DNA from: Maylandia zebra
Lineage: Eukaryota > Chordata > Actinopteri > Cichliformes > Cichlidae
Assembly: GCF_041146795.1 (NCBI RefSeq)
Contig: NC_135176.1
Location: 18,983,786 to 19,047,785, forward strand
Direction of reading: 5' to 3'
Length of the DNA stretch: 64,000 nt
In this document: positions 1-64,000 of the stretch, piece by piece
Layout of the letters: every line of letters begins with the position of its first letter
How positions within the stretch are numbered: the first letter of the stretch is position 1
Position numbers and translations under genes: made by a program
Notes under the pieces: model-generated
Told to the model about the DNA's origin: nothing
What the model saw: the letters and a program-made list of their open reading frames with translations, nothing else
Databases searched by the model: none

Positions 1-67
1 TCTATGTACACGAGTTGTAATAATAGCTTATATGAGCGTCAGTATTACCGAATTATGTATTACCTGT

Positions 68-653
68 CCAGGTAAGCAAGTCGGAGTTTATCTAATCTCC
101 AAAAGTTGATTCTGTTCATCTGGACGTAGCGTTTTGTGGGAGAAACGTTTCGTCACTCATCCAAGTGACTTCATCAGTCTCAGCTGACTGCAGGTTTCCC
201 CAAATCTTATAAACAGTACATTTGCATATTAACTGAAACCAGCCCACTGAAGGAACAATGGGCTGGGAGGTCAGTTCCTCTGAATCGAGAAGGGGGCCTA
301 AGGGTACATCTTTCGCTAAGGGTACATCTTACAATGCTGTGATTGCAGCAATTCCCCAACTCTCTGTGAATGGTACTCATGGCCAATGATCAGTGGTCTT
401 TGATCAGTGGGTTTTGGTCAGTGGTTGTTGATCAATGGTCATGAGAATTTGCATAATTATGATTAAGGAACTGACCTCCCAGCCCATTGTTCCTTCAGTG
501 GGCTGTTTTCAGACATTATGCAAATGTACGATTTGGGGAAACCTGCAGTAAGCTGAGACTGAAGAAGTCACTTGGATGAGTGACGAAATGTTTCTCCCAC
601 AAAACGCTATGTCCAGATGAACAGAATCAACTTTTGGAGATTTACTTTCCTGG
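68..653. mobile_element. Non-autonomous foldback element with long inverted arms
   Basis: The left arm (about 96-290) and the right arm (about 472-640) are near-identical in inverted orientation, both reading inward from TCTCCAAAAGTTGATTCTGT. About 180 bp lies between the arms, and there is no coding potential. Single arms of the same family occur at about 13480-13800 and 24517-24840. The arms are much longer than typical MITE termini. The superfamily is not recognised and no clear target duplication was identified. Confidence 0.75.
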
Positions 654-882
654 ATGATTGAGAATGCAGATGTTTATCTAATGTTACCTCTATGCGTTAG
701 AAGTCCGTACATTTGTCAAGAGGGTCAAACCCATAACAGCAGCAAATAACACTCCCCAAAAACATGGATATGGCTCCTTCATGCGGTGACCTTATTTACT
801 GCCTGCTGAGTTGAAGCTTGTGTTTGTAGCCGCTTGAAATTGTGTCGAATCTGCTGTGCGAGTCCACAGCCAGCGGAGCAAG

Positions 883-3831
883 ATGGCGGTCCCTACGAAA
901 CAGTGAGTTGCAGACATGCTAGCATGATTATAACAACATGTTATTATATTGTTTCAGGTTGTTACGGTAAAGCTTAGAGTCGTGCTAAAAGAGCTTATTT
1001 CACTATATCAGCCGTGTAGTACCAGCTCGGGGTTTTGTATAAAAACGTCGGCTCTCCTTGCAGCTAGCGACCCAGCTAGCGAAATGCTAACGTTATGCTA
1101 GTCTCTCTCATAACTTATTAAACAGCAGCTCCTTAACGTTGGTTATCAAAAAACCCGTTTTGTGTTTTTCATGGTTACCACTCCTCTGTCAGCTTATTAT
1201 TTTTTTTAATTTTATTTTAACCCGAACAGATGGTTGTAGTTGGGAAGAGTTCACAGCAAATGCTAGTCATTCAAAATACAATTTGGTCTATTTCGTAAAA
1301 AAACAAACAAATAATATGCTTGCTTGGTGTCACAGTCAGTTTAAAGCCTTTGCTGTTGTCCCCATTGAAGATGCATAATCATTATGATAACCAGTGAAAG
1401 CTTGTCAAATGTGCCGTTGAATCTGTATGCTATACAGATCATTTGTATAACTCTACACATGTATACATCTGTGCGTTTTTGCGTAGTACATCTGTATATT
1501 TGCTCTCTGTATAGCAATATAAACATCTGTATACTTATTTGTCAGAATCCGTTCATAATGATTCCCACCTTTTAAACTACCCTTATCTGTGTATAATCGC
1601 ACTTTTGCACTTACTGCTCTTGCACTTCTGATTCGATGTAAACTGTATTTTGTTACCCTGTACTTATACATGTGTAATGACAACAAAGTTGAATCCTAAT
1701 CTTAATCCTAATTTAAGAACCTCTGTTTCGTGATTATCCTCAGGTATGGGCTCATTTTGCCACAAAAGAAGGGATTATCAAAGACCACTACCTTACCAAA
1801 ACCCTCTGTATTCGATGATGACTCCGATGAAGAGGTGGGTAAACAGATTTGTTATAAACAAGACATTACAATTTGTACTTTGTCACTTAGTAAAATGAAT
1901 TTTATTCAAGTATTTTGTCTATTAAGAAACTGAAAATAAATAATAAAGAAGTTTATCCACTAACTAGCTTGCTTGTTAGCAGGCTTCTTTCTAAATATAC
2001 TGAATTTATTTTTGTATGTTTTTTCCCTCAGACCTCAGTTGGGGAAAGCCTGCAGAGAGAATCTATAAAAAAGAAGATGATGAAACAAGTAAGAAGAAAA
2101 ATTAAAAAATTAAATTAAATTAAAAACAAACAAACAGTGATTTGATGCCTTCATCTTTCTGTCTTCCACTTTCCTTCTTTCTGAAGACGCGTCTGGAGAT
2201 GCAGAAGGCCCTGGAACAGGACAGTACTGTATATGACTACGATGCTGTGTACGATGACATTCAAAAACAGAGACTAGAGACCAGCAAAAAAATCCTGGGA
2301 GGCACAGACAAAAAGGTAAATTAATTTATGCTGAATGCTTATAAAGCTGTGCTTGAAAACTAAGCAGCTGGAGTAGTAACAAAACCTCAGTGCTGCTGTT
2401 CGGTTCAAGTTGTTTTCTGATGTCCATTTGACGTAATATATGAGATGAAAATTTGTCTGTCTCTCTTTGTTACAGCCAAAATATATCCACCAGTTAATGA
2501 AAGCAGTAGAGGACCGAAAGAAAGAGCAAGAACGAAGGGAGGAGAGGAAGATTCAGAAGGAAAGAGAAGCAGAGGGAGAGAAGTTTGCGGATAAAGAGGC
2601 TTATGTTACATCCGCCTATAGGCAAAAACTGCAGGAACAGAAGGAGGAGGAGGAGAGAGAGAAGAGAGAGGCAGAGATGGAAGGTTGGAGTGATACTTAG
2701 CAGTTGTTATTAATGTCTGTGAATGACTGATGCAACTTTTTGTAATCTTTGAGCATTTTGGATATTTTAAATACAAAGTATGTGTGATTTGTTAAAATTT
2801 GTGTTTACTTAGCTGCTTTGGATGTGAAGAAACAAAAAGACCTGAGTGGCTTTTATCGGCACCTGTTGAATCAGACTGTAGGAGAGGAGGCAATACCAGA
2901 TCGCTCTGCGAACAAGTCAGTCATAGCTTCTCATTACTTGCTCACCGATGAACATGTGCATGTTTTTTTTTTTGTTTTTTCGGAGTCTTTATTATATCAC
3001 TGTTTCTTTTACAGACCTCAAACTTCAAAGGATTCAAAAGACACAGAAAAGACTTCACCTGCTTCCTCGCCTCCATCCAATGAAAATATCCCAAGTTCAA
3101 GCAGTGACATCGAGGAGGCACATGAGCAGAAATCTGGGTTTAGCAAGCCTGGGGGCGGCTCTGCACACTCAAAACGCCAGTACAGGCAGAGGTCACCTTC
3201 ATCAGGGAGCGGTGATGAAAAGGAGAGGGAAAAGGAGAAGGAGCGAGACAGACATAAAAAGAGCCACAGAGACCAAGACAGAGCAAGGAATAGAGAGAGA
3301 GAGCGAGAAAGAGACAGAAACAGGGGAAGGGAAAGAGATGACAGGCATGGAGAAAGAAGAAGCGACAGAGATAGAAGGAGAGACAGAGACCGAGGTAGAG
3401 AAGACGACAGAGGTAGAGGAGGCAGAGGTGATACCGAAAGGGACGACAGGCATGGAAAGAGGGAGAGGAGCTCCAGAGAAAGAGAACGGGATAAGAATGG
3501 GGAGAGGGAAAAGAGAAGGAAACCGGATGAAGACAAGAGGAAAGACAGACATCTGGAGGAAGAGCAGGCACTACGGAAGGAACCAGAGAAGGAGAAGGGC
3601 ATGAACAAGGAAGAAAATGAACTTGAAAGGAAGGAAGAAGTTGAATGCACAATAGAGAACAAAGATGAGCAGAAAAATCAAGGCGAGGAGAAAGAGGAAG
3701 CGGAAGAGAAGACAAACAAGTTTGCAAAGCGCAGCACAGATCAGACTGTGAGTTCGGCAAGAGAGAGGTACATGGCCAGGCAGATGGCCCGCTCTGCATC
3801 TAAAAGCTATATCGAGAAAGAGGAGGACTGA
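883..3831 (+). CDS. nsrp1: Nuclear speckle splicing regulatory protein 1 (NSRP1/CCDC55)
   Basis: Seven coding exons read by splice consensus: 883-902, 1744-1834, 2032-2088, 2187-2315, 2476-2683, 2813-2915 and 3015-3831. They join in frame to 475 codons including TGA (474 aa; human about 558). The start MAVPTKQYGLILPQKK matches the NSRP1 N-terminus. The blocks KPSVFDDDSDEE, VTSAYRQKLQE and DVKKQKDLSGFYRHLLNQ are family hallmarks of the N-terminal coiled-coil region. The last exon is an Arg/Glu/Asp/Ser-rich tract (about residues 240-400) ending in SARERYMARQMARSASKSYIEKEED, the conserved C-terminus. The family protein lies in nuclear speckles and modulates alternative splice-site choice with SR proteins. 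Intron 6 (2916-3014) is 99 nt and has no in-frame stop. The ATG lies in a short first exon just before a GTGAGT donor. Confidence 0.95.
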
Positions 3832-3980
3832 GAGCACACACAGAAAACATCTCCAAACTGCACTCTGTGTTTTGAGAATATTTATATTTTGTTTAAAAGA
3901 CATCCCTTAAAAAAGCAAATGATTTTTTTTTCTTTAAACAGTTAGTGCTAACTGAACCTGTAGGGTGGTTCCTACTGAAA

Positions 3981-3986
3981 AATAAA
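3981..3986 (+). promoter_or_regulatory. nsrp1: nsrp1 poly(A) signal
   Basis: AATAAA about 150 nt after the nsrp1 stop codon on the same strand. Further AATAAA-like sites near 4445 and 4618 could serve longer 3' UTRs. Confidence 0.6.
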
Positions 3987-4029
3987 CATTTTAACATCTT
4001 AACATGAAGCTGTATGTAAGAGACTTATT

Positions 4030-5300
4030 TAAATGTTTAGAGGGAAAATCCTCAAACTGGAGGAAATTGGGAAAATGTATTTTTAAGGACTATTTTTCAC
4101 TGTGGATTAATGCATACATGGTGGACTAGTGGGGCTTTAAGAATAGAACAGGATGAACTGCAATGTTTGTGTTCATTTTAAAGACCATCCTCCCACTGCA
4201 GCAATGTGGATTTTTGATCTTCATAATGTTTCTGAACAGCAGTAAAGCTCAAACTGAGTAAGATGACAGTACTTGTTAGTAGGGTAAGTTTATTGTTGGT
4301 TATAGTCTTTTCATGGAACATTAATATGATTATAGTACATTACCAACCTTTTCCTGTAACCACCATACAATGAACAGACTGAAAGTGTGCAAATATTTCA
4401 CAGTCCCTGGCAAAGAAATGCAGATTTGTGTTTTATCTTTGTAAAAATAAAAATGTTGAATATGAGGGGTTTTTTCTAGAGAGCCTCTTGTATCCTGTCC
4501 TAAATGAATGAGTGTAAATCGTACGTTTTATCTCAGCTGCTAAACTGCAGATTTGACTTCTGAACTGGTGATGTGTTCATTCACTTTTTATTTTTCTGGT
4601 GTATTCAGTGATGGACTAATAAAATAAGGTCTGATTCACAGTTTCTACTGCTCCTGGTCAGTCTTAATTACATACTGAAATAAGTACAAAAGAGAATTCA
4701 GAGGGTATCATTTTTTATTGCTATATAATCATTGCAAAGGAAAGTTGGAGATATAGAGAATTGACAGTTAAACATATTTATTTGCTTTCACCATTAATGC
4801 TGCTGAGTCACTATTATGCCTATTTCACAATATGTTTTACTTAACATGGGCATTTTTTTAATGTATAATTTGCTCAAACACAGATATTGATCACTGTTGA
4901 GGAAGTTAGATCACTGATTGACTGATCCTAACTTCATCCAACCTCTTAGTAATAGAATGTAGGAAAGTTAACTGTCAAATAATCAGTTTGCTCATTTGTG
5001 TCACAACAATATTAAACAAAAAAGGAAAAATAAAGAAAATGGTTTACATTTTTTGGTCTAAATACTTTGGGGATTCCCCAAGTAATCCCCCCCTCTGAAA
5101 ACCCCCCCCCCCCAAACTGCACCCCTTAAACTGGCTCTAAAACCTAGTTCTAGTATGTTATAAAGTTACTAAGCACTAATTAGCAGGTATACCTATCTGA
5201 CCATGGCACCCTAATAGTTTATGAATGGAACTTTTGCTAGCCATTGCTGGTAACTTGAATAATGATAACATTTTGTATTATGAAAATTATGAAAGGAAAT
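4030..5300. other. Gene-free AT-rich stretch
   Basis: No coding exon, RNA gene or clear transposon end was recognised. It holds a C-rich run near 5101-5115. The first part may be an extended nsrp1 3' UTR. Confidence 0.5.
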
Positions 5301-5312
5301 GGACAAAAAAGA

Positions 5313-5605
5313 TCACATTAAAAAACTGTCTAAATTCTTTGATCTTTAATAAAATGAGCATTGTGGCTGCTCTACCCGGTGTAACAATTAAGTTTAAAAT
5401 CCAGGCATCCATGAAAACAGGATTTATGAAGTATAACAGAATTAGAAGGTAGCAGGGCATTAGCTCGCTCGTTTCCATCTAAAGATAATATAACATGTTC
5501 TGACTGAGAGATTTCTGAAAAGATTAAAACGTACAGCTCTGGTATCACTTCTGACATAAATTTAGGCAGAAAACTAAACAGCAGTTTGTAGGGTTACTGC
5601 AGTTG
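5313..5605 (+). repeat. Dispersed repeat, copy 1 (pair with 34203-34498)
   Basis: About 290 bp is clearly similar in the same orientation to 34203-34498. Both copies share the segment around GGTGTAACAATTAAGTTTAA, the following ATGAAAACAG block and the end AAACTAAACAGCAGT. The second copy lies in a region resembling a common teleost DNA-transposon interior, so this is probably an element fragment. No open frame of note. Confidence 0.65.
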
Positions 5606-5625
5606 GGCTAGCTCAGACCTTCCCA

Positions 5626-5627
<2 letters not shown>

Positions 5628-5678
<51 letters not shown>

Positions 5679-5691
5679 GGGGGGGGGGGGG
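5628..5691. repeat. (GT)n followed by a G homopolymer
   Basis: About 34 bp of alternating GT runs directly into about 30 consecutive G. The length is likely variable and may be affected by sequencing error. Confidence 0.95.
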
Positions 5692-6461
5692 CGCAGAGCC
5701 ATTGCAGGGGAGGCACGGTATGAAAAGGGGGGAAAAAACCAAAACGCTTGGACACTGCTAGCACAGGCGGCCACAGAAACGCAAAGCAGGAGATGAAGCA
5801 TCGCTGAGTATGTTTCCAACCAACTTCATTCTAAGCCAAAGACTATAAAATATGATGAAGCATGTCTTCCCTTTGGCTTCACCTGCACAAGTGCCAAGGT
5901 AGGTCTCGTCAGCAGAATTGGTTTTCCCTGCGTCGGGAGCACGCGCTGGGCTGTTCAAATCCCGGACAAACAGTATCCCACATTCTTGATTTTTAGTTCA
6001 CAAACACTTGTTGTAATGACTAACTACTCCTGACATGTTGGAGATGTTTGCTCTTTACACAGTAAAGTTACAGCGGGATACAAATAATATCAGGCTGATC
6101 CTGCCGTGATTTGTTCCCCTGGTTCAAATCACAGACAAACTGTATCCCACAGTTGTTTATGTTTTTGAACCCCTTTTGCACAGAGAGGCATTTTTTGACA
6201 AATGTATTGATAGCAATGTTGAATATTATTACACAGGCAAAAAAACAACTACACATAAAATATTCACAACGTGATGCCTCTGCCTTTGTAAATGGAGGGA
6301 CAGTAACTGCGTGTGTATGTAAGCCTGTAAAAACTGAAGATAGTCAGATTAACAGTATTTTGTCTCTATCCGGCATTCTGCAATTCATCTCATGTAAACA
6401 ATAACGTGGCGCACAGTGTGACGTGAAAAAAAGGTACATACCTTTGACGTTGTGTGACAAA

Positions 6462-6596
6462 CTCTGTATTCTTCGTCCACACATAAACGCAAAAAAGGAG
6501 TTTTAAAAAATCTCCGTTTTCGGTGATTCAAAACGCTGTTTACGTGTGGACGAAACAGCTGCGTTTTCAAAAATACCCGTGTAGGTGTGGACATAG
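6462..6596 (-). mobile_element. hAT-like terminal fragment
   Basis: The reverse strand begins CTATGTCCACACCTACACGG and continues with a GTCCACACGTAAA motif that recurs within the fragment. This resembles the ends of non-autonomous hAT elements common in teleosts. The opposite end was not located. Confidence 0.45.
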
Positions 6597-6819
6597 TGTA
6601 AAAGAGTTAGTAGTTTATTTTATTACTACCTGTCATTTTTAATTGTTTACTAAATGTTTGAGGTGTGAAATAAACCTCAACGGAGCAAAATAAGGGTGTG
6701 TGTGGTTGGAGGATGTGTTTGTGTTTCAAATTGGTCATGTGACTGCATGGCCACATCTGATTGGTAAAAAAGTTACCGGAAACTCCACTGGTGGCATGTT
6801 ATTTAATGTGTTAAACTAA

Positions 6820-7014
6820 TTATTTTTTAAAAAAGTAACGAGTTAAATTTTGCAAATATAGCGGAGTAAAAGTACCGTTTCTTCTTCACAAATGTACTCA
6901 AGTAAAAGTAAAAAGTATCGTGCAAAAAAGGTACTTTCAAAGTACTTTTTTTTTCCAAAAACTTACTCAAGTAAATGTAACGGAGTAAATGTAACTCGTT
7001 ACTACCCACCTCTG
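6820..7014 (-). mobile_element. hAT-like terminal fragment (CAGAGGTGGGTAG end)
   Basis: The reverse strand begins CAGAGGTGGGTAGTAACGAG and continues with repeated 'GTTAC...ACTTGAGTA' motifs typical of non-autonomous teleost hAT ends. The partner terminus was not found, so it is probably truncated. Confidence 0.55.
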
Positions 7015-7856
7015 ACTGGCAGCCCTTTATAGAATGCTGCTAATTGGCCATCAAAACATACTATTATCTGGGGTTACATATTAAGCTAAACTAATAAGCT
7101 ACACAAGCTTGTGTAATTTTCCAACTTTTCTTTTTACCTTATAAATATTTTCCTTATGGCAGCACAGTGTGTGTAACGGTTTATGCTGAGGATGACATCA
7201 CTTAATGTTGCAAATAATATTTTCTATTGAAAGTAGAGGGGAAAATGAGAATAGACAGAGTCAGAGCTGTTTTATTTTCTTATTCTTTGTGAAAGCCAGT
7301 TTAGAGTCACCAGTGAAGATCCGTGTCTTTGGAATGTGGGAATCTGTCCTCAAAAGGGGAGAACACTCGAAGTCCACACAGAAGATCAGGACATTAAACC
7401 AGGAACCTTATCCACTGCATCACCACATCACTTCTTCAAACTAAACTCCCAGTGTCCACAGAACTTATTCTTTTACATAATCATTATTCTGTTTTATAGA
7501 AATTGATGAACCTGGCCAACTATCAGTAGCATTATCTTTGTATATTTTAATCATTTAGCCTATTATTTCTTTTGGGTATGGATAAATTCATGTTATTTAT
7601 CAGCATTTATGTTATCTGTGCAGAAAATGCACTACATGGCTGCATTTTGCCTATGCAGGCTGTGAAATAAATAGAAATGCCCAGCAAAAAATTATATGTC
7701 TCATATAAAAAATTTTATGAGACAGTATGACTCATGTGACCATTTTGAACCCCACCGCCCATATTTCACAGCCAGCAGAGATAACACACCTGATGTCTGG
7801 CTAACAAATAGGAAATTACCCTATGGTGTCTTTTGTTAAGTAAATAATTCATGTAT

Positions 7857-7862
7857 TTTATT
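7857..7862 (-). promoter_or_regulatory. Poly(A) signal of calpain copy 1
   Basis: AATAAA on the minus strand about 55 nt past the stop codon at 7917. A signal this close supports the idea that transcripts really end after the C2-like domain. Confidence 0.6.
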
Positions 7863-7916
7863 ATCCTGAGTTAATCATATTAATCCTTCATTATGTGAAG
7901 GATTCTTTACATGATC

Positions 7917-10900
7917 TTATTCATCAGTCTTGGTGTAGACAGCGAGAGCGAAATCTGCAGTGATGTTGGGTTCATTGGTGGATGGGATGATCACATACTC
8001 TCCAGGTTCCAGACTGTGGAGTTCAGTGAGATCTCGCCGAGTGCTGTAAGTCTTTTCTGCCTTCACAGGCCTGTTCCTCTGAAAGAAATCCTGTTGCAGG
8101 CGTCCTTGTGGGGTCTGGGAGAAATATGAAGGAACTTTAGTGAAATACTCTTCTGAGTCTAAGTATACATTGTTATTAAAATGCTGAATTTACTTTCGGT
8201 GCACAGTCAAAGTTTCATATATTTGTTATTGTTTGCACTTACCCCTGGTGGAATCTGTTAATTGGAAAATGGTAAGAATAATATCATTAAACTGTTTCGC
8301 AGGAACCATTTTCCATAGTAACTTTAATGAATGTGAAATCAGTGAAGGCATTTTTTTATTGTTATTGTCTTACTAACTCAGCTGCTCAATTAGGAAAAGC
8401 GCTTGTGTTTTAATAACAGGGTGATACAATTGTTTTAAAGATTTAGTTTCTTGTCCTTTGGTAGTCAGTTGCAGTATTTAACAATTATTTAAATTAAAGG
8501 AAGCGGATTCAGAATGAATACCTTATAGATGGTAAGTGTAGTTTTGTGGCGGTGTATCTCAATGCGATTTCCCTGATGAGGTTTCTGCATCAGGGAGAGC
8601 ATGATGTTTTTGTCTCCTGGCTCCTTCTTGTCTATAACAGTCACTCGAATGCGATACTGAGGGTTTGTTGCAAAGGTGGCTACAGAGAGGAAACAGTTTA
8701 TTTGTTAGTTACAGGTTTTAGAAATTTATGGTGGGTTTTGTGTTTGTACAGGTAAATGAAAAATGTAAAAACCAAAATATTCCTTTAGTGATAGTTAAAG
8801 TTTAGAAAGGAATGAACTTGTCTTACAGTGTTTCACATTGCCACCTGCAGATGTCCCTGCTACCCAGCTGTCATCGTAAATCATGCAATTCCACTGACAT
8901 TTTAAGTCTCCATCAAGAAAGTTAGGGGTCTCACAGCAGATGTATACTTTAGCAAAACAGGAACAGAAGTCCTCCATTTGCATCCTGACAGCCAGATGAG
9001 CAGATAGAGATAAAATAGGAAATAAACATTAAATATCAAGCAGTAAGACATAAACTCTTTAGTAATGCATCAAAATGATTGTGTGATTGTTTTGTTTGTT
9101 TTTGAGTTTTTAAAATGCTTTTTTAAAATATTGAGAGTAAACAGTGTGCAAAATTTCTAATTTACCAGAACTCTCCGTCGTCACGGTCGAAACACTTTTT
9201 TTTAACTTCTGGACTTACTTTGTCCCACAAATCTGACCTGAGAACACAAAACAAATAAGTTAATGACAGACTTTAATGCAGCAAAACAGATATATCTAAT
9301 TTACAATTTCATTTGTCTTGAAGTTCTTAAGTTGTTCTTCTTTATAACAGAAAGCATCCTGTGGTCATCCACCACTATTGTTCTCTGTGGATGTCTGGCC
9401 ATTTTCATTTTGCACAGCACGCATATGTGTTTTCTCTCTCTCTCACTCTTTTTTTGATTGACCACTGATGTTGTTCCAACTATACTGTTTATCTCATGTT
9501 TAGAAATTCAAGTGCTGTGGTTTTGTAAAAAAACAGCTTTTAATTAAATAATAATAATAATAATGAGTTGATTATGTGTAGGTGCAACACTAGTAAAAAT
9601 TGTGTCATTGTCAGTGGTATATGGACATTGTTTGTTGTTTGATTAAGTCAAGTACTTGTCGCTCCATTTTCCGTTCCACTCCCGTCTGCCCCATGGGTTC
9701 ATGACTCGCACCAGTCGTACTTTAGAGGCGTTTAATTCCACCTTCAGATGAAATAATAAAGTTTTTTTTTTTTAAACGAAATTCTTCTTTATCATTATCA
9801 CCAAGTATTCTTTAATTGACACTGTTACAATTTTGCTGCAATTAACCTCGTACCAAAAGCCCCTTTCCTAGATGGAATATACTTTTGAAACTCAAGAATT
9901 TACCTCAGTGATGCCTGTGACAGAATAGGCATGCCTCATCACCAATCCATTGTTGGCCATTGCATCCTGGAAAAGACACGCAAGATAAATTATGTATTGA
10001 GGGTTCTTTTGTTTTGATTTTAATTATTGTTGTTTTGTTTTATTGTTTCTCTAGAAATTTATTTCTCACCTTTTTAGTCGAAGAGCAAATCAGTGATTTG
10101 CACTTAGTGGCTCTGCTTAGTGTCAGCCAAAGCTCATCGCAACTCGGTGCGTTGGGCTCTGTGGGATAGTAAATCTGGTTCACACCTCCAGTGAAATCTT
10201 TGAAGGCATCTGATGATGACCAACCACGCAGGTTTGCATATGAACCACAAAGTCTGAAGGAGACACACAGAGAAAGAAAAATATTTGTAAATCTTTTCTG
10301 AACCTTCTGAACTGATTTACGTGAAAGTGTGTGACGTGGTTCTGTACTTGGCATATGCCTTCTCCAGCAGAGGAGCCCAGAACTCATTTCCACATTTCGA
10401 GGACGCAAACAGTAACTGCTTGTTTTTCGTTGGCAGATTGTCATCAATGACAACATCTACCCACTTTCCAAACCACCAGAACTGAAACAGAGAAAACAGC
10501 TTAATAAGGATTAATAACCAGTGTGTTGTGTTTCTGTTTTGTAAAAGTATTCTTTAGACACATTTATTAATCCTTTGTTACCCGGAAGTGAAATATTCCT
10601 GCATAATCCTCAAAGGACTGATCCATTGGTACAACTTGTTCCATCAGATTTGTTTGAAAGGTCAGTGCAGATATTGCAGACACAAACCAGCAGTTACCTG
10701 ATAAAAGAAGGAAACTAATAGTTTTCTCAAGCTGATGGAGTTAAATTATGGAACAGTCTAAAAGCAGAAATAAAAGAAAGTAACAACATAAACCAAAACT
10801 AATTTTAAACAAATATAAGAATGAAGAAAACGGGGTTAACACAGGACCGTAATTGAAGGGATGTTTTGGTTTGTTGGTTTCATTATTTGTGAATCTGCAT

Positions 10901-11661
10901 ATTTACACATTCTGTCTTTATTTATATGAAAGAAACTATATTGTGATTTTTTTTTGGTTTTGTTTTGTTTTGGTTTCATTTGTTTGTTTAATTTAAGACT
11001 AAAAGAAAATTAAATGAATGAGATGTAAAATTTGAGGGGGTAGGGCCAAATAAGTGTGTACGTCTACCTACTCCCTTTCAAAAAAAATGGAATGATATTA
11101 TGTAATGATCGTGAACGTACATGTTTAAAATAAAAATGAACTGAACTGTGGAACATAGTTGTCATTGTCATTAGCTATAAATAAGAAAGTTTTGCTTACC
11201 CACGTTGCCTTGTCCAAAGTCAAATCGTGACATACCATCTGTACAGAAAGCAGGCTGATCCTTCTTTCCTCGTTCTCTCAATAAATCCTTGAAAAGACAG
11301 TGGAGAAAAATGTGATGTTGACAAGCATTTAAAAAGAATCTGTTTTTCCTACTGTACATAAATGCTAACTAACAATCCATCAGATTTGAAAGTGAAAGAA
11401 AAATAAATATAATTAAAATGATTTAACTGCTGGTCGAAGCCATTTCACTTCACTCTCCTGTGAGGAACTCATATCAGGCAGGTCACCCAAAGAAAGACCG
11501 TTTGGTGGGAACTCATTGTCCACAAACAGTTCTCCTTTGTGGAGGCAGTCAGCTTTTATCTGAGCGAAGTCCTGATTTTTTAACTTGGCAGGGTTGGAGG
11601 GGCTTCCCTCGCTGCCATCTGGGTAACGCAAGTTGACGAGACAAGTTTCAGATTTAGCCAT
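7917..11661 (-). CDS. Calpain-type cysteine protease without EF-hand domain, copy 1
   Basis: Twelve exons, in transcript order: 11428-11661, 11200-11287, 10582-10697, 10348-10481, 10070-10253, 9904-9966, 9656-9741, 9166-9237, 8827-8984, 8522-8679, 8243-8254 and 7917-8114. All have AG/GT borders and join in frame to 500 aa. Residues about 1-78 form the N-terminal region ([10 protein letters not shown]). The catalytic core follows with Gln and Cys in [12 protein letters not shown], His in MRHAYSVTG and Asn in VMNPWG, so the triad is complete. Classical calpains have GDCW and GHAYS here. Exons 9-12 make the C2-like domain III, ending [10 protein letters not shown]...VYTKTDE. The stop comes right there, so the penta-EF-hand domain of classical calpains is missing. 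Exon 11 is a 12-nt microexon (IPPG). The family cleaves cytosolic proteins in a calcium-dependent way; whether this member still responds to calcium is unknown. Confidence 0.88.
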
Positions 11662-13361
11662 GATGATGATGATGACGAAGTCTTCAGAGAGATTCTGGTG
11701 CAAGGAAAAAAAATTCAGAAACACAAAACTCTAATTTAAAGGTTTTTCTTGAAAGAACAGAGATTATTACCTGTGCACGGTGGCAAGCAACTGATTCTTC
11801 CTTGCAAGAGAAGCACCTTGGAATTGCCAAATGTGATATGTGCAGCATCTTATATTCACACTGTCTTACGCAAGTTTGAAATCCCACCCCCAAAAATGTA
11901 GAACAGCTATTATAGGCTGTGGCTGAGAGGAATGGGTTGGACAACAAAATAGATTTTCTCTGGAAAAAACAGGTGCAAAACCATGACACCTGATAATTTG
12001 ATTTCTTGTAATTTGCATATTGCTCCATCTGCTGAAATCCAGCATGGGTTTGGACATGTTCACACACAGTCAACAACCAGGCATGAAGTCTAACTTTCAA
12101 TAATTTGCTGTGCTTACACTTGTATTAGAAAAAAAATTGTATATACATTCTTACCATGCACACTGTGGCATCAAATAATGTAGTGTTTTCATTTTAGCAC
12201 AATATAACTGAATAAATAAATACAGTTTGTTTGTTTGCTTTGTTTTTGTGATCAGAATGAAGTTTTCCACGTCTTTTAGGAGAACATGTTAAAATATCAT
12301 CTTCTTCAAAGGTGCTGCTGCTACTACATTATCCTGTTGAGTCTATCTTTCAGTTAAAATTATTAAATGTAATTAAAAACATTACCAGTAGTTATTTTTT
12401 TTTCTTTCCAGCTGGTCACTCGGGTTAATGTTTGTCTTATTTAGTAAATAGAAAAGGAAACTTGTATTGGTATTATGGCAGAAAAAAGGCTGAGGTAATG
12501 ACAGTAAATTTTGGGGTTTGAAATCAAATAAAGGAAATTATATATTTATTTATTACATGTTGGGCATTGGTCCTACAAAAAGTTTTAGATGGCTGTTAGA
12601 AGTTGGGACAACTGTCATGAGCATTTTACCTTATTTCGTTAATGTGGTTGTGATATTTACCACTATCATATTCATGTTTTTGGAATAAGAGGCAGAAATA
12701 TGAGGAGGAGTGTGTTAAAACTATTATTTCTGTTCCTCATTAAAACTGATGTTTTGACAAAACTGTTGGCTGAGTTACAGTGAGCAGATCAGTTTCCAGT
12801 GTTTCAATCATTTAACCACATTTCTACACAGTGATCAATACAAATAAATACATCTCAGTATGTCTTTTTCCAGCAGTGCCTACACAAATAGTGATTGCTG
12901 CGTTTGTTTTTCTTGTACTTCACTTAAATATGGGGTGTGCATTTGGCCTGGAGTTTGAAACAAGCTCGCTCTTATCGTAGAGCTGTCACACACATTTTAC
13001 CATGTTTTAACATGTTAGCGTAACAAAGGATGCCTGACATATTTCTTTGCTGCCCGAAGCTAATACCATATCATGTTCCCTGAAAATGTCGACTGAAAAA
13101 AACAAACAAGAAAATCTTATTTAGTTGAAGTGGTTGTGATTGTTACCTGTAGAAATGTTCATTTAGTTGGAATGAGAGAAGAAAATGAGAGAGAGAGTGT
13201 TGTGGTTGTGATAGTAATGTACAGTGATGTGTCTGTAAAAATGCAGATACTGTATAGGAATCCTGTACATCACCAAGTCTCAGGTTTTAGATGATGAGGT
13301 AATGCAATTTTAAGTTCTTGCTTTTGTAATAAAATACAATAAAGTTTATTATGAAATATTG

Positions 13362-13463
13362 TTAACTCATTCACTGCCATTGACGTCTATAGCCGTCAAT
13401 TGCAGTGAATGAGTCAATGGGTTTAACTCATTCACTGCCAATGGCTGGCAGTGAATGAGTTAA
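13362..13463. mobile_element. 102-bp MITE with TTAA ends, unit A copy
   Basis: Starts TTAACTCATTCACTGCCA and ends with its reverse complement, TGGCAGTGAATGAGTTAA. The interior holds a second partial inverted copy. TTAA ends suggest a piggyBac-type target. The same element is at 24399-24500 in unit B, so it predates the duplication. Confidence 0.7.
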
Positions 13464-13479
13464 ATGTCGTCTTGATGCA

Positions 13480-13800
13480 TGCTCAATCATCCAGGTAAGT
13501 AATTCTCCAAAAGTTGATTCTGTTCCTATGGACGTAGCATTTTCAGTGGGAGAAATGTTTCGTCACTCGTCCAAGTGACTTCTTCAGTCTCAGCTGACTG
13601 CAGGTTTCCACAATCTTATAAACAATACATTTGCATAATGACTGAAACCAGCCCACTGAATGAACAATGGGCTGGGAGGTCAGTTCCTTGATCAATAATA
13701 TGTAAATTCTTATGTCATGTCCATTGATCATGGTCATGAGAGGTGACCACTGATCATGGTCGCCTCTCATGACCACAATGGAGGCGTGCTGTGTATATAT
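13480..13800. mobile_element. Single arm of the long foldback element, unit A
   Basis: Matches one arm of the 68-653 element (TCTCCAAAAGTTGATTCTGT, then GGGAGAAATGTTTCGTCACT, then the GGGCTGGGAGGTCAGTTCCT segment). The second arm is absent. The TTAA MITE abuts its outer end. Confidence 0.7.
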
Positions 13801-14430
13801 GCACAAGTTGGTAAATTAACTCTGGCTTCAATTGCACTGTCTCCTCATTACATATGGAATATGTAACGGAGTGGAGAGATAGTCTCAATATGATAGAGAA
13901 CGTACGGTGATATTGTAATCTTGTGGTCCTCCTGTGAGGTAATCAACAATCCAGGACACAAGAGACGCATCAACCTGCAGCGAACTGAAGGTGATCCTGA
14001 TGTAGCCTGAAAATAGGTCAGAGCTGGTCAAGGATGAGTCTTTCCAGCATCTTCATGACGTGAGAAGTCAGTGCAACAGGCTTGCAATCTTGGGGGTCTC
14101 CAGGATGTGGAGTCATTGGTACAGGAATGAGGCGTGACGTTTTCCACAGCACTAGGACCCTCTGCAGACAAAACTCCACAAAGCTGCGAGGCACAGGCCT
14201 TGAGCTGTCTGCTGTGCCTCACCTCTAATCTAAGTCATTGAACTGAGGGGTGTACTACAAAGGGAGATTAATGGGTTACTGAGGTATGTTTGGCCTAAAA
14301 TCAGACTTCGAATGCCTCATGAAAGTGGTTCTTTTCTCCTGACTAGATCCCTATGGTAACATACAATTTGTTGAGCACATAACCTGCCCTGAACCAGGTA
14401 ATATTCAGAGTTAACACGCATGTAAGCACC

Positions 14431-14748
14431 ACAGTGTGGCTCAAGAGTTGAGTGTTCGCCTTGTAATCGGAAGGTTGCCGGTTCGAGCCCCGGCTTGGAC
14501 GGTCTCGGTCGTTGTGTCCTTGGGCAAGACACTTCACCCGTTGCCTACTGGTGGTGGTCAGAGGGCCCGGTGGTGCCAGTGTTTGGCAGCCTCGCCTCTG
14601 TCAGTGCGCCCCAGGGTGGCTGTGGCTACAATGTAGCTTGCCATCACCTGTGTGTGAATGGGTAGATGACTGGTTTTGTAAAGCGCTTTGGGGTCCTTAG
14701 GGACTAGTAAAGCGCTATATAAATACAGACCATTTACCATTTTTACTT
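14431..14748 (+). mobile_element. tRNA-derived SINE, unit A (full length)
   Basis: The 5' part carries a Pol III B-box-like GGTTCGAGCCC preceded by a tRNA-like A-box region. The conserved body contains GGGCAAGACACTTCACC and GTCAGTGCGCCCCAGGG. The 3' tail has AAGCGCTATATAAAT. Typical of V-SINE/AFC-like teleost SINEs. Confidence 0.8.
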
Positions 14749-16512
14749 CAACAATGAATGAAAAAAATTTCAGTAACTCTTTTATTCATAGTACATAGCG
14801 GTGCTATCTAGATTATCTACTTAAGAGATTTTGAATGACCTGGTCACACTGTAAGGTCTCTGATTGGAGTAGACAATACTGCATTAACCTGTTATGTGCA
14901 GAAGAGGGAAATTAGGTATCAAACGCTGCCTTAGATTTGAAGATGCACAAATCCTGAAACAGAAAGCCTGGGCTAGAGACCAGTTTAAGAAAGTTGATGA
15001 GTGTTGTCATCAGGGATGGGAACTGATAATAATTTTCTGACTCTCATTCCGTTACAAATATTACGTATTGATTTAATTCCTTGCCGATACTCTTATCGGT
15101 TCTTAATACCCGCCTTTGAGAGTTACCACCAATACTAAGAAGCATATTGTCTGCACCGGTATTTTCCTCCTCTGACACACTAACAGATAAGTGGGACTGT
15201 TAGACAAGCAGACTTCTCAATTCCCATCACTATTTGTCATAATACACTTTATGTGGTGTTCTTTTTCAGGAGTTCAGGAGATAATCTATTTTATTATTAT
15301 GCATTTAAATAGTTGGGTTGCAAAGCTGTGGACTTCTGTATGTCAGGCAGTTTGCACACAGAGAAGTGAATTACAGTTCATAACTCAAAGCATATATTAG
15401 ACACATGACATCGGGAAATGTTTGTGATTGGCTATGGGTGAGCAAATTCCACTGTGTTCTCCTTGTGACCTTTTGCATGTCAGTGGTCTTGGGTTTCCAA
15501 TCAGGGATCTTGTCCTGTGTGAGAAAACTTGGCAGGTGGCAGCTAGTCCTCATGCAGCAGTCGCCCCTACCTTATGTCGGAGCAGGAGATATTCACCCCT
15601 ATGCGTACAAACTGCAAATGAATTGTGCATGTGCAAAGCTGTTGCTTCCCTTGGCAACACTGCTCACAAAATGTCAAAGCAGCCTCTCCCTATTTGAAAC
15701 TGTGTAAGTGTTTAGCCATTTACCTCTCCTGCCTCTGAGTTAACCCTTCACACTGTGTGCTTATATCTAACGAGGAGTGTATCAACTCTATTATTAGCAT
15801 ATATTGGAATCAATGTTAAAAAGAAACTATCAAAAAACTTCTTTCTAACAGTTACCTCCTACTGAGTTTTTATTAAGTGAGATGATGCAAAGAGAGCTGG
15901 ATATGTTTTAACTTGCTTTGTAGTACATCCATCTGAACCACGTTTATATTGTTGTTGCCTTTTTAATGAAATTATTTGAAAACAAATGGTGAGACAGTGG
16001 AGGTGTCACATGGTGAATGTCTATGTTGCAGTCATATTTATATGAAAAAATGGTAGAAGGGACTGATCACAAAAGATTAACTGGTCTACGGTGATTCTCC
16101 AAGCAAATCAAAAAGGGTTATGTTGTCAGCCTTGTCACCCTGACAGAAAATGTCCTGCTTTCCCATTGGTGAAGGAAGACGTTATTCCTGTAACAGCAAG
16201 TCTCCTGATTTTGTTGGGTCTAGTTGTACATAGAAATGATGGACCACTGAAAGAAAAAAAAGAGGCTTTTTTTTTTTCAATTTAAATTTGTTAGGGTTAT
16301 GTCCAAAATCTGCGTTGTGCACAAAAAAAAACTAACCTGAATTGAAATTCAAATTAATACTTCAACAATCATGTTTTGCAGTGTTAGTCAGTAAGTGACT
16401 GGCTGCTCCCATATGGGATTAGAACGATGCCACCTTATCCCATAGTTCAGCCGATACGTATATACGCAGCGAACGTCATTGACAGGCTATGACAGCGTCC
16501 TTATGTGCTGAC

Positions 16513-17516
16513 CAGTGTTGGTCAAGTTACTTGAAAAAAGTAATCAGTAACTAATTACTGATTACTTCCCCAAAAAAGTAATCCAGTTACTTTACTGATT
16601 ACTTATTTTCAAAAGTAATTAATTACTTAGTTACTTAGTTACTTTTTAAAAGCACGATTTACAACCTGAATAGGTAATAAAGCGATAGATCTTTCAGCCC
16701 AATTCTACTTTTTCTGCATAATACATCATACAAAATGTAATCAAATGGAAAAGTCCCTTTTTAAAACTTGTTTTATTAGTTTTAATCTTTTAACTTTATG
16801 CATCAAGCAAAAATTAAATTATATGCAACATTCTCTGACTGGAAGAAATTTGTTTAACATTTAAACCTATTTTCTGCACATTCCAGCACATAAATTTTTT
16901 TGTGTGTTTACACTCACTCTTTCAAATAGATGCAAGTAAAACACAGCAGAAAATAAATAAAGTCAAAGACTAGCGGTCCTTTTGCTCTATTTTCACCTGT
17001 AAAGCAGGAGTGGCGTAGGCGGAGGTTTACCCTGGTGCAGGTGTGCCGCAGCGGTCAGTGGAAGAATCCGCGAGTTTCTCTGTGAGTTTCCCATTACGTG
17101 GTAGCGCACTTGGTGCTTGCTTGGAAGTTTAGGGGGTTTTTTTTCGCTGTAAAAAGAAGTTTTCTTCCCACGCGCAACGGAAACTAATGTTTTTGTCACT
17201 TTTTATGGAATCAAACTCAAAGTAAGGTCAGTACTTCCACGCTTTAAACGCTGCACGCTCATAATCTCTCCCGCACTGGATATATGATCCACTGTTGATC
17301 TGCACACAGCTTTTGTCACGAACATCACACTCGCTTCCGTCACTGTCATGAGACATTCTCGCAAAAAAAATAACGGTTTTAGTAACGCAGTAACGCAGCG
17401 TTCCTACGGGAAAGTAACGGTAATCTAATTACCGTTTTTGCAATACTAATCCCTTACTTTACTCGTTACTTGAAAAAAGTAATCGGATTACAGTAACGCG
17501 TTACTGCCCATCTCTG
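16513..17516. mobile_element. 1,004-bp non-autonomous hAT, only in unit A
   Basis: Starts CAGTGTTGGTCAAGTTACTT; the reverse strand of the right end reads CAGAGATGGGCAGTAACGCG. The flanks GTGCTGAC (16505-16512) and GTGCCGAC (17517-17524) form an 8-bp target duplication with one mismatch. Unit B keeps the empty site GTGCCGAC at 27565-27572. No transposase frame. Confidence 0.92.
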
Positions 17517-18414
17517 GTGCCGACACCGGTGTTTTAGCTAGCAAAGCGGCGTGGCTGATGTGGAGTGAAGCCACGTTAATGACAACGTGTACAAGCATTG
17601 GAGATGTGAGCAGGACAGACGGAACAATTGACAGAAAAAGTGTTGACTTTATACCAGTTTTTAAATTGTGTTGATAGGCCACGTAAAACCAGAGTTGTGA
17701 TAAAAATATGCAATGTTTGGTTTTCTTCCTGAGTACTGTTTATGTTTACTGCGGGAAGAAACGGTAAAAACGGCGTTTTATAAGGAAAACGCTCGAAAGC
17801 CTGTGAGCAAAAACAAACTCCACCCCCCACCTTTCCTATTGGTCCAAAAAAGTACCATGTCGACCAATCAAAAAATGATATGGCAACGTGGCATCTTGTT
17901 GTTAAGAAACGGGGGGAAGTTTTAGGAGTGACGGCGGTGTTTTGAGATGTGAGAGATTTGAGACGTTTAGCGCAAATCTTGTGTAGTCAGTGTGCAGTGT
18001 AGTCAATAGTTTTGTTGTGTGTGTCAGAACAATGAGGCGACTGCTGAATGTTACAGGTGTTACAGGAGTGATACATCTCCTGTTGTCAGGCCTGCAGGTA
18101 TCAGGCTGTGTTCTCCTTTATCTCATAGTGGACAGAAATGTTTTTTGGAGTGGCACAAATAATTTGTGTGGCATCAGATTTGATGCAGAACAGCTGATTG
18201 TTCTGTAAATAGTTTGAAATGTTTATTTAAAAATGCATTGGCTGCGTTAAAAAAAAAAAATAGCTGCAAAAAACTTTGTTGTTTGCCAAACTGAGTTACT
18301 TTTTTGAAGAAGTAACTATATAATTAATTGCCCAAAATTGGTCATTATATACTGTATTTTGCAGACAGAGAGTTACAGACTCTCTCCCAGACCACAGACT
18401 CATACTCATACGAT

Positions 18415-18690
18415 TGCATGGTTGCCGGTTCGAGCCCCGGCTCGGACAGTCTCGGTCGTTGTGTCCTTGGGCAAGACACTTCACCTACTGCCTACTGGTG
18501 ATGGCCAGAGGGGCCGATGGCGCGATATGGCAGCCTCGCCTCTGTCAGTGCGCCCCAGGGCAGCTGTGGCTACAACTGTAGCTTGCCTCCACCAGTGTGT
18601 GAATGTGAGAGTGAATGAATAGTGGAATTGTATAGCGCTTTGAGGTTCTTGAAAAGCGCTATATAAATGCAATCCATTATTATTATTATT
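18415..18690 (+). mobile_element. tRNA-derived SINE (5' shortened) inside the unit A hAT-like element
   Basis: B-box GGTTCGAGCCC, the GGGCAAGACACTTCACC body and an AAGCGCTATATAAATGCAAT tail followed by a TTA-rich microsatellite. Also present in unit B (28452-28732), so it was inserted before the duplication. Confidence 0.78.
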
Positions 18691-19119
18691 AGTAGTAGTA
18701 GTAGTAATAGTATTATTATTATTATTATAATACAAGTCAGAGCTTTATAAAAAAAAAGTTGTGTTTTCGAAATTGGAGTTCAAGTTATTTTTACTTCCAA
18801 TAGTGTTAACACAATACACAGCTCATGAACAAGATTTATTTATAATTTTTTATTGTAAGTGGGCTAAAGCAGTTAATTAAAAGTAGTCTAACATAAATGT
18901 AAACGCTGCAATTTGATTATTTTAATAAACCATGTACTGTAACTTGGATGGATAAGATGCCGGCGTGACCACAGTGCACACGTCTGATGTCGCTCACAGT
19001 GGTCAAAGGGATTGCTCAGGGAGTTTGTGTGTTCGCTCAGACATGTGAAAAATTAGAGGGAACATTGGTTATGGCTAATGTCTATGCAGTAAAATAAATT
19101 TTCTCTGTTTACTTGTGAC

Positions 19120-19346
19120 TTAAGTGACTCTGAATGTGTTATGGATGTTGGTACCAGAGAGGCTGTTCTGAGTATTTCCGAAACTGCTGTTCTACTTGGA
19201 TTTCCCCGCACAACCAAATCTTTGGACAAGATGGTCCACAAAGACCAAGTATTCAGTGAGGTGCTTGAATGGCCAGGCTACTTCAAGTTGATAGCAAGGC
19301 AACAGTAACAGCACTCGTATGCAGGTATTCAGGAATGCAGGAGAGC
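19120..19346 (+). mobile_element. Decayed Tc1-like fragment, unit A
   Basis: Resembles the 5' coding part of a very common teleost Tc1-like transposase (GGCTGTTCTGAGTATTTC motif). It matches unit B and is cut off at 19346 by the GC-rich repeat. Confidence 0.6.
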
Positions 19347-19347
19347 A

Positions 19348-20053
19348 TGGGTCTAGGTGCCGTTTCTGCCTCTGGGGGCGAGGGTACCTGGACCTGGGGT
19401 ATAGAGTATGTTTGGGGAGTGTGATTGTGTGTGCAATGTCAATTTGTGTCTATCCTTACGTTGGGTGAGTGCTGAGTATTTGTATATGTGTGCATGAGGG
19501 TGGGAATGCATGTTTGCGTCTGTGTGTGCCTGTTTGTCTTTGTCTATATGTCAGGTTGGGTCTTAGACTCCACCTCTCTGGGAACCCCCAGGCCCCCTGA
19601 AGTATGGAGGCCTATCTCCCCTCACCACACTCCCTGCCGGTGGCTGATGCCCTCAGGGGTCGGCGCGTTGGTGGTTCTTGGTGTTCGGGGCTGGGCGCTC
19701 AGGTATGTACCAGCTCACTCCCGGTGGCTACTTGGCGGGGCCTGGCGCCTGTTGCTCGGTCAGGCCTCTTCCAGCACGTAGGGGGCCCTACGGTTCACTC
19801 CGGCACAGCTGGCTGCCAGCAGAGCCGGCGGGCACGCCAGTGCAGCCCCCTCTGGCTTCTGCTCCGTGGCTGCTGGGTGACCCCTCATCTGGGGCTCTTC
19901 TCAGCTCTTCCCAGGAGGATGACACGGATGCCCCTCCGGTGGGCCTCCTTGAGCTCTCGCACTCTGGGGCTTCTGGATGTCTGGAGCCTGGATCTCCTCC
20001 ATGCCTGCTTCATGCCCTGGGGGACAGGGCTATGGCCCTCTACACCCTCTAGC
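19348..20053 (+). repeat. GC-rich 0.7-kb dispersed repeat, copy R1
   Basis: Starts GGTCTAGGTGCCGTTTCTGC and matches 35221-35924 almost throughout, in the same orientation. It is much more GC-rich than its surroundings and contains overlapping open frames that I judge non-coding. The longer copy R2 ends in an AATAAAATAAA-type tail, so this may be the 3' region of a LINE. It lies about 0.4 kb downstream of calpain copy 2. Confidence 0.75.
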
Positions 20054-20054
20054 A

Positions 20055-20285
20055 CAGCGGTCCCCAACCTTTTTTGCGCCACGGACCGGTTTATGCCCGA
20101 CAATATTTTCATGGACCGGCCTTTAAAGTGTCGCGGATAAATACAACAAAATAAAACTAGTACCGGTACCGAAAAAAAGAAGGTTTATTCATAACACACG
20201 TGAAAAGACCCAGGAAAACCGAGTAAACAATAAAAACAATAACAAAATAACGCTGAAAACCGATAAAAACCCTGAAAACTATACA
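20055..20285 (+). mobile_element. Dispersed element starting CAGCGGTCCCCAACC
   Basis: The start CAGCGGTCCCCAACCTTTTT, followed by GGACCGG motifs, is a repeat I recognise as widespread in vertebrates. The class is unresolved here and the right boundary is approximate. Confidence 0.45.
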
Positions 20286-20480
20286 TTTCACACAATCATG
20301 TGACCATTTTTAACCCAACCAACCGTATTTCACAGCCAGCAGAGATAACACAGCTCATGTCTGGCTAACAAATAGGAAATTACCCTATGGTGTCTTTTGT
20401 TAAGTAAATAATTCATGTAGTTTATTATCCTGAATTAATCATTTTAATCCTTCATTATGTGAAGGATTCTTTACATAATC

Positions 20481-22765
20481 TTATTCGTCAGTCTTGGTGT
20501 AGACAGTGAGAGTGAAATCTGCAGTGATGTTGGGTTCTTTGGTGGATGGGATGATCACATACTCTCCAGGTTCCAGACTGTGGAGTTCAATGAGATCTCG
20601 CCGAGTGCTGTAAGTCTTTTCTGCCTTCACAGGCCTGTTCCTCTGAAAGAAATCCTGTTGCAGGCGTCCTTGTGGGGTCTGGGAGAAATATGAAGGAATG
20701 TCTATGGTGGCGTCTCAGTGTACATTGTTATTAAAGTTATTAAAATGCTGAATTTACTGGTGTACTTTACACAGTCAAGTTTCATATATTTGTTATTGTT
20801 TGTACTTACCCCTGGCGGAATCTGTTAATTGGAAAATGGTAAGAATAACTTCATTAAACTGTTTCGGACGAACCAATTTCTATAGTGACTTTAAATAATG
20901 AATGCGAAATCAGCGAAGACCATTTTTTTTAAATTATCAATGTCATTATTGTCTTACTAACTCAGCTGCTCAATTAGGTAAGTACTTTTGTCTTAATTAC
21001 AGGATGATACAATTGTTTTAATAATTTAGTTTCTTGTCCTTCAGTATTCGGTTGCAATATTTAACAGTTATTTAAATTAAAGGAAGCACATTGAGAATGA
21101 ATACCTTATAGATGGTAAGTGTAGTTTTGTGGAGGCGTATCTCTTTGCGATTTCCCTGATGAGGTTTCTGCATCAGGGAGAGCACGATGTTTTTGTCTCC
21201 TGGCTCCTTCTTGTCTATAACAGTCACTCGGATGCGATACTGAGGGTTTGTTGCAAAGGTGGCTACAGAGAGTGAGGAAACATTCATCTTGTTAGTTACA
21301 TTTTAGAAATTTATTTCAAAAATTTGCACAGATAAAAGAAACATGTAATAACTATATTATTATTTTAGTGATAGTTAAAGTTTAGATAGGAATGAACTTG
21401 TCTTACAGTGTTTCACATTGCCACCTGCAGATGTCCCTGCTACCCAGCTCCCATCGTAAATCATGCAATTCCACTGACATTTTAAGTCTCCATCAAGAAA
21501 GTTAGGGGTCTCACAGCAGATGGATACGTAAGCAAAATAGGAACAGAAGTCCTCCATTTGCATCCTGACAGACGGATAAGCAGATAGAGATTTTTAAAAA
21601 AAAGGAAATAAAGATTAAATATCAACCAATAAGACGTATGCTCTTTGGTATTGCATCAAAACGATATGATTTTGATTTTTTGTTTTTGAGTTCTTAAAAG
21701 CTTTTTTTAACTATTGAGAGTAATCAGTGTGCAAAATTTAGAATTTACCAGAACTCTCCGTCGTCACAGTCGAAACACTTTTTTTTTTACTTCTGGACTT
21801 ACTTTGTCCCACAAATCTGACCTGAGAACACAAAACAAATAAGTTAATGACAGACTTTAATACAGCAAAACAGATATATTTAATATACAAAAATATATGG
21901 CAAAGTCTAGTGCAGCATTTCTTTCTTGAGGTCGATAAATGTTTTCCACTGTGCTGAACACTCTCCTTTAATATGTGACAATGTTTGTCATTTTTTTCAT
22001 TTGGCTGGAAGTTCTTGAGTTGTTATTCTTTATAATAGAAAGCATCCTCTGATCATCCACCACTATTGTTCTCTGTGGATGTCAGTTGTCAGTTGTGTAG
22101 GTGCAACGCTAGTACAAATTGTGTCATTGTCAGCAGTATTTGGACGTTTTATGTTGTTTAATTAAGTCAAGTACTTGTCGCTCCATTTTCCGTTCCACTC
22201 CCGTTTGCCCCATGGGTTCATGACTCGCACCAGTCGTACTTTGGAGTCATTTAATTCCACCTTCAGATGAAATAATGAAGTGAAGACATCAGGTATTGGA
22301 AATGCTTCAGTAATGGTATCACATTATCACATTCATTGATACTATCACAATTTTTGCAATTAAGTTTTCTTAGCTCTTGTTTTCACTCTTTCCCTATGCT
22401 GAATGCAAATTTCTAGGTTCATGGTTTACCTCAGTGACACCTGTGATGGAATATGCATGCCGCGTCACCAATCCAGTGTCAGCCGAAGGACCCTGAAAAA
22501 GACAGAACAAGGTTTGTTTTTTTAATCTATTGTTATTGATTTTTGTTGGGGGGGGGGGGGTTGTCTGTGTTTTACCTCTTCGTAGGAAGTCCAGCAACAA
22601 ATCAGTGATTGACACTGAGTTGCTCTGTTTAATGTGAGCCAAAGATCACCATGGCCAGCTGAGTTCATCTCCTTCAGTTTGTAAGTCTGGTTTACACCTC
22701 CAGTGAAATCTTTCCAGGCCTCTGATGGAAACCCAGCATGCATGTCTGCATACGAGCCACAAAGT
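20481..22765 (-). pseudogene. Calpain copy 2, 5'-truncated
   Basis: Homologues of exons 5-12 are present: 22576-22765, 22430-22492, 22175-22260, 21749-21821, 21407-21564, 21105-21262, 20810-20821 and 20481-20678. Exons 1-4, including the catalytic Cys exon, are missing. Just upstream (about 22870) the sequence switches to the region that lies upstream of copy 1. Exon 8 is 73 nt instead of 72 because its A/T homopolymer is one base longer, which shifts the frame. The His (TRHAYSITG) and Asn (VMNPWG) motifs remain. It ends VYTKTDE-stop like the other copies. No intact protease can be made. High similarity to copies 1 and 3 means recent inactivation. Confidence 0.88.
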
Positions 22766-24398
22766 CTGAAGGAGGCACCCAGAAGGAGAAACATTTTTAA
22801 ATCAATGACATTCATATCAGAAATGTGACCTTCTAAACTGATTTACATGAAAGTGTGAGAGATGGTTATTTACTTACTTATATATCTTATATTCACACTG
22901 TCTTACACAAGTTTGAAATCCCACCCCCAAAAATATAGAACAGCTATTATAGGCTGTGGCTGAGAGGAATGGGTTGGACAACAAAATAGATTTTCTCTGG
23001 AAAAAACAGATGCAGAACCATGACACCTGATATTTTGATTTCTTGTAATTTGCATATTGCTCCATCTGCTGAAATCCAGCATGGGTTTGGACATGTTCAC
23101 ACACAGTCAACAACCAGGCATGAAGTCTAACTTTCAATAATTTGCTGTGCTTACACTTGTATTAGAAAAAAAATTGTATATACATTCTTACCATGCACAC
23201 TGTGGCATCAAATAATGTAGTGTTTTCATTTTAGCACAATATAACTGAATAAATAAATACAGTTTGTTTGTTTGCTTTGTTTTTGTGATCAGAATGAAGT
23301 TTTCCACGTCTTTTAGGAGAACATGTTAAAATATCATCTTCTTCAAAGGTGCTGCTGCTACTACATTATCCTGTTGAGTCTATCTTTCAGTTAAAATTAT
23401 TAAATGTAATTAAAAACATTACCAGTAGTTATTTTTTTTCTTTCCAGCTGGTCACTCGGGTTAATGTTTGTCTTATTTAGTAAATAGAAAAAGGAAACTT
23501 GTATTGGTATTATGGCAGAAAAAAGGCTGAGGTAATGACAGTAAATTTTGGGGTTTGAAATCAAATAAAGGAAATTATATATTTATTTATTACATGTTGG
23601 GCATTGGTCCTACAAAAAGTTTTAGATGGCTGTTAGAAGTTGGGACAACTGTCATGAGCATTTTACCGTATTTCGTTAATGTGGTTGTGATATTTACCAC
23701 TATCATATTCATGTTTTTGGAATAAGAGGCAGAAATATGAGGAGGAGTGTGTTAAAACTATTATTTCTGTTCCTCATTAAAACTGATGTTTTGACAAAAC
23801 TGTTGGCTGAGTTACAGTGAGCAGATCAGTTTCCAGTGTTTCAATCATTTAACCACATTTCTACACAGTGATCAATACAAATAAATACATCTCAGTATGT
23901 CTTTTTCCAGCAGTGCCTACACAAAGAGTGATTGCTGCGTTTGTTTTTCTTGTACTTCACTTAAATATGGGGTGTGCATTTGGCCTGGAGTTTGAAACAA
24001 GCTCGCTCTTATCGTAGAGCTGTCACACACATTTTACCATGTTTTAACATGTTAGCGTAACAAAGGATGCCTGACATATTTCTTTGCTGCCCGAAGCTAA
24101 TACCATATCATGTTCCCTGAAAATGTCGACTGAAAAAAACAAACAAGAAAATCTTATTTAGTTGAAGTGGTTGTGATTGTTACCTGTAGAAATGTTCATT
24201 TAGTTGGAATGAGAGAAGAAAATGAGAGAGAGAGTGTTGTGGTTGTGATAGTAATGTACAGTGATGTGTCTGTAAAAATGCAGATACTGTATAGGAATCC
24301 TGTACATCACCAAGTCTCAGGTTTTAGATGATGAGGTAATGCAATTTTAAGTTCTTGCTTTTGTAATAAAATACAATAAAGTTTATTATGAAATATTG

Positions 24399-24500
24399 TT
24401 AACTCATTCACTGCCATTGACGTCTATAGCCGTCAATTGCAGTGAATGAGTCAATGGGTTTAACTCATTCACTGCCAATGGCTGGCAGTGAATGAGTTAA
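24399..24500. mobile_element. 102-bp MITE with TTAA ends, unit B copy
   Basis: Same ends and length as 13362-13463. Confidence 0.7.
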
Positions 24501-24516
24501 ATGTCGTCTTGATGCA

Positions 24517-24837
24517 TGCTCAATCATCCAGGTAAGTAATTCTCCAAAAGTTGATTCTGTTCCTATGGACGTAGCATTTTCAGTGGGAGAAATGTTTCGT
24601 CACTCGTCCAAGTGACTTCTTCAGTCTCAGCTGACTGCAGGTTTCCACAATCTTATAAACAATACATTTGCATAATGACTGAAACCAGCCCACTGAATGA
24701 ACAATGGGCTGGGAGGTCAGTTCCTTGATCAATAATATGTAAATTCTTATGTCATGTCCATTGATCATGGTCATGAGAGGTGACCACTGATCATGGTCGC
24801 CTCTCATGACCACAATGGAGGCGTGCTGTGTATATAT
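24517..24837. mobile_element. Single arm of the long foldback element, unit B
   Basis: Duplicate of 13480-13800 within the segmental duplication. Confidence 0.7.
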
Positions 24838-25467
24838 GCACAAGTTGGTAAATTAACTCTGGCTTCAATTGCACTGTCTCCTCATTACATATGGAATATG
24901 TAACGGAGTGGAGAGATAGTCTCAATATGATAGAGAACGTACGGTGATATTGTAATCTTGTGGTCCTCCTGTGAGGTAATCAACAATCCAGGACACAAGA
25001 GACGCATCAACCTGCAGCGAACTGAAGGTGATCCTGATGTAGCCTGAAAATAGGTCAGAGCTGGTCAAGGATGAGTCTTTCCAGCATCTTCATGACGTGA
25101 GAAGTCAGTGCAACAGGCTTGTAATCTTGGGGGTTTCCAGGATGTGGAGTCATTGGTACAGGAATGAGGCGTGACGTTTTCCACAGTACTAGGACCCTCT
25201 GCAGACAAAACTCCACAAAGCTGCGAGGCACAGGCCTTGAGCTGTCTGCTGTGCCTCACCTCTAATCTAAGTCATTGAACTGAGGGGTGTACTACAAAGG
25301 GAGATTAATGGGTTACTGAGGTATGTTTGGCCTAAAATCAGACTTCGAATGCCTCATGAAAGTGGTTCTTTTCTCCTGACTAGATCCCTATGGTAACATA
25401 CAATTTGTTGAGCACATAACCTGCCCTGAACCAGGTAATATTCAGAGTTAACACGCATGTAAGCACC

Positions 25468-25737
25468 ACAGTGTGGCTCAAGAGTTGAGTGTTCGCCTTG
25501 TAATCGGAAGGTTGCCGGTTCGAGCCCCGGCTTGGACGGTCTCGGTCGTTGTGTCCTTGGGCAAGACACTTCACCCGTTGCCTACTGGTGGTGGTCAGAG
25601 GGCCCGGTGGTGCCAGTGTTTGGCAGCCTCGCCTCTGTCAGTGCGCCCCAGGGTGGCTGTGGCTACAATGTAGCTTGCCATCACCTGTGTGTGAATGGGT
25701 AGATGACTGGTTTTGTAAAGCGCTTTGGGGTCCTTAG
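25468..25737 (+). mobile_element. tRNA-derived SINE, unit B (tail altered)
   Basis: Same insertion as 14431-14748, but the AAGCGCTATATAAAT tail is replaced by a short unrelated stretch containing a repeated ACAGACCA motif. Confidence 0.75.
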
Positions 25738-28451
25738 GACCATTACAGACCAATGAGCCAATACAGACCATTTACCATTTTCACTTTAACAATGAATGAA
25801 AAAAATTTTCTTTAACTCTTTTATTCATAGTACATAGCTGTGCTATCTAGATTATCTACTTAAGAGATTTTGAATGACCTGGTCACACTGTAAGGTCTCT
25901 GATTGGAGTAGACAATACTGCATTAACCTGTTATGTGCAGAAGAGGGAAATTAGGTATCAAACGCTGCCTTAGATTTGAAGATGCACAAATCCTGAAACA
26001 GAAAGCCTGGGCTAGAGACCAGTTTAAGAAAGTTGATGAGTGTTGTCATCAGGGATGGGAACTGATAATAATTTTCTGACTCTCATTCCGTTACAAATAT
26101 TACGTATTGATTTAATTCCTTGCCGATACTCTTATCGGTTCTTAATACCCGCCTTTGAGAGTTACCACCAATACTAAGAAGCATATTGTTTGCACCACTA
26201 TTTTCCTCCTCTGACACACTAACAGATAAGTGGGACTGTTAGACAAGCAGACTTCTCAATTCCCATCCCTATTTGTCATAATACACTTTATGTGGTGTTT
26301 TTTTCAGGAGTTCAGGAGATAATCTATTTTATTATTATGCATTTAAATAGTTGGGTTGCAAAGCTGTGGACTTCTGTATGTCAGGCAGTTTGCACACAGA
26401 GAAGTGAATTACAGTTCATAACTCAAAGCATATATTAGACACATGACATCGGGAAATATTTGTGATTGGCTATGGGTGAGCAGATTCCACTGTGTTCTCC
26501 TTGTGACCTTTTGCATGTCAGTGGTCTTGGGTTTCCAATCAGGGATCTTGTCCTGTGTGAGAAAACTCCTCCCTACTCCGAGTTGTTACCAGACATGGCA
26601 GGTGGCAGCTAGTCCTCATGCAGCAGTCGCCCCTATCTTATGTCGGAGCAGGAGATATTCACCCCTATGCTTACAAACTGCAAATGAATTGTGCATGTGC
26701 AAAGCTGTTGCTTCCCTTGGCAACACTGCTCACAAAATGTCAAAGCAGCCTCTCCCTATTTGAAACTGTGTAAGTGTTTAGCCATTTACCTCTCCTGCCT
26801 CTGAGTTAACCCTTCACACTGTGTGCTTATATCTAACGAGGAGTGTATCAACTCTATTATTAGCATATATTGGAATCAATGTTAAAAAGAAACTATCAAA
26901 AAACTTCTTTCTAACAATTACCTCCTACTGAGTTTTTATTAAGTGAGATGTTGCAAAGAGAGCTGGATATGTTTTAACTTGCTTTGTAGTACATCCATCT
27001 GAACCACGTTTATATTGTTGTTGCCTTTTTAATGAAATTATTTGAAAACAAATGGTGAGATAGTGGAGGTGTCACGTGGCTATGTTGCAGTCATATTTAT
27101 ATGAAAAAATGGTAGAAGGGACTGATCACAAAAGATTAACTGGTCTACAGTGATTCTCCAAGCAAATCAAAAAGGGTTATGTTGTCAGCCTTGTCACCCT
27201 GACAGAAAATGTCCTGCTTTCCCATTGGTGAAGGAAGACGTTATTCCTGTAACAGCAAGTCTCCTGATTTTGTTGGGTCTAGTTGTACATAGAAATGATG
27301 GACCACTGAAAGAAAAAAAAAAGAGGCTTTTTTTTTTTCAATTTAAATTTGTTAGGGTTATGGCCAAAATCTGCGTTGCGCACAAAAAAAACTAACCTGA
27401 ATTGAAATTCAAATTAATACTTCAACAATCATGTTTTGCAGTGTTAGTCAGTAAGTGACTGGCTGCTCCCATATGGGATTAGAACGATGCCACCTTATCC
27501 CATAGTTCAGCCGATAGGTATATACGCAGCGAACGTCATTGACAGGCTATGACAGCGTCCTTATGTGCCGACACCGGTGTTTTAGCTAGCAAAGCGGCGT
27601 GGCTGATGTGGAGTGAAGCCACGTTAATGACAACGTGTACAAGCATTGGAGATGTGAGCAGGACAGACGGAACAATTGATGGAAAAACTGTGGACTTTAT
27701 ACCAGTTTTTCAATTGTGTTGATAGGCCACGTAAAACCAGAGTAATGATAAAAATAAATGCAATGTTTGGTTTTCTTCCTGAATACTATCGTTGTTTATA
27801 TTTACTGCAGGAAGAAACGGCTAAATTGGCGTTTTATAAGGAAAAAGGCTCGAAAGCCTGTGAGCAAAAACAAACTCCACCCCCCACCTTTCCTATTGGT
27901 CCAAAAAAGTACCATGTCGACCAATCAAAAAATGATATGGCAACGTGGCATCTTGTTGTTAAGAAACGGGGGGAAGTTTTAGGAGTGACGGTGGTGTTTT
28001 GAGATGTGAGAGATTTGAGACGTTTAGCGCAAATCTTGTGTAGTCAGTGTGCAGTGTAGTCAATAGTTTTGTTGTGTGTGTCAGAACAATGAGGCGACTG
28101 AATGTTACAGGTGTTACAGGAGTGATACATCTCCTGTTGTCAGGCCTGCAGGTATCAGGCTGTGTTCTCCTTTATCTCATAGTGGACAGAAATGTTTTTT
28201 GGAGTGACACAAATAATTTGTGTGGCATCAGATTTGATGCAGAACAGCTGATTGTTCTGTAAATAGTTTGAAATGTTTATTTAAAAATACATTGGCTGCG
28301 TTTAAAAAAAAATAGCTGCAAAAAACTTTGTTGTTTGCCAAACTGAGTTACTTTTTTGAAGAAGTAACTATATAATTAATTGCCCAAAATTGGTCATTAT
28401 ATACTGTATTTTGCAGACAGAGAGTTACAGACTCTCTCCCAGACTCATACG

Positions 28452-28732
28452 ATTGTATGGTTGCCGGTTCGAGCCCCGGCTCGGACAGTCTCGGTCGTTG
28501 TGTCCTTGGGCAAGACACTTCACCTACTGCCCACTGGTGATGGCCAGAGGGGCAGATGGCGCGATATGGCAGCCTCGCCTCTGTCAGTGCGCCCCAGGGC
28601 AGCTGTGGCTACAACTGTAGCTTGCCTCCACCAGTGTGTGAATGTGAGAGTGAATGAATAGTGGAATTGTATAGCGCTTTGAGGTTCTTGAAAAGCGCTA
28701 TATAAATGCAATCCATTATTATTATTATCATA
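28452..28732 (+). mobile_element. tRNA-derived SINE (5' shortened), unit B
   Basis: Same insertion as 18415-18690, with a shorter TTA microsatellite at the tail. Confidence 0.75.
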
Positions 28733-28816
28733 ATACAAGTCAGAGGTTTATAAAAAAAATTATTAAAAAGTTGTGTTTTCGAAATTGGAGTTCAAGTTAT
28801 TTTTACTTCCAATAGT

Positions 28817-28926
28817 GTTAAGATAAGATAAGATAGAACTTTATTAATCCCTTGGGTGGGTTCCTCTGGGAAATTCGATTTCCAAAAAAAGCACAGCAAC
28901 GACCAAAGTTACAGTTACAGAATTGT

Positions 28927-28996
<70 letters not shown>

Positions 28997-29187
28997 AATA
29001 CAGAAACAAATATAAATAAAATATACAAAGGGGATAAATAGAATAAATAGGAATAAAAAATAAAAATACAAGTGAATTGCACATTTCAAGTATTGAGTCT
29101 ATTGCACTGTTGACTATTTACAAAAAGTATTGCACAAGGTATTGTACAGTGAGGTGAAGAGGCACTACAGCTTAGTTGTTAAGCTTA
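28817..29187 (-). mobile_element. LINE-tail-like insertion with CA microsatellite, only in unit B
   Basis: Absent from the matching site in unit A near 18808. Starts AGATAAGATAGAACTTTATT and contains an alternating CA tract at 28935-28992. The reverse strand ends in TATCTTATCT repeats, as expected of a LINE 3' tail. Short GTTAA motifs flank it. Confidence 0.55.
28935..28992. repeat. (CA)n microsatellite
   Basis: About 58 bp of uninterrupted CA dinucleotides. Confidence 0.97.
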
Positions 29188-29509
29188 GTTGTTAACACAA
29201 TACACAGCTCATGAACAAGATTTATTTATAATTTTTTATTGTAAGTGGGCTAAAGCAGTTAATTAAAAGTAGTCTAACATAAATGTAAACGCTGTAATTT
29301 GATTATTTTAATAAACCATGTACTGTAACTTGGATGGATAAGATGCCGGCGTGACCACAGTGCACACGTCTGATGTTGCTCACAGTGGTCAAAGGGATTG
29401 CTCAGGGAGTTTGTGTGTTCGCTCAGACACGTGAAAAATTAGAGGGAACATTGGTTATGGCTAATGTCTATGCAGTAAAATTAATTTTCTCTGTTTACTT
29501 GTGACTTAA

Positions 29510-31040
29510 CTGACTCTGAATGTGTTATGGATGTTGGTACCAGAGAGGCTGTTCTGAGTATTTCCGAAACTGCTGTTCTACTTGGATTTCGCCGCAAAAC
29601 GAAATCTTTGGACAAGATGGTCCACAAAGACCAAGTATTCAGTGAGGTGCTTGAATGGCCAGGCTACTTCAAGTTGATAGCAAGGCAACAGTAACAGCAC
29701 TTGTATGCAGGTATTCAGGAATGCAGGAGAGCATCTCTGAACACACAGCACTTCAAAGGTCGAAGCAGACGGCCCAAAGATGAAGGATACCTCACCAGGT
29801 ACCACTCCTGTAAGCTGAGAAAAGGAAAAATACCCTACTGTGGAGGTATGTAACAACGACAGGAGCGGTCTCAGTGTCTCACTCCAACAACTTTATTAAC
29901 TGACAGAACTTCACATATAGTCAGCGCCAAAATCTCCACCCCCACACTTCCTTTCAACTTGTGTGTGAGTGGAGCCACCTGGTGGTCCGCCACACATACC
30001 CCCCCTTGAACACACAGTCAGGTCTCCATTCAGTCCAGGACCCTGGGTCTAAGCAAACGACCCGCACGACTGAACCTGGGAGGGAGAGAACAGGCAGAGG
30101 AAGGTCCATCCTGTGAACGAGGCTGGTGAAGGCGAGCAGGAAAGGCAGGAGGAGGCTCAAACGTTGGTGGTCCGGGGGTAGTCCTGGGGGGAAAACCAGA
30201 GACTGTCAACCCCAGCGCAGGAGGTCGGCTGAAACTCCACGAAGAGCAAACTGAGCTTCTACGTGCATGAACCATGAAGGAGGATCGTGAAGCCAAAAAT
30301 CCGGCAATTTAAGCGCCACAGCAAACGCAGCCATCGGCGGAGGTGAAGGTCCGGCGGCCGCCGATGCTTCCAGGCCAGAGCTGGCTTCGTCGTCGAGCCT
30401 TAGCATGTTCACTACAGGGGTCACCAATGTGGAGGTATGTAACAACGACAGGAGAGGTCTCAGTGTCTCACTCCAACAACTTTATTAACTGACAGAACTT
30501 CACATATAGTCAGCGCCAAAATCTCCACCCCCACACTTCCTTTCAACTTGTGTGTGAGTGGAGCCACCTGGTGGTCCGCCACACTACAATCTTTATATAT
30601 GGATGGTAGGTCATAAACAACACAAAAAACATGGACCCATTCTACCTTGTGTTAATGGTTCAGTCTGCTGGACCCTTAAGCATCCCTTCAACACCATAGC
30701 CCACATGAGTATTGCTGCTGACCATGTCCATCCCTTTAGGCCGCAAAATAACTGTTTTCTGATGGCTATTTTCAACAAGATAACACATCATGTGACAAAA
30801 CTCATCCCAAACTGGTTTCCCAAACATGACTGTGAGTTCACTGTACTCAGTTGGCCGTCACAGTCAACAGATCTGGAAATGGTGGAATCGTAAATTCACA
30901 TCATGGATGTGTAAATGTGTGATGCTATCATATGAACATGGACCAAAATATTTGAGAAATAACCAAAAAAGAATTAAAGCAATTCTGAGGAAAAAAGGGG
31001 ATGAAACCCAATACTTGCAAGTATAACTAATGACCATTGT
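29510..31040 (+). mobile_element. Decayed Tc1-like transposon interrupted by an LTR element
   Basis: Two parts (29510-29838 and 30584-31040) are collinear with a common teleost Tc1-like transposase gene. The second part keeps a recognisable 'SIAADHVHPF' region and the downstream 'FTVLSWPSQS' region. The frame is not continuous. The LTR element 29839-30583 sits between the parts with a CTAC duplication on each side. Confidence 0.75.
29839..30583 (-). mobile_element. Short LTR retrotransposon fossil (Ty3/gypsy-like, internally deleted)
   Basis: Two 156-bp direct repeats (29839-29994 and 30428-30583) with TG...CA ends differ at about one visible position, so insertion was recent. CTAC is duplicated at both flanks. 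On the minus strand the LTR carries an AATAAA signal. The interior has a primer-site-like TTGGTGACCCC next to the 5' LTR, a short gag-like open frame resembling Ty3/gypsy (LPDFWLHDPPSWFMHVEAQF) and a G-rich polypurine tract before the 3' LTR. No pol region is present, so it is non-autonomous and broken. Confidence 0.85.
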
Positions 31041-32050
31041 GTATGAATGTTGTTTAGTTTTGTTTACACTTTAAAAACTGTCACACTTGCATATTACACA
31101 CAATTGTAAATGACAATAGTAACACTTATCAAAAGAAACTGCATATTTACATTTTAAAAAATGTATGGAAATTACGGAAATATACTTGCCTCATCCCATG
31201 TCAGGTGGATCACTCCATCAGATGATTTGCTCTTGAAAATGTCTGTGGAGAAAAGACCCATGCAGTCTAAGCGCATTTTAAAATAGATAAATGATGTGTG
31301 TTTATTCTTTTAAATTATGTGATGTGTGGTTGCCATGTCACTTACCTGACATCCTGTCCAGACGCAACATGACAGTGATGAACTCCTCCAAAGAGGTGGT
31401 GGAGAAGCCTGAATACCAAAACATCATTAGCCCCACAATGCCACCATTCACATCCATTCCTGGTAAAGACACGAGTAGAAAGTGAGGAGTTCTCCAGTTA
31501 TAACCCAAATTAAGTTTCGTATGTGTTACTACACTTAAATGTGTTAACGTGTGACAATAATTAGTGTTACCTGCAGCTTCAATTGCCTTCTGGAGCTCAT
31601 CGTCAGACAGGGATCCATTTTCATTGACATCAGAGTGATGAAAGAGATTCTACAAACAGAATGAACTTACATTTAGAAGCAAACAGTAGTTTGAACATAT
31701 CTCATTTTTAAACTGCGACTGTTCTTTTGAGGAAAAAAATCTCTAAAAGTTGGAGAAATAATTAAATTCCACCTAAACCTTGGAGGCTATACTTGCTGCA
31801 TTACTTTGTATTCTTGAATCTTCTTCCAGAAAATTGAGAATTCAGCGAAGGTCGTTGTCATCCTTTGGTCGAGCTGTGCAGGTTAAGGATATCTTACAAA
31901 AAGCTCTTATTTCTAGTAGAAATGTGGCCAGCTGTCAGTTTCATAATCAACTTTGATCATTTTGGGTGCAGCATAGGGCTGGGCGATATGGCCTAAAATC
32001 CAAATCACGGTATAATTTGAAGCATGTGCGGTAACAATATATATTGTGAT

Positions 32051-33867
32051 CAGTGTTGGGTAAGTTACTTTAAATTAGTAACTTAGTTACATTACTAGTT
32101 ACTTCTATCAAAAGTAACTCAGTTACTTCAAGTTACTCGTTACTTTCAAAGTAACTAGTTACTAGGGAAAGTAACTTTGGTTTTACTCAGAATTCTCTTG
32201 TTAATGTGTTTCTTCCATAACTTTGCCAGTCTTCTAGCTTGCTTACTTGCCACAAGTGCACTGTGCCACCTACCAATAGAAAGGAAAAGATAATGTGCAT
32301 ATTTCCACGAGAGAAATCCCACGCCTGGACCGTCATTGACTGCTGCCATGATTCTATCCTACGTCACAGCGTCATGTGCGCCCTTTACATCCAACACAAA
32401 AACTGCAGTCGTGGTGCTTTCGATTGTACTCAGAACTCTGAAATTCTGCCTTCTGAATAGGAAGATGTAGGTAACACCAGACTGAAGATGAGCTGCATAC
32501 AGGGCTGGACTGGGACAAAAAATTTTTGACTAGAGACCAGCCCACCATTATAGGAAAAATCATAAAGCCTCACAACAAACGCTGTTGTAACAGTGATGTT
32601 CACTGTCTTGATGGTATATATGTATCAATCTATCAATCGTTTGTTGTAAGATTCAGATAATTATTTTTTAAAAGCTAGACATTTTAAATGAGAATAAGAA
32701 AGAAAAGTATTTCCTTGAGCCCACCGCTCCCTGTTAATGCCCTACCTGGCCCCCCTGGCAAAACTTTGCTAGATCCGCAACTGCACAGTTACCAGCTGTT
32801 AGCTACCTAAAAAAGGATCCTGGTGTTAATTGTTTCTCAGAAACAGTTCATAACTTCCCTTCAACTCATTCATGTCACCTAAAAGGTAAACCTGTTTCTC
32901 CATCACCTGTTCAGCTCTGATGATCCAGTAAGGACATCTCCTGGTTTCATCTTCATGTTTCCCTCTCACCAGATAACCAAACGATATCATGACCAGCAGC
33001 TTTTTTGCAGCTGTGGCTCCAGCCAACACCAGCTGGTAGTAGAAATTAATATTAAATAAATTCTAACAACAGCTGATCAAGCTTAAACGTGCTGCTGTTG
33101 TTTAACACGACATCGGCTGGTTTCCTCTTTCTGGCGCAAAGTGGGCGATAAACAAACAAGAGAGCCAATCAGCTGATCATTGATCAGTTTCAGGATTGAA
33201 GTAGAAACAGAAGAGGGAGGGGGGAGAATGAGAGAAGAAGAGGCAGCTGTGCAGCAAAGACACAGAATAACTCCAGCTTTGTGCCTTTTTCACTGTAGCT
33301 GAATTACGGGACAAACTGTTCCTTTTCACCTCAATAAGAAACGCGTAATATTTTCTCTGAATACCAGACGGGACGGTTGGCAACTCTAATAACTTATGAA
33401 CAAAATAAAGTTTAACATCATTAACTTCATAGCACCACCCAGCTGTATAGAAACTCCGTCATGCTAGCTAGTACGCAGTACGGAAAAAGTCAGCATAACG
33501 AAAATAAACTCCACCTAAACTTGGTTTATATCTGACCCAGAGAGACTGCAGGTCATAACTTCTTACCTGAAGTTCAGTTCACACTTGGACCGGTGGTCGC
33601 CTCGGGTCTCTTTTCCTCCTGCGTCCCCTTCCCCTCCTCCACCTGCTGGCCTCCACCACTTGCTAATGTTACTGAATCTGTGAAAGCTCCGCAATAGCCA
33701 CCACACGAAGTAACGAGTAACGAGCCTATCTAAATCCCAGTAACGACTAACGCGTTCCTGATTTTGGAATAATAACTAGTTACCGTGCTCGTTACCACAA
33801 TAATAACGTAGTTACTGTAACGCGTTACTGTAACGCGTTACTTAATAACGCGTTAGTCCCAACACTG
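32051..33867. mobile_element. 1.8-kb non-autonomous hAT
   Basis: Inverted ends CAGTGTTGGG / CCCAACACTG, with 8-bp flanks ATTGTGAT (32043-32050) and ATCGTGAT (33868-33875). Subterminal regions are rich in GTTACTCGTTAC-like repeats. It is inserted in an older repeat that begins near 31976 (GGGCTGGGCGATATGGCC). No transposase frame. Confidence 0.85.
32405..32880 (+). repeat. Segment repeated in inverted orientation at 36505-36965
   Basis: The interior of the hAT shares two blocks (about 32405-32560 and 32820-32880) with 36790-36965 and 36505-36580 on the opposite strand, in the same relative order. Shared motifs include CTGAAATTCTGCCTTCTGA and GGGCTGGACTGGG. Confidence 0.65.
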
Positions 33868-34202
33868 ATCGTGATATATTCTTTTCTTCTTTATAACGTA
33901 TTTTAAACACTATAAGGCACACTTAAAGTCCTTTAATTCTTTCAAAAATCGACAGTGTGCCTCATGTATGAATTCTGGTTGTGCTTACTGACCTTGAACC
34001 GATTTTATGTAGTACACGGCGCGCAGAAATCTGTCAAAAATGTTTTAGTACGACTTTGGTAAGCTATGAAGGCGCACTGCTTGATGGATTGTCGGAGTAT
34101 TATGGCTGACGTAGTCAGGAGCCTTGTGGAGGAATCTGTGTCCAAAACTCTGTCTTCTTCAGGTCCCAAGTCAAACAAACACTGCGGCATCACTGAGAGT
34201 TA

Positions 34203-34498
34203 AAAACTGTCTAAGTTCTTTCATTTTTAATAAAATGATCAGCGTTGCTGCTTTACCAGGTGTAACAATTAAGTTTAACATCCAGACATCCATGAAAACA
34301 GAATTTATTAAATTCAACGGAGTTAGAAGTTAGCAGGAAGTTAGCTCGCTAGTTTCGACCTAAACATGATATGCCATGTTCTAACTGAGAGAATAAAATG
34401 TACAACTCTGCTATCACTTCTAACATAAATGAAGAGGGAAAACTAAACAGCAGTGATGTTTGTAGTGTTACTGAAATTGGACTAGCTGGTATATAATG
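34203..34498 (+). repeat. Dispersed repeat, copy 2 (pair with 5313-5605)
   Basis: See the partner copy at 5313. Here it continues from a segment near 33900-34190 that resembles the interior of a common teleost repeat (TATAAGGCACAC motif). Confidence 0.6.
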
Positions 34499-34788
34499 AC
34501 GTCCTATGTGATTGTTAGCAAAACAGCTACATTAGCATAACATTAGCACAGTGAAGCTGAAGGACGAACACTAACTTTTTTCCACTCCATAAAAGTTAAC
34601 GTGAGGGTTTCTGGTGGTTAGGGACAAATGCAATTGCATGGCAGGATGTTGTAAACGGACCAAACTTCAGTCAGGATAATAAGAGCATATAAGAGTGAAA
34701 CAGATATAAGATCCCTTGAAAAATTATATAATGAAACTTGTATGTTTTGGATACTTACTAAAGCAATGAAAGTAATGAGAAAGTGGCC

Positions 34789-34837
34789 ACTTTCATGAGT
34801 AAATCATGTAAGCCTTATATGATTTACTCATGAAAGT
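34789..34837. repeat. Perfect 19-bp inverted repeat with 11-nt loop
   Basis: ACTTTCATGAGTAAATCAT and its exact reverse complement flank GTAAGCCTTAT. A third partial direct copy (CACTTTCATGAGTAAT) follows at once. Confidence 0.85.
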
Positions 34838-35025
34838 CGCCACTTTCATGAGTAATCACATATAAGTTTTTACTATTTCTTTTCCATATGGGCAGCGTAG
34901 AGTTTAAACAAGGCATGGTTGGGATCATCGTCAGGGATTTTCTCCTTGTCTTTGTTACAGATCTACAAGAGAGCAGTAGTGTAAAATAGAGACCAAAACT
35001 GACACATCAAATTATATGACCACTG

Positions 35026-35165
35026 TAGGGACTAACGCGTTATTAAGTAACATTACAGTAACTACGTTATTATTGTGGTGATGAGCACGGTAACTAGTTA
35101 TTATGCCAAAATCAGGAACGCGTTAATCGTTACTGGGATTTAGATAGGATTGTTATTCGTTACTT
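35026..35165 (-). mobile_element. Solo end of the 32051-33867 hAT family
   Basis: Contains GGGACTAACGCGTTATTAAG and following GTAACTACGTTATTATTGTG-like sequence, the reverse complement of the right end of the hAT at 32051-33867. The other end is absent. Confidence 0.6.
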
Positions 35166-35220
35166 CATGTGTTGCGTTCGACTTACCTCGGAAATCGAAA
35201 CACGGGGGTAACATCACCTG

Positions 35221-36345
35221 GGTCTAGGTGCCGTTTCTGCCTCTGGGGGCGAGGGTACCTGGACCCGGGGTATAGAGTATGTTTGGGGAGTGTGATTGTG
35301 TGTGCAATGTCAATTTGTGTCTATCCTTACGTTGGGTGAGTGCTGAGTATTTGTATATGTGTGCATGAGGGTGGGAATGCATGTTTGTGTCTGTGTGTGC
35401 CTGTTTGTCTTTGTCCATATGTCAGGTCAGGTCTTAGACTCCACCTCTCTGGGAACTCCCAGGCCCCCCAAAGTATGGAGGCCTATCTCCCCTCACCACA
35501 CTCCCTGCCGGTGGCTGATGCCCTCAGGGGTCGGTGCGTTGGTGGTTCTTGGTGTTCGGGGCTGGGCGCTCAGGTATGTACCAGCTCACTCCCGGTGGCT
35601 ACTTGGCGGGGCCTGGCGCCTGTTGCTCGGTAAGGCCTCTTCCAGCACGTAGGGGGCCCTACGGTTCACTCTGGTACAGCTGGCTGCCAGCAGAGCCGGC
35701 GGGCACGCCAGTGCAGCCCCCTCTGGCTTCTGCTCCGTGGCTGCTGGGTGACCCCTCATCTGGGACTCTTCTCAGCTCTTCCCAGGAGGGTGACACGGAT
35801 GCCCCTCCGGTGGGCCTCCTTGGGCTCTCGCACTCTGGGGCTTCTGGATGTCTGGAGCCTGGATCTCCTCCATGCCTGCTTCATGCCCTGGGGGACAGGG
35901 CTATGGCCCTCTACACCCTCTAGCAGACCGTTACATGGGAAAACCTTTTGAATACAAACGCGCTGATCCACACAGGTGTACACACGGGTGTTCACTGTCC
36001 ATAGACATAAACTACACCTTTCTTGGCTGCTACCTCAAAACACATTGTGCGCTGTTGGTCCTGCGTGCTGCACAACAATATTCAATATTTAGTATTTTCT
36101 GCTGTTTACACTTAGCTAGATTAATGCAATGGTGTTGTGTTTATTATGCTGCTCTCTCTTTTTTTGCTTGTTTTCTCTTCTTTTTCTCTCAACAGGTGAT
36201 CCAGGAGATTTTTTTTCTTTCTCTTTTTAAGTGCCCTTTCTCACTGTCCCTCTTCCCTTCTGTTTTTCTTTTCCTTCAACTTTCTTTCTCCCTTTCCTAT
36301 CCCCCAGTCATGTCTGTAACAACTGAAAATAAAATAAAATAAATA
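35221..36345 (+). repeat. GC-rich dispersed repeat, copy R2, with A-rich tail
   Basis: 35221-35924 matches R1 (19348-20053). The sequence after it runs through pyrimidine-rich tracts to an AATAAAATAAAATAAATAA tail near 36328-36345, which suggests a retroposed LINE 3' region. Open frames inside it have no recognised similarity and are not called as genes. Confidence 0.6.
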
Positions 36346-36504
36346 ATAACAACAGAGGTTGATAAAATGGACCAATACGGCAAGGCCGTGGTGATCCACT
36401 TAGTAAAGTAAATCCATTGGGCATCAACAACAACAATTCTGACGGCTAAAGAACCAAATGGGACAGAAAAAAAAAAGGATATATGAGGTGATATAAGGTG
36501 ATAT

Positions 36505-36965
36505 GAATGGGTTGAAGGGAAGTTAAGAACTGTTAAGAACTGTTTCTAAGAGACAACTTACACCAGGATGCTTTTTTTCATTAAGAGGGAAAAGGGGGAG
36601 CAGAAAGAAATACTTTTCTTTCTTATTCTCATGTGTTGTAGATAGTTCAGGAAGTTAAGTCGATGAAGCAGTTTTGGCTAAGTACTGTTTAGAATACCAG
36701 AATAGGGAGGGTGGTGTAGGTTTAAGTTTATTAGATAGATTCACATATATAAACAAGACAGTGTACATCACTGTCACAACAGTGTATGTTTTCATTCAAA
36801 GGCTTTATGGTTTTTCCTATAAGGGCGGGCCGGTCTCTAGTCAAAATGCCCGGACCGATTTTTTTGACCCAGTCCAGCCCTTTATGCAGCTCATCTGCAC
36901 TCTGGAATTACCCACATCTTCCTACTCAGAAGGCAGAATTTCAGAGTTCCGAGTATAATCGAAAG
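36505..36965 (-). repeat. Inverted copy of 32405-32880
   Basis: See 32405-32880. The two segments face each other across about 3.6 kb. Confidence 0.6.
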
Positions 36966-36989
36966 CACAATGACTGCAGTTTCCTATGG

Positions 36990-37480
36990 CGTTATTTTTG
37001 TGCCACTATTCTGAGCGCACGTAAAAAATATTTTGAGCGCACGTAAAATAAGTTTGCAGGTGCAAGTGTTGCATTTTGAGGAGAAATTTATTTTGAGCGA
37101 AGAAAAGTTAAATTTGAATGAACAAAATTCATTGCTGCGTGCAAAAAATTTATTTCAGTGTTTGCTATTATCCATACACACACACAAAAGCAGCCCCTCT
37201 CGCTCAGTTTTTGCATTTGCGCTTGCTCGCAATGTGTTGCTTGCGCTCTCAACATTACTGCCCATGTGCGTTCAACTCTTTCTGTACACCGTTATATTTG
37301 TGCCACAAAACCAGCCAATCACAGACTTGGATGCAAAAAAATCTGATTGGCGGTTTTGGTCTCCAATCAGCTCAAAATGACGAAATGCAATATCTCAGAA
37401 TGCATTTCGTCCAAAACTCAAACGAGGCAGTGGCTGAGGAACACAGAGTGGCGGAGTTTGAAATATTACTCTTCATGGGT
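36990..37480. other. Unclassified repeat-like sequence
   Basis: Contains recurring GAGCGCACGTAAAA and AAATTTATTT motifs like a dispersed teleost repeat. No coding exon recognised. Confidence 0.4.
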
Positions 37481-37486
37481 CACAAA

Positions 37487-37637
37487 AGCATGTCTTCAGA
37501 TGGATTTCAACCAGCTCACTTTGAGACACCTGAACAAAGTTCGAAACTGTGAGATAATTGAACTGATCAAGTCAGTTCTTGACAAATTTATTCTCACTTT
37601 GTGTTCAGAAAACCAATGATCAACACTGAACAATGTC
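37487..37637 (-). pseudogene. Partial copy of the snoRNA host gene (exon 4 to mid-SNORD65)
   Basis: About 150 bp aligns collinearly with 49168-49318. It covers most of host exon 4, its acceptor, the intron and the 3' part of a SNORD65-like snoRNA, including the D box at 37605-37608 (TTATTCTCACTTTGTGTTCA is shared). Similarity stops before the guide segment and the C box, so the snoRNA is broken. It lies 340 bp from the 3' end of calpain copy 3, about 11.7 kb from the parent. Confidence 0.88.
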
Positions 37638-37973
37638 TAATCCTAACCCTCGGCCTAAACCTAACTATAACCAAATCGTAACCCAAACAATAAAACCCCA
37701 TTTTGACTCTCAAAAATGCCTTCAAACTTGTGGGGATGGGCATTTTGTCCCCATAAGTAAGTTTTAAGTCTGACATCATTAGCTGTTTCCGGGTCCAAAC
37801 TTTGCTTCTGGTCCACTCTGCGGCACCACTAGCAGAGATAACACAGCTCATGTCTGGCTAACAAATAGGAAATTACCCTATGGTGTCATTTGTTAAATAA
37901 ATAATTCATGTATTTTATTATCCTGAGTTAATCATATTAATCCTTCATTATGTGAAGGATTCTTTACATGATA

Positions 37974-40900
37974 TTATTCATCAGTCTTGGTGTAGACAGC
38001 GAGAGCGAAATCTGCAGTGATGTTGGGTTCTTTGGTGGATGGGATGATCACATACTCTCCAGGTTCCAGACTGTGGAGTTCAATGTGATCTCGCTCAGAC
38101 CTGTAAGTCTTTTCTGCCTTCACAGGGCTGTTCCTCTGAAAGAAATCCTGTTGCAGGCGTCGTTTTGGAGTCTGGCAGAAATATAAAGGAATATCTATAG
38201 TGAAAAACTCTCCTGAGTCTCAGTGTACATTGTTATTAAAGTTATTAAAATGCTGAATTTACTTTCGGTGCACAGTCAAAGTTTCATATATTTGTTATTG
38301 TTTGCACTTACCCCTGGTGGAATCTGTTAATTGGAAAATGGTAAGAATAACTTCATTAAACTGTTTCACAGGAACCATTTTCCATAGTAACTTTAATGAA
38401 TGTGAAATCAGCGAAGACATTTTTTCATTATTATTGTCTTACTAACTCAGCTGCTCAATTAGGTAAGTACTCATGTCTTCATAACAGGGTGATACAATTA
38501 TTTTAAAGATTTGGTTTCTTGTCCTTCAGTATTCAGTTGCAGTATTTAACAATTATTTAAATTAAAGGAAGCACATTGAGAATGAATACCTTATAGATGG
38601 TAAGTCTAGTTCGGTGGAGGCGTATCTCATTGCGATTTCCCTGATGAGGTTTCTGCATCAGGGAGAGCATGATGTTTTTGTCTCCCGGCTCCTTCTTGTC
38701 TATAACAGTCACTTGAATGCGATACTGAGGGTTTGTTGCAAAGGTGGCTACAGAGAGGAAACAGTTTATTTGTTAGTTACAGGTTTTAGAAATTTATGGT
38801 GGGTTTTGTGTTTGCACAGATAAAATAAATATGTAATAACTATATTATTATTTTAGTGATAGTTAAAGTTTAGATAGGAGTGAACTTGTCTTACAGTGTT
38901 TCACATTGCCACCTGCAGATTTCCCTGCTACCCAGCTGCCATCGTAAATCATGCAATTCCACTGACATTTTAAGTCTCCATCAAGAAAGTTAGGGGTCTC
39001 ACAGCAGATGGATACGTAAGCAAAATAGGAACAGAAGTCCTCCATTTGCATCCTGGCAGACAGATGAGCAGATAGAGATTTAATATATATATATATATAT
39101 ACATAAAATATCAACCAATAAATAATAAGATGTAAACTCTTTGGTAATGCATCAAAATGATCATATGATTTTTTGTTTTTGAGTTTTTAAAAGCTTTTTT
39201 AAAATATTGAGAGTAATCAGTGTGCAAAATTTAGAATTTACCAGAACTCTCCGTCGTCATGGTTGAAACACTTTTTTCGAACTTCTGGACTTACTTTGTC
39301 CCACAAATCTGACCTGAGAACACGAAACAAATAAGTTAATGACAGACTTTAATGCTGCAAAACAGATATATTTTATATACTATATATATATATATACTAC
39401 ACATACAGCATTTCTGTTCTTGAGGTCGATAGATATTTTGCACTGTGCTGAAAACTCCCCTTCAATATGTGAGAGTGTTTGTCACTGTTTTTAATTTGGC
39501 TGGAAGTTCATAAGTTGTTCTTCTTTATATTAGAAAGCATCCTGTGATCATCCACCGCTATTGTTCTCTGTGGATGTCTGGCCATTTTCATTTTGCACAG
39601 CATACCTATGTTTTCTCTCTCTCTCTTTTGTTGACCACTTATTGTTCCAGCTATACTGTTTATCTTATGTTTAGAAATTCTTGAACTGCCTGTTGTAGGT
39701 TTGCATACACAGCTTCTGATTAAATTATAATTACTATTTTTTTTTTCAGTTTTATGTCTGTCTATTTATCATAACACTGTGAGTTGATTATGTGTAGGTG
39801 CAACGCTAGTACAAATTGTGTCATTGTCAGCGATATATGGACGTTGTTTGTTGTTTAATTAAGTCAAGTACTTGTCGCTCCATTTTCCGTTCCACTCCTG
39901 TTGGCCCCATGGGTTCATGACTCGCACCAGTCGTACTTTGGAGCCGTTTAATTCCACCTTCAGATGAAATAATGAAGTGAAGACATCAGGTATTGGAAAT
40001 GCTTCAGTAATGGTATCACATTATCACATTCATTGATACTATCAAAATTTTTGCAATTAAGTTTTCTTGGCTCTTGTTTTCACTCTTTTCCTATGCTGAA
40101 TGCAAATTTCTAGCTCCTTGGTTTACCTTAGTGACACCTGTGATGGAATAGGCATGGCCATTCACCAATCCAGTGTCAGAGACCAAAGCACCCTGAAAAA
40201 GACAGAACAAGGGTTGTTTTTTTTTAATCTATTGTTATTGATTTTTGTTGGGGTTTTTTTGTTTGTCTGTTTTTTACCTCTTCGTGGTAAGTCCAACAAC
40301 AAATCAGTGATTGGCACCTAGTTGCTCTGTTTAATGTGAGCCAAAGATCACCATGGCCAGCTGAGTTCATCTCCTTCAGGTTGTAAGTCTGGTTTACACC
40401 TCCAGTGAAATCTTTGCAGGCCTCTGATGGAAACCCAGCATGCATGTCTGCATACGAGCCACAAACTCTGAAGGAGGCACCCAGAAGGAGAAACATTTTT
40501 AAATCAATGACATTCATATCAGAAATGTGACCTTCTAAACTGATTTACATGAAAGTGTGAGAGATGATTATTTACTTGGCATATGCCTTCTCCAGCAGAG
40601 GAGCCCAGAACTCATTTCCACATTTCGAGGACACAAACAGTAACTGCTTTTTGATCGTTGGCAGATTGTCATCAATGACAACATCTACCCACTTTCCAAA
40701 CCTCCAGAACTGAAACAGAGAGGACAGCTAAGAATCAATCAGAGGTGGCAAAAGTACCGAGATTCTGTACTTTGATCTAGATTAGATTTCTGTACTAGGA
40801 GTAAAGATACTAGTGTTAAAAAATACTCCAGTAAAGGTTGATGTACTGACTCCACTTCTTCACTTTCTTTTTAAAAGTAATAAAGTAAGAAAGTAAAATG

Positions 40901-42866
40901 TAGCTCTTTGGAGGACATTTCTAGGATAAGCTGAACATCAGCAGAGAAACAGAAGGAAAATACAAACACCTACATTTTTTGTTGCCTAGATTGTAGGCGT
41001 GACTTTGCCTCTAAACAGAAAATAAGTCGGCAAGAGGTTAAAGTGAGATTCAGCATGTAGGGCAGGGGTGGGCAACTCCCGGCCTCAAGGGCCGGTGTCC
41101 CTGCAGGTTTTAGATGAATCCTTGAACCAACACAGCTGATTTAAATGGCTAAATTAGCTCCTGCAGTTCTCCAGAGGCCTGGTAACGAACTAATCATGTG
41201 ATTCAGGTGTGTTGACCCACCTGCAGATCTAAAACCTGCAGGACACCGGCCCTCAGGGCCTGGAATTGCCCACCCCTGATGTAGGGCCTAAAATCAGTTT
41301 TAATGGCTCAGAGTGGAGAAAAGAATCACAACTCACAATAATTTCTATTAAGAGCTCCATTCAGTGATAGTTCAGGCTGTGGTGATTTGATCATCATCCA
41401 TCCATGACAGTAAAGCAAACTAACCTGTTTATCCTGCACTGACCTGCAAAGTTTTTTCAAGCCACCTTTGAATAACACAGCAAATCTGCCTCAGCTTGTT
41501 TTTCAGCAGGTTTCACAGCATAAAAAAACACTGTTCCCCTTGTACTGGGGAAAGGGATTATCTTTCATGTGTTACTGTTTAAGCTCAAATCAGTTTGATG
41601 TTTGAATGGTAAATGGCCTTTATTTGTATAGCGCTTTACTAGTCTCTAAGGACTCCAAAGTGCTTTACACATTCAGTCATCCACCCATTCACACACAGGT
41701 GATGGCAAGCTACATTGTAGCCACAGCTGCCCTGGGCGCACTGACAGAGGCGAGGCTGCCGGACACTGGCGCCACCAGGCCCTCTGACCACCACCAGTAG
41801 GCAACGGGTGAAGTCTCTTGCCCAAGGACACAATGACCAAGACTGTCGGAGCCGGGGCTCGAACTGGCAACCTTCCACTTATAAGATGAACGGCCAACTC
41901 TTGAGCCACAATCACCAAGACTTGCAGTGACGTGAAACAATTACTCACCTCAAATATGTTAAAACAAAAGTAGCGAGGCTGTTTGGAAACTGTATGGAGT
42001 AGAAAGTATAGATATTTGTTTAAAAAGTAAAAAGTTGTCAGAAAAAGAAATACTCAAGTAAAGTACTGATACCTAAAAATTCTAAGTACAGTAATAAAGT
42101 ATTTGTACTTCGTTACTCACCACCTCTGAAATAATTAACCACAATGTGTTGTGTTTCTGTTTTGTGACAGTATTCTTTAGACACATTTATTAATCCTTTG
42201 TTACCCTGAAGTGAAATATTCCTGCATAGTTCTCAAAGGACTGGTCCATTGGCACAACTTGTGCCATCAGATTTTCTTGGAAGGTCAGCGCAGATATTGC
42301 AGACAAAAACCAGCAGTTACCTGTTAAAAGGAGGAAACTAATAGTTCTCCCAAGATGTGGAACATACTTGTCATTGTCATTAGCTATAGGCAAGAAAGTT
42401 TTGCTTACCCACGTCGCCTTGTCCAAAGTCAAATCGTGACATACCATCTTTACTGAAAGCAGGCTGATCCTTCTTTCCTTGTTTTCTCAATAAATCCTTG
42501 AAAAGACAGTGGAGAAAAATATGCTGACAATCATGTAAAAAGAATCTGTTTTCCTACTGTACAGAAACGCTAACTAACAATCCATCAGATTTCGAAGTGA
42601 AAGAAAAATAAATATAATTAAAATGATTTTACTGCTGGTCGAAGCCATTTCACTTCACTCTCCTGTGAGGAACTCATATCAGGCAGGTCACCCAAAGAAA
42701 GACCGTTTGGTGGGAACTCATTGTCCACAAACAGTTCTCCTTTCCGGAGGCAGTCAGCTTTTATCTGAGCGAAGTCCTGATTTTTGAACTTGGCAGGGTT
42801 GGAGGGGCTTCCCTCGCTGCCATCCTGGTAATGCAAGTTGACGAGACAAGTTTCAGATTTAGCCAT
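37974..42866 (-). CDS. Calpain-type cysteine protease without EF-hand domain, copy 3
   Basis: Twelve exons: 42633-42866, 42409-42496, 42205-42320, 40576-40709, 40278-40467, 40127-40192, 39872-39957, 39242-39313, 38895-39052, 38590-38747, 38312-38323 and 37974-38171. They join in frame to 503 aa with standard splice borders. Exon sizes equal copy 1 except exons 5 (+6 nt) and 6 (+3 nt). Active-site segments are [12 protein letters not shown] (Gln, Cys), NGHAYSITG (His, with the canonical Gly before it) and VMNPWG (Asn). The C2-like domain III ends VYTKTDE and then stops; no EF-hand exons are joined. Intron 3 is swollen to 1.5 kb by a hAT with two nested elements. Intact exons and triad suggest a working protease; no promoter was identified. 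Confidence 0.88.
41063..41278. mobile_element. 216-bp hAT-type MITE with perfect target duplication
   Basis: Ends CAGGGGTGGGCAA / TTGCCCACCCCTG. ATGTAGGG is present on both sides (41055-41062 and 41279-41286). The arms also share the CCTGCAGGTTTTAGAT region in inverted form. Young insertion nested in the older hAT. Confidence 0.93.
41605..41926 (-). mobile_element. tRNA-derived SINE
   Basis: Reverse-strand copy of the SINE family seen at 14431, with the tail AAGCGCTATACAAATA at the left and a tRNA-like head with the B-box near 41870. Confidence 0.78.
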
Positions 42867-43379
42867 GATGATGATCAAAGTCTTCCGACAGATTCTGGTG
42901 CAAGGAAAATAATAATAATTCAGAGACACCTAACTCCGTGTGAGAGCTATCATTGAAAGGAACAGAGATTATTACCTGTGCACGGTGACAACCAACTGAT
43001 CCCTCCTTGAAATTGCAAGATGTGACATGTGCAGCACACACCCTCTTTTATATATTGACAATGTAATACATAAGACTGGAGTCCCAACCCTAAACATGTA
43101 GATTGGATATAATGTAAAAAAAAAAAAAAGATAGAAAGGCCTCACTCTGAGCCTGCTGTTTTGTCAGATTTGATGAATTTCCACAAATCTATGTGGCAGA
43201 CATGTTAAAGACCAGTTAGCTGATGCCCTTGGCCCTCTCGCTAGCCATCTCTCGCCCACTGTAAGAAACCTCGGAGTGTTCCTGGATGGCTCTTTTAAAC
43301 TTGAGAAACAGGTGTCCACTGTGGTAAAAAACAGCTTTTACCAGTTGCGTCAGATTTCCAAAGCAAAGCCATTGGACTA

Positions 43380-44943
43380 CAGGGAGTGCAGAATTATTAG
43401 GCAAGTTGTATTTTTGAGGAATAACTTTATTATTGAACAACAACCATGTTCTCAATGAACCCCAAAAAACTCATTAATATCAAAGCTGAATGTTTTTGGA
43501 AGTAGTTTTTAGTTTGTTTTTAGTTTTAGCTATGTTAGGGGGATATCTGTGTGTGCAGGTGACTATTACTGTGCATAATTATTAGGCAACTTAACAAAAA
43601 ACAAATATATACCCATTTCAATTATTTATTTTTACCAGTGAAACCAATATAACATGTCCACATTCACAAATATACATTTCTGACATTCAAAAACAAAACA
43701 AAAACAAATCAGCGACCAATATAGCCACCTTTCTTTGCAAGGACACTCAAAAGCCTGCCATCCATGGATTCTGTCAGTGTTTTGATCTGTTCACCATCAA
43801 CATTGCGTGCAGCAGCAACCACAGCCTCCCAGACACTGTTCAGAGAGGTGTACTGCTTTCCCTCCTTGTAAATCTCACATTTGATGATGGACCACAGGTT
43901 CTCAATGGGGTTCAGATCAGGTGAACAAGGAGGCCATGTCATTAGTTTTTCTTCTTTTATACCCTTTCTTGCCAGCCACGCTGTGGAGTACTTGGACGCG
44001 TGTGATGGAGCATTGTCCTGCATGAAAATCATGTTTTTCTTGAAGGATGCAGACTTCTTCCTGTACCACTGCTTGAAGAAGGTGTCTTCCAGAAACTGGC
44101 AGTAGGACTGGGAGTTGAGCTTGACTCCATCCTCAACCCGAAAAGGCCCCACAAGCTCATCTTTGATGATACCAGCCCAAACCAGTACTCCACCTCCACC
44201 TTGCTGGCGTCTGAGTCGGACTGGAGCTCTCTGCCCTTTACCAATCCAGCCACGGGCCCATCCATCTGGCCCATCAAGACTCACTCTCATTTCATCAGTC
44301 CATAAAACCTTAGAAAAACCAGTCTTGAGATATTTCTTGGCCCAGTCTTGACGTTTCAGCTTGTGTGTCTTGTTCAGTGGTGGTCGTCTTTCAGCCTTTC
44401 TTACCTTGGCCATGTCTCTGAGTATTGCACACCTTGTGCTATTGGGCACTCCAGTGATGTTGCAGCTCTGAAATATGGCCAAACTGGTGGCAAGTGGCAT
44501 CTTGGCAGCTGCACGCTTGACTTTTCTCAGTTCATGGGCAGTTATTTTGCGCCTTGGTTTTTCCACACGCTTCTTGCGACCCTGTTGACTATTTTGAATG
44601 AAACGCTTGATTGTTCGATGATCACGCTTCAGAAGCTTTGCAATTTTGAGACTGCTGCATCCCTCTGCAAGATATCTCACTATTTTTGACTTTTCTGTGC
44701 CTGTCAAGTCCTTCTTTTGACCCATTTTGCCAAAGGAAAGGACGTTGCCTAATAATTATGCACACCTGATATAGGGTGTTGATGTCATTAGACCACACCC
44801 CTTCTCATTACAGAGATGCACATCACCTAATATGCTTAATTGGTAGTAGACTTTCGAGCCTATACAGCTTGGAGTAAGACAACATGCATGAAGAGGATGA
44901 TGTGGACAAAATACTCATTTGCCTAATAATTCTGCACTCCCTG
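43380..44943 (-). mobile_element. Complete Tc1/mariner transposon
   Basis: Ends CAGGGAGTGCAGAATTATTA / TAATAATTCTGCACTCCCTG, with TA at each flank (43378-43379, 44944-44945). Each end has an outer and an inner repeat unit: GTGCATAATTATTAGGCAAC at 43571-43590 and its inverse at 44743-44762. This is an IR/DR layout as in Sleeping Beauty-type elements. It contains one uninterrupted transposase gene. Confidence 0.95.
43709..44725 (-). CDS. Tc1/mariner transposase (DD37E spacing)
   Basis: 338 aa without interruption. The N-terminal paired-like helix-turn-helix DNA-binding region (about 1-110) includes LAEGCSSLKIAKLLKRDHRT. The catalytic acidic residues are in KVLWTDEMRVS, MIFMQDNAPSH and SPDLNPIENLW; 37 residues separate the second D from the E. 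Tc1 proper has 34, so this belongs with the DD37E group. Length and motifs match full-length Tc1/mariner transposases, which cut and paste the element at TA sites. Lying within intact ends, it looks capable of being autonomous; activity is not shown. Confidence 0.95.
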   Translation of the reverse strand: MGQKKDLTGTEKSKIVRYLAEGCSSLKIAKLLKRDHRTIKRFIQNSQQGRKKRVEKPRRKITAHELRKVKRAAAKMPLATSLAIFQSCNITGVPNSTRCAILRDMAKVRKAERRPPLNKTHKLKRQDWAKKYLKTGFSKVLWTDEMRVSLDGPDGWARGWIGKGQRAPVRLRRQQGGGGVLVWAGIIKDELVGPFRVEDGVKLNSQSYCQFLEDTFFKQWYRKKSASFKKNMIFMQDNAPSHASKYSTAWLARKGIKEEKLMTWPPCSPDLNPIENLWSIIKCEIYKEGKQYTSLNSVWEAVVAAARNVDGEQIKTLTESMDGRLLSVLAKKGGYIGR

Positions 44944-45732
44944 TATAGTAACTCCCTCTACTCGGGCCTCCAACACTCTTCTCTTTGCCGGCTTCAGTTA
45001 ATTCAAAATGCAGCTGCGCGTCTTTTAACAGGTACGAGAATCCATGAACACATAACTCCAATTTTAGCCAAATTACATTGGCTCCCTGTTAAATATCGCA
45101 TAGATTTTAAAATTATTTTGTTCACTTTTAATATTCTGAATAATTTAGCGCCCACCTATCTCTCTGAACTACTCCACTTATACAATCCCAACAGAGCACT
45201 TAGATCGTCCAACCACAGGCTCCTAGCACAACCTAGGTCTCGAATGAAGTCGAGAGGTGACCGGGCCTTTGCATCCGTGGCACCCAGACTCTGGAATAAC
45301 CTCCCTGTCCATATTCGTACTGCCGAGTCTATCCAGTCTTTTAAATCACATCTTAAAACTTATTTTTTTACTTTGGCTTTTGATTCTGTCTAGTTGGCTG
45401 GTCTAGCTTGTTGTGTTGTTACCTATTGTTTGCTGTCCTCTTTTATTGTTTTTTTTTATTGTATCATGCTTTTACTGACTGTGAAGCACTATGGTCAACA
45501 CTGTTGTTTTAATATGTGCTATATAAATAAATTTTGATTTGATTTGATTTAAAGAATATACATGATCACTTGCTTTTATCTCACCCTGTTCCTGAGCATA
45601 CTCCTCTGTCATACTAATGCTCTGCATGGTCTATCCCTGTGGTGTTCCCGTTTCCTTTTGTGTCATAGCTCCTTATTCAACAAACTTAGACAATGTTTCC
45701 ACTATTCCTCCTAAACTTCTGAGTTTTTCTCC

Positions 45733-45796
45733 AACTATTAAACAAGGTATTTAATTTATCTACCGGTAGATAAATTAAATACCTTGTTTAATAGTT
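45733..45796. repeat. Perfect 64-bp palindrome (32-bp arms, no spacer)
   Basis: AACTATTAAACAAGGTATTT... reads identically on both strands around the centre TACC|GGTA at 45764/45765. Confidence 0.97.
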
Positions 45797-45832
45797 GATT
45801 CGACATAGTGAAGGCCTTCACTATGTTGAATC
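45797..45832. repeat. Second palindrome abutting the first (18-bp arms, one mismatch)
   Basis: GATTCGACATAGTGAAGG is followed directly by its reverse complement with a single C/T difference. It begins on the base after the 64-bp palindrome. Confidence 0.95.
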
Positions 45833-45929
45833 ATGTTTCTGCAGCAGAGGCAATAAGATACACGTGCATTGCCTCTTTTTATTTACACCATCAGACAATA
45901 TTGGTGACTTTTGTTCAACGCTCATCTGA

Positions 45930-46800
45930 AAAGAATGTGAGGTGTAGTGATGGGTCCAGCAACACTAACGCACAGGCGCATATATCAAGCTCACAGAGTG
46001 AAACCTGTATCGGTGCGTGTGTCGCTTTAAGAAAAAGTCACGTGATCGATACAGCTGCTGTATCGCTCATTTCCAACGCGCCAAACTGTGTTTAAAAGGT
46101 ACCGAATCCGCATCCGCCAACGGAATGAGTCACCAAAACAACAACACGAAATTACTCTCGCAAAGATTAAAAAAAAAACAACAACAAACAAATAAAAAAA
46201 AATTACACATCTCTCCATAACAAAATGGAGCCCGAAAGAAAAAGAAATGTTTCTGCTGTGTGGGATCATTTTGATCTTTTAACTGCAAATAGTTTGTCTG
46301 TCTTTGTTTCAGTGTAATCCATCAGCGATGAGACTTGCAGTGTAAATTATTTATTTCATTTTATGCAGGTTAAATGTCGTATCTGTTCTGCATTTCTTAC
46401 ACAAACATAAACACCTCAGTGTTTAGGCATTACAGAGCCAAACATGAAAATGAGGAGACAAACACACCGAGAATGAACACAGGTAAACCTATATAGACAC
46501 TGAACAGCTTTATCATCTTTTTTTTTTTTGTATTAATGTGTGTTATTATTTTGAAAACAAGCATCTAGGAAGACCGTTCTGGATCAGGCAGTCCTGAATT
46601 GTATTATAGAGGACTGCCAACCTCTTAGTATTGAGGAGAGTGTCAAAGAGAAACATTCCAAGATCAGAGGATCCTTTAACGTACTGGGGGAATAGGATGA
46701 CCTTTTCCACCTGGCTTTACATTTTTTGTGTACCCCAGCTTCATCTATGCCTGTCAGTTTTCCAAAACTGGGGAAATGGTGTCAAACCCCCCCCCCCCCA
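45930..46800 (+). mobile_element. Decayed hAT transposase gene with BED-finger exon
   Basis: 46225-46290 reads MEPERKRNVSAVWDHF. After a gap, 46370-46490 has a BED-type zinc-finger pattern (VKCRICSAF...HENEETNTP). 46565-46665 resembles the following hAT segment (KTVLDQAVLNCIIEDCQPLS). Not in one open frame. The termini were not located. Confidence 0.6.
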
Positions 46801-46819
46801 AAAAAAACACGCAATAAAC

Positions 46820-48055
46820 TGAATGCAAAAACTTATTTTTTTGAATAGAAATTTATAACAAACTCTGAGTCAATTACATTTAAATGGGTGATATTCAGAA
46901 TACTTTGTTTAATTTTCACTTAATGTCATTCACAATATATTTTAAAGATGTCTACAATATGTAAAAGATATAAAATGATTCCATAGAAAGTACAATACCT
47001 TACAGTGTATACAAGAATGACTAGGTCATTAAATCAGTGTCTGTTGTGTCAAGTAAGTTGCCTGCAATGATATTTAAGGTCCAGCAGGTGTCAGTATGGA
47101 GCAAAACAGCAACACTGTGTCTACACAGTGTTGCTGTTTTGCTAGTTTGAGGAATGTGCTGAAACGCTTTATGAAGCCTCATCTACCCATTACTAGTGAG
47201 GTGATTACAGCCTTAAGAAACATGCTCCGTTTGCCATTTGTCCCTATATTTACAGCCAACTATATAAAATGCTTTGCTCTGCCAGCTGCAGAGAGCGCAA
47301 CTGTTAAACAATTCTAAGATAAAATCACGAGCTCACTCAGTCATTAAGTAGTGGAAGGAGAGTACACACAACGTAAAGTATTCACCAGTCCAAACTTGTT
47401 AAAGACATTTTCCTGAAACAGACGCATTTGAGCTTTAGACTTCAATTTAAGTTGATTCAACTTTATTGCCAGGGCTGACTTGGAGTTGCTCATCTTGCTC
47501 ATTAGATTCCGATGAAGAGCCAGGAACAGAGCTACCAATTCTGATTGTTGAAACATGTTCTGAAAAGTCAGTGACTTTACACCTAAGCTAGCTAAATTGC
47601 CATTTTTTGAATGACTTGAGTTCTGAAAGGTGCTATACAATAAAAATAAATCTAATAGAAGCATGATAAACACTCACCAGCCACTTCATTATTTACAGCA
47701 GCCAGACTGCTTTACAACTCAGTAAATGTATGTAGATTTAGTTCAAACCTGACAGTGATTTTCCAGAGTAACAGGGTTGCTGATGGCAGGTTCTCATTTC
47801 AAGCTGCTGTGATGCAATCAGACCCAAATCTGATGTTCCCTATATTTTGTCAAGTCCGTTGTTCATTTCAGAGCAGAACTCTTTGCAGTAAATTTTGAGT
47901 AAAACTACAGTCACCTGATGTGGTTCAAGTCCAAGTCAGATAATATTGAAAGCCAAGCCATTAAAACACTGAGACTAAAAAGTCTGTATTTTACTGAGGG
48001 CCAACCAGGTGTTGTTGAATTAAAATTCAAGCCTATTGTTTAACACAATGAGAAC
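46820..48055. other. Intergenic stretch without recognised gene
   Basis: AT-rich, no coding exon. It contains the hairpin at 47100-47143. Short frames here show no similarity that I recognise. Confidence 0.5.
47100..47143. repeat. Perfect 21-bp inverted repeat, 2-nt spacer
   Basis: AGCAAAACAGCAACACTGTG(T) and its exact reverse complement flank CT. Confidence 0.97.
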
Positions 48056-48533
48056 ACTGGTTTCATGTCAATAGTTTATTCAAATTACAGCAACATCAGC
48101 TCTTAAACATCAAGCAATAAATGCTTTCCATCTTCACATAAAGATCCAGTCCAAGTCCTCTTTTCACCTGAGAGAAAGGAAATAGACTGAACGATGTGCA
48201 AAATAAAAAGCCAACACAGATTATAGTGAAAATAGGCTAACAATTCCAAAAAGTTTCTTTATTGCATCATGTTATTTTTCAAACTTCATCACTGCATTTC
48301 TCCAGCAGAGGTCACACTAAACAGACCACATTATTGCTAAAAGACAATTATAGGACTTAAGACATCTGACCCTTTAATCAATAACTCAACATGCATGTAT
48401 CTTACCGAGCTCTGGATTCATGTATACTGAAGCAGAGTCTCTGCAGCCACTGAATCAAGTTCTGAGACATAAATAAGAGGAAGTTAATGTCAAGAAGCTT
48501 TCGTCTAACAGCAGAATGTAACGCTTCCAACTT

Positions 48534-48612
48534 TCTGTTCAGAAAACCAACAATCACCACTGAACAATCTGACGGTAATTCCAGCTTTTCAGTTTAGGTT
48601 TCATCACCACAA
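48534..48612 (-). ncRNA. snord65: C/D snoRNA, SNORD65-like (copy in intron 5)
   Basis: C box GTGATGA (48601-48607) and D box CTGA (48539-48542). The internal GCTGGAATTACCG segment is complementary to the 18S rRNA GGTAATTCCAGC region. It sits in intron 5 of the host. Confidence 0.8.
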
Positions 48613-48765
48613 TTAATGATAAGTACTTGTCATATAGAGGAAAAATGTTACCTGATAAATTCACTGGACAGTGAACTAAGTCATCATTTGACAGACCTGA
48701 TAATAAAAAAGGGAGACATCAGAATATGCAGCACACTTTGATAAGCATCAATTTCTTTAATTTGA

Positions 48766-48850
48766 AGAGACTCAGAAAGGTGGATTAGAGACAATCGTCA
48801 GTTGTCGCATCTGACGGCACTTCCTATTCCAGGTTTTCATCATTGATACA
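48766..48850 (-). ncRNA. snord49: C/D snoRNA, SNORD49-like (copy in intron 4)
   Basis: C box ATGATGA (48837-48843) and D box CTGA (48772-48775). The central AGGAAGTGCCGTCAGATGCG and AACTGACGA match vertebrate U49, which guides 28S rRNA 2'-O-methylation. Confidence 0.88.
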
Positions 48851-49283
48851 GCCACTCAGGGCTCATAGGACTCTTAGGAAATGCATTTCCAATTAACTCT
48901 CCTTCGCACAACAAAGCACACTGAAGTATCACACAATGATGAATAGCATTGGATTCAATTTTAAACAGATTTTATTTCATTGGACAAAATGTGGAAAGCT
49001 TTTTAGGATCAGACACAATTATACAAACAAATCCCAGCAGGATTTCAAATGATGTCAATTCCATGTGGTGCACAGTGAGTACTTTAAAAATCAGTCCTTG
49101 TTGTACAAAGGTGAGCTTATCTTTAAATACAGTCAGGTTTGTTATAAGTGTACTTACGAAGACTGGCTAGGCATGTCTTCAGATGAATCTCAACCAGCTC
49201 ACTTAGAGACATCTGAAACAAAGTTCAAAATGGTGAGCCACTTGAACTGATCAAGTCAATTCTAGACAAATTTATTCTCACTT

Positions 49284-49364
49284 TGTGTTCAGAAAACCAA
49301 TGATCACCACTGAACAATCTGCCGGTAATTCCAGCTGTTATCAGTTTAAATTTCATCACAACAG
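49284..49364 (-). ncRNA. snord65: C/D snoRNA, SNORD65-like (copy in intron 3)
   Basis: C box GTGATGA (49353-49359) and D box CTGA (49289-49292). CAGCTGGAATTACCGG is complementary to 18S rRNA. A truncated relative is at 37600-37637. Confidence 0.82.
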
Positions 49365-49702
49365 AAGCAGCCAGTTTTTCTTGCTTATGGGCAGGAATGG
49401 AAATTTACCTGTGTGTAACAAATCCACATCTGTCCACTAGTTCAGCTGGGAGTGCACGCACCATGCAGACAAACATCCTTCACGGATGCTCAAGTTCTCT
49501 TCCTTTACCCGGAGGAGGAAACCGTGAGCGTGTGAGTTCATTTGTTTTGACATGCATCAGAACTACATGGGTTCAGAACTATTAAGCCAACCTATGATCC
49601 TGGTTTGTCATCCTCTTGATCTGGCATCTTCCGAGTAGCCTGAAGAGCAAACAGAAGTTAACTCATGTGAACAGACTTATTACCACAGAGCTATTTTGAG
49701 AG

Positions 49703-49786
49703 TGAGGCTCAGAACAGTGAGTGAGAAACATCGTCAGTTATCGCATCAGACGGCACTTCCTATTCACAGTTTTCATCACGGTTACA
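49703..49786 (-). ncRNA. snord49: C/D snoRNA, SNORD49-like (copy in intron 2)
   Basis: C box GTGATGA (49773-49779) and D box CTGA (49709-49712). The core AATAGGAAGTGCCGTCTGAT and AACTGACGA match U49. It differs from the intron 4 copy mostly outside the core. Confidence 0.88.
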
Positions 49787-50427
49787 GATGTATCAGACAA
49801 AGAGCTGGGTCCACTTTATGGTCACTCACCTTCCAAGGACACAAGGAGACCACAGGATGACTTGAACAGAACAATTTTTGTACTCATACTGTGACCCAAA
49901 AGCGCTAGGTCCACCTGAGAGTGAGAGGAAAATAATAATTATTTTTAAAATCCTTCTATGGTGTTCATATTGTTACTCAGCCATTTGACAGCTTTCTGAG
50001 AATTCAAAATTCACTATTTGATGTTCTTCACACAAAAAGAGATAAAGAGAATGAATGGGTTTGAAATAATTTGCATAACCACATTTTATCAGTAGCATAA
50101 GTGCGTCAGACTTTCAGAAATATGATTTTCCAGACTCATGGCAGACATGAGACATCGAGGAGGCATTCAATGCTTGCATTAAGATATGCAGAAAGCAAAA
50201 AGCACAGGACCAGCAGTCCTCCCCACGTGGCTACAACATCACAACTAAGAACAATGCTAACCTTCAACTTTAACGAACTGAAATCACGACTTAAACACGC
50301 TTACAAACTAACCTTTAACGCAGGGCCTTCCATCTAAAACCACGGCAGCCTTCTCACGTATCAATGCACTTCGCAAGTTCAGCGAAACTAGCGACAATGA
50401 ACCACACCGGACGAGAAGAGACCAAAA

Positions 50428-50460
50428 GGGCGAACAATGCGCGTTTGCGCGTTTTTATAC
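50428..50460 (-). promoter_or_regulatory. snhg29: TATA box and 5'TOP-like start of the snoRNA host
   Basis: The minus strand has TATAAAAA (50452-50459) followed about 25-30 nt later by CCCTTTTGGTCTCTTCTC, a pyrimidine-rich start typical of TOP genes. Exact start inferred. Confidence 0.65.
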
Positions 50461-51478
50461 TGCGGCTGTCGCGGAAATAAAACGTCAGTGCTACTTCGGC
50501 TTTCTTCGCATTTTGTCGGAGAAAACCGTCACTCACTTGCTCCAACGCCTCGCTAGCTTTGATAATCCTTTTCTTTTCTTTTCTTTTTTTTTTTAATAAC
50601 ACTTTAATTGTGGTGATAGATACTTTTTTAAATGCGTGTATTTTAACCATTTGAACATTTTTGTTTTATTTATAACAACGTGCCGGATTTTTTGTTAGCA
50701 TTTTAGCATCTAATTACCAGCTAAGAGCTGTATTATAGTGGTCATCACCTACTTTTGTGTGTTATTTATTTGTTTATGTGCTCAAGCTAGTAATTTATGT
50801 TTGTCCACTTAACTGTGAATTTTATTTTTTTCTCCCGTTAACAAATGCAGCTATTTCTTAATATAAAATGTGACCTGTGACCGCACATTGTCGCTGTTTG
50901 ACAGCTAACTCTGTGTCTCGTCGCTCATTTCAGAGTATGTGGGTCTTCTCTCTGAGGCTGTGGGACCGTCATTTTGTTCTGAATTTGTTTCCTCTGCGGA
51001 CTTTGGATAACACATCACATCTTCTGAGTGCTTCAGGTAAAGATTTTTACAACTTGCATAATCCTTGACCAGCAAACAGGCCCGTAAGGAATGTTAGTTT
51101 GGGGTCTGCAGTGCTGCCATGAGAAGTAGTAGTAATGACAGTAGTAACTTTGTTCAGGTGACTGTCTACGTTTCTACAACATTTGGTGAAAATCCATTAA
51201 GATTTCTTTGTTAAAAAGAAAAACTTTATTTGTTTGTGTATTTCTGCATTACTGTCCATTGACTACTAAAAATAGAATTTAAATTTTAAATTCTGACAAG
51301 CTTAGAAGGCATTGTGCTGCGTGGATTCTGTAGTTCTGTGGGTGATTTATGAGAAAGGGATAAATACAAGAAGTGCGTCCTCTTGCAGTGAATGAAACGT
51401 GTGCTTGTAGTGGTGATAGCGGCTTCTTGAAGGAGGTGTGTGTTCATGCGTGTGTGTACATCGATCAGCTGCATCAGC

Positions 51479-51533
51479 ATGTTGCCACCTGTGAAGAAGG
51501 ACCGGGTCATTACTCAGCTCCCAAAGGTTAGTC

Positions 51534-51628
<95 letters not shown>

Positions 51629-54600
51629 GCACGCGCACACACACAAACCCCATGATTGTAGTTGAATCTCCTACCCTTACCTTATCGCAAACCTGAACCT
51701 AGTCTTAATCCTCAATAAAGGTACTCCACAATGACTTCTGTGTTTATCCCCATGGTAACAAAAATCTCCATGGATACAAAAAGGCACAGGCTGTTAACCT
51801 TGCTGCCATCTGGCAAGTGATAAAAAAAGTATCTCCAGCCGTGCAACCTGATCTCAGAGCATGAAGAGACGGAATCTCCAGTTTTACATCATGACTGAAA
51901 TGAATGTTGAGTCTTTATTCCTGAATGGGTCAGTTTATCCAAGCATGATAAAACATGGACATGTTTTTTTTTATAGTGTTTTAGTGCAAATGCAGCGCTG
52001 CACACCAAAGAAGGCTTCCACCCGCACGTGAAGGCTGCATGCCAGGTCCAGAAAGCAGACACAGTGAGGTAAGGTCACATAAGGATTAATAAACACTCTC
52101 TGCCTCCCATCATGCTACTACACACATCTCTACACTGTGGGTTTAAATTATATTAATGAGTTTCTGATTAATTTGGTCTTCTAAATCACATTAGACTGAC
52201 TGTGTCAGCTGACGCTCCTGCCACATCTGACCACTTTCTGTTGGTGGTGTTTTTAAAGAAAAGGCTAATGGCATTTATTTTTACAAACCACTTTTTTTTA
52301 AAAAGGTCAAAACCATTGACTTTGCTTAGATGTTTACTCCTCGTAAAGAAGTAAATCTGAACAAACTAGTCTCACGTAAATACAGTAAGGTTTATGTAGG
52401 ATAGGTACATTTTAGCCTCTCTTTACCATCCCAGTGTGTGAAAAGGGGGGGTGGGGGTGGGGCTATGAATAAAAATAGCTGTAATTCCTGCATTACTGAG
52501 GCAGTGATGCAGAACTCCTTAAATTAAGTCTTCACTTCACTTTACTAAATTCCCAGTGCTTCCAACATATCAAGTATTTATGTAATTAAATGTTTGAGTG
52601 ATTTCTCCATGCTGTGGAATACCCTGCTGTGTATTTTCATGATTTTGAGTGAATGCTGACAGTTGTGGATTTCTGTTCTCAGCTTTAATGTTGCTAAGGT
52701 CATCGTCGTGGGTGATGTTGCAGTTGGCAAAACGTGTCTGATCAGCAGGTAAGAAGCTTTTATATAGCTACAGCTCTATATGTTATATAGCTTGATATAT
52801 AGAGACATGATGAACATGACCTCCTGAAATTAAAACTGAATGTCACAATGGGGGAAGAAATGTGATTTAAGTGAACATGAATAGTTTTTGGTGTCAGACT
52901 GGCTGTTCTGAGTATTTCAGAAAATGCTGATCTACAGTTTACAGAGAATGGTCAGAAAAAGAATCTAGAGAATATCCAGTGAGCAGTAATTCTCTGTGGA
53001 AGAAACACCTTGCTGATTTCAGAGTTTAAAGGAGAACGGCCAGACCGCTGTTAGAAAGACAAAAACAAGTCAAGCATCCACTGGTATGCAGAAGACCATC
53101 ACTGAGTGCACAGCATGTTGAACCTTAAAGCAGATGAGCTGCAGCAGCAGAAGACCACACCAGGTGTCACTCCTGTCATCCAAGCAGGAGACTGAGATTT
53201 ACAATTCACAGAACCTGAAAAAATGTTTCCTGGTTTGATGATTCTCAATTTGTGCTGAAACATTCAGAGGTAGGGTCAGAATTTAGGGTAAATAGCATGA
53301 CAACATTGATCCCACCTGCTTTGTGTCACTGGTGTAATGGTGTGGGGCGTGAATTTACCTAACACTTTTTGTTCACCTAAATTACACCTAAAGCATAACA
53401 TACTAAGGCAGAAACTTTCAATCACACCTAAAGACACTGAGCATGTGCACAGAGCTGAGGCTCATTTGTTTTTCTCATCCTCATTTCTAGGGATGGGTAT
53501 CGTTTAGGTTTTATCTGATACCAGTGCCAAACCGGTACTTTTGAAACGGTGCCGGTGCTTAAACGGTGCTCGAACCGGTGCTTAAAGAATCAAGAACACA
53601 AACTTTGTCCAAAAACCTCTCATGTTCAGCTATTTTTTATAAAAAGGGTTATCCCCTGCAGCTATAGGGCATATATGGTATCACTCTTGACTGGAAGCAG
53701 TGGAAAAAACACAAACTTTGTCCAAAAACCTCTCATGTTTAACTGTTTTCCACTTTTTCTTTGGTCTTTTTAGCCTTTTTGGCCAGGGTGAAGGGAGTAT
53801 CTGCCATCAAACAAGAGGACAGTCGCATGTAGCTATGATGATGTTTGCTAGTTCACCTTACATGCATTAATGTAATAACGTGGTTAGCCTACTCAACGTA
53901 AATTACACACGAACAACATTAAGCTACTCACGCAGAGAAGAACGGCTGCTGCTGCATCATCATCCGTCATCATTTCTGCTACACTGGCAGGGCTAGGGGC
54001 CAGGACTCTCCTCTTCGTCTTTTTGGGGGATGTTGCTAACTCCGGGTCTGATAACTGGCAACCCACCCGCAGTAGATGTGCTCGGTGTGAGGTCTCGCAG
54101 CAAGCTATCAAATATGGCGCATTTCTCGGCTTTTAAAAAAACGCTATGCATCGCCAGGTGTTTCATCGGATTCGAGGTGTTTCCTCCTTTTCACAGTATC
54201 ACCTTAAAGCACTTGTTGCAGGCTGCTGAGTTTGCATATTTTACTCTGAAGTACAGCCAGACTTTGACCGCTTCGCTTTGGGCATTTTTAATCTGTAGCT
54301 CTGCTCTAAAAGAACGTACGTACCTGGGCCCGCCTACTACGCTCGCAAAGGTGAAATGATTGGCTAGAATCCAAAGTGTATGACATCTTAGGAAAACAAA
54401 AGCACCGAAATGAAGCACCGAAATGTGCGCTGCGTTTCGGTCTGGTTACTACCGTTTATGTCAGAACCGATACCCATCCCTACTCATTACAGGTTAATAG
54501 TTTCAGCAGAAACCATGCCACTCAGGATGAAGACTTTTATGATACCACAAATGTCATTTACATTTAATTACTAATGAATATTTGGAATATTTTGTATTTC

Positions 54601-57600
54601 AGTAGTAGGATGGAATCAGTTTACTGTATTGTTTGGTAAAAATGCTTAAGAAATGAAGCATTTTATTCAACAAATGTTAAAAAGATTTTCGTTTTACCTT
54701 TCTTAGTCTGCCAGCTGTCCCCTGTTGCTCTCAGGTTCTGTAAGGGTGCGTTTGAGAAGAACTACAAAGCGACTATAGGGGTGGATTTTGAGATGGAGCG
54801 CTTTGAGGTGCTTGGTGTTCCCTTCAGTTTACAGCTGTAAGTGTACTTCTTAACCAGAGAGAAACATCCAGTTCGTAGACTGAGCCCTAGGGTCATATGA
54901 GTAATCTCCACGAAGAAGTTCAAATATGAGCAGTCTGTGTGTAATGAGATCACATAAATAGATAATTGTGGGGCTGTGCAGCATCCGCCTGATAATTTCA
55001 CGATCTGGTTGTTCAGGCTGCTCAGTGCGACTTAAATGACATGCCTTGAATTCACTATGTCACCTTCAGATGTGCGTGTACCTGCTGTGAGTGCACATGT
55101 AGAATCAGTGTAATATTAAGGTAATCATTTTGGCATCTAGTCAACATTAGGACTCTAGTTCACTTTTAATCCCACTGTTTCTTTCACATTCACCAAATAT
55201 TCCAAAGACGACCATTAAAGCTCTCGTGTGATCTGTTTTAGGTGGGATACAGCAGGTCAGGAGCGCTTCAAGTGTATCGCTTCCACCTATTACAGAGGAG
55301 CACAAGGTGAATGAAGATTCAAAATATTCATTTTTGTCTTTTAACTAAAGCTGGTGAAAGATTCGTGTTCTCGTTCTGACCCATATCAAACTGTCTGCAT
55401 TTCTCCAGCCATTATTGTCGTGTTTGACTTAAGCAGTGTGGGCTCACTGGCTCATGCCAGGTAAGGCGTTTCCATTACAATGTCATTGTCAGATATTTTC
55501 TCTAAAAAGCCGATAAAATGTATGTGTGTGTGTATATGTGTGTGCATCCAGGCAGTGGCTGGAAGATGCTATGAAGGAAAATGACCCGTCCAGTGTCTTA
55601 TTGTTCCTTGTCGGTACCAAGAAGGACCTCAGTGTGGGTGAATTTTATGAAAAAATTATGAAACACTGAGATTTGACCTGACATTTTTAATGTAATAGTT
55701 GATTAATAAGTTGAAAATGTGAGGTGAGATTGTGAGGATTGTTACTGATTCAAAGCCTTTCATTCAAAATGAAAGGCTTTGAATGATAGGAATTTTTTAG
55801 TTAATAATAAAAACTCTTGTCGTCATACATGACAGACTTTAACAGTAATAAAAATATTTCTGCTTTCAATTTTAGTCTTCTGTAAAATGCCAGATATTGG
55901 GGAGTTTCGTTCTGATCAGTCAGATTGTTGATAATGGGTTGACTGGTTGCTGAAGTTGCCCTGCAGTGACTCATCACTCTCGCTCTGTCTGTGTTTTGCT
56001 CTTCAGTCTCCTGACCTGTTGGCTCAGATTGAGCAGGAAGCCATGAGGCTCTCTGAGGAAATCAAAGCAGAGTACTGGGCCGTGTCTGCAAAGTCAGGTG
56101 GGAGATAAACAGTCGGTCATCAAGCCTGAATGCTTTTCATTTTCATGTTTTGTTCTCTCAGTAAACTCTGTGACTTTGTTTTTGTCCAGGAGATGGTGTG
56201 AAGGACTTCTTCTTCCGTGTGGCTTCTTTGACTTTTGAGGCCAATGTTTTATCTGAGCTGGAGAGGAGCGGGTCGAGGCATGTTGGTGACATAATCAGTG
56301 AGTCCACATTATTCAGTGGTTGTTATCTGGTTGTTAGCACAAAAATGAAAGGGGCTGTGCTTTATCTGTTTATGTTTTTTGTGAGTAGGCAAAAACACAT
56401 TTAAAAAAAATCTTTTTTGCTTAGACACACGGAGTGTTTTCTAATCTTACCTCCATTGACTGTCACTGGAGTGGCTTTCGACCAACTCACTCCACAGTGG
56501 GTCAAAGCCAGACCTTCTCCAGTGAGGTCTGGAGACTCTGTAAGTGCCCCTGTAGCACAGTGATCCACCAAATAAATTGCTATTAATCAAACAAATGTGG
56601 TATGCCACTGAAAATTGTTAATACGTATAAAAATGATCTTGGCAGCACTAAAACAAGCCCACTGTGACCTTTACCCCCTCTCATTAAAAAAGAGAATGAT
56701 TGTGACATAGTAATCTGGGATCCTCTGTCATGAAATCACTCTCTTCCTTTCTGTGTGCAGAGATTATTGCTTTTCGTATTATCCAACTCGCTGCCGGAGG
56801 AGCTTCGGGAATGTTTTGAGCAATGTTCCCTCTAAGCTGCGCGCCTGGGCAATTGCGCACTGCTGGCACGATCTCTGCGCAGAAAAAATCTGCGTTGCGC
56901 ACAAAAATAAAATCTAACCTGAATTGAAATTAAAGTAAATATGTTAACAATTCTGCTTTGCAGTGTTAGTGACTGGCTGCTCCAGTATGGGATTAGAACG
57001 ATGCCACCTTATCCCATAGTCCAGCCAATAATGCGCACCTAATCAATGTCATTGACAGGCCATGACGTCCTTATGTGCCGACACCGGTGTTTTAGCTAGC
57101 AAAGCGGCGTGGCTGATGTGGAGTGAAGCCACGTTAATGACAACGTGTACAACCATTGGAGATGTGAGCAGGACAGACGGAACAATTGATGGAAAAACTG
57201 TGGACTTTATACCAGTTTTTCAATTGTGTTGATAGGCCACGTAAAACCAGAGTAATGATAAAAATAAATGCAATGTTTGGTTTTCTTCCTGAATACTATC
57301 GTTGTTTATATTTACTGCAGGAAGAAACGGCTAAATTGGCGTTTTATAAGAAAAAAGGCTCGAAAGCCTGTGAGCAAAACCAAAAACACCCCCACCCTTT
57401 CCCATTGGTCGAAAAATGTACCATGTCGACCAAACAAAACATGGCATTTGTTGTTTAGGGAGGGGGAAAGTTTTAGGAGTGACGGTGGTGTTTTGAGATG
57501 TGAGAGATTTGCAACGTTTAGCGTAAATCTTGTGTAGTCAGTGTGCAGTGTAGTCAATTGTTTTGTTGTGTGTGTCAGAACAATGAGGCGACTGCTGAAT

Positions 57601-58986
57601 GTTACAGGTGTTACAGGAGTGATACATCTCCTGTTGTCAGGCCTGCAGGTATCAGGCTGTGTTCTCCTTTATCTCATAGTGGACAGAAATTAGTTTTTGG
57701 AGTGACACAAATAATTTGTGTGGCATCAGATTCGATGCAGCAAACCTGATTGTTCTATAAATAGTTTGAAATGTTTATTTTTAAAAAACGCCTTGGCTGC
57801 ATTTTTAGGTAAACAGCTGCAAAAAACTTTGTTGTTTGCATAACTCAGTTACTTTTTTGAAGAAGTAACTATATAATTAATTGCCCAACACTGGTCATTA
57901 TATACTGTATTTTGCAGAGAGAGAGTACCAGGACTCTCTCCCAGACCACAGACTCATAGTCATAATACAAGTCAGAGCTTTATTTAAAAAGAAAGAAAGA
58001 AAGAAAGCTGTGTTTTCAAAATTGGAGCTCAAGATATTTTTACTTCCAATAGGGACTAAGTTAAGTTATATAGGAAAAAACTCAAATCATTTTGTGTCCT
58101 TGATATTTTACACCCCTGAATGCTAACCACTGCTCTGCTATTGATGTTTCCTACTATAACACAAGCAATCTCTGTTTGTTTGTTTATCCACCAACTCCTC
58201 CTACACAACCGTGAGCTGAGAAATCAAAAGTCAAGGCACGCGTGTACATCTTGAGCCCCTACAGGTTCTTATATATATTAGATATGTCAGCATATTCTCT
58301 AGCAACCACCTAACAACAGGCTAATATGACCCATTTTTAGGTTTTGTGTACTTATGACACTTTATAAAAGCATCTTGATGTTTACAGTATCATTATTACA
58401 GATTTTGACACATTAGCTTATGAAGTTTACTGTATTTAGGGATTATATCAAAAGTTTAATGTCAGATAAATAACTGCGTTTTTGGTGAAGTGGTTCCTCA
58501 CTAAATTTAAGATGTAAATACATTTTACTGCTTATAAACTTACAATCATTCTTATATTGGTCTTCTATATATTTCTATAAACAACACCCACCACCCCTAT
58601 GTTTTAACTTTTCTTTGTGTAATTAACCATATCAATGTGCCGATAGCATAAACAGACCAAACAGTAATGTAGCATAGGCATGTATTTGTACTGATGAAGG
58701 GAGAACTCCTGCGTAACCAATATGCCCCGTGTTCACTGCATCTGCCAGTTCAATGGTGTGACTTCTGTGTGTTAACATAGATATATCTTTGAGGAAATCT
58801 AACCGTTAAGATCCATTCACAAATTGATTGTTCTATTGCTTCCAGTGAGAAAAAGAAAGCTCACATTGCTTATACGAATAACATAAAAGTGAAAAAAATT
58901 ATATGTTTTTATTTATGTTGCTCACAGGGATCACAGACAGCACAGAGACCAGCCATAAACCAAAGAAGAAGCCCAACTGCTGCTGA
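51479..58986 (+). CDS. rab34: RAB34 small GTPase
   Basis: Ten coding exons: 51479-51526, 51977-52068, 52683-52748, 54735-54836, 55242-55306, 55409-55460, 55552-55633, 56007-56097, 56190-56297 and 58928-58986. They sum to 255 codons with stop (254 aa; human 259). The start [16 protein letters not shown] parallels human RAB34. P-loop GDVAVGKTC, switch I region [38 protein letters not shown] and SAKSG give the five G motifs. The C-terminus KKKPNCC carries the double-Cys prenylation site. The [10 protein letters not shown] and [12 protein letters not shown] blocks favour RAB34 over RAB36. RAB34 acts in Golgi/lysosome positioning, macropinocytosis and early ciliogenesis. A 5' UTR exon may lie at about 50934-51036. 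Introns 3 and 9 hold transposons. Confidence 0.95.
51534..51625. repeat. (CA)n(TA)n microsatellite in rab34 intron 1
   Basis: About 44 bp of AC repeats followed by about 48 bp of AT repeats, starting a few bases after the exon 1 donor. Confidence 0.95.
52890..53385 (+). mobile_element. Decayed Tc1-like fossil in rab34 intron 3
   Basis: Collinear with the same common Tc1-like transposase family as 29510-31040 (TGGCTGTTCTGAGTATTTC, then GGTGTAATGGTGTGGGG). Many indels. No open frame. Confidence 0.65.
53488..54482 (-). mobile_element. hAT element with BED-finger fragment in rab34 intron 3
   Basis: Inverted ends TAGGGATGGGTATCG / CGGTT..CGATACCCATCCCTA-type. The flanks CTCATTTC (53480-53487) and CTCATTAC (54483-54490) form an 8-bp duplication with one mismatch. 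The minus strand encodes [20 protein letters not shown], a BED-type zinc finger as at the N-terminus of hAT transposases. No complete transposase. Confidence 0.82.
55748..55784. repeat. Perfect 16-bp inverted repeat, 5-nt loop, rab34 intron 7
   Basis: ATTCAAAGCCTTTCAT and its exact reverse complement surround TCAAA. Confidence 0.95.
56821..58060 (+). mobile_element. hAT-like element starting CAATGTTCCCTCTAA, rab34 intron 9
   Basis: The terminal CAATGTTCCCTCTAAGCTGC is complementary to the right ends at 19067 and 29453. The body 56886-57980 is very similar to 27358-28440. The right end is missing. This is the only copy in the window that retains the left terminus. Confidence 0.68.
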
Positions 58987-59867
58987 GATTGGATGAATAT
59001 CTGCTGGAAATTTTCTGAAGCAAAACGAAATGGGACGTGCAACAGGAAAATTAAGATAAAATGCGGACTGTACGGCTCGCTGTGAATATCATGAGTAGAA
59101 CCCATGAAAGAAAGGTCACAGTGCTGATAATAACCTGAGAAGGATTCAGCAATAGGTCAAGATGTAAATTCTAAGTGGTTCCTGTAAACAGGCCTGTCAG
59201 CTGACTGATCGGAGCAGTGTAATCTCAGGAATGTTTACAGCTGACTGCGGCAACAACAAACAGGCCATTGTGATGTCCCTGATTATGTAAACGTTTATGA
59301 GAAGAGGAAGATTATTCTCCACTACAACCACCATTAAATTGCACTTTGTTGATGCCTTTAAAACATCTGTTTGAAGGAGCGTTTTTCTCCTGCTGAAATG
59401 TCAGTGATGGGCTGACTGCATTTTTTTAAAAGAAGGGGGGAGTGGGCCTTAGAGGCCTCCTGTCATGTGTCTCTCTGCTGCTAATTTGATGCGTACGCCA
59501 ACTCCAGTGACCACGGTCACACCCGTTACACATCCCTCTCCTCTGAGATAACTGTTCTCATGATCTTGAAAATGGAGGGATTGTTTGCAGGAATGGGAAA
59601 AAGCAGCAAGCTCAATCTGCTTCCACTGAATTTCGTCAGTAAGCCAGACAGCAAGAACGTGGGTGTGTCTTGGATATATTGTTTTAACTCATATTATACA
59701 GATTCTTTAGGTATTGAAATCTTTCCCACACCTCCACAGTGTTGTAAATAATATAAAAGAGGCTAAATTAAATTGTTATCATCACATCTCTAACTATAAA
59801 CCAAGGTAAAATTACATTCTCTATCCTATTGTTGACTCCAAGGTTGGACGTAAGCTGCCAGTAAGGA

Positions 59868-59873
59868 AATAAA
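59868..59873 (+). promoter_or_regulatory. rab34: Candidate rab34 poly(A) signal
   Basis: AATAAA on the plus strand about 880 nt after the stop. No closer canonical signal was noticed. Confidence 0.4.
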
Positions 59874-59936
59874 AACAACAGACAAACGTGCCCATCATAT
59901 CATCAAGAATAAGACACGAAGCTTCATATGAACACT

Positions 59937-59942
59937 TTTATT
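59937..59942 (-). promoter_or_regulatory. supt6h: Candidate distal supt6h poly(A) signal
   Basis: AATAAA on the minus strand. Alternatives nearer the stop are at 60927-60932 and 61151-61156. With the distal site the 3' UTR is about 1.55 kb and almost meets the rab34 3' end. Confidence 0.4.
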
Positions 59943-59989
59943 AAAGGGATCACAGGTAGAAAAAGCCATCAGCAGTGCTGGAGACCAGC

Positions 59990-61485
59990 TACTGCCGACA
60001 ACCAATCACAGCCTCGCTGAGACACATGTGAGATCTCCACCTGGCAAGAAATGTAAAACCCAGAGCATTTACTCCAAAACCATAATTAAAAAGATTATGC
60101 ATATTATGGGACCATGTTGCTTCGCACACAGCAAAATTAAACACACCTCTGAATACCAGTGCTGCCTGTTTGTACTCTGGCACAAACAGCAAGAGTAAAA
60201 CTGAATCCATGAATCAGGAGAGAACCAGGGTGGCCATAAACTGTCATGCAGTTCAGAACATTACACAGAGTTCAGGAATATAAGCAGTGGGAAGTCAGTC
60301 TGATAGTATATTCGGTTGATAGTGTTAGAAAAACTTTAGCTCATCCACTGGAATATTGGAAATTTTGAAGGCTGTGATATCAGTGAGAAAAGAGATACTG
60401 ACTCAGACAGAATTACAGCAGCAGCACGTGGCGATCACATCTTTTAAGATGGCAAACATCATAAACCAGTATTCACTGAACTGCACACATTTAACATACA
60501 CGAAATTCAGATCTGGGTAAACTTTAAAATCAACATCTGACAGACTAATGAAAGTTTCGTCAACAATCTGCCAGTCAGAGAGCAGGTACTAAAAACAACA
60601 GTTTTAAACTGAAGACAACTTCTGCATATTGAAACACAAGAAGTCATCAAAAACACCCTGTTTCAGTGTGGCACTTCATTAATGACCACACAGAACAGGC
60701 CACTTAAATTTCAGCAATACATTAGAGGCTATCTACAGGAGCCAATCACACGGTGTCAGCTGATCATATCACAGCGTGTGGTGGAGACAATAATCTGTAA
60801 CTCATGCCTGACAGAGGCTGGCGTTATAAATCCTGTCACCGGGTGTGTCTGCTCAGTAACATGTGTGTTTGCTTTGACAGATGTGAAGATTGAAGTCTTA
60901 AGATTCAAACAAGAAAAAAAAAAGTCTTTATTCGTTCTGACGCATTCATACAAATATTCAATTTCCTCATTGGCTTGGCAAAGAGCTCTTTTGGCAACTG
61001 CTCATAAAACTCCGCCAAACATGACCGGGTTGTTGTTCCCCATCTGTCAGACCTATTTCCTCGATCAAACTAAAACCAATGGCAATGTCAGTGTAGGTCC
61101 ATATCCTATACGTAACTGCTTCCACATACTTCAAGTGTTTTTTTTCTCCTTTATTTATGTCATTCTACTGACATTTTGAATGATGTATACAGTGTTATTC
61201 TGACTGTACAAAATACTATGCAGCCATAGCATGAGGTGGCTGGAGGTGAGGTTATGAAACATTTGATGGGTCGACGGGAAGACGAGATATGGGCTGGGTG
61301 ACACCAGAGTGAAAACTGCTGCTACAATATCATGAGGTGAAGGGGAAAACATGAAGAGTCAAGGTGAAGATGGGGCTGATGGGATGTTGGGGAGAGAAAG
61401 GGTAATGGGTTATCTGGATGAAGAAGCAGTACAAAGGGACAAAGTTGGGTGTGTGGGGGGGTACAGCAACGCCCCCCTTTGTCCC
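59990..61485 (-). other. supt6h: supt6h 3' UTR or intergenic
   Basis: No coding exon is seen between the rab34 3' end and the supt6h stop at 61486. A 165-codon frame on the plus strand has no recognised similarity. Which part is transcribed depends on the poly(A) site used. Confidence 0.5.
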
Positions 61486-63984
61486 CTATCGGTCCATTTC
61501 ATCCAGCAGGGGTGTGGCGTCTCCAGTGATTGACATGGGTGTGCTCTCGATCATAGGGCTGGGTGACGGTCGTGGCGTCATCCTCTGAGATTTCTTTCTG
61601 CCCTCTGCTTCCTTTTCCTTCAGCCACTGCTCGGCCATCTTGCCCCAGTCTACTGCGGTGGAGCTGCTGCTGCTTGGCCTGCAGTAACAGAGGACAGAGG
61701 GAGATGGCTTTATTGGACAGCATATGAAAGGAAACCCAACCGAACATTGGGAGGCTGTTTAGATTTAATATAATTCTTACTACAGGTTTAGCACCGCCTT
61801 GTGGCAGAAAACTGCAACATGAACATAAATTGTTGCCTGGCAGAGTGACAAACTTCAAAACAGACATTTCACTTTTAAGAGTTGGAGGTGAGGGAAAAAT
61901 CTGAACTGCAGATGAAGTCTTAGCACAAATAACTAAGACTGAAGGACTGCCATTTTGTACTTACTTTGGCTGCTGTTGTGGCGTCCGTCCTCGGGATGAG
62001 GTGGAAGATGACGGTGTGCCCGATGAGTGGCCGTGGTGACTGCTGTGATGGCCGTGATGTGACATGTGGCTTCCATGTGGGTGGGCGTGGGCATGAGAAT
62101 GTGAAGACTGAGGGGTGGAGCCTGGGTATTGCGGTGTGCCCAAAGCTTGCTGGCTCGGTGTGGTATACGAGTAGCTGGGCGTCATCATGGGTGTCGCCAT
62201 AGGTTGCTGAGGTGTGGCAAACACCTGCAGGAAATGAAGTACACATCGATTGTGAAATGAGTCGAGGTAAAACCACATTCAGTCGGCTTTAATGCTGCCA
62301 AAAAACTTTTGGGTTCCAATTTCCTTCAGTGATGGGGACCCAAAGGTAGACAATGTCACCAATTCATTCTGATCATGTCAACAAACATGCTAATGTTTTG
62401 GTCTTGTGGCCATCATCAGAAATAGTCTGATAGATAATATTTAATGTGGCAAAAACCTTAGGAACTCAATTATTAATAATTAGACAAAGGGTCAATCTTA
62501 TCTTGTAATTCAGGTTTCCAATAGTGTCCGGGACAGGTCACCATATCAGCTAATGATCCGTTTTCCAAACTGCACCATTGCAAGCTGGTATTTACCATTT
62601 CCACAGAACCCAATTTATCTCTAGTGGACACCGTGCACAACTCCCAACAGTCTGTTGGGAGTAATCACAATCCCCAAAACATCCTCTTCTCTTTTAAAAA
62701 CAAGAAAGCTGTCCTCACATGATAGGCAGACGAACTCCCTCCACCTCCTGTGCTGCCACCGTAGCCGTACTGGCTGGAGCCCCACTGTGCAGGTGTGGTG
62801 TTGGGGTTCTGACCCTGGCCCGTGACTGCGGCGATGGCATTGAACATCTGAGATGTCATGTTGCGTGGGAGGGCGTTGACAGCTCGTGTCAAGTCTAGTG
62901 AGAAAGGAGGGAATACAGCAGAAAACTGTAAAATTAATAGAGCCTAAATTGAAAATCTAGATTAATAAATTGGGGGAAGACTGCGGGGCTCACCTGCAAT
63001 GTTAATATTGGCTGGGGTAGCGTTCAGGGAGGCAGGCGTCCTTGTTCGGCTGCTGTTACTGGGAGTGATGCCTTGAATGAAGGAGAAAATGTTTAAACAA
63101 TCACCTATAATGTATTTTAGGAGCTGTGATACATTTTATAATGTATAGTTATAGCACTTTCATACCTGGCACAGGGTCCTGAAAATGGTCCTTAAACCAC
63201 CGGAAAAGCCCATTCACCGTAGGAAAAATCTGTGAACGGTAGCGGAATCCATCTGGGGTAATAGTCACATACTCAATCCTATGGAGAGGATAAAAAATAA
63301 AGCATTTCACATGAAGGACAACCTTCCTGTTAATCAACCAGAAACCTTTCAACAAATAAATAAAGAAATGTATATTTGTACCACATTTATACATCCGACT
63401 TCACATTTTCTTTCATGAAAGTAGGAAACAAACATTTCCACATACCGTGGTTTTGCACGTGGTTGGTAGCCCAGGATGAATTTTCCTGGTAGATCTTTGC
63501 ATGCTGAAATAAAGTAAGGGATGAAGGTGGGCTTCTCCCTCTTTGTCCGCATCAGCAACTCTTCCATTTTCTGACAGATAAAGAACAAGATGAGCAAGAT
63601 AAGATGTGCAAGCCAAGACAAAACAAACAAACAGCTCACAACTCAATTATAAGAACAATGTCACAAAAAAAAAAAACAACTCAATATACATACCTCCCTG
63701 CTTCCCCTGTTGCACTCCTGGAAGTACTTATGCCCCAGCATATCCCGGGCAAATGACGCCATTGGCTGAATGTACCGAGCAGTAATTTCATCCAGATCTT
63801 CAAACTCCTGCAGTGAATCAAAAAAACTCTGTAAGCAACACTTCAACAACCCCCCCCCCCCCCCCCCCCCCCAACAACAAAACCAGCTTACCTCATTGTT
63901 GATCCACAGAGTGTGCCCTAAGCTGAAAGCATTCTCTTTGCCTTCTTCTCTCACATCAACATGCTGGTAGATGCCATCAGCCAC
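61486..63984 (-). CDS. supt6h: Transcription elongation factor SPT6, C-terminal 383 aa (gene continues beyond the window)
   Basis: Eight exons: 63892-63984, 63694-63807, 63446-63570, 63166-63278, 62994-63071, 62719-62894, 61965-62224 and 61486-61678. They total 384 codons including stop. The first parts ([60 protein letters not shown]) are the tandem SH2 region that binds phosphorylated RNA polymerase II. The tail has [20 protein letters not shown] and ends [27 protein letters not shown] as in vertebrate SPT6. SPT6 is a histone chaperone travelling with Pol II. A His-rich tract (about 62022-62103, 13 His in 26 residues) interrupts the Ser/Thr/Pro/Gln-rich tail. The upstream coding part lies beyond the right edge. 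Confidence 0.95.
63850..63882. repeat. C homopolymer in supt6h intron
   Basis: About 32 consecutive C directly beside the exon 63892-63984 donor region. Length uncertain because such runs are sequencing-prone. Confidence 0.9.
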
Positions 63985-64000
63985 CTATAAAACATTATAT

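Follow-up and report, generated by a model that had tools for sequence, protein, structure and literature searches.

Why does an array of calpain copies stop directly after domain III, and what has become of the penta-EF-hand (PEF) domain of classical calpains? The window, that is the whole 64,000-nt stretch of Maylandia zebra DNA analysed here, carries three calpain copies on its minus strand, flanked by NSRP1 and by a gene with an SH2_2 domain, which we take to be SUPT6H. The copies are as follows.

7917..11661, minus strand: copy 1, 12-exon calpain gene, 500 aa, CysPc and domain III (C2L), without PEF
11661-11428, 11287-11200, 10697-10582, 10481-10348, 10253-10070, 9966-9904, minus strand: copy 1, exons 1-6
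9741-9656, 9237-9166, 8984-8827, 8679-8522, 8254-8243, 8114-7917, minus strand: copy 1, exons 7-12
20481..22765, minus strand: copy 2, 5'-truncated calpain pseudogene, exons 5-12 only
21821-21749, minus strand: copy 2, exon 8 with a frameshift
37974..42866, minus strand: copy 3, 12-exon calpain gene, 503 aa, CysPc and domain III, without in-frame PEF

Copies 1 and 3 have GT-AG at all introns and uninterrupted open frames of 500 and 503 aa, with no frameshift and no internal stop over 1503 and 1512 coding bases. Exons 1-4 of copy 2 were not found by tblastn, and the active-site Cys is therefore missing; its exon 8 carries a 1-bp insertion (73 bp vs 72 bp). The first-pass annotation had credited all three copies with the exon structure and intact triads, which is true of copies 1 and 3 (12 exons, GT-AG) and untrue of copy 2, where exons 1-4 with the Cys are gone. 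Thus, only two of the three copies are gene-like and copy 2 is a pseudogene. That annotation mentioned neither this state nor the stranded PEF exons described below.

The proteins predicted from copies 1 and 3 have the CysPc core of a classical calpain (Pfam Peptidase_C2, 1.7e-107 in copy 1 and 2.5e-110 in copy 3) and a C2-like domain III (Calpain_III, 8.2e-32 and 4.3e-32, reaching the profile end at 137/137). In these 2 of the 3 copies the catalytic triad Cys-His-Asn is present as GNCW, HAYS and NPWG. A C-terminal PEF domain is absent from the protein, as all three copies stop after domain III, and by predicted coding sequence copies 1 and 3 are truncated calpains with isolated CysPc and C2L. 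When copy 3 (residues 19 to 499-500 of 503) is compared with PDB entries, the best matches are classical (calpain-1 5.8e-110, calpain-2 5e-109) and calpain-5 is last among the 19 matches listed. Residues Gly101, Asp106, Glu185, Glu302, Asp309, Asp331 and Glu333 of the core Ca sites (list for 1KXR) are kept, by alignment in copy 3 and as read off the sequence in copy 1. To call the lineage calcium-sensor-free, as had been proposed, is too strong, since residues of both protease-core Ca sites are retained. Because the triad and the residues of these two non-EF-hand sites are kept, the truncated enzyme is probably still Ca2+-responsive through its core, without PEF control; it would probably also do without PEF-mediated pairing with the small subunit.

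The end of the open frames is the same in all three minus-strand copies: VYTKTDE and then TAA after domain III, as originally claimed.

7917..8114, minus strand: terminal exon 12 of copy 1, TAA at 7917-7919, context GATGAATAAGA (GATGA-ATAAGA)
20481..20678, minus strand: terminal exon 12 of copy 2, TAA at 20481-20483, context GACGAATAAGA (GACGA-ATAAGA)
37974..38171, minus strand: terminal exon 12 of copy 3, TAA at 37974-37976, context GATGAATAATA (GATGA-ATAATA)
7857..7862, minus strand: AATAAA at +55, copy 1
20421..20426, minus strand: AATAAA at +55, copy 2
37914..37919, minus strand: AATAAA at +55, copy 3
7787..7916, minus strand: 3' flank of copy 1 (130 nt), formerly intronic, possibly serving as 3' UTR now
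20351-20480 and 37844-37973: counterparts of this flank in copies 2 and 3

The stop contexts given at first are correct for copies 1 and 3, and that of copy 2 differs by one silent base. The AATAAA reported about 55 nt past the copy 1 stop is there, and the same +55 is seen in copies 2 and 3; the motif lies no more than 66 nt from 140 of the 1458 minus-strand TAA triplets and is weak evidence alone. Between copies 1 and 3 the 3' flank has 5/130 differences vs 123/1258 (9.8%) in introns (Fisher p 0.025), and between copies 1 and 2 it has 6/130 vs 60/444 in introns 8 and 10 (p 0.004). For copies 2 and 3 the comparison (7/130 vs 91/966) is not significant (p 0.14).

How could such a stop arise? 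An ancestral GATGA|GTAAGA had been described as a perfect donor that one G-to-A change turned into a stop codon, and both halves of this statement need correction. TGA|GTAAGA agrees with the donor consensus at 5 of 9 positions, only its intron side being good; in copies 1 and 3 the 22 genuine donors agree at 3-8 of 9, the first donor of copy 1 being weak (3/9). In copy 3 the +5 G of the donor-like context is gone as well, and in every copy exon 12 closes with an in-frame stop and lacks a donor there. With the intron in phase 2, the donor GA|GTAAG would have carried an in-frame TAA (GA|G TAA G) whatever the +1 base, so that a G-to-A change would remove the donor and not create the stop. Presumably the human CAPN3 junction lies about 3 residues further on than the one proposed here, which counts against a match. 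Still, the proposed GA|GTAAGA junction resembles that of human CAPN3, where a phase-2 intron interrupts a Glu codon close to the domain III end (available part of PMC8645139). The same part of that source places c.1746-20 at 20 nt before the exon 14 acceptor, so by our own arithmetic CAPN3 exon 14 begins at c.1746 = 3 x 582, inside Glu582.

Five calpain PEF exons lie downstream of copy 3, on the same strand and in the right order (31873-31190 and 27305-27279).

31805..31873, minus strand: PEF exon A, 69 bp, phase 0/0, LDQRMTTTFAEFSIFWKKIQEYK, end of EF2; AG before, GT after
31571..31649, minus strand: PEF exon B, 79 bp, phase 0/1, EF3, loop DVNENGSLSDDE
31346..31459, minus strand: PEF exon C, 114 bp, phase 1/1, EF4
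31190..31242, minus strand: PEF exon D, 53 bp, phase 1/0, EF5, GC-type donor GAG|GCAAGT
27279..27305, minus strand: PEF exon E, the last, 27 bp, WSIISMYN and stop
16220..16246, minus strand: second exon E, downstream of copy 2, identical at 27/27
29735..35218, no strand assigned: 5.5-kb stretch with exons A-D beside copy 3, absent beside copy 2 (junction 19348)

All five have AG acceptors, GT or GC donors and open, compatible phases, and exons A-E splice in frame into 113 residues through to the calpain C-terminus. Their sizes (69/79/114/53/27 bp) are close to the 69/79/117/59/27 bp of the CAPN3 PEF exons. Exon A scores 39 vs 3 for the next among 129 equal-length AG..GT/GC candidates; an EF-loop deletion considered for it was dropped, 69 bp being the classical length. 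The EF loop of exon B has the canonical pattern, while Pfam EF-hand matches stay below the curated cut-offs. Spliced A-E match CAPNS1 (1alv) at 2.8e-12, CAPN1 at 1.6e-10 and CAPN3 at 2.2e-10; the match to 1qxp (3.4e-20) sums two, as that chain has two PEF domains. It is the addition of exon E that moves the CAPNS1 E-value from 1.3e-10 to 2.8e-12 and lets the alignment reach the calpain C-terminus, WSIISMYN and stop here vs WLQLTMY in calpain, and we regard the exons as a remnant of a calpain-type PEF domain. Exon E has two matches within the window vs 0 expected from shuffles. In the flank of copy 2 the segments on either side of the 5.5-kb stretch adjoin: 18804-19348 corresponds to 29190-29734 (98.3%) and 19348-20054 to 35219-35925 (97.9%). 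No PEF relics were found beside copy 1 in the window. A block near 57 kb (56885-57964), either a fourth unit or a transposon, has homology that ends about 60 nt short of the place of the last PEF exon.

The remnant does not comprise all five EF hands, as EF1 and the first half of EF2 were found neither by tblastn with CAPN1, CAPN2 and small-subunit segments nor by a scan for AG..GT/GC stretches that are free of stops and measure exactly 58 or 65 bp, a scan that misses changed lengths. That scan had 174 and 132 minus-strand candidates; over 27300-37973 scores peaked at 1 and 2, and with chance scores of up to 19 elsewhere and on the plus-strand control no EF1/EF2 candidate stands out. The EF1 exon of classical calpains is 78 bp long, and one tentative relic has this length.

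34885..34962, minus strand: possible EF1 exon relic, tentative, 78 bp, ICNKDKEKIPDDDPNHALFKLYAAHM

Its score was reached by 33 of 500 shuffles and is not significant, and Pfam gives no match. As PEF exons persist downstream of copy 3 and beside copy 2, the ancestor had a PEF domain; the earlier proposal of descent from a classical calpain is thus supported by five exons near copy 3 and one by copy 2.

The best reading of the locus, to which we give a probability of roughly 0.6, is a classical calpain truncated by donor loss and then duplicated in tandem. The ancestor would have been a classical calpain gene encoding protease core, domain III and PEF, and it would have lost the 5' splice site that follows the final exon of domain III. 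This donor, GA|GTAAG in phase 2, would leave an in-frame TAA (GAG-TAA or GAA-TAA) in the unspliced transcript; translation would halt there and the transcript could end at the +55 AATAAA, within the former intron. The predicted product is a protease of about 500 aa made up of just the core and domain III. Tandem duplication would then have led to three copies, two with full open frames and one decayed, and the PEF exons would have been left behind, five by copy 3 and one by copy 2. We infer donor loss as the first step, and likewise the +1 base, the polyadenylation site, the event order and the biochemistry. At somewhat less than even odds, we further suggest that the PEF-less protease arose by capture of a donor-preset stop together with an intronic poly(A) signal, that the short enzyme, its core Ca sites retained, then spread as a tandem array in which selection kept the frames open and amino acids changed fast, and that the PEF fossils date the switch.

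Are copies 1 and 3 functional genes? Between them dN/dS is 0.78 overall (95% 0.57-1.19), which gives no purifying selection on amino acids, and 0.93 (95% 0.59-1.62) without exon 5; in the dead copy 2 exons 9-12 have similar values (0.96 and 0.68). This is different from classical calpains, for which the available text of PMC4043111 describes persistent purifying selection. Nevertheless, exons of copies 1 and 3 have 61/1256 differences vs 123/1258 in introns (p 2.5e-6; exons 5-6 and introns 2-6 excluded), and indels number 2 in exons, both in frame, vs 22 in 1596 intron bp. In neutral simulations with 2000 runs per setting, an intact gene survived in 0 to 0.05% of them; chance alone would not be expected to leave copies 1 and 3 open. 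That both are recent pseudogenes from which nothing is translated agrees with the dN/dS near 1, with the death of copy 2 and with the weak first donor of copy 1, and yet we find it distinctly unlikely, given the undamaged coding bases, the GT-AG introns and the exon-intron contrast. The earlier idea that the truncated gene then duplicated fits the common stop; it is unproven because tracts seem to have been exchanged inside the array (copy 1 exons 5-6), and gene conversion could have spread the stop among copies.

For relics that predate the duplications the PEF exons are in suspiciously good condition, which counts against the best explanation. In simulations such intactness is kept in 5-8% of runs over the post-duplication time and in 0.05-0.45% over twice that. 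One may therefore ask whether these exons are still used, in a long isoform of copy 3 made by an unseen route or in a separate small PEF gene. Their open frames, compatible phases, spliceable ends and canonical loop in exon B would agree with this. On the other hand, exon 12 ends without a donor and with an in-frame stop in all copies, and EF1/first-half-EF2 exons of the 58-/65-bp type were not found in 27300-37973, where the 69-bp exon was found with a wide margin; continued use seems quite unlikely to us. It is unlikely, too, that the exons come from another calpain gene of the array that lost its 5' part, the short calpains having been truncated earlier and elsewhere. The array has indeed been rearranged (copy 2 lost exons 1-4, and 5.5 kb is gone from its flank), and copy 1 has no PEF relic found beside it, but the relics sit immediately downstream of copy 3, on the same strand and with no intervening calpain exon found, and the last PEF exon recurs at the equivalent place near copy 2. 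The notion that ATAAGA is a rare U2-type AT-AC donor at which splicing persists was rejected as very improbable: AT-AC introns with an ATAAG donor exist, whereas copy 3 has ATAATA and the PEF exon set found downstream is incomplete. A stop acquired by another route deserves more weight and is possible, although we lean against it. Here a short isoform made by intronic polyadenylation would come first and the donor would decay later, or a nonsense change or an indel would replace the +1 G-to-A. A phase-2 GTAAG donor left unspliced always reads TAA and a short protein thus needs no mutation, and AATAAA stands at +55 in 3/3 copies, though this motif is common by itself, as counted above. Truncation by donor loss followed by tandem duplication stays our preferred reading.

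With classical calpains (CAPN1/2/3/8/9/11-14/17) the copies share core, domain III and triad, and the stranded exons encode a PEF domain of calpain type. Atypical calpains are separate lineages, several with other C-terminal domains, and the PDB matches of copy 3 set it apart from them. A pattern search for relatives elsewhere gave 0 matches in viral contigs and 7 in genome contigs, with 0 confirmed. Among the titles and abstract starts listed in a literature search that covered few subscription journals, none described an array of PEF-less or tandem fish calpains. Classical calpains are defined by the PEF domain in the available part of PMC4043111, and the copies here stop before it. The atypical CAPN5, 6, 7 and 10 and the C. 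elegans clp genes likewise have no PEF, and because they lack EF hands they were at first believed to be insensitive to Ca2+ (PMC3315469, accessible portion). Intron-terminated transcripts can carry truncated coding regions, as the part of PMC10960005 at hand states; the array differs from such isoforms in that the genome itself no longer has the donor, which would leave the short form as the sole product. Closest in architecture are the truncated calpains AplTrunc1-3 of Aplysia, with catalytic domain and C2L only, as in copies 1 and 3. According to the available sections of PMC5650170, the truncated set is from invertebrates, some sequences being possibly incomplete assemblies; some members have been suggested to be shortened classical forms, and their activity, regulation and function are an open question. 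The locus amounts to a natural experiment on the action of a classical calpain deprived of its PEF domain. It also points to a general and easily surveyed route, since a GTAAG donor in a phase-2 intron comes with a stop codon built in, and loss of splicing would give a clean truncation one codon past the exon. Truncated calpains are already known; in this vertebrate case the route of truncation is visible, a single stretch of DNA still showing the stop, the junction and what remains of the discarded PEF exons.

The short calpains of this locus most likely descend from a classical calpain. Three copies (n=3), all read from the minus strand, are flanked by NSRP1 (plus strand; Pfam NSRP1_N, 6.2e-25) and, at the right window end, by a probable SUPT6H gene recognised from its SH2_2 domain (Pfam, 1.5e-17). 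The sequence is that of a vertebrate, and what it contains suggests a teleost fish.

Calpain copies in the window
11661-7917, minus strand: copy 1, 12 exons with GT-AG introns, open frame of 500 aa
22765-20481, minus strand: copy 2, begins at exon 5, exon 8 with a 1-bp insertion
42866-37974, minus strand: copy 3, 12 exons with GT-AG introns, open frame of 503 aa

Copies 1 and 3 share a 12-bp microexon and contain Peptidase_C2 and Calpain_III, the latter match reaching the end of the Pfam profile; alignment to calpain-1 covers residues 19 to 499 of copy 3. The first donor of copy 1 is weak (3/9). The first-pass annotation had credited all copies with intact catalytic triads, which holds for two of the three (copies 1 and 3). 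Copy 2, which lacks exons 1-4 and with them the active-site Cys, is therefore a pseudogene. In front of it the 5′ flank of copy 1 (11847 onward) recurs at 98% (22765-22884) and joins intron 4 about 110 nt upstream of exon 5, so exons 1-4 went by an internal deletion.

Several other features of the array were observed. Exons 5-6 and introns 4-6 of copy 1 (9742-10347) are 22-40% different from copy 3, with a protein identity of only 57% in exon 5; the other compared exons and introns of these two copies differ by about 3-13%, and copies 2 and 3 are much closer in the same region (4-13%). The tract looks like gene conversion from an unseen paralog. Upstream of copy 3 there is an uninterrupted transposase frame of 348 aa (43709-44755; DDE_3 2.7e-16, HTH_38 4.1e-5, under its cut-off), presumably of a Tc1/mariner-type element. 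A fourth, partial block upstream of copy 3 (56885-57964) resembles 16305-18410 and 27366-28444, and its similarity stops about 60 nt short of the place of the last exon for the penta-EF-hand (PEF) domain; it may be left over from one more unit of the array, or be a repeat.

It had been proposed that a G-to-A change turned a perfect splice donor after domain III, GA|GTAAGA at the end of exon 12, into a stop codon. All three copies do end VYTKTDE-TAA as described, copy 2 reading GACGA-ATAAGA and not GATGA-ATAAGA. The change did not create the stop: GTAAG after GA already reads GAG-TAA, and TAA is present with G or A at +1. What the G-to-A at +1 would have done is to take away the donor, leaving the protein unchanged (GAG to GAA). 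Since TAA is there whichever base stands at +1, an isoform made by intronic polyadenylation could have supplied the short protein while the donor was still in place. The proposed donor scores 5/9, which is short of perfect, and copy 3 (ATAATA) has lost the +5 G too, as expected for an unconstrained donor. Measured from the last domain-III strand, the CAPN3 and fish junctions are offset by about three residues. In PMC8645139, c.1746-20 lies 20 nt upstream of the exon 14 acceptor and Glu582 is the first codon affected by exon 14 skipping. By our arithmetic on these positions base 1746 is the third of codon 582, so the human CAPN3 intron is in phase 2 and interrupts a Glu codon, and the same holds for the proposed fish GA|GTAAGA.

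The AATAAA reported about 55 nt past the stop of copy 1 is there, and it stands at +55 in 3/3 copies; the motif by itself is common here, being found within 66 nt of 140 of the 1458 minus-strand TAA triplets in the window. The first 130 nt past the stop tend to diverge less than introns. Copies 1 and 3 differ at 5/130 positions against 123/1258 in introns 1 and 7-11 (p 0.025; introns 2 and 3, of unequal lengths, were skipped and introns 4-6, of the mosaic tract, left out). For copies 1 and 2 the figures are 6/130 and 60/444 (p 0.004), the reference here being introns 8 and 10, which show the lowest divergence and were picked after seeing the data; for copies 2 and 3 they are 7/130 and 91/966 (p 0.14, not significant). 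A perfect 9-bp hairpin, AATCCTTCA-CATAA-TGAAGGATT, is found shortly past the stop in all three copies (7882-7904, 20446-20468 and 37939-37961).

The proposal presupposes that the ancestral gene encoded a PEF domain. Downstream of copy 3, on its strand, there are five PEF exons, four of them inside 31873-31190 and the last at 27305-27279, with matching phases and sizes of 69, 79, 114, 53 and 27 bp; human CAPN3 exons 20-24 have 69, 79, 117, 59 and 27 bp. Spliced, they give 113 aa (LDQRM...WDEWSIISMYN*) reaching the natural C-terminus and matching CAPNS1 (2.8e-12), CAPN1 (1.6e-10), CAPN3 (2.2e-10) and the mu-like calpain 1qxp (3.4e-20, a sum of two matches, as this chain has two PEF domains). Without the last exon the CAPNS1 match is 1.3e-10, thus the 27-bp exon belongs. 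Each exon scored better against calpain reference segments than its own shuffles, of which 0, 0, 2, 2 and 5 of 500 reached its score, and general EF-hand models of Pfam gave matches only under the curated thresholds (best 3.2e-4). The EF loop of the second exon (79 bp) follows the canonical pattern, and the donors are GT save that of the fourth exon, GC (GAG|GCAAGT). No exon for EF1 or for the first half of EF2 was found beside copy 3, so the locus probably cannot encode a complete PEF domain any more. A 78-bp open stretch behind a good acceptor at 34885-34962, ICNKDKEKIPDDDPNHALFKLYAAHM, which has no donor and no significant match, may be a decayed EF1 exon.

The flank of copy 2 at 18804-19348 and 19348-20054 equals that of copy 3 at 29190-29734 and 35219-35925 (about 98%); the 5.5 kb absent at the join at 19348 contain four EF exons, and the last PEF exon is kept downstream of copy 2 at 16246-16220 (identical, 27/27). 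We take copy 2 to have lost this stretch by deletion, since at 29735 the sequence resembles an uninterrupted run of a repeat; an insertion of 5.5 kb beside copy 3 is the formal alternative. Beside copy 1 no PEF exon was found in the window. In simulations where the PEF exons had been useless since duplication, all five stayed open with splice sites in 5-8% of runs, and over twice the post-duplication time in 0.05-0.45%; the GC donor of the fourth exon, if formerly GT, is a break in this test. Given such low survival, the PEF domain was probably lost not long before the duplications, if before them at all, or else its exons later had some use. The intactness of these relics is the main tension within the proposed explanation, truncation of a classical calpain by donor loss followed by tandem duplication.

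The reading frames of copies 1 and 3 were kept, as follows from three results. Exons 1-4 and 7-12 differ at 61/1256 sites against 123/1258 in usable introns (p 2.5e-6), the two coding indels are both in frame (introns, 4-6 included, have 22 in 1596 bases), and neutral simulations, with 2000 runs for each of four settings, left an intact gene in 0 to 0.05% of them. The dN/dS between these copies is 0.78 overall (95% 0.57-1.19), 0.93 (0.59-1.62) without exon 5 and 1.02 (0.62-1.99) without exons 5-6; the values for dead copy 2 in exons 9-12 are 0.96 and 0.68. In the same exons, 22.5 replacement differences separate copies 1 and 3, and 2.5 silent ones. Silent sites differ by 5% (exons 5-6 left out) against 10% in introns, which conversion or constraint might explain. 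The dN/dS values between the copies give no sign that amino acids are under purifying selection, unlike vertebrate classical calpains, for which PMC4043111 reports that such selection is persistent.

The product had been called calcium-sensor-free, and this does not agree with its protease core. The calpain-1 core Ca sites listed in PMC4057710 are Val99, Gly101, Asp106 and Glu185, and Glu302, Asp309, Met329, Asp331 and Glu333. Gly101, Asp106, Glu185, Glu302, Asp309, Asp331 and Glu333 are kept in the alignment of copy 3, and copy 1 has the same motifs, so seven core residues are retained in both; positions 99 and 329, which bind Ca via backbone oxygen, differ from calpain-1. With these residues kept, a Ca2+ response via the core is likely, while PEF control and CAPNS1 pairing would be lost with the absent domain. 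No confirmed relative was found among the viral contigs and genome contigs searched. Since the encoded protein is without PEF, its domains fall outside the definition of classical calpains; its make-up, catalytic plus C2L, is the same as that of the truncated calpains described in PMC5650170.
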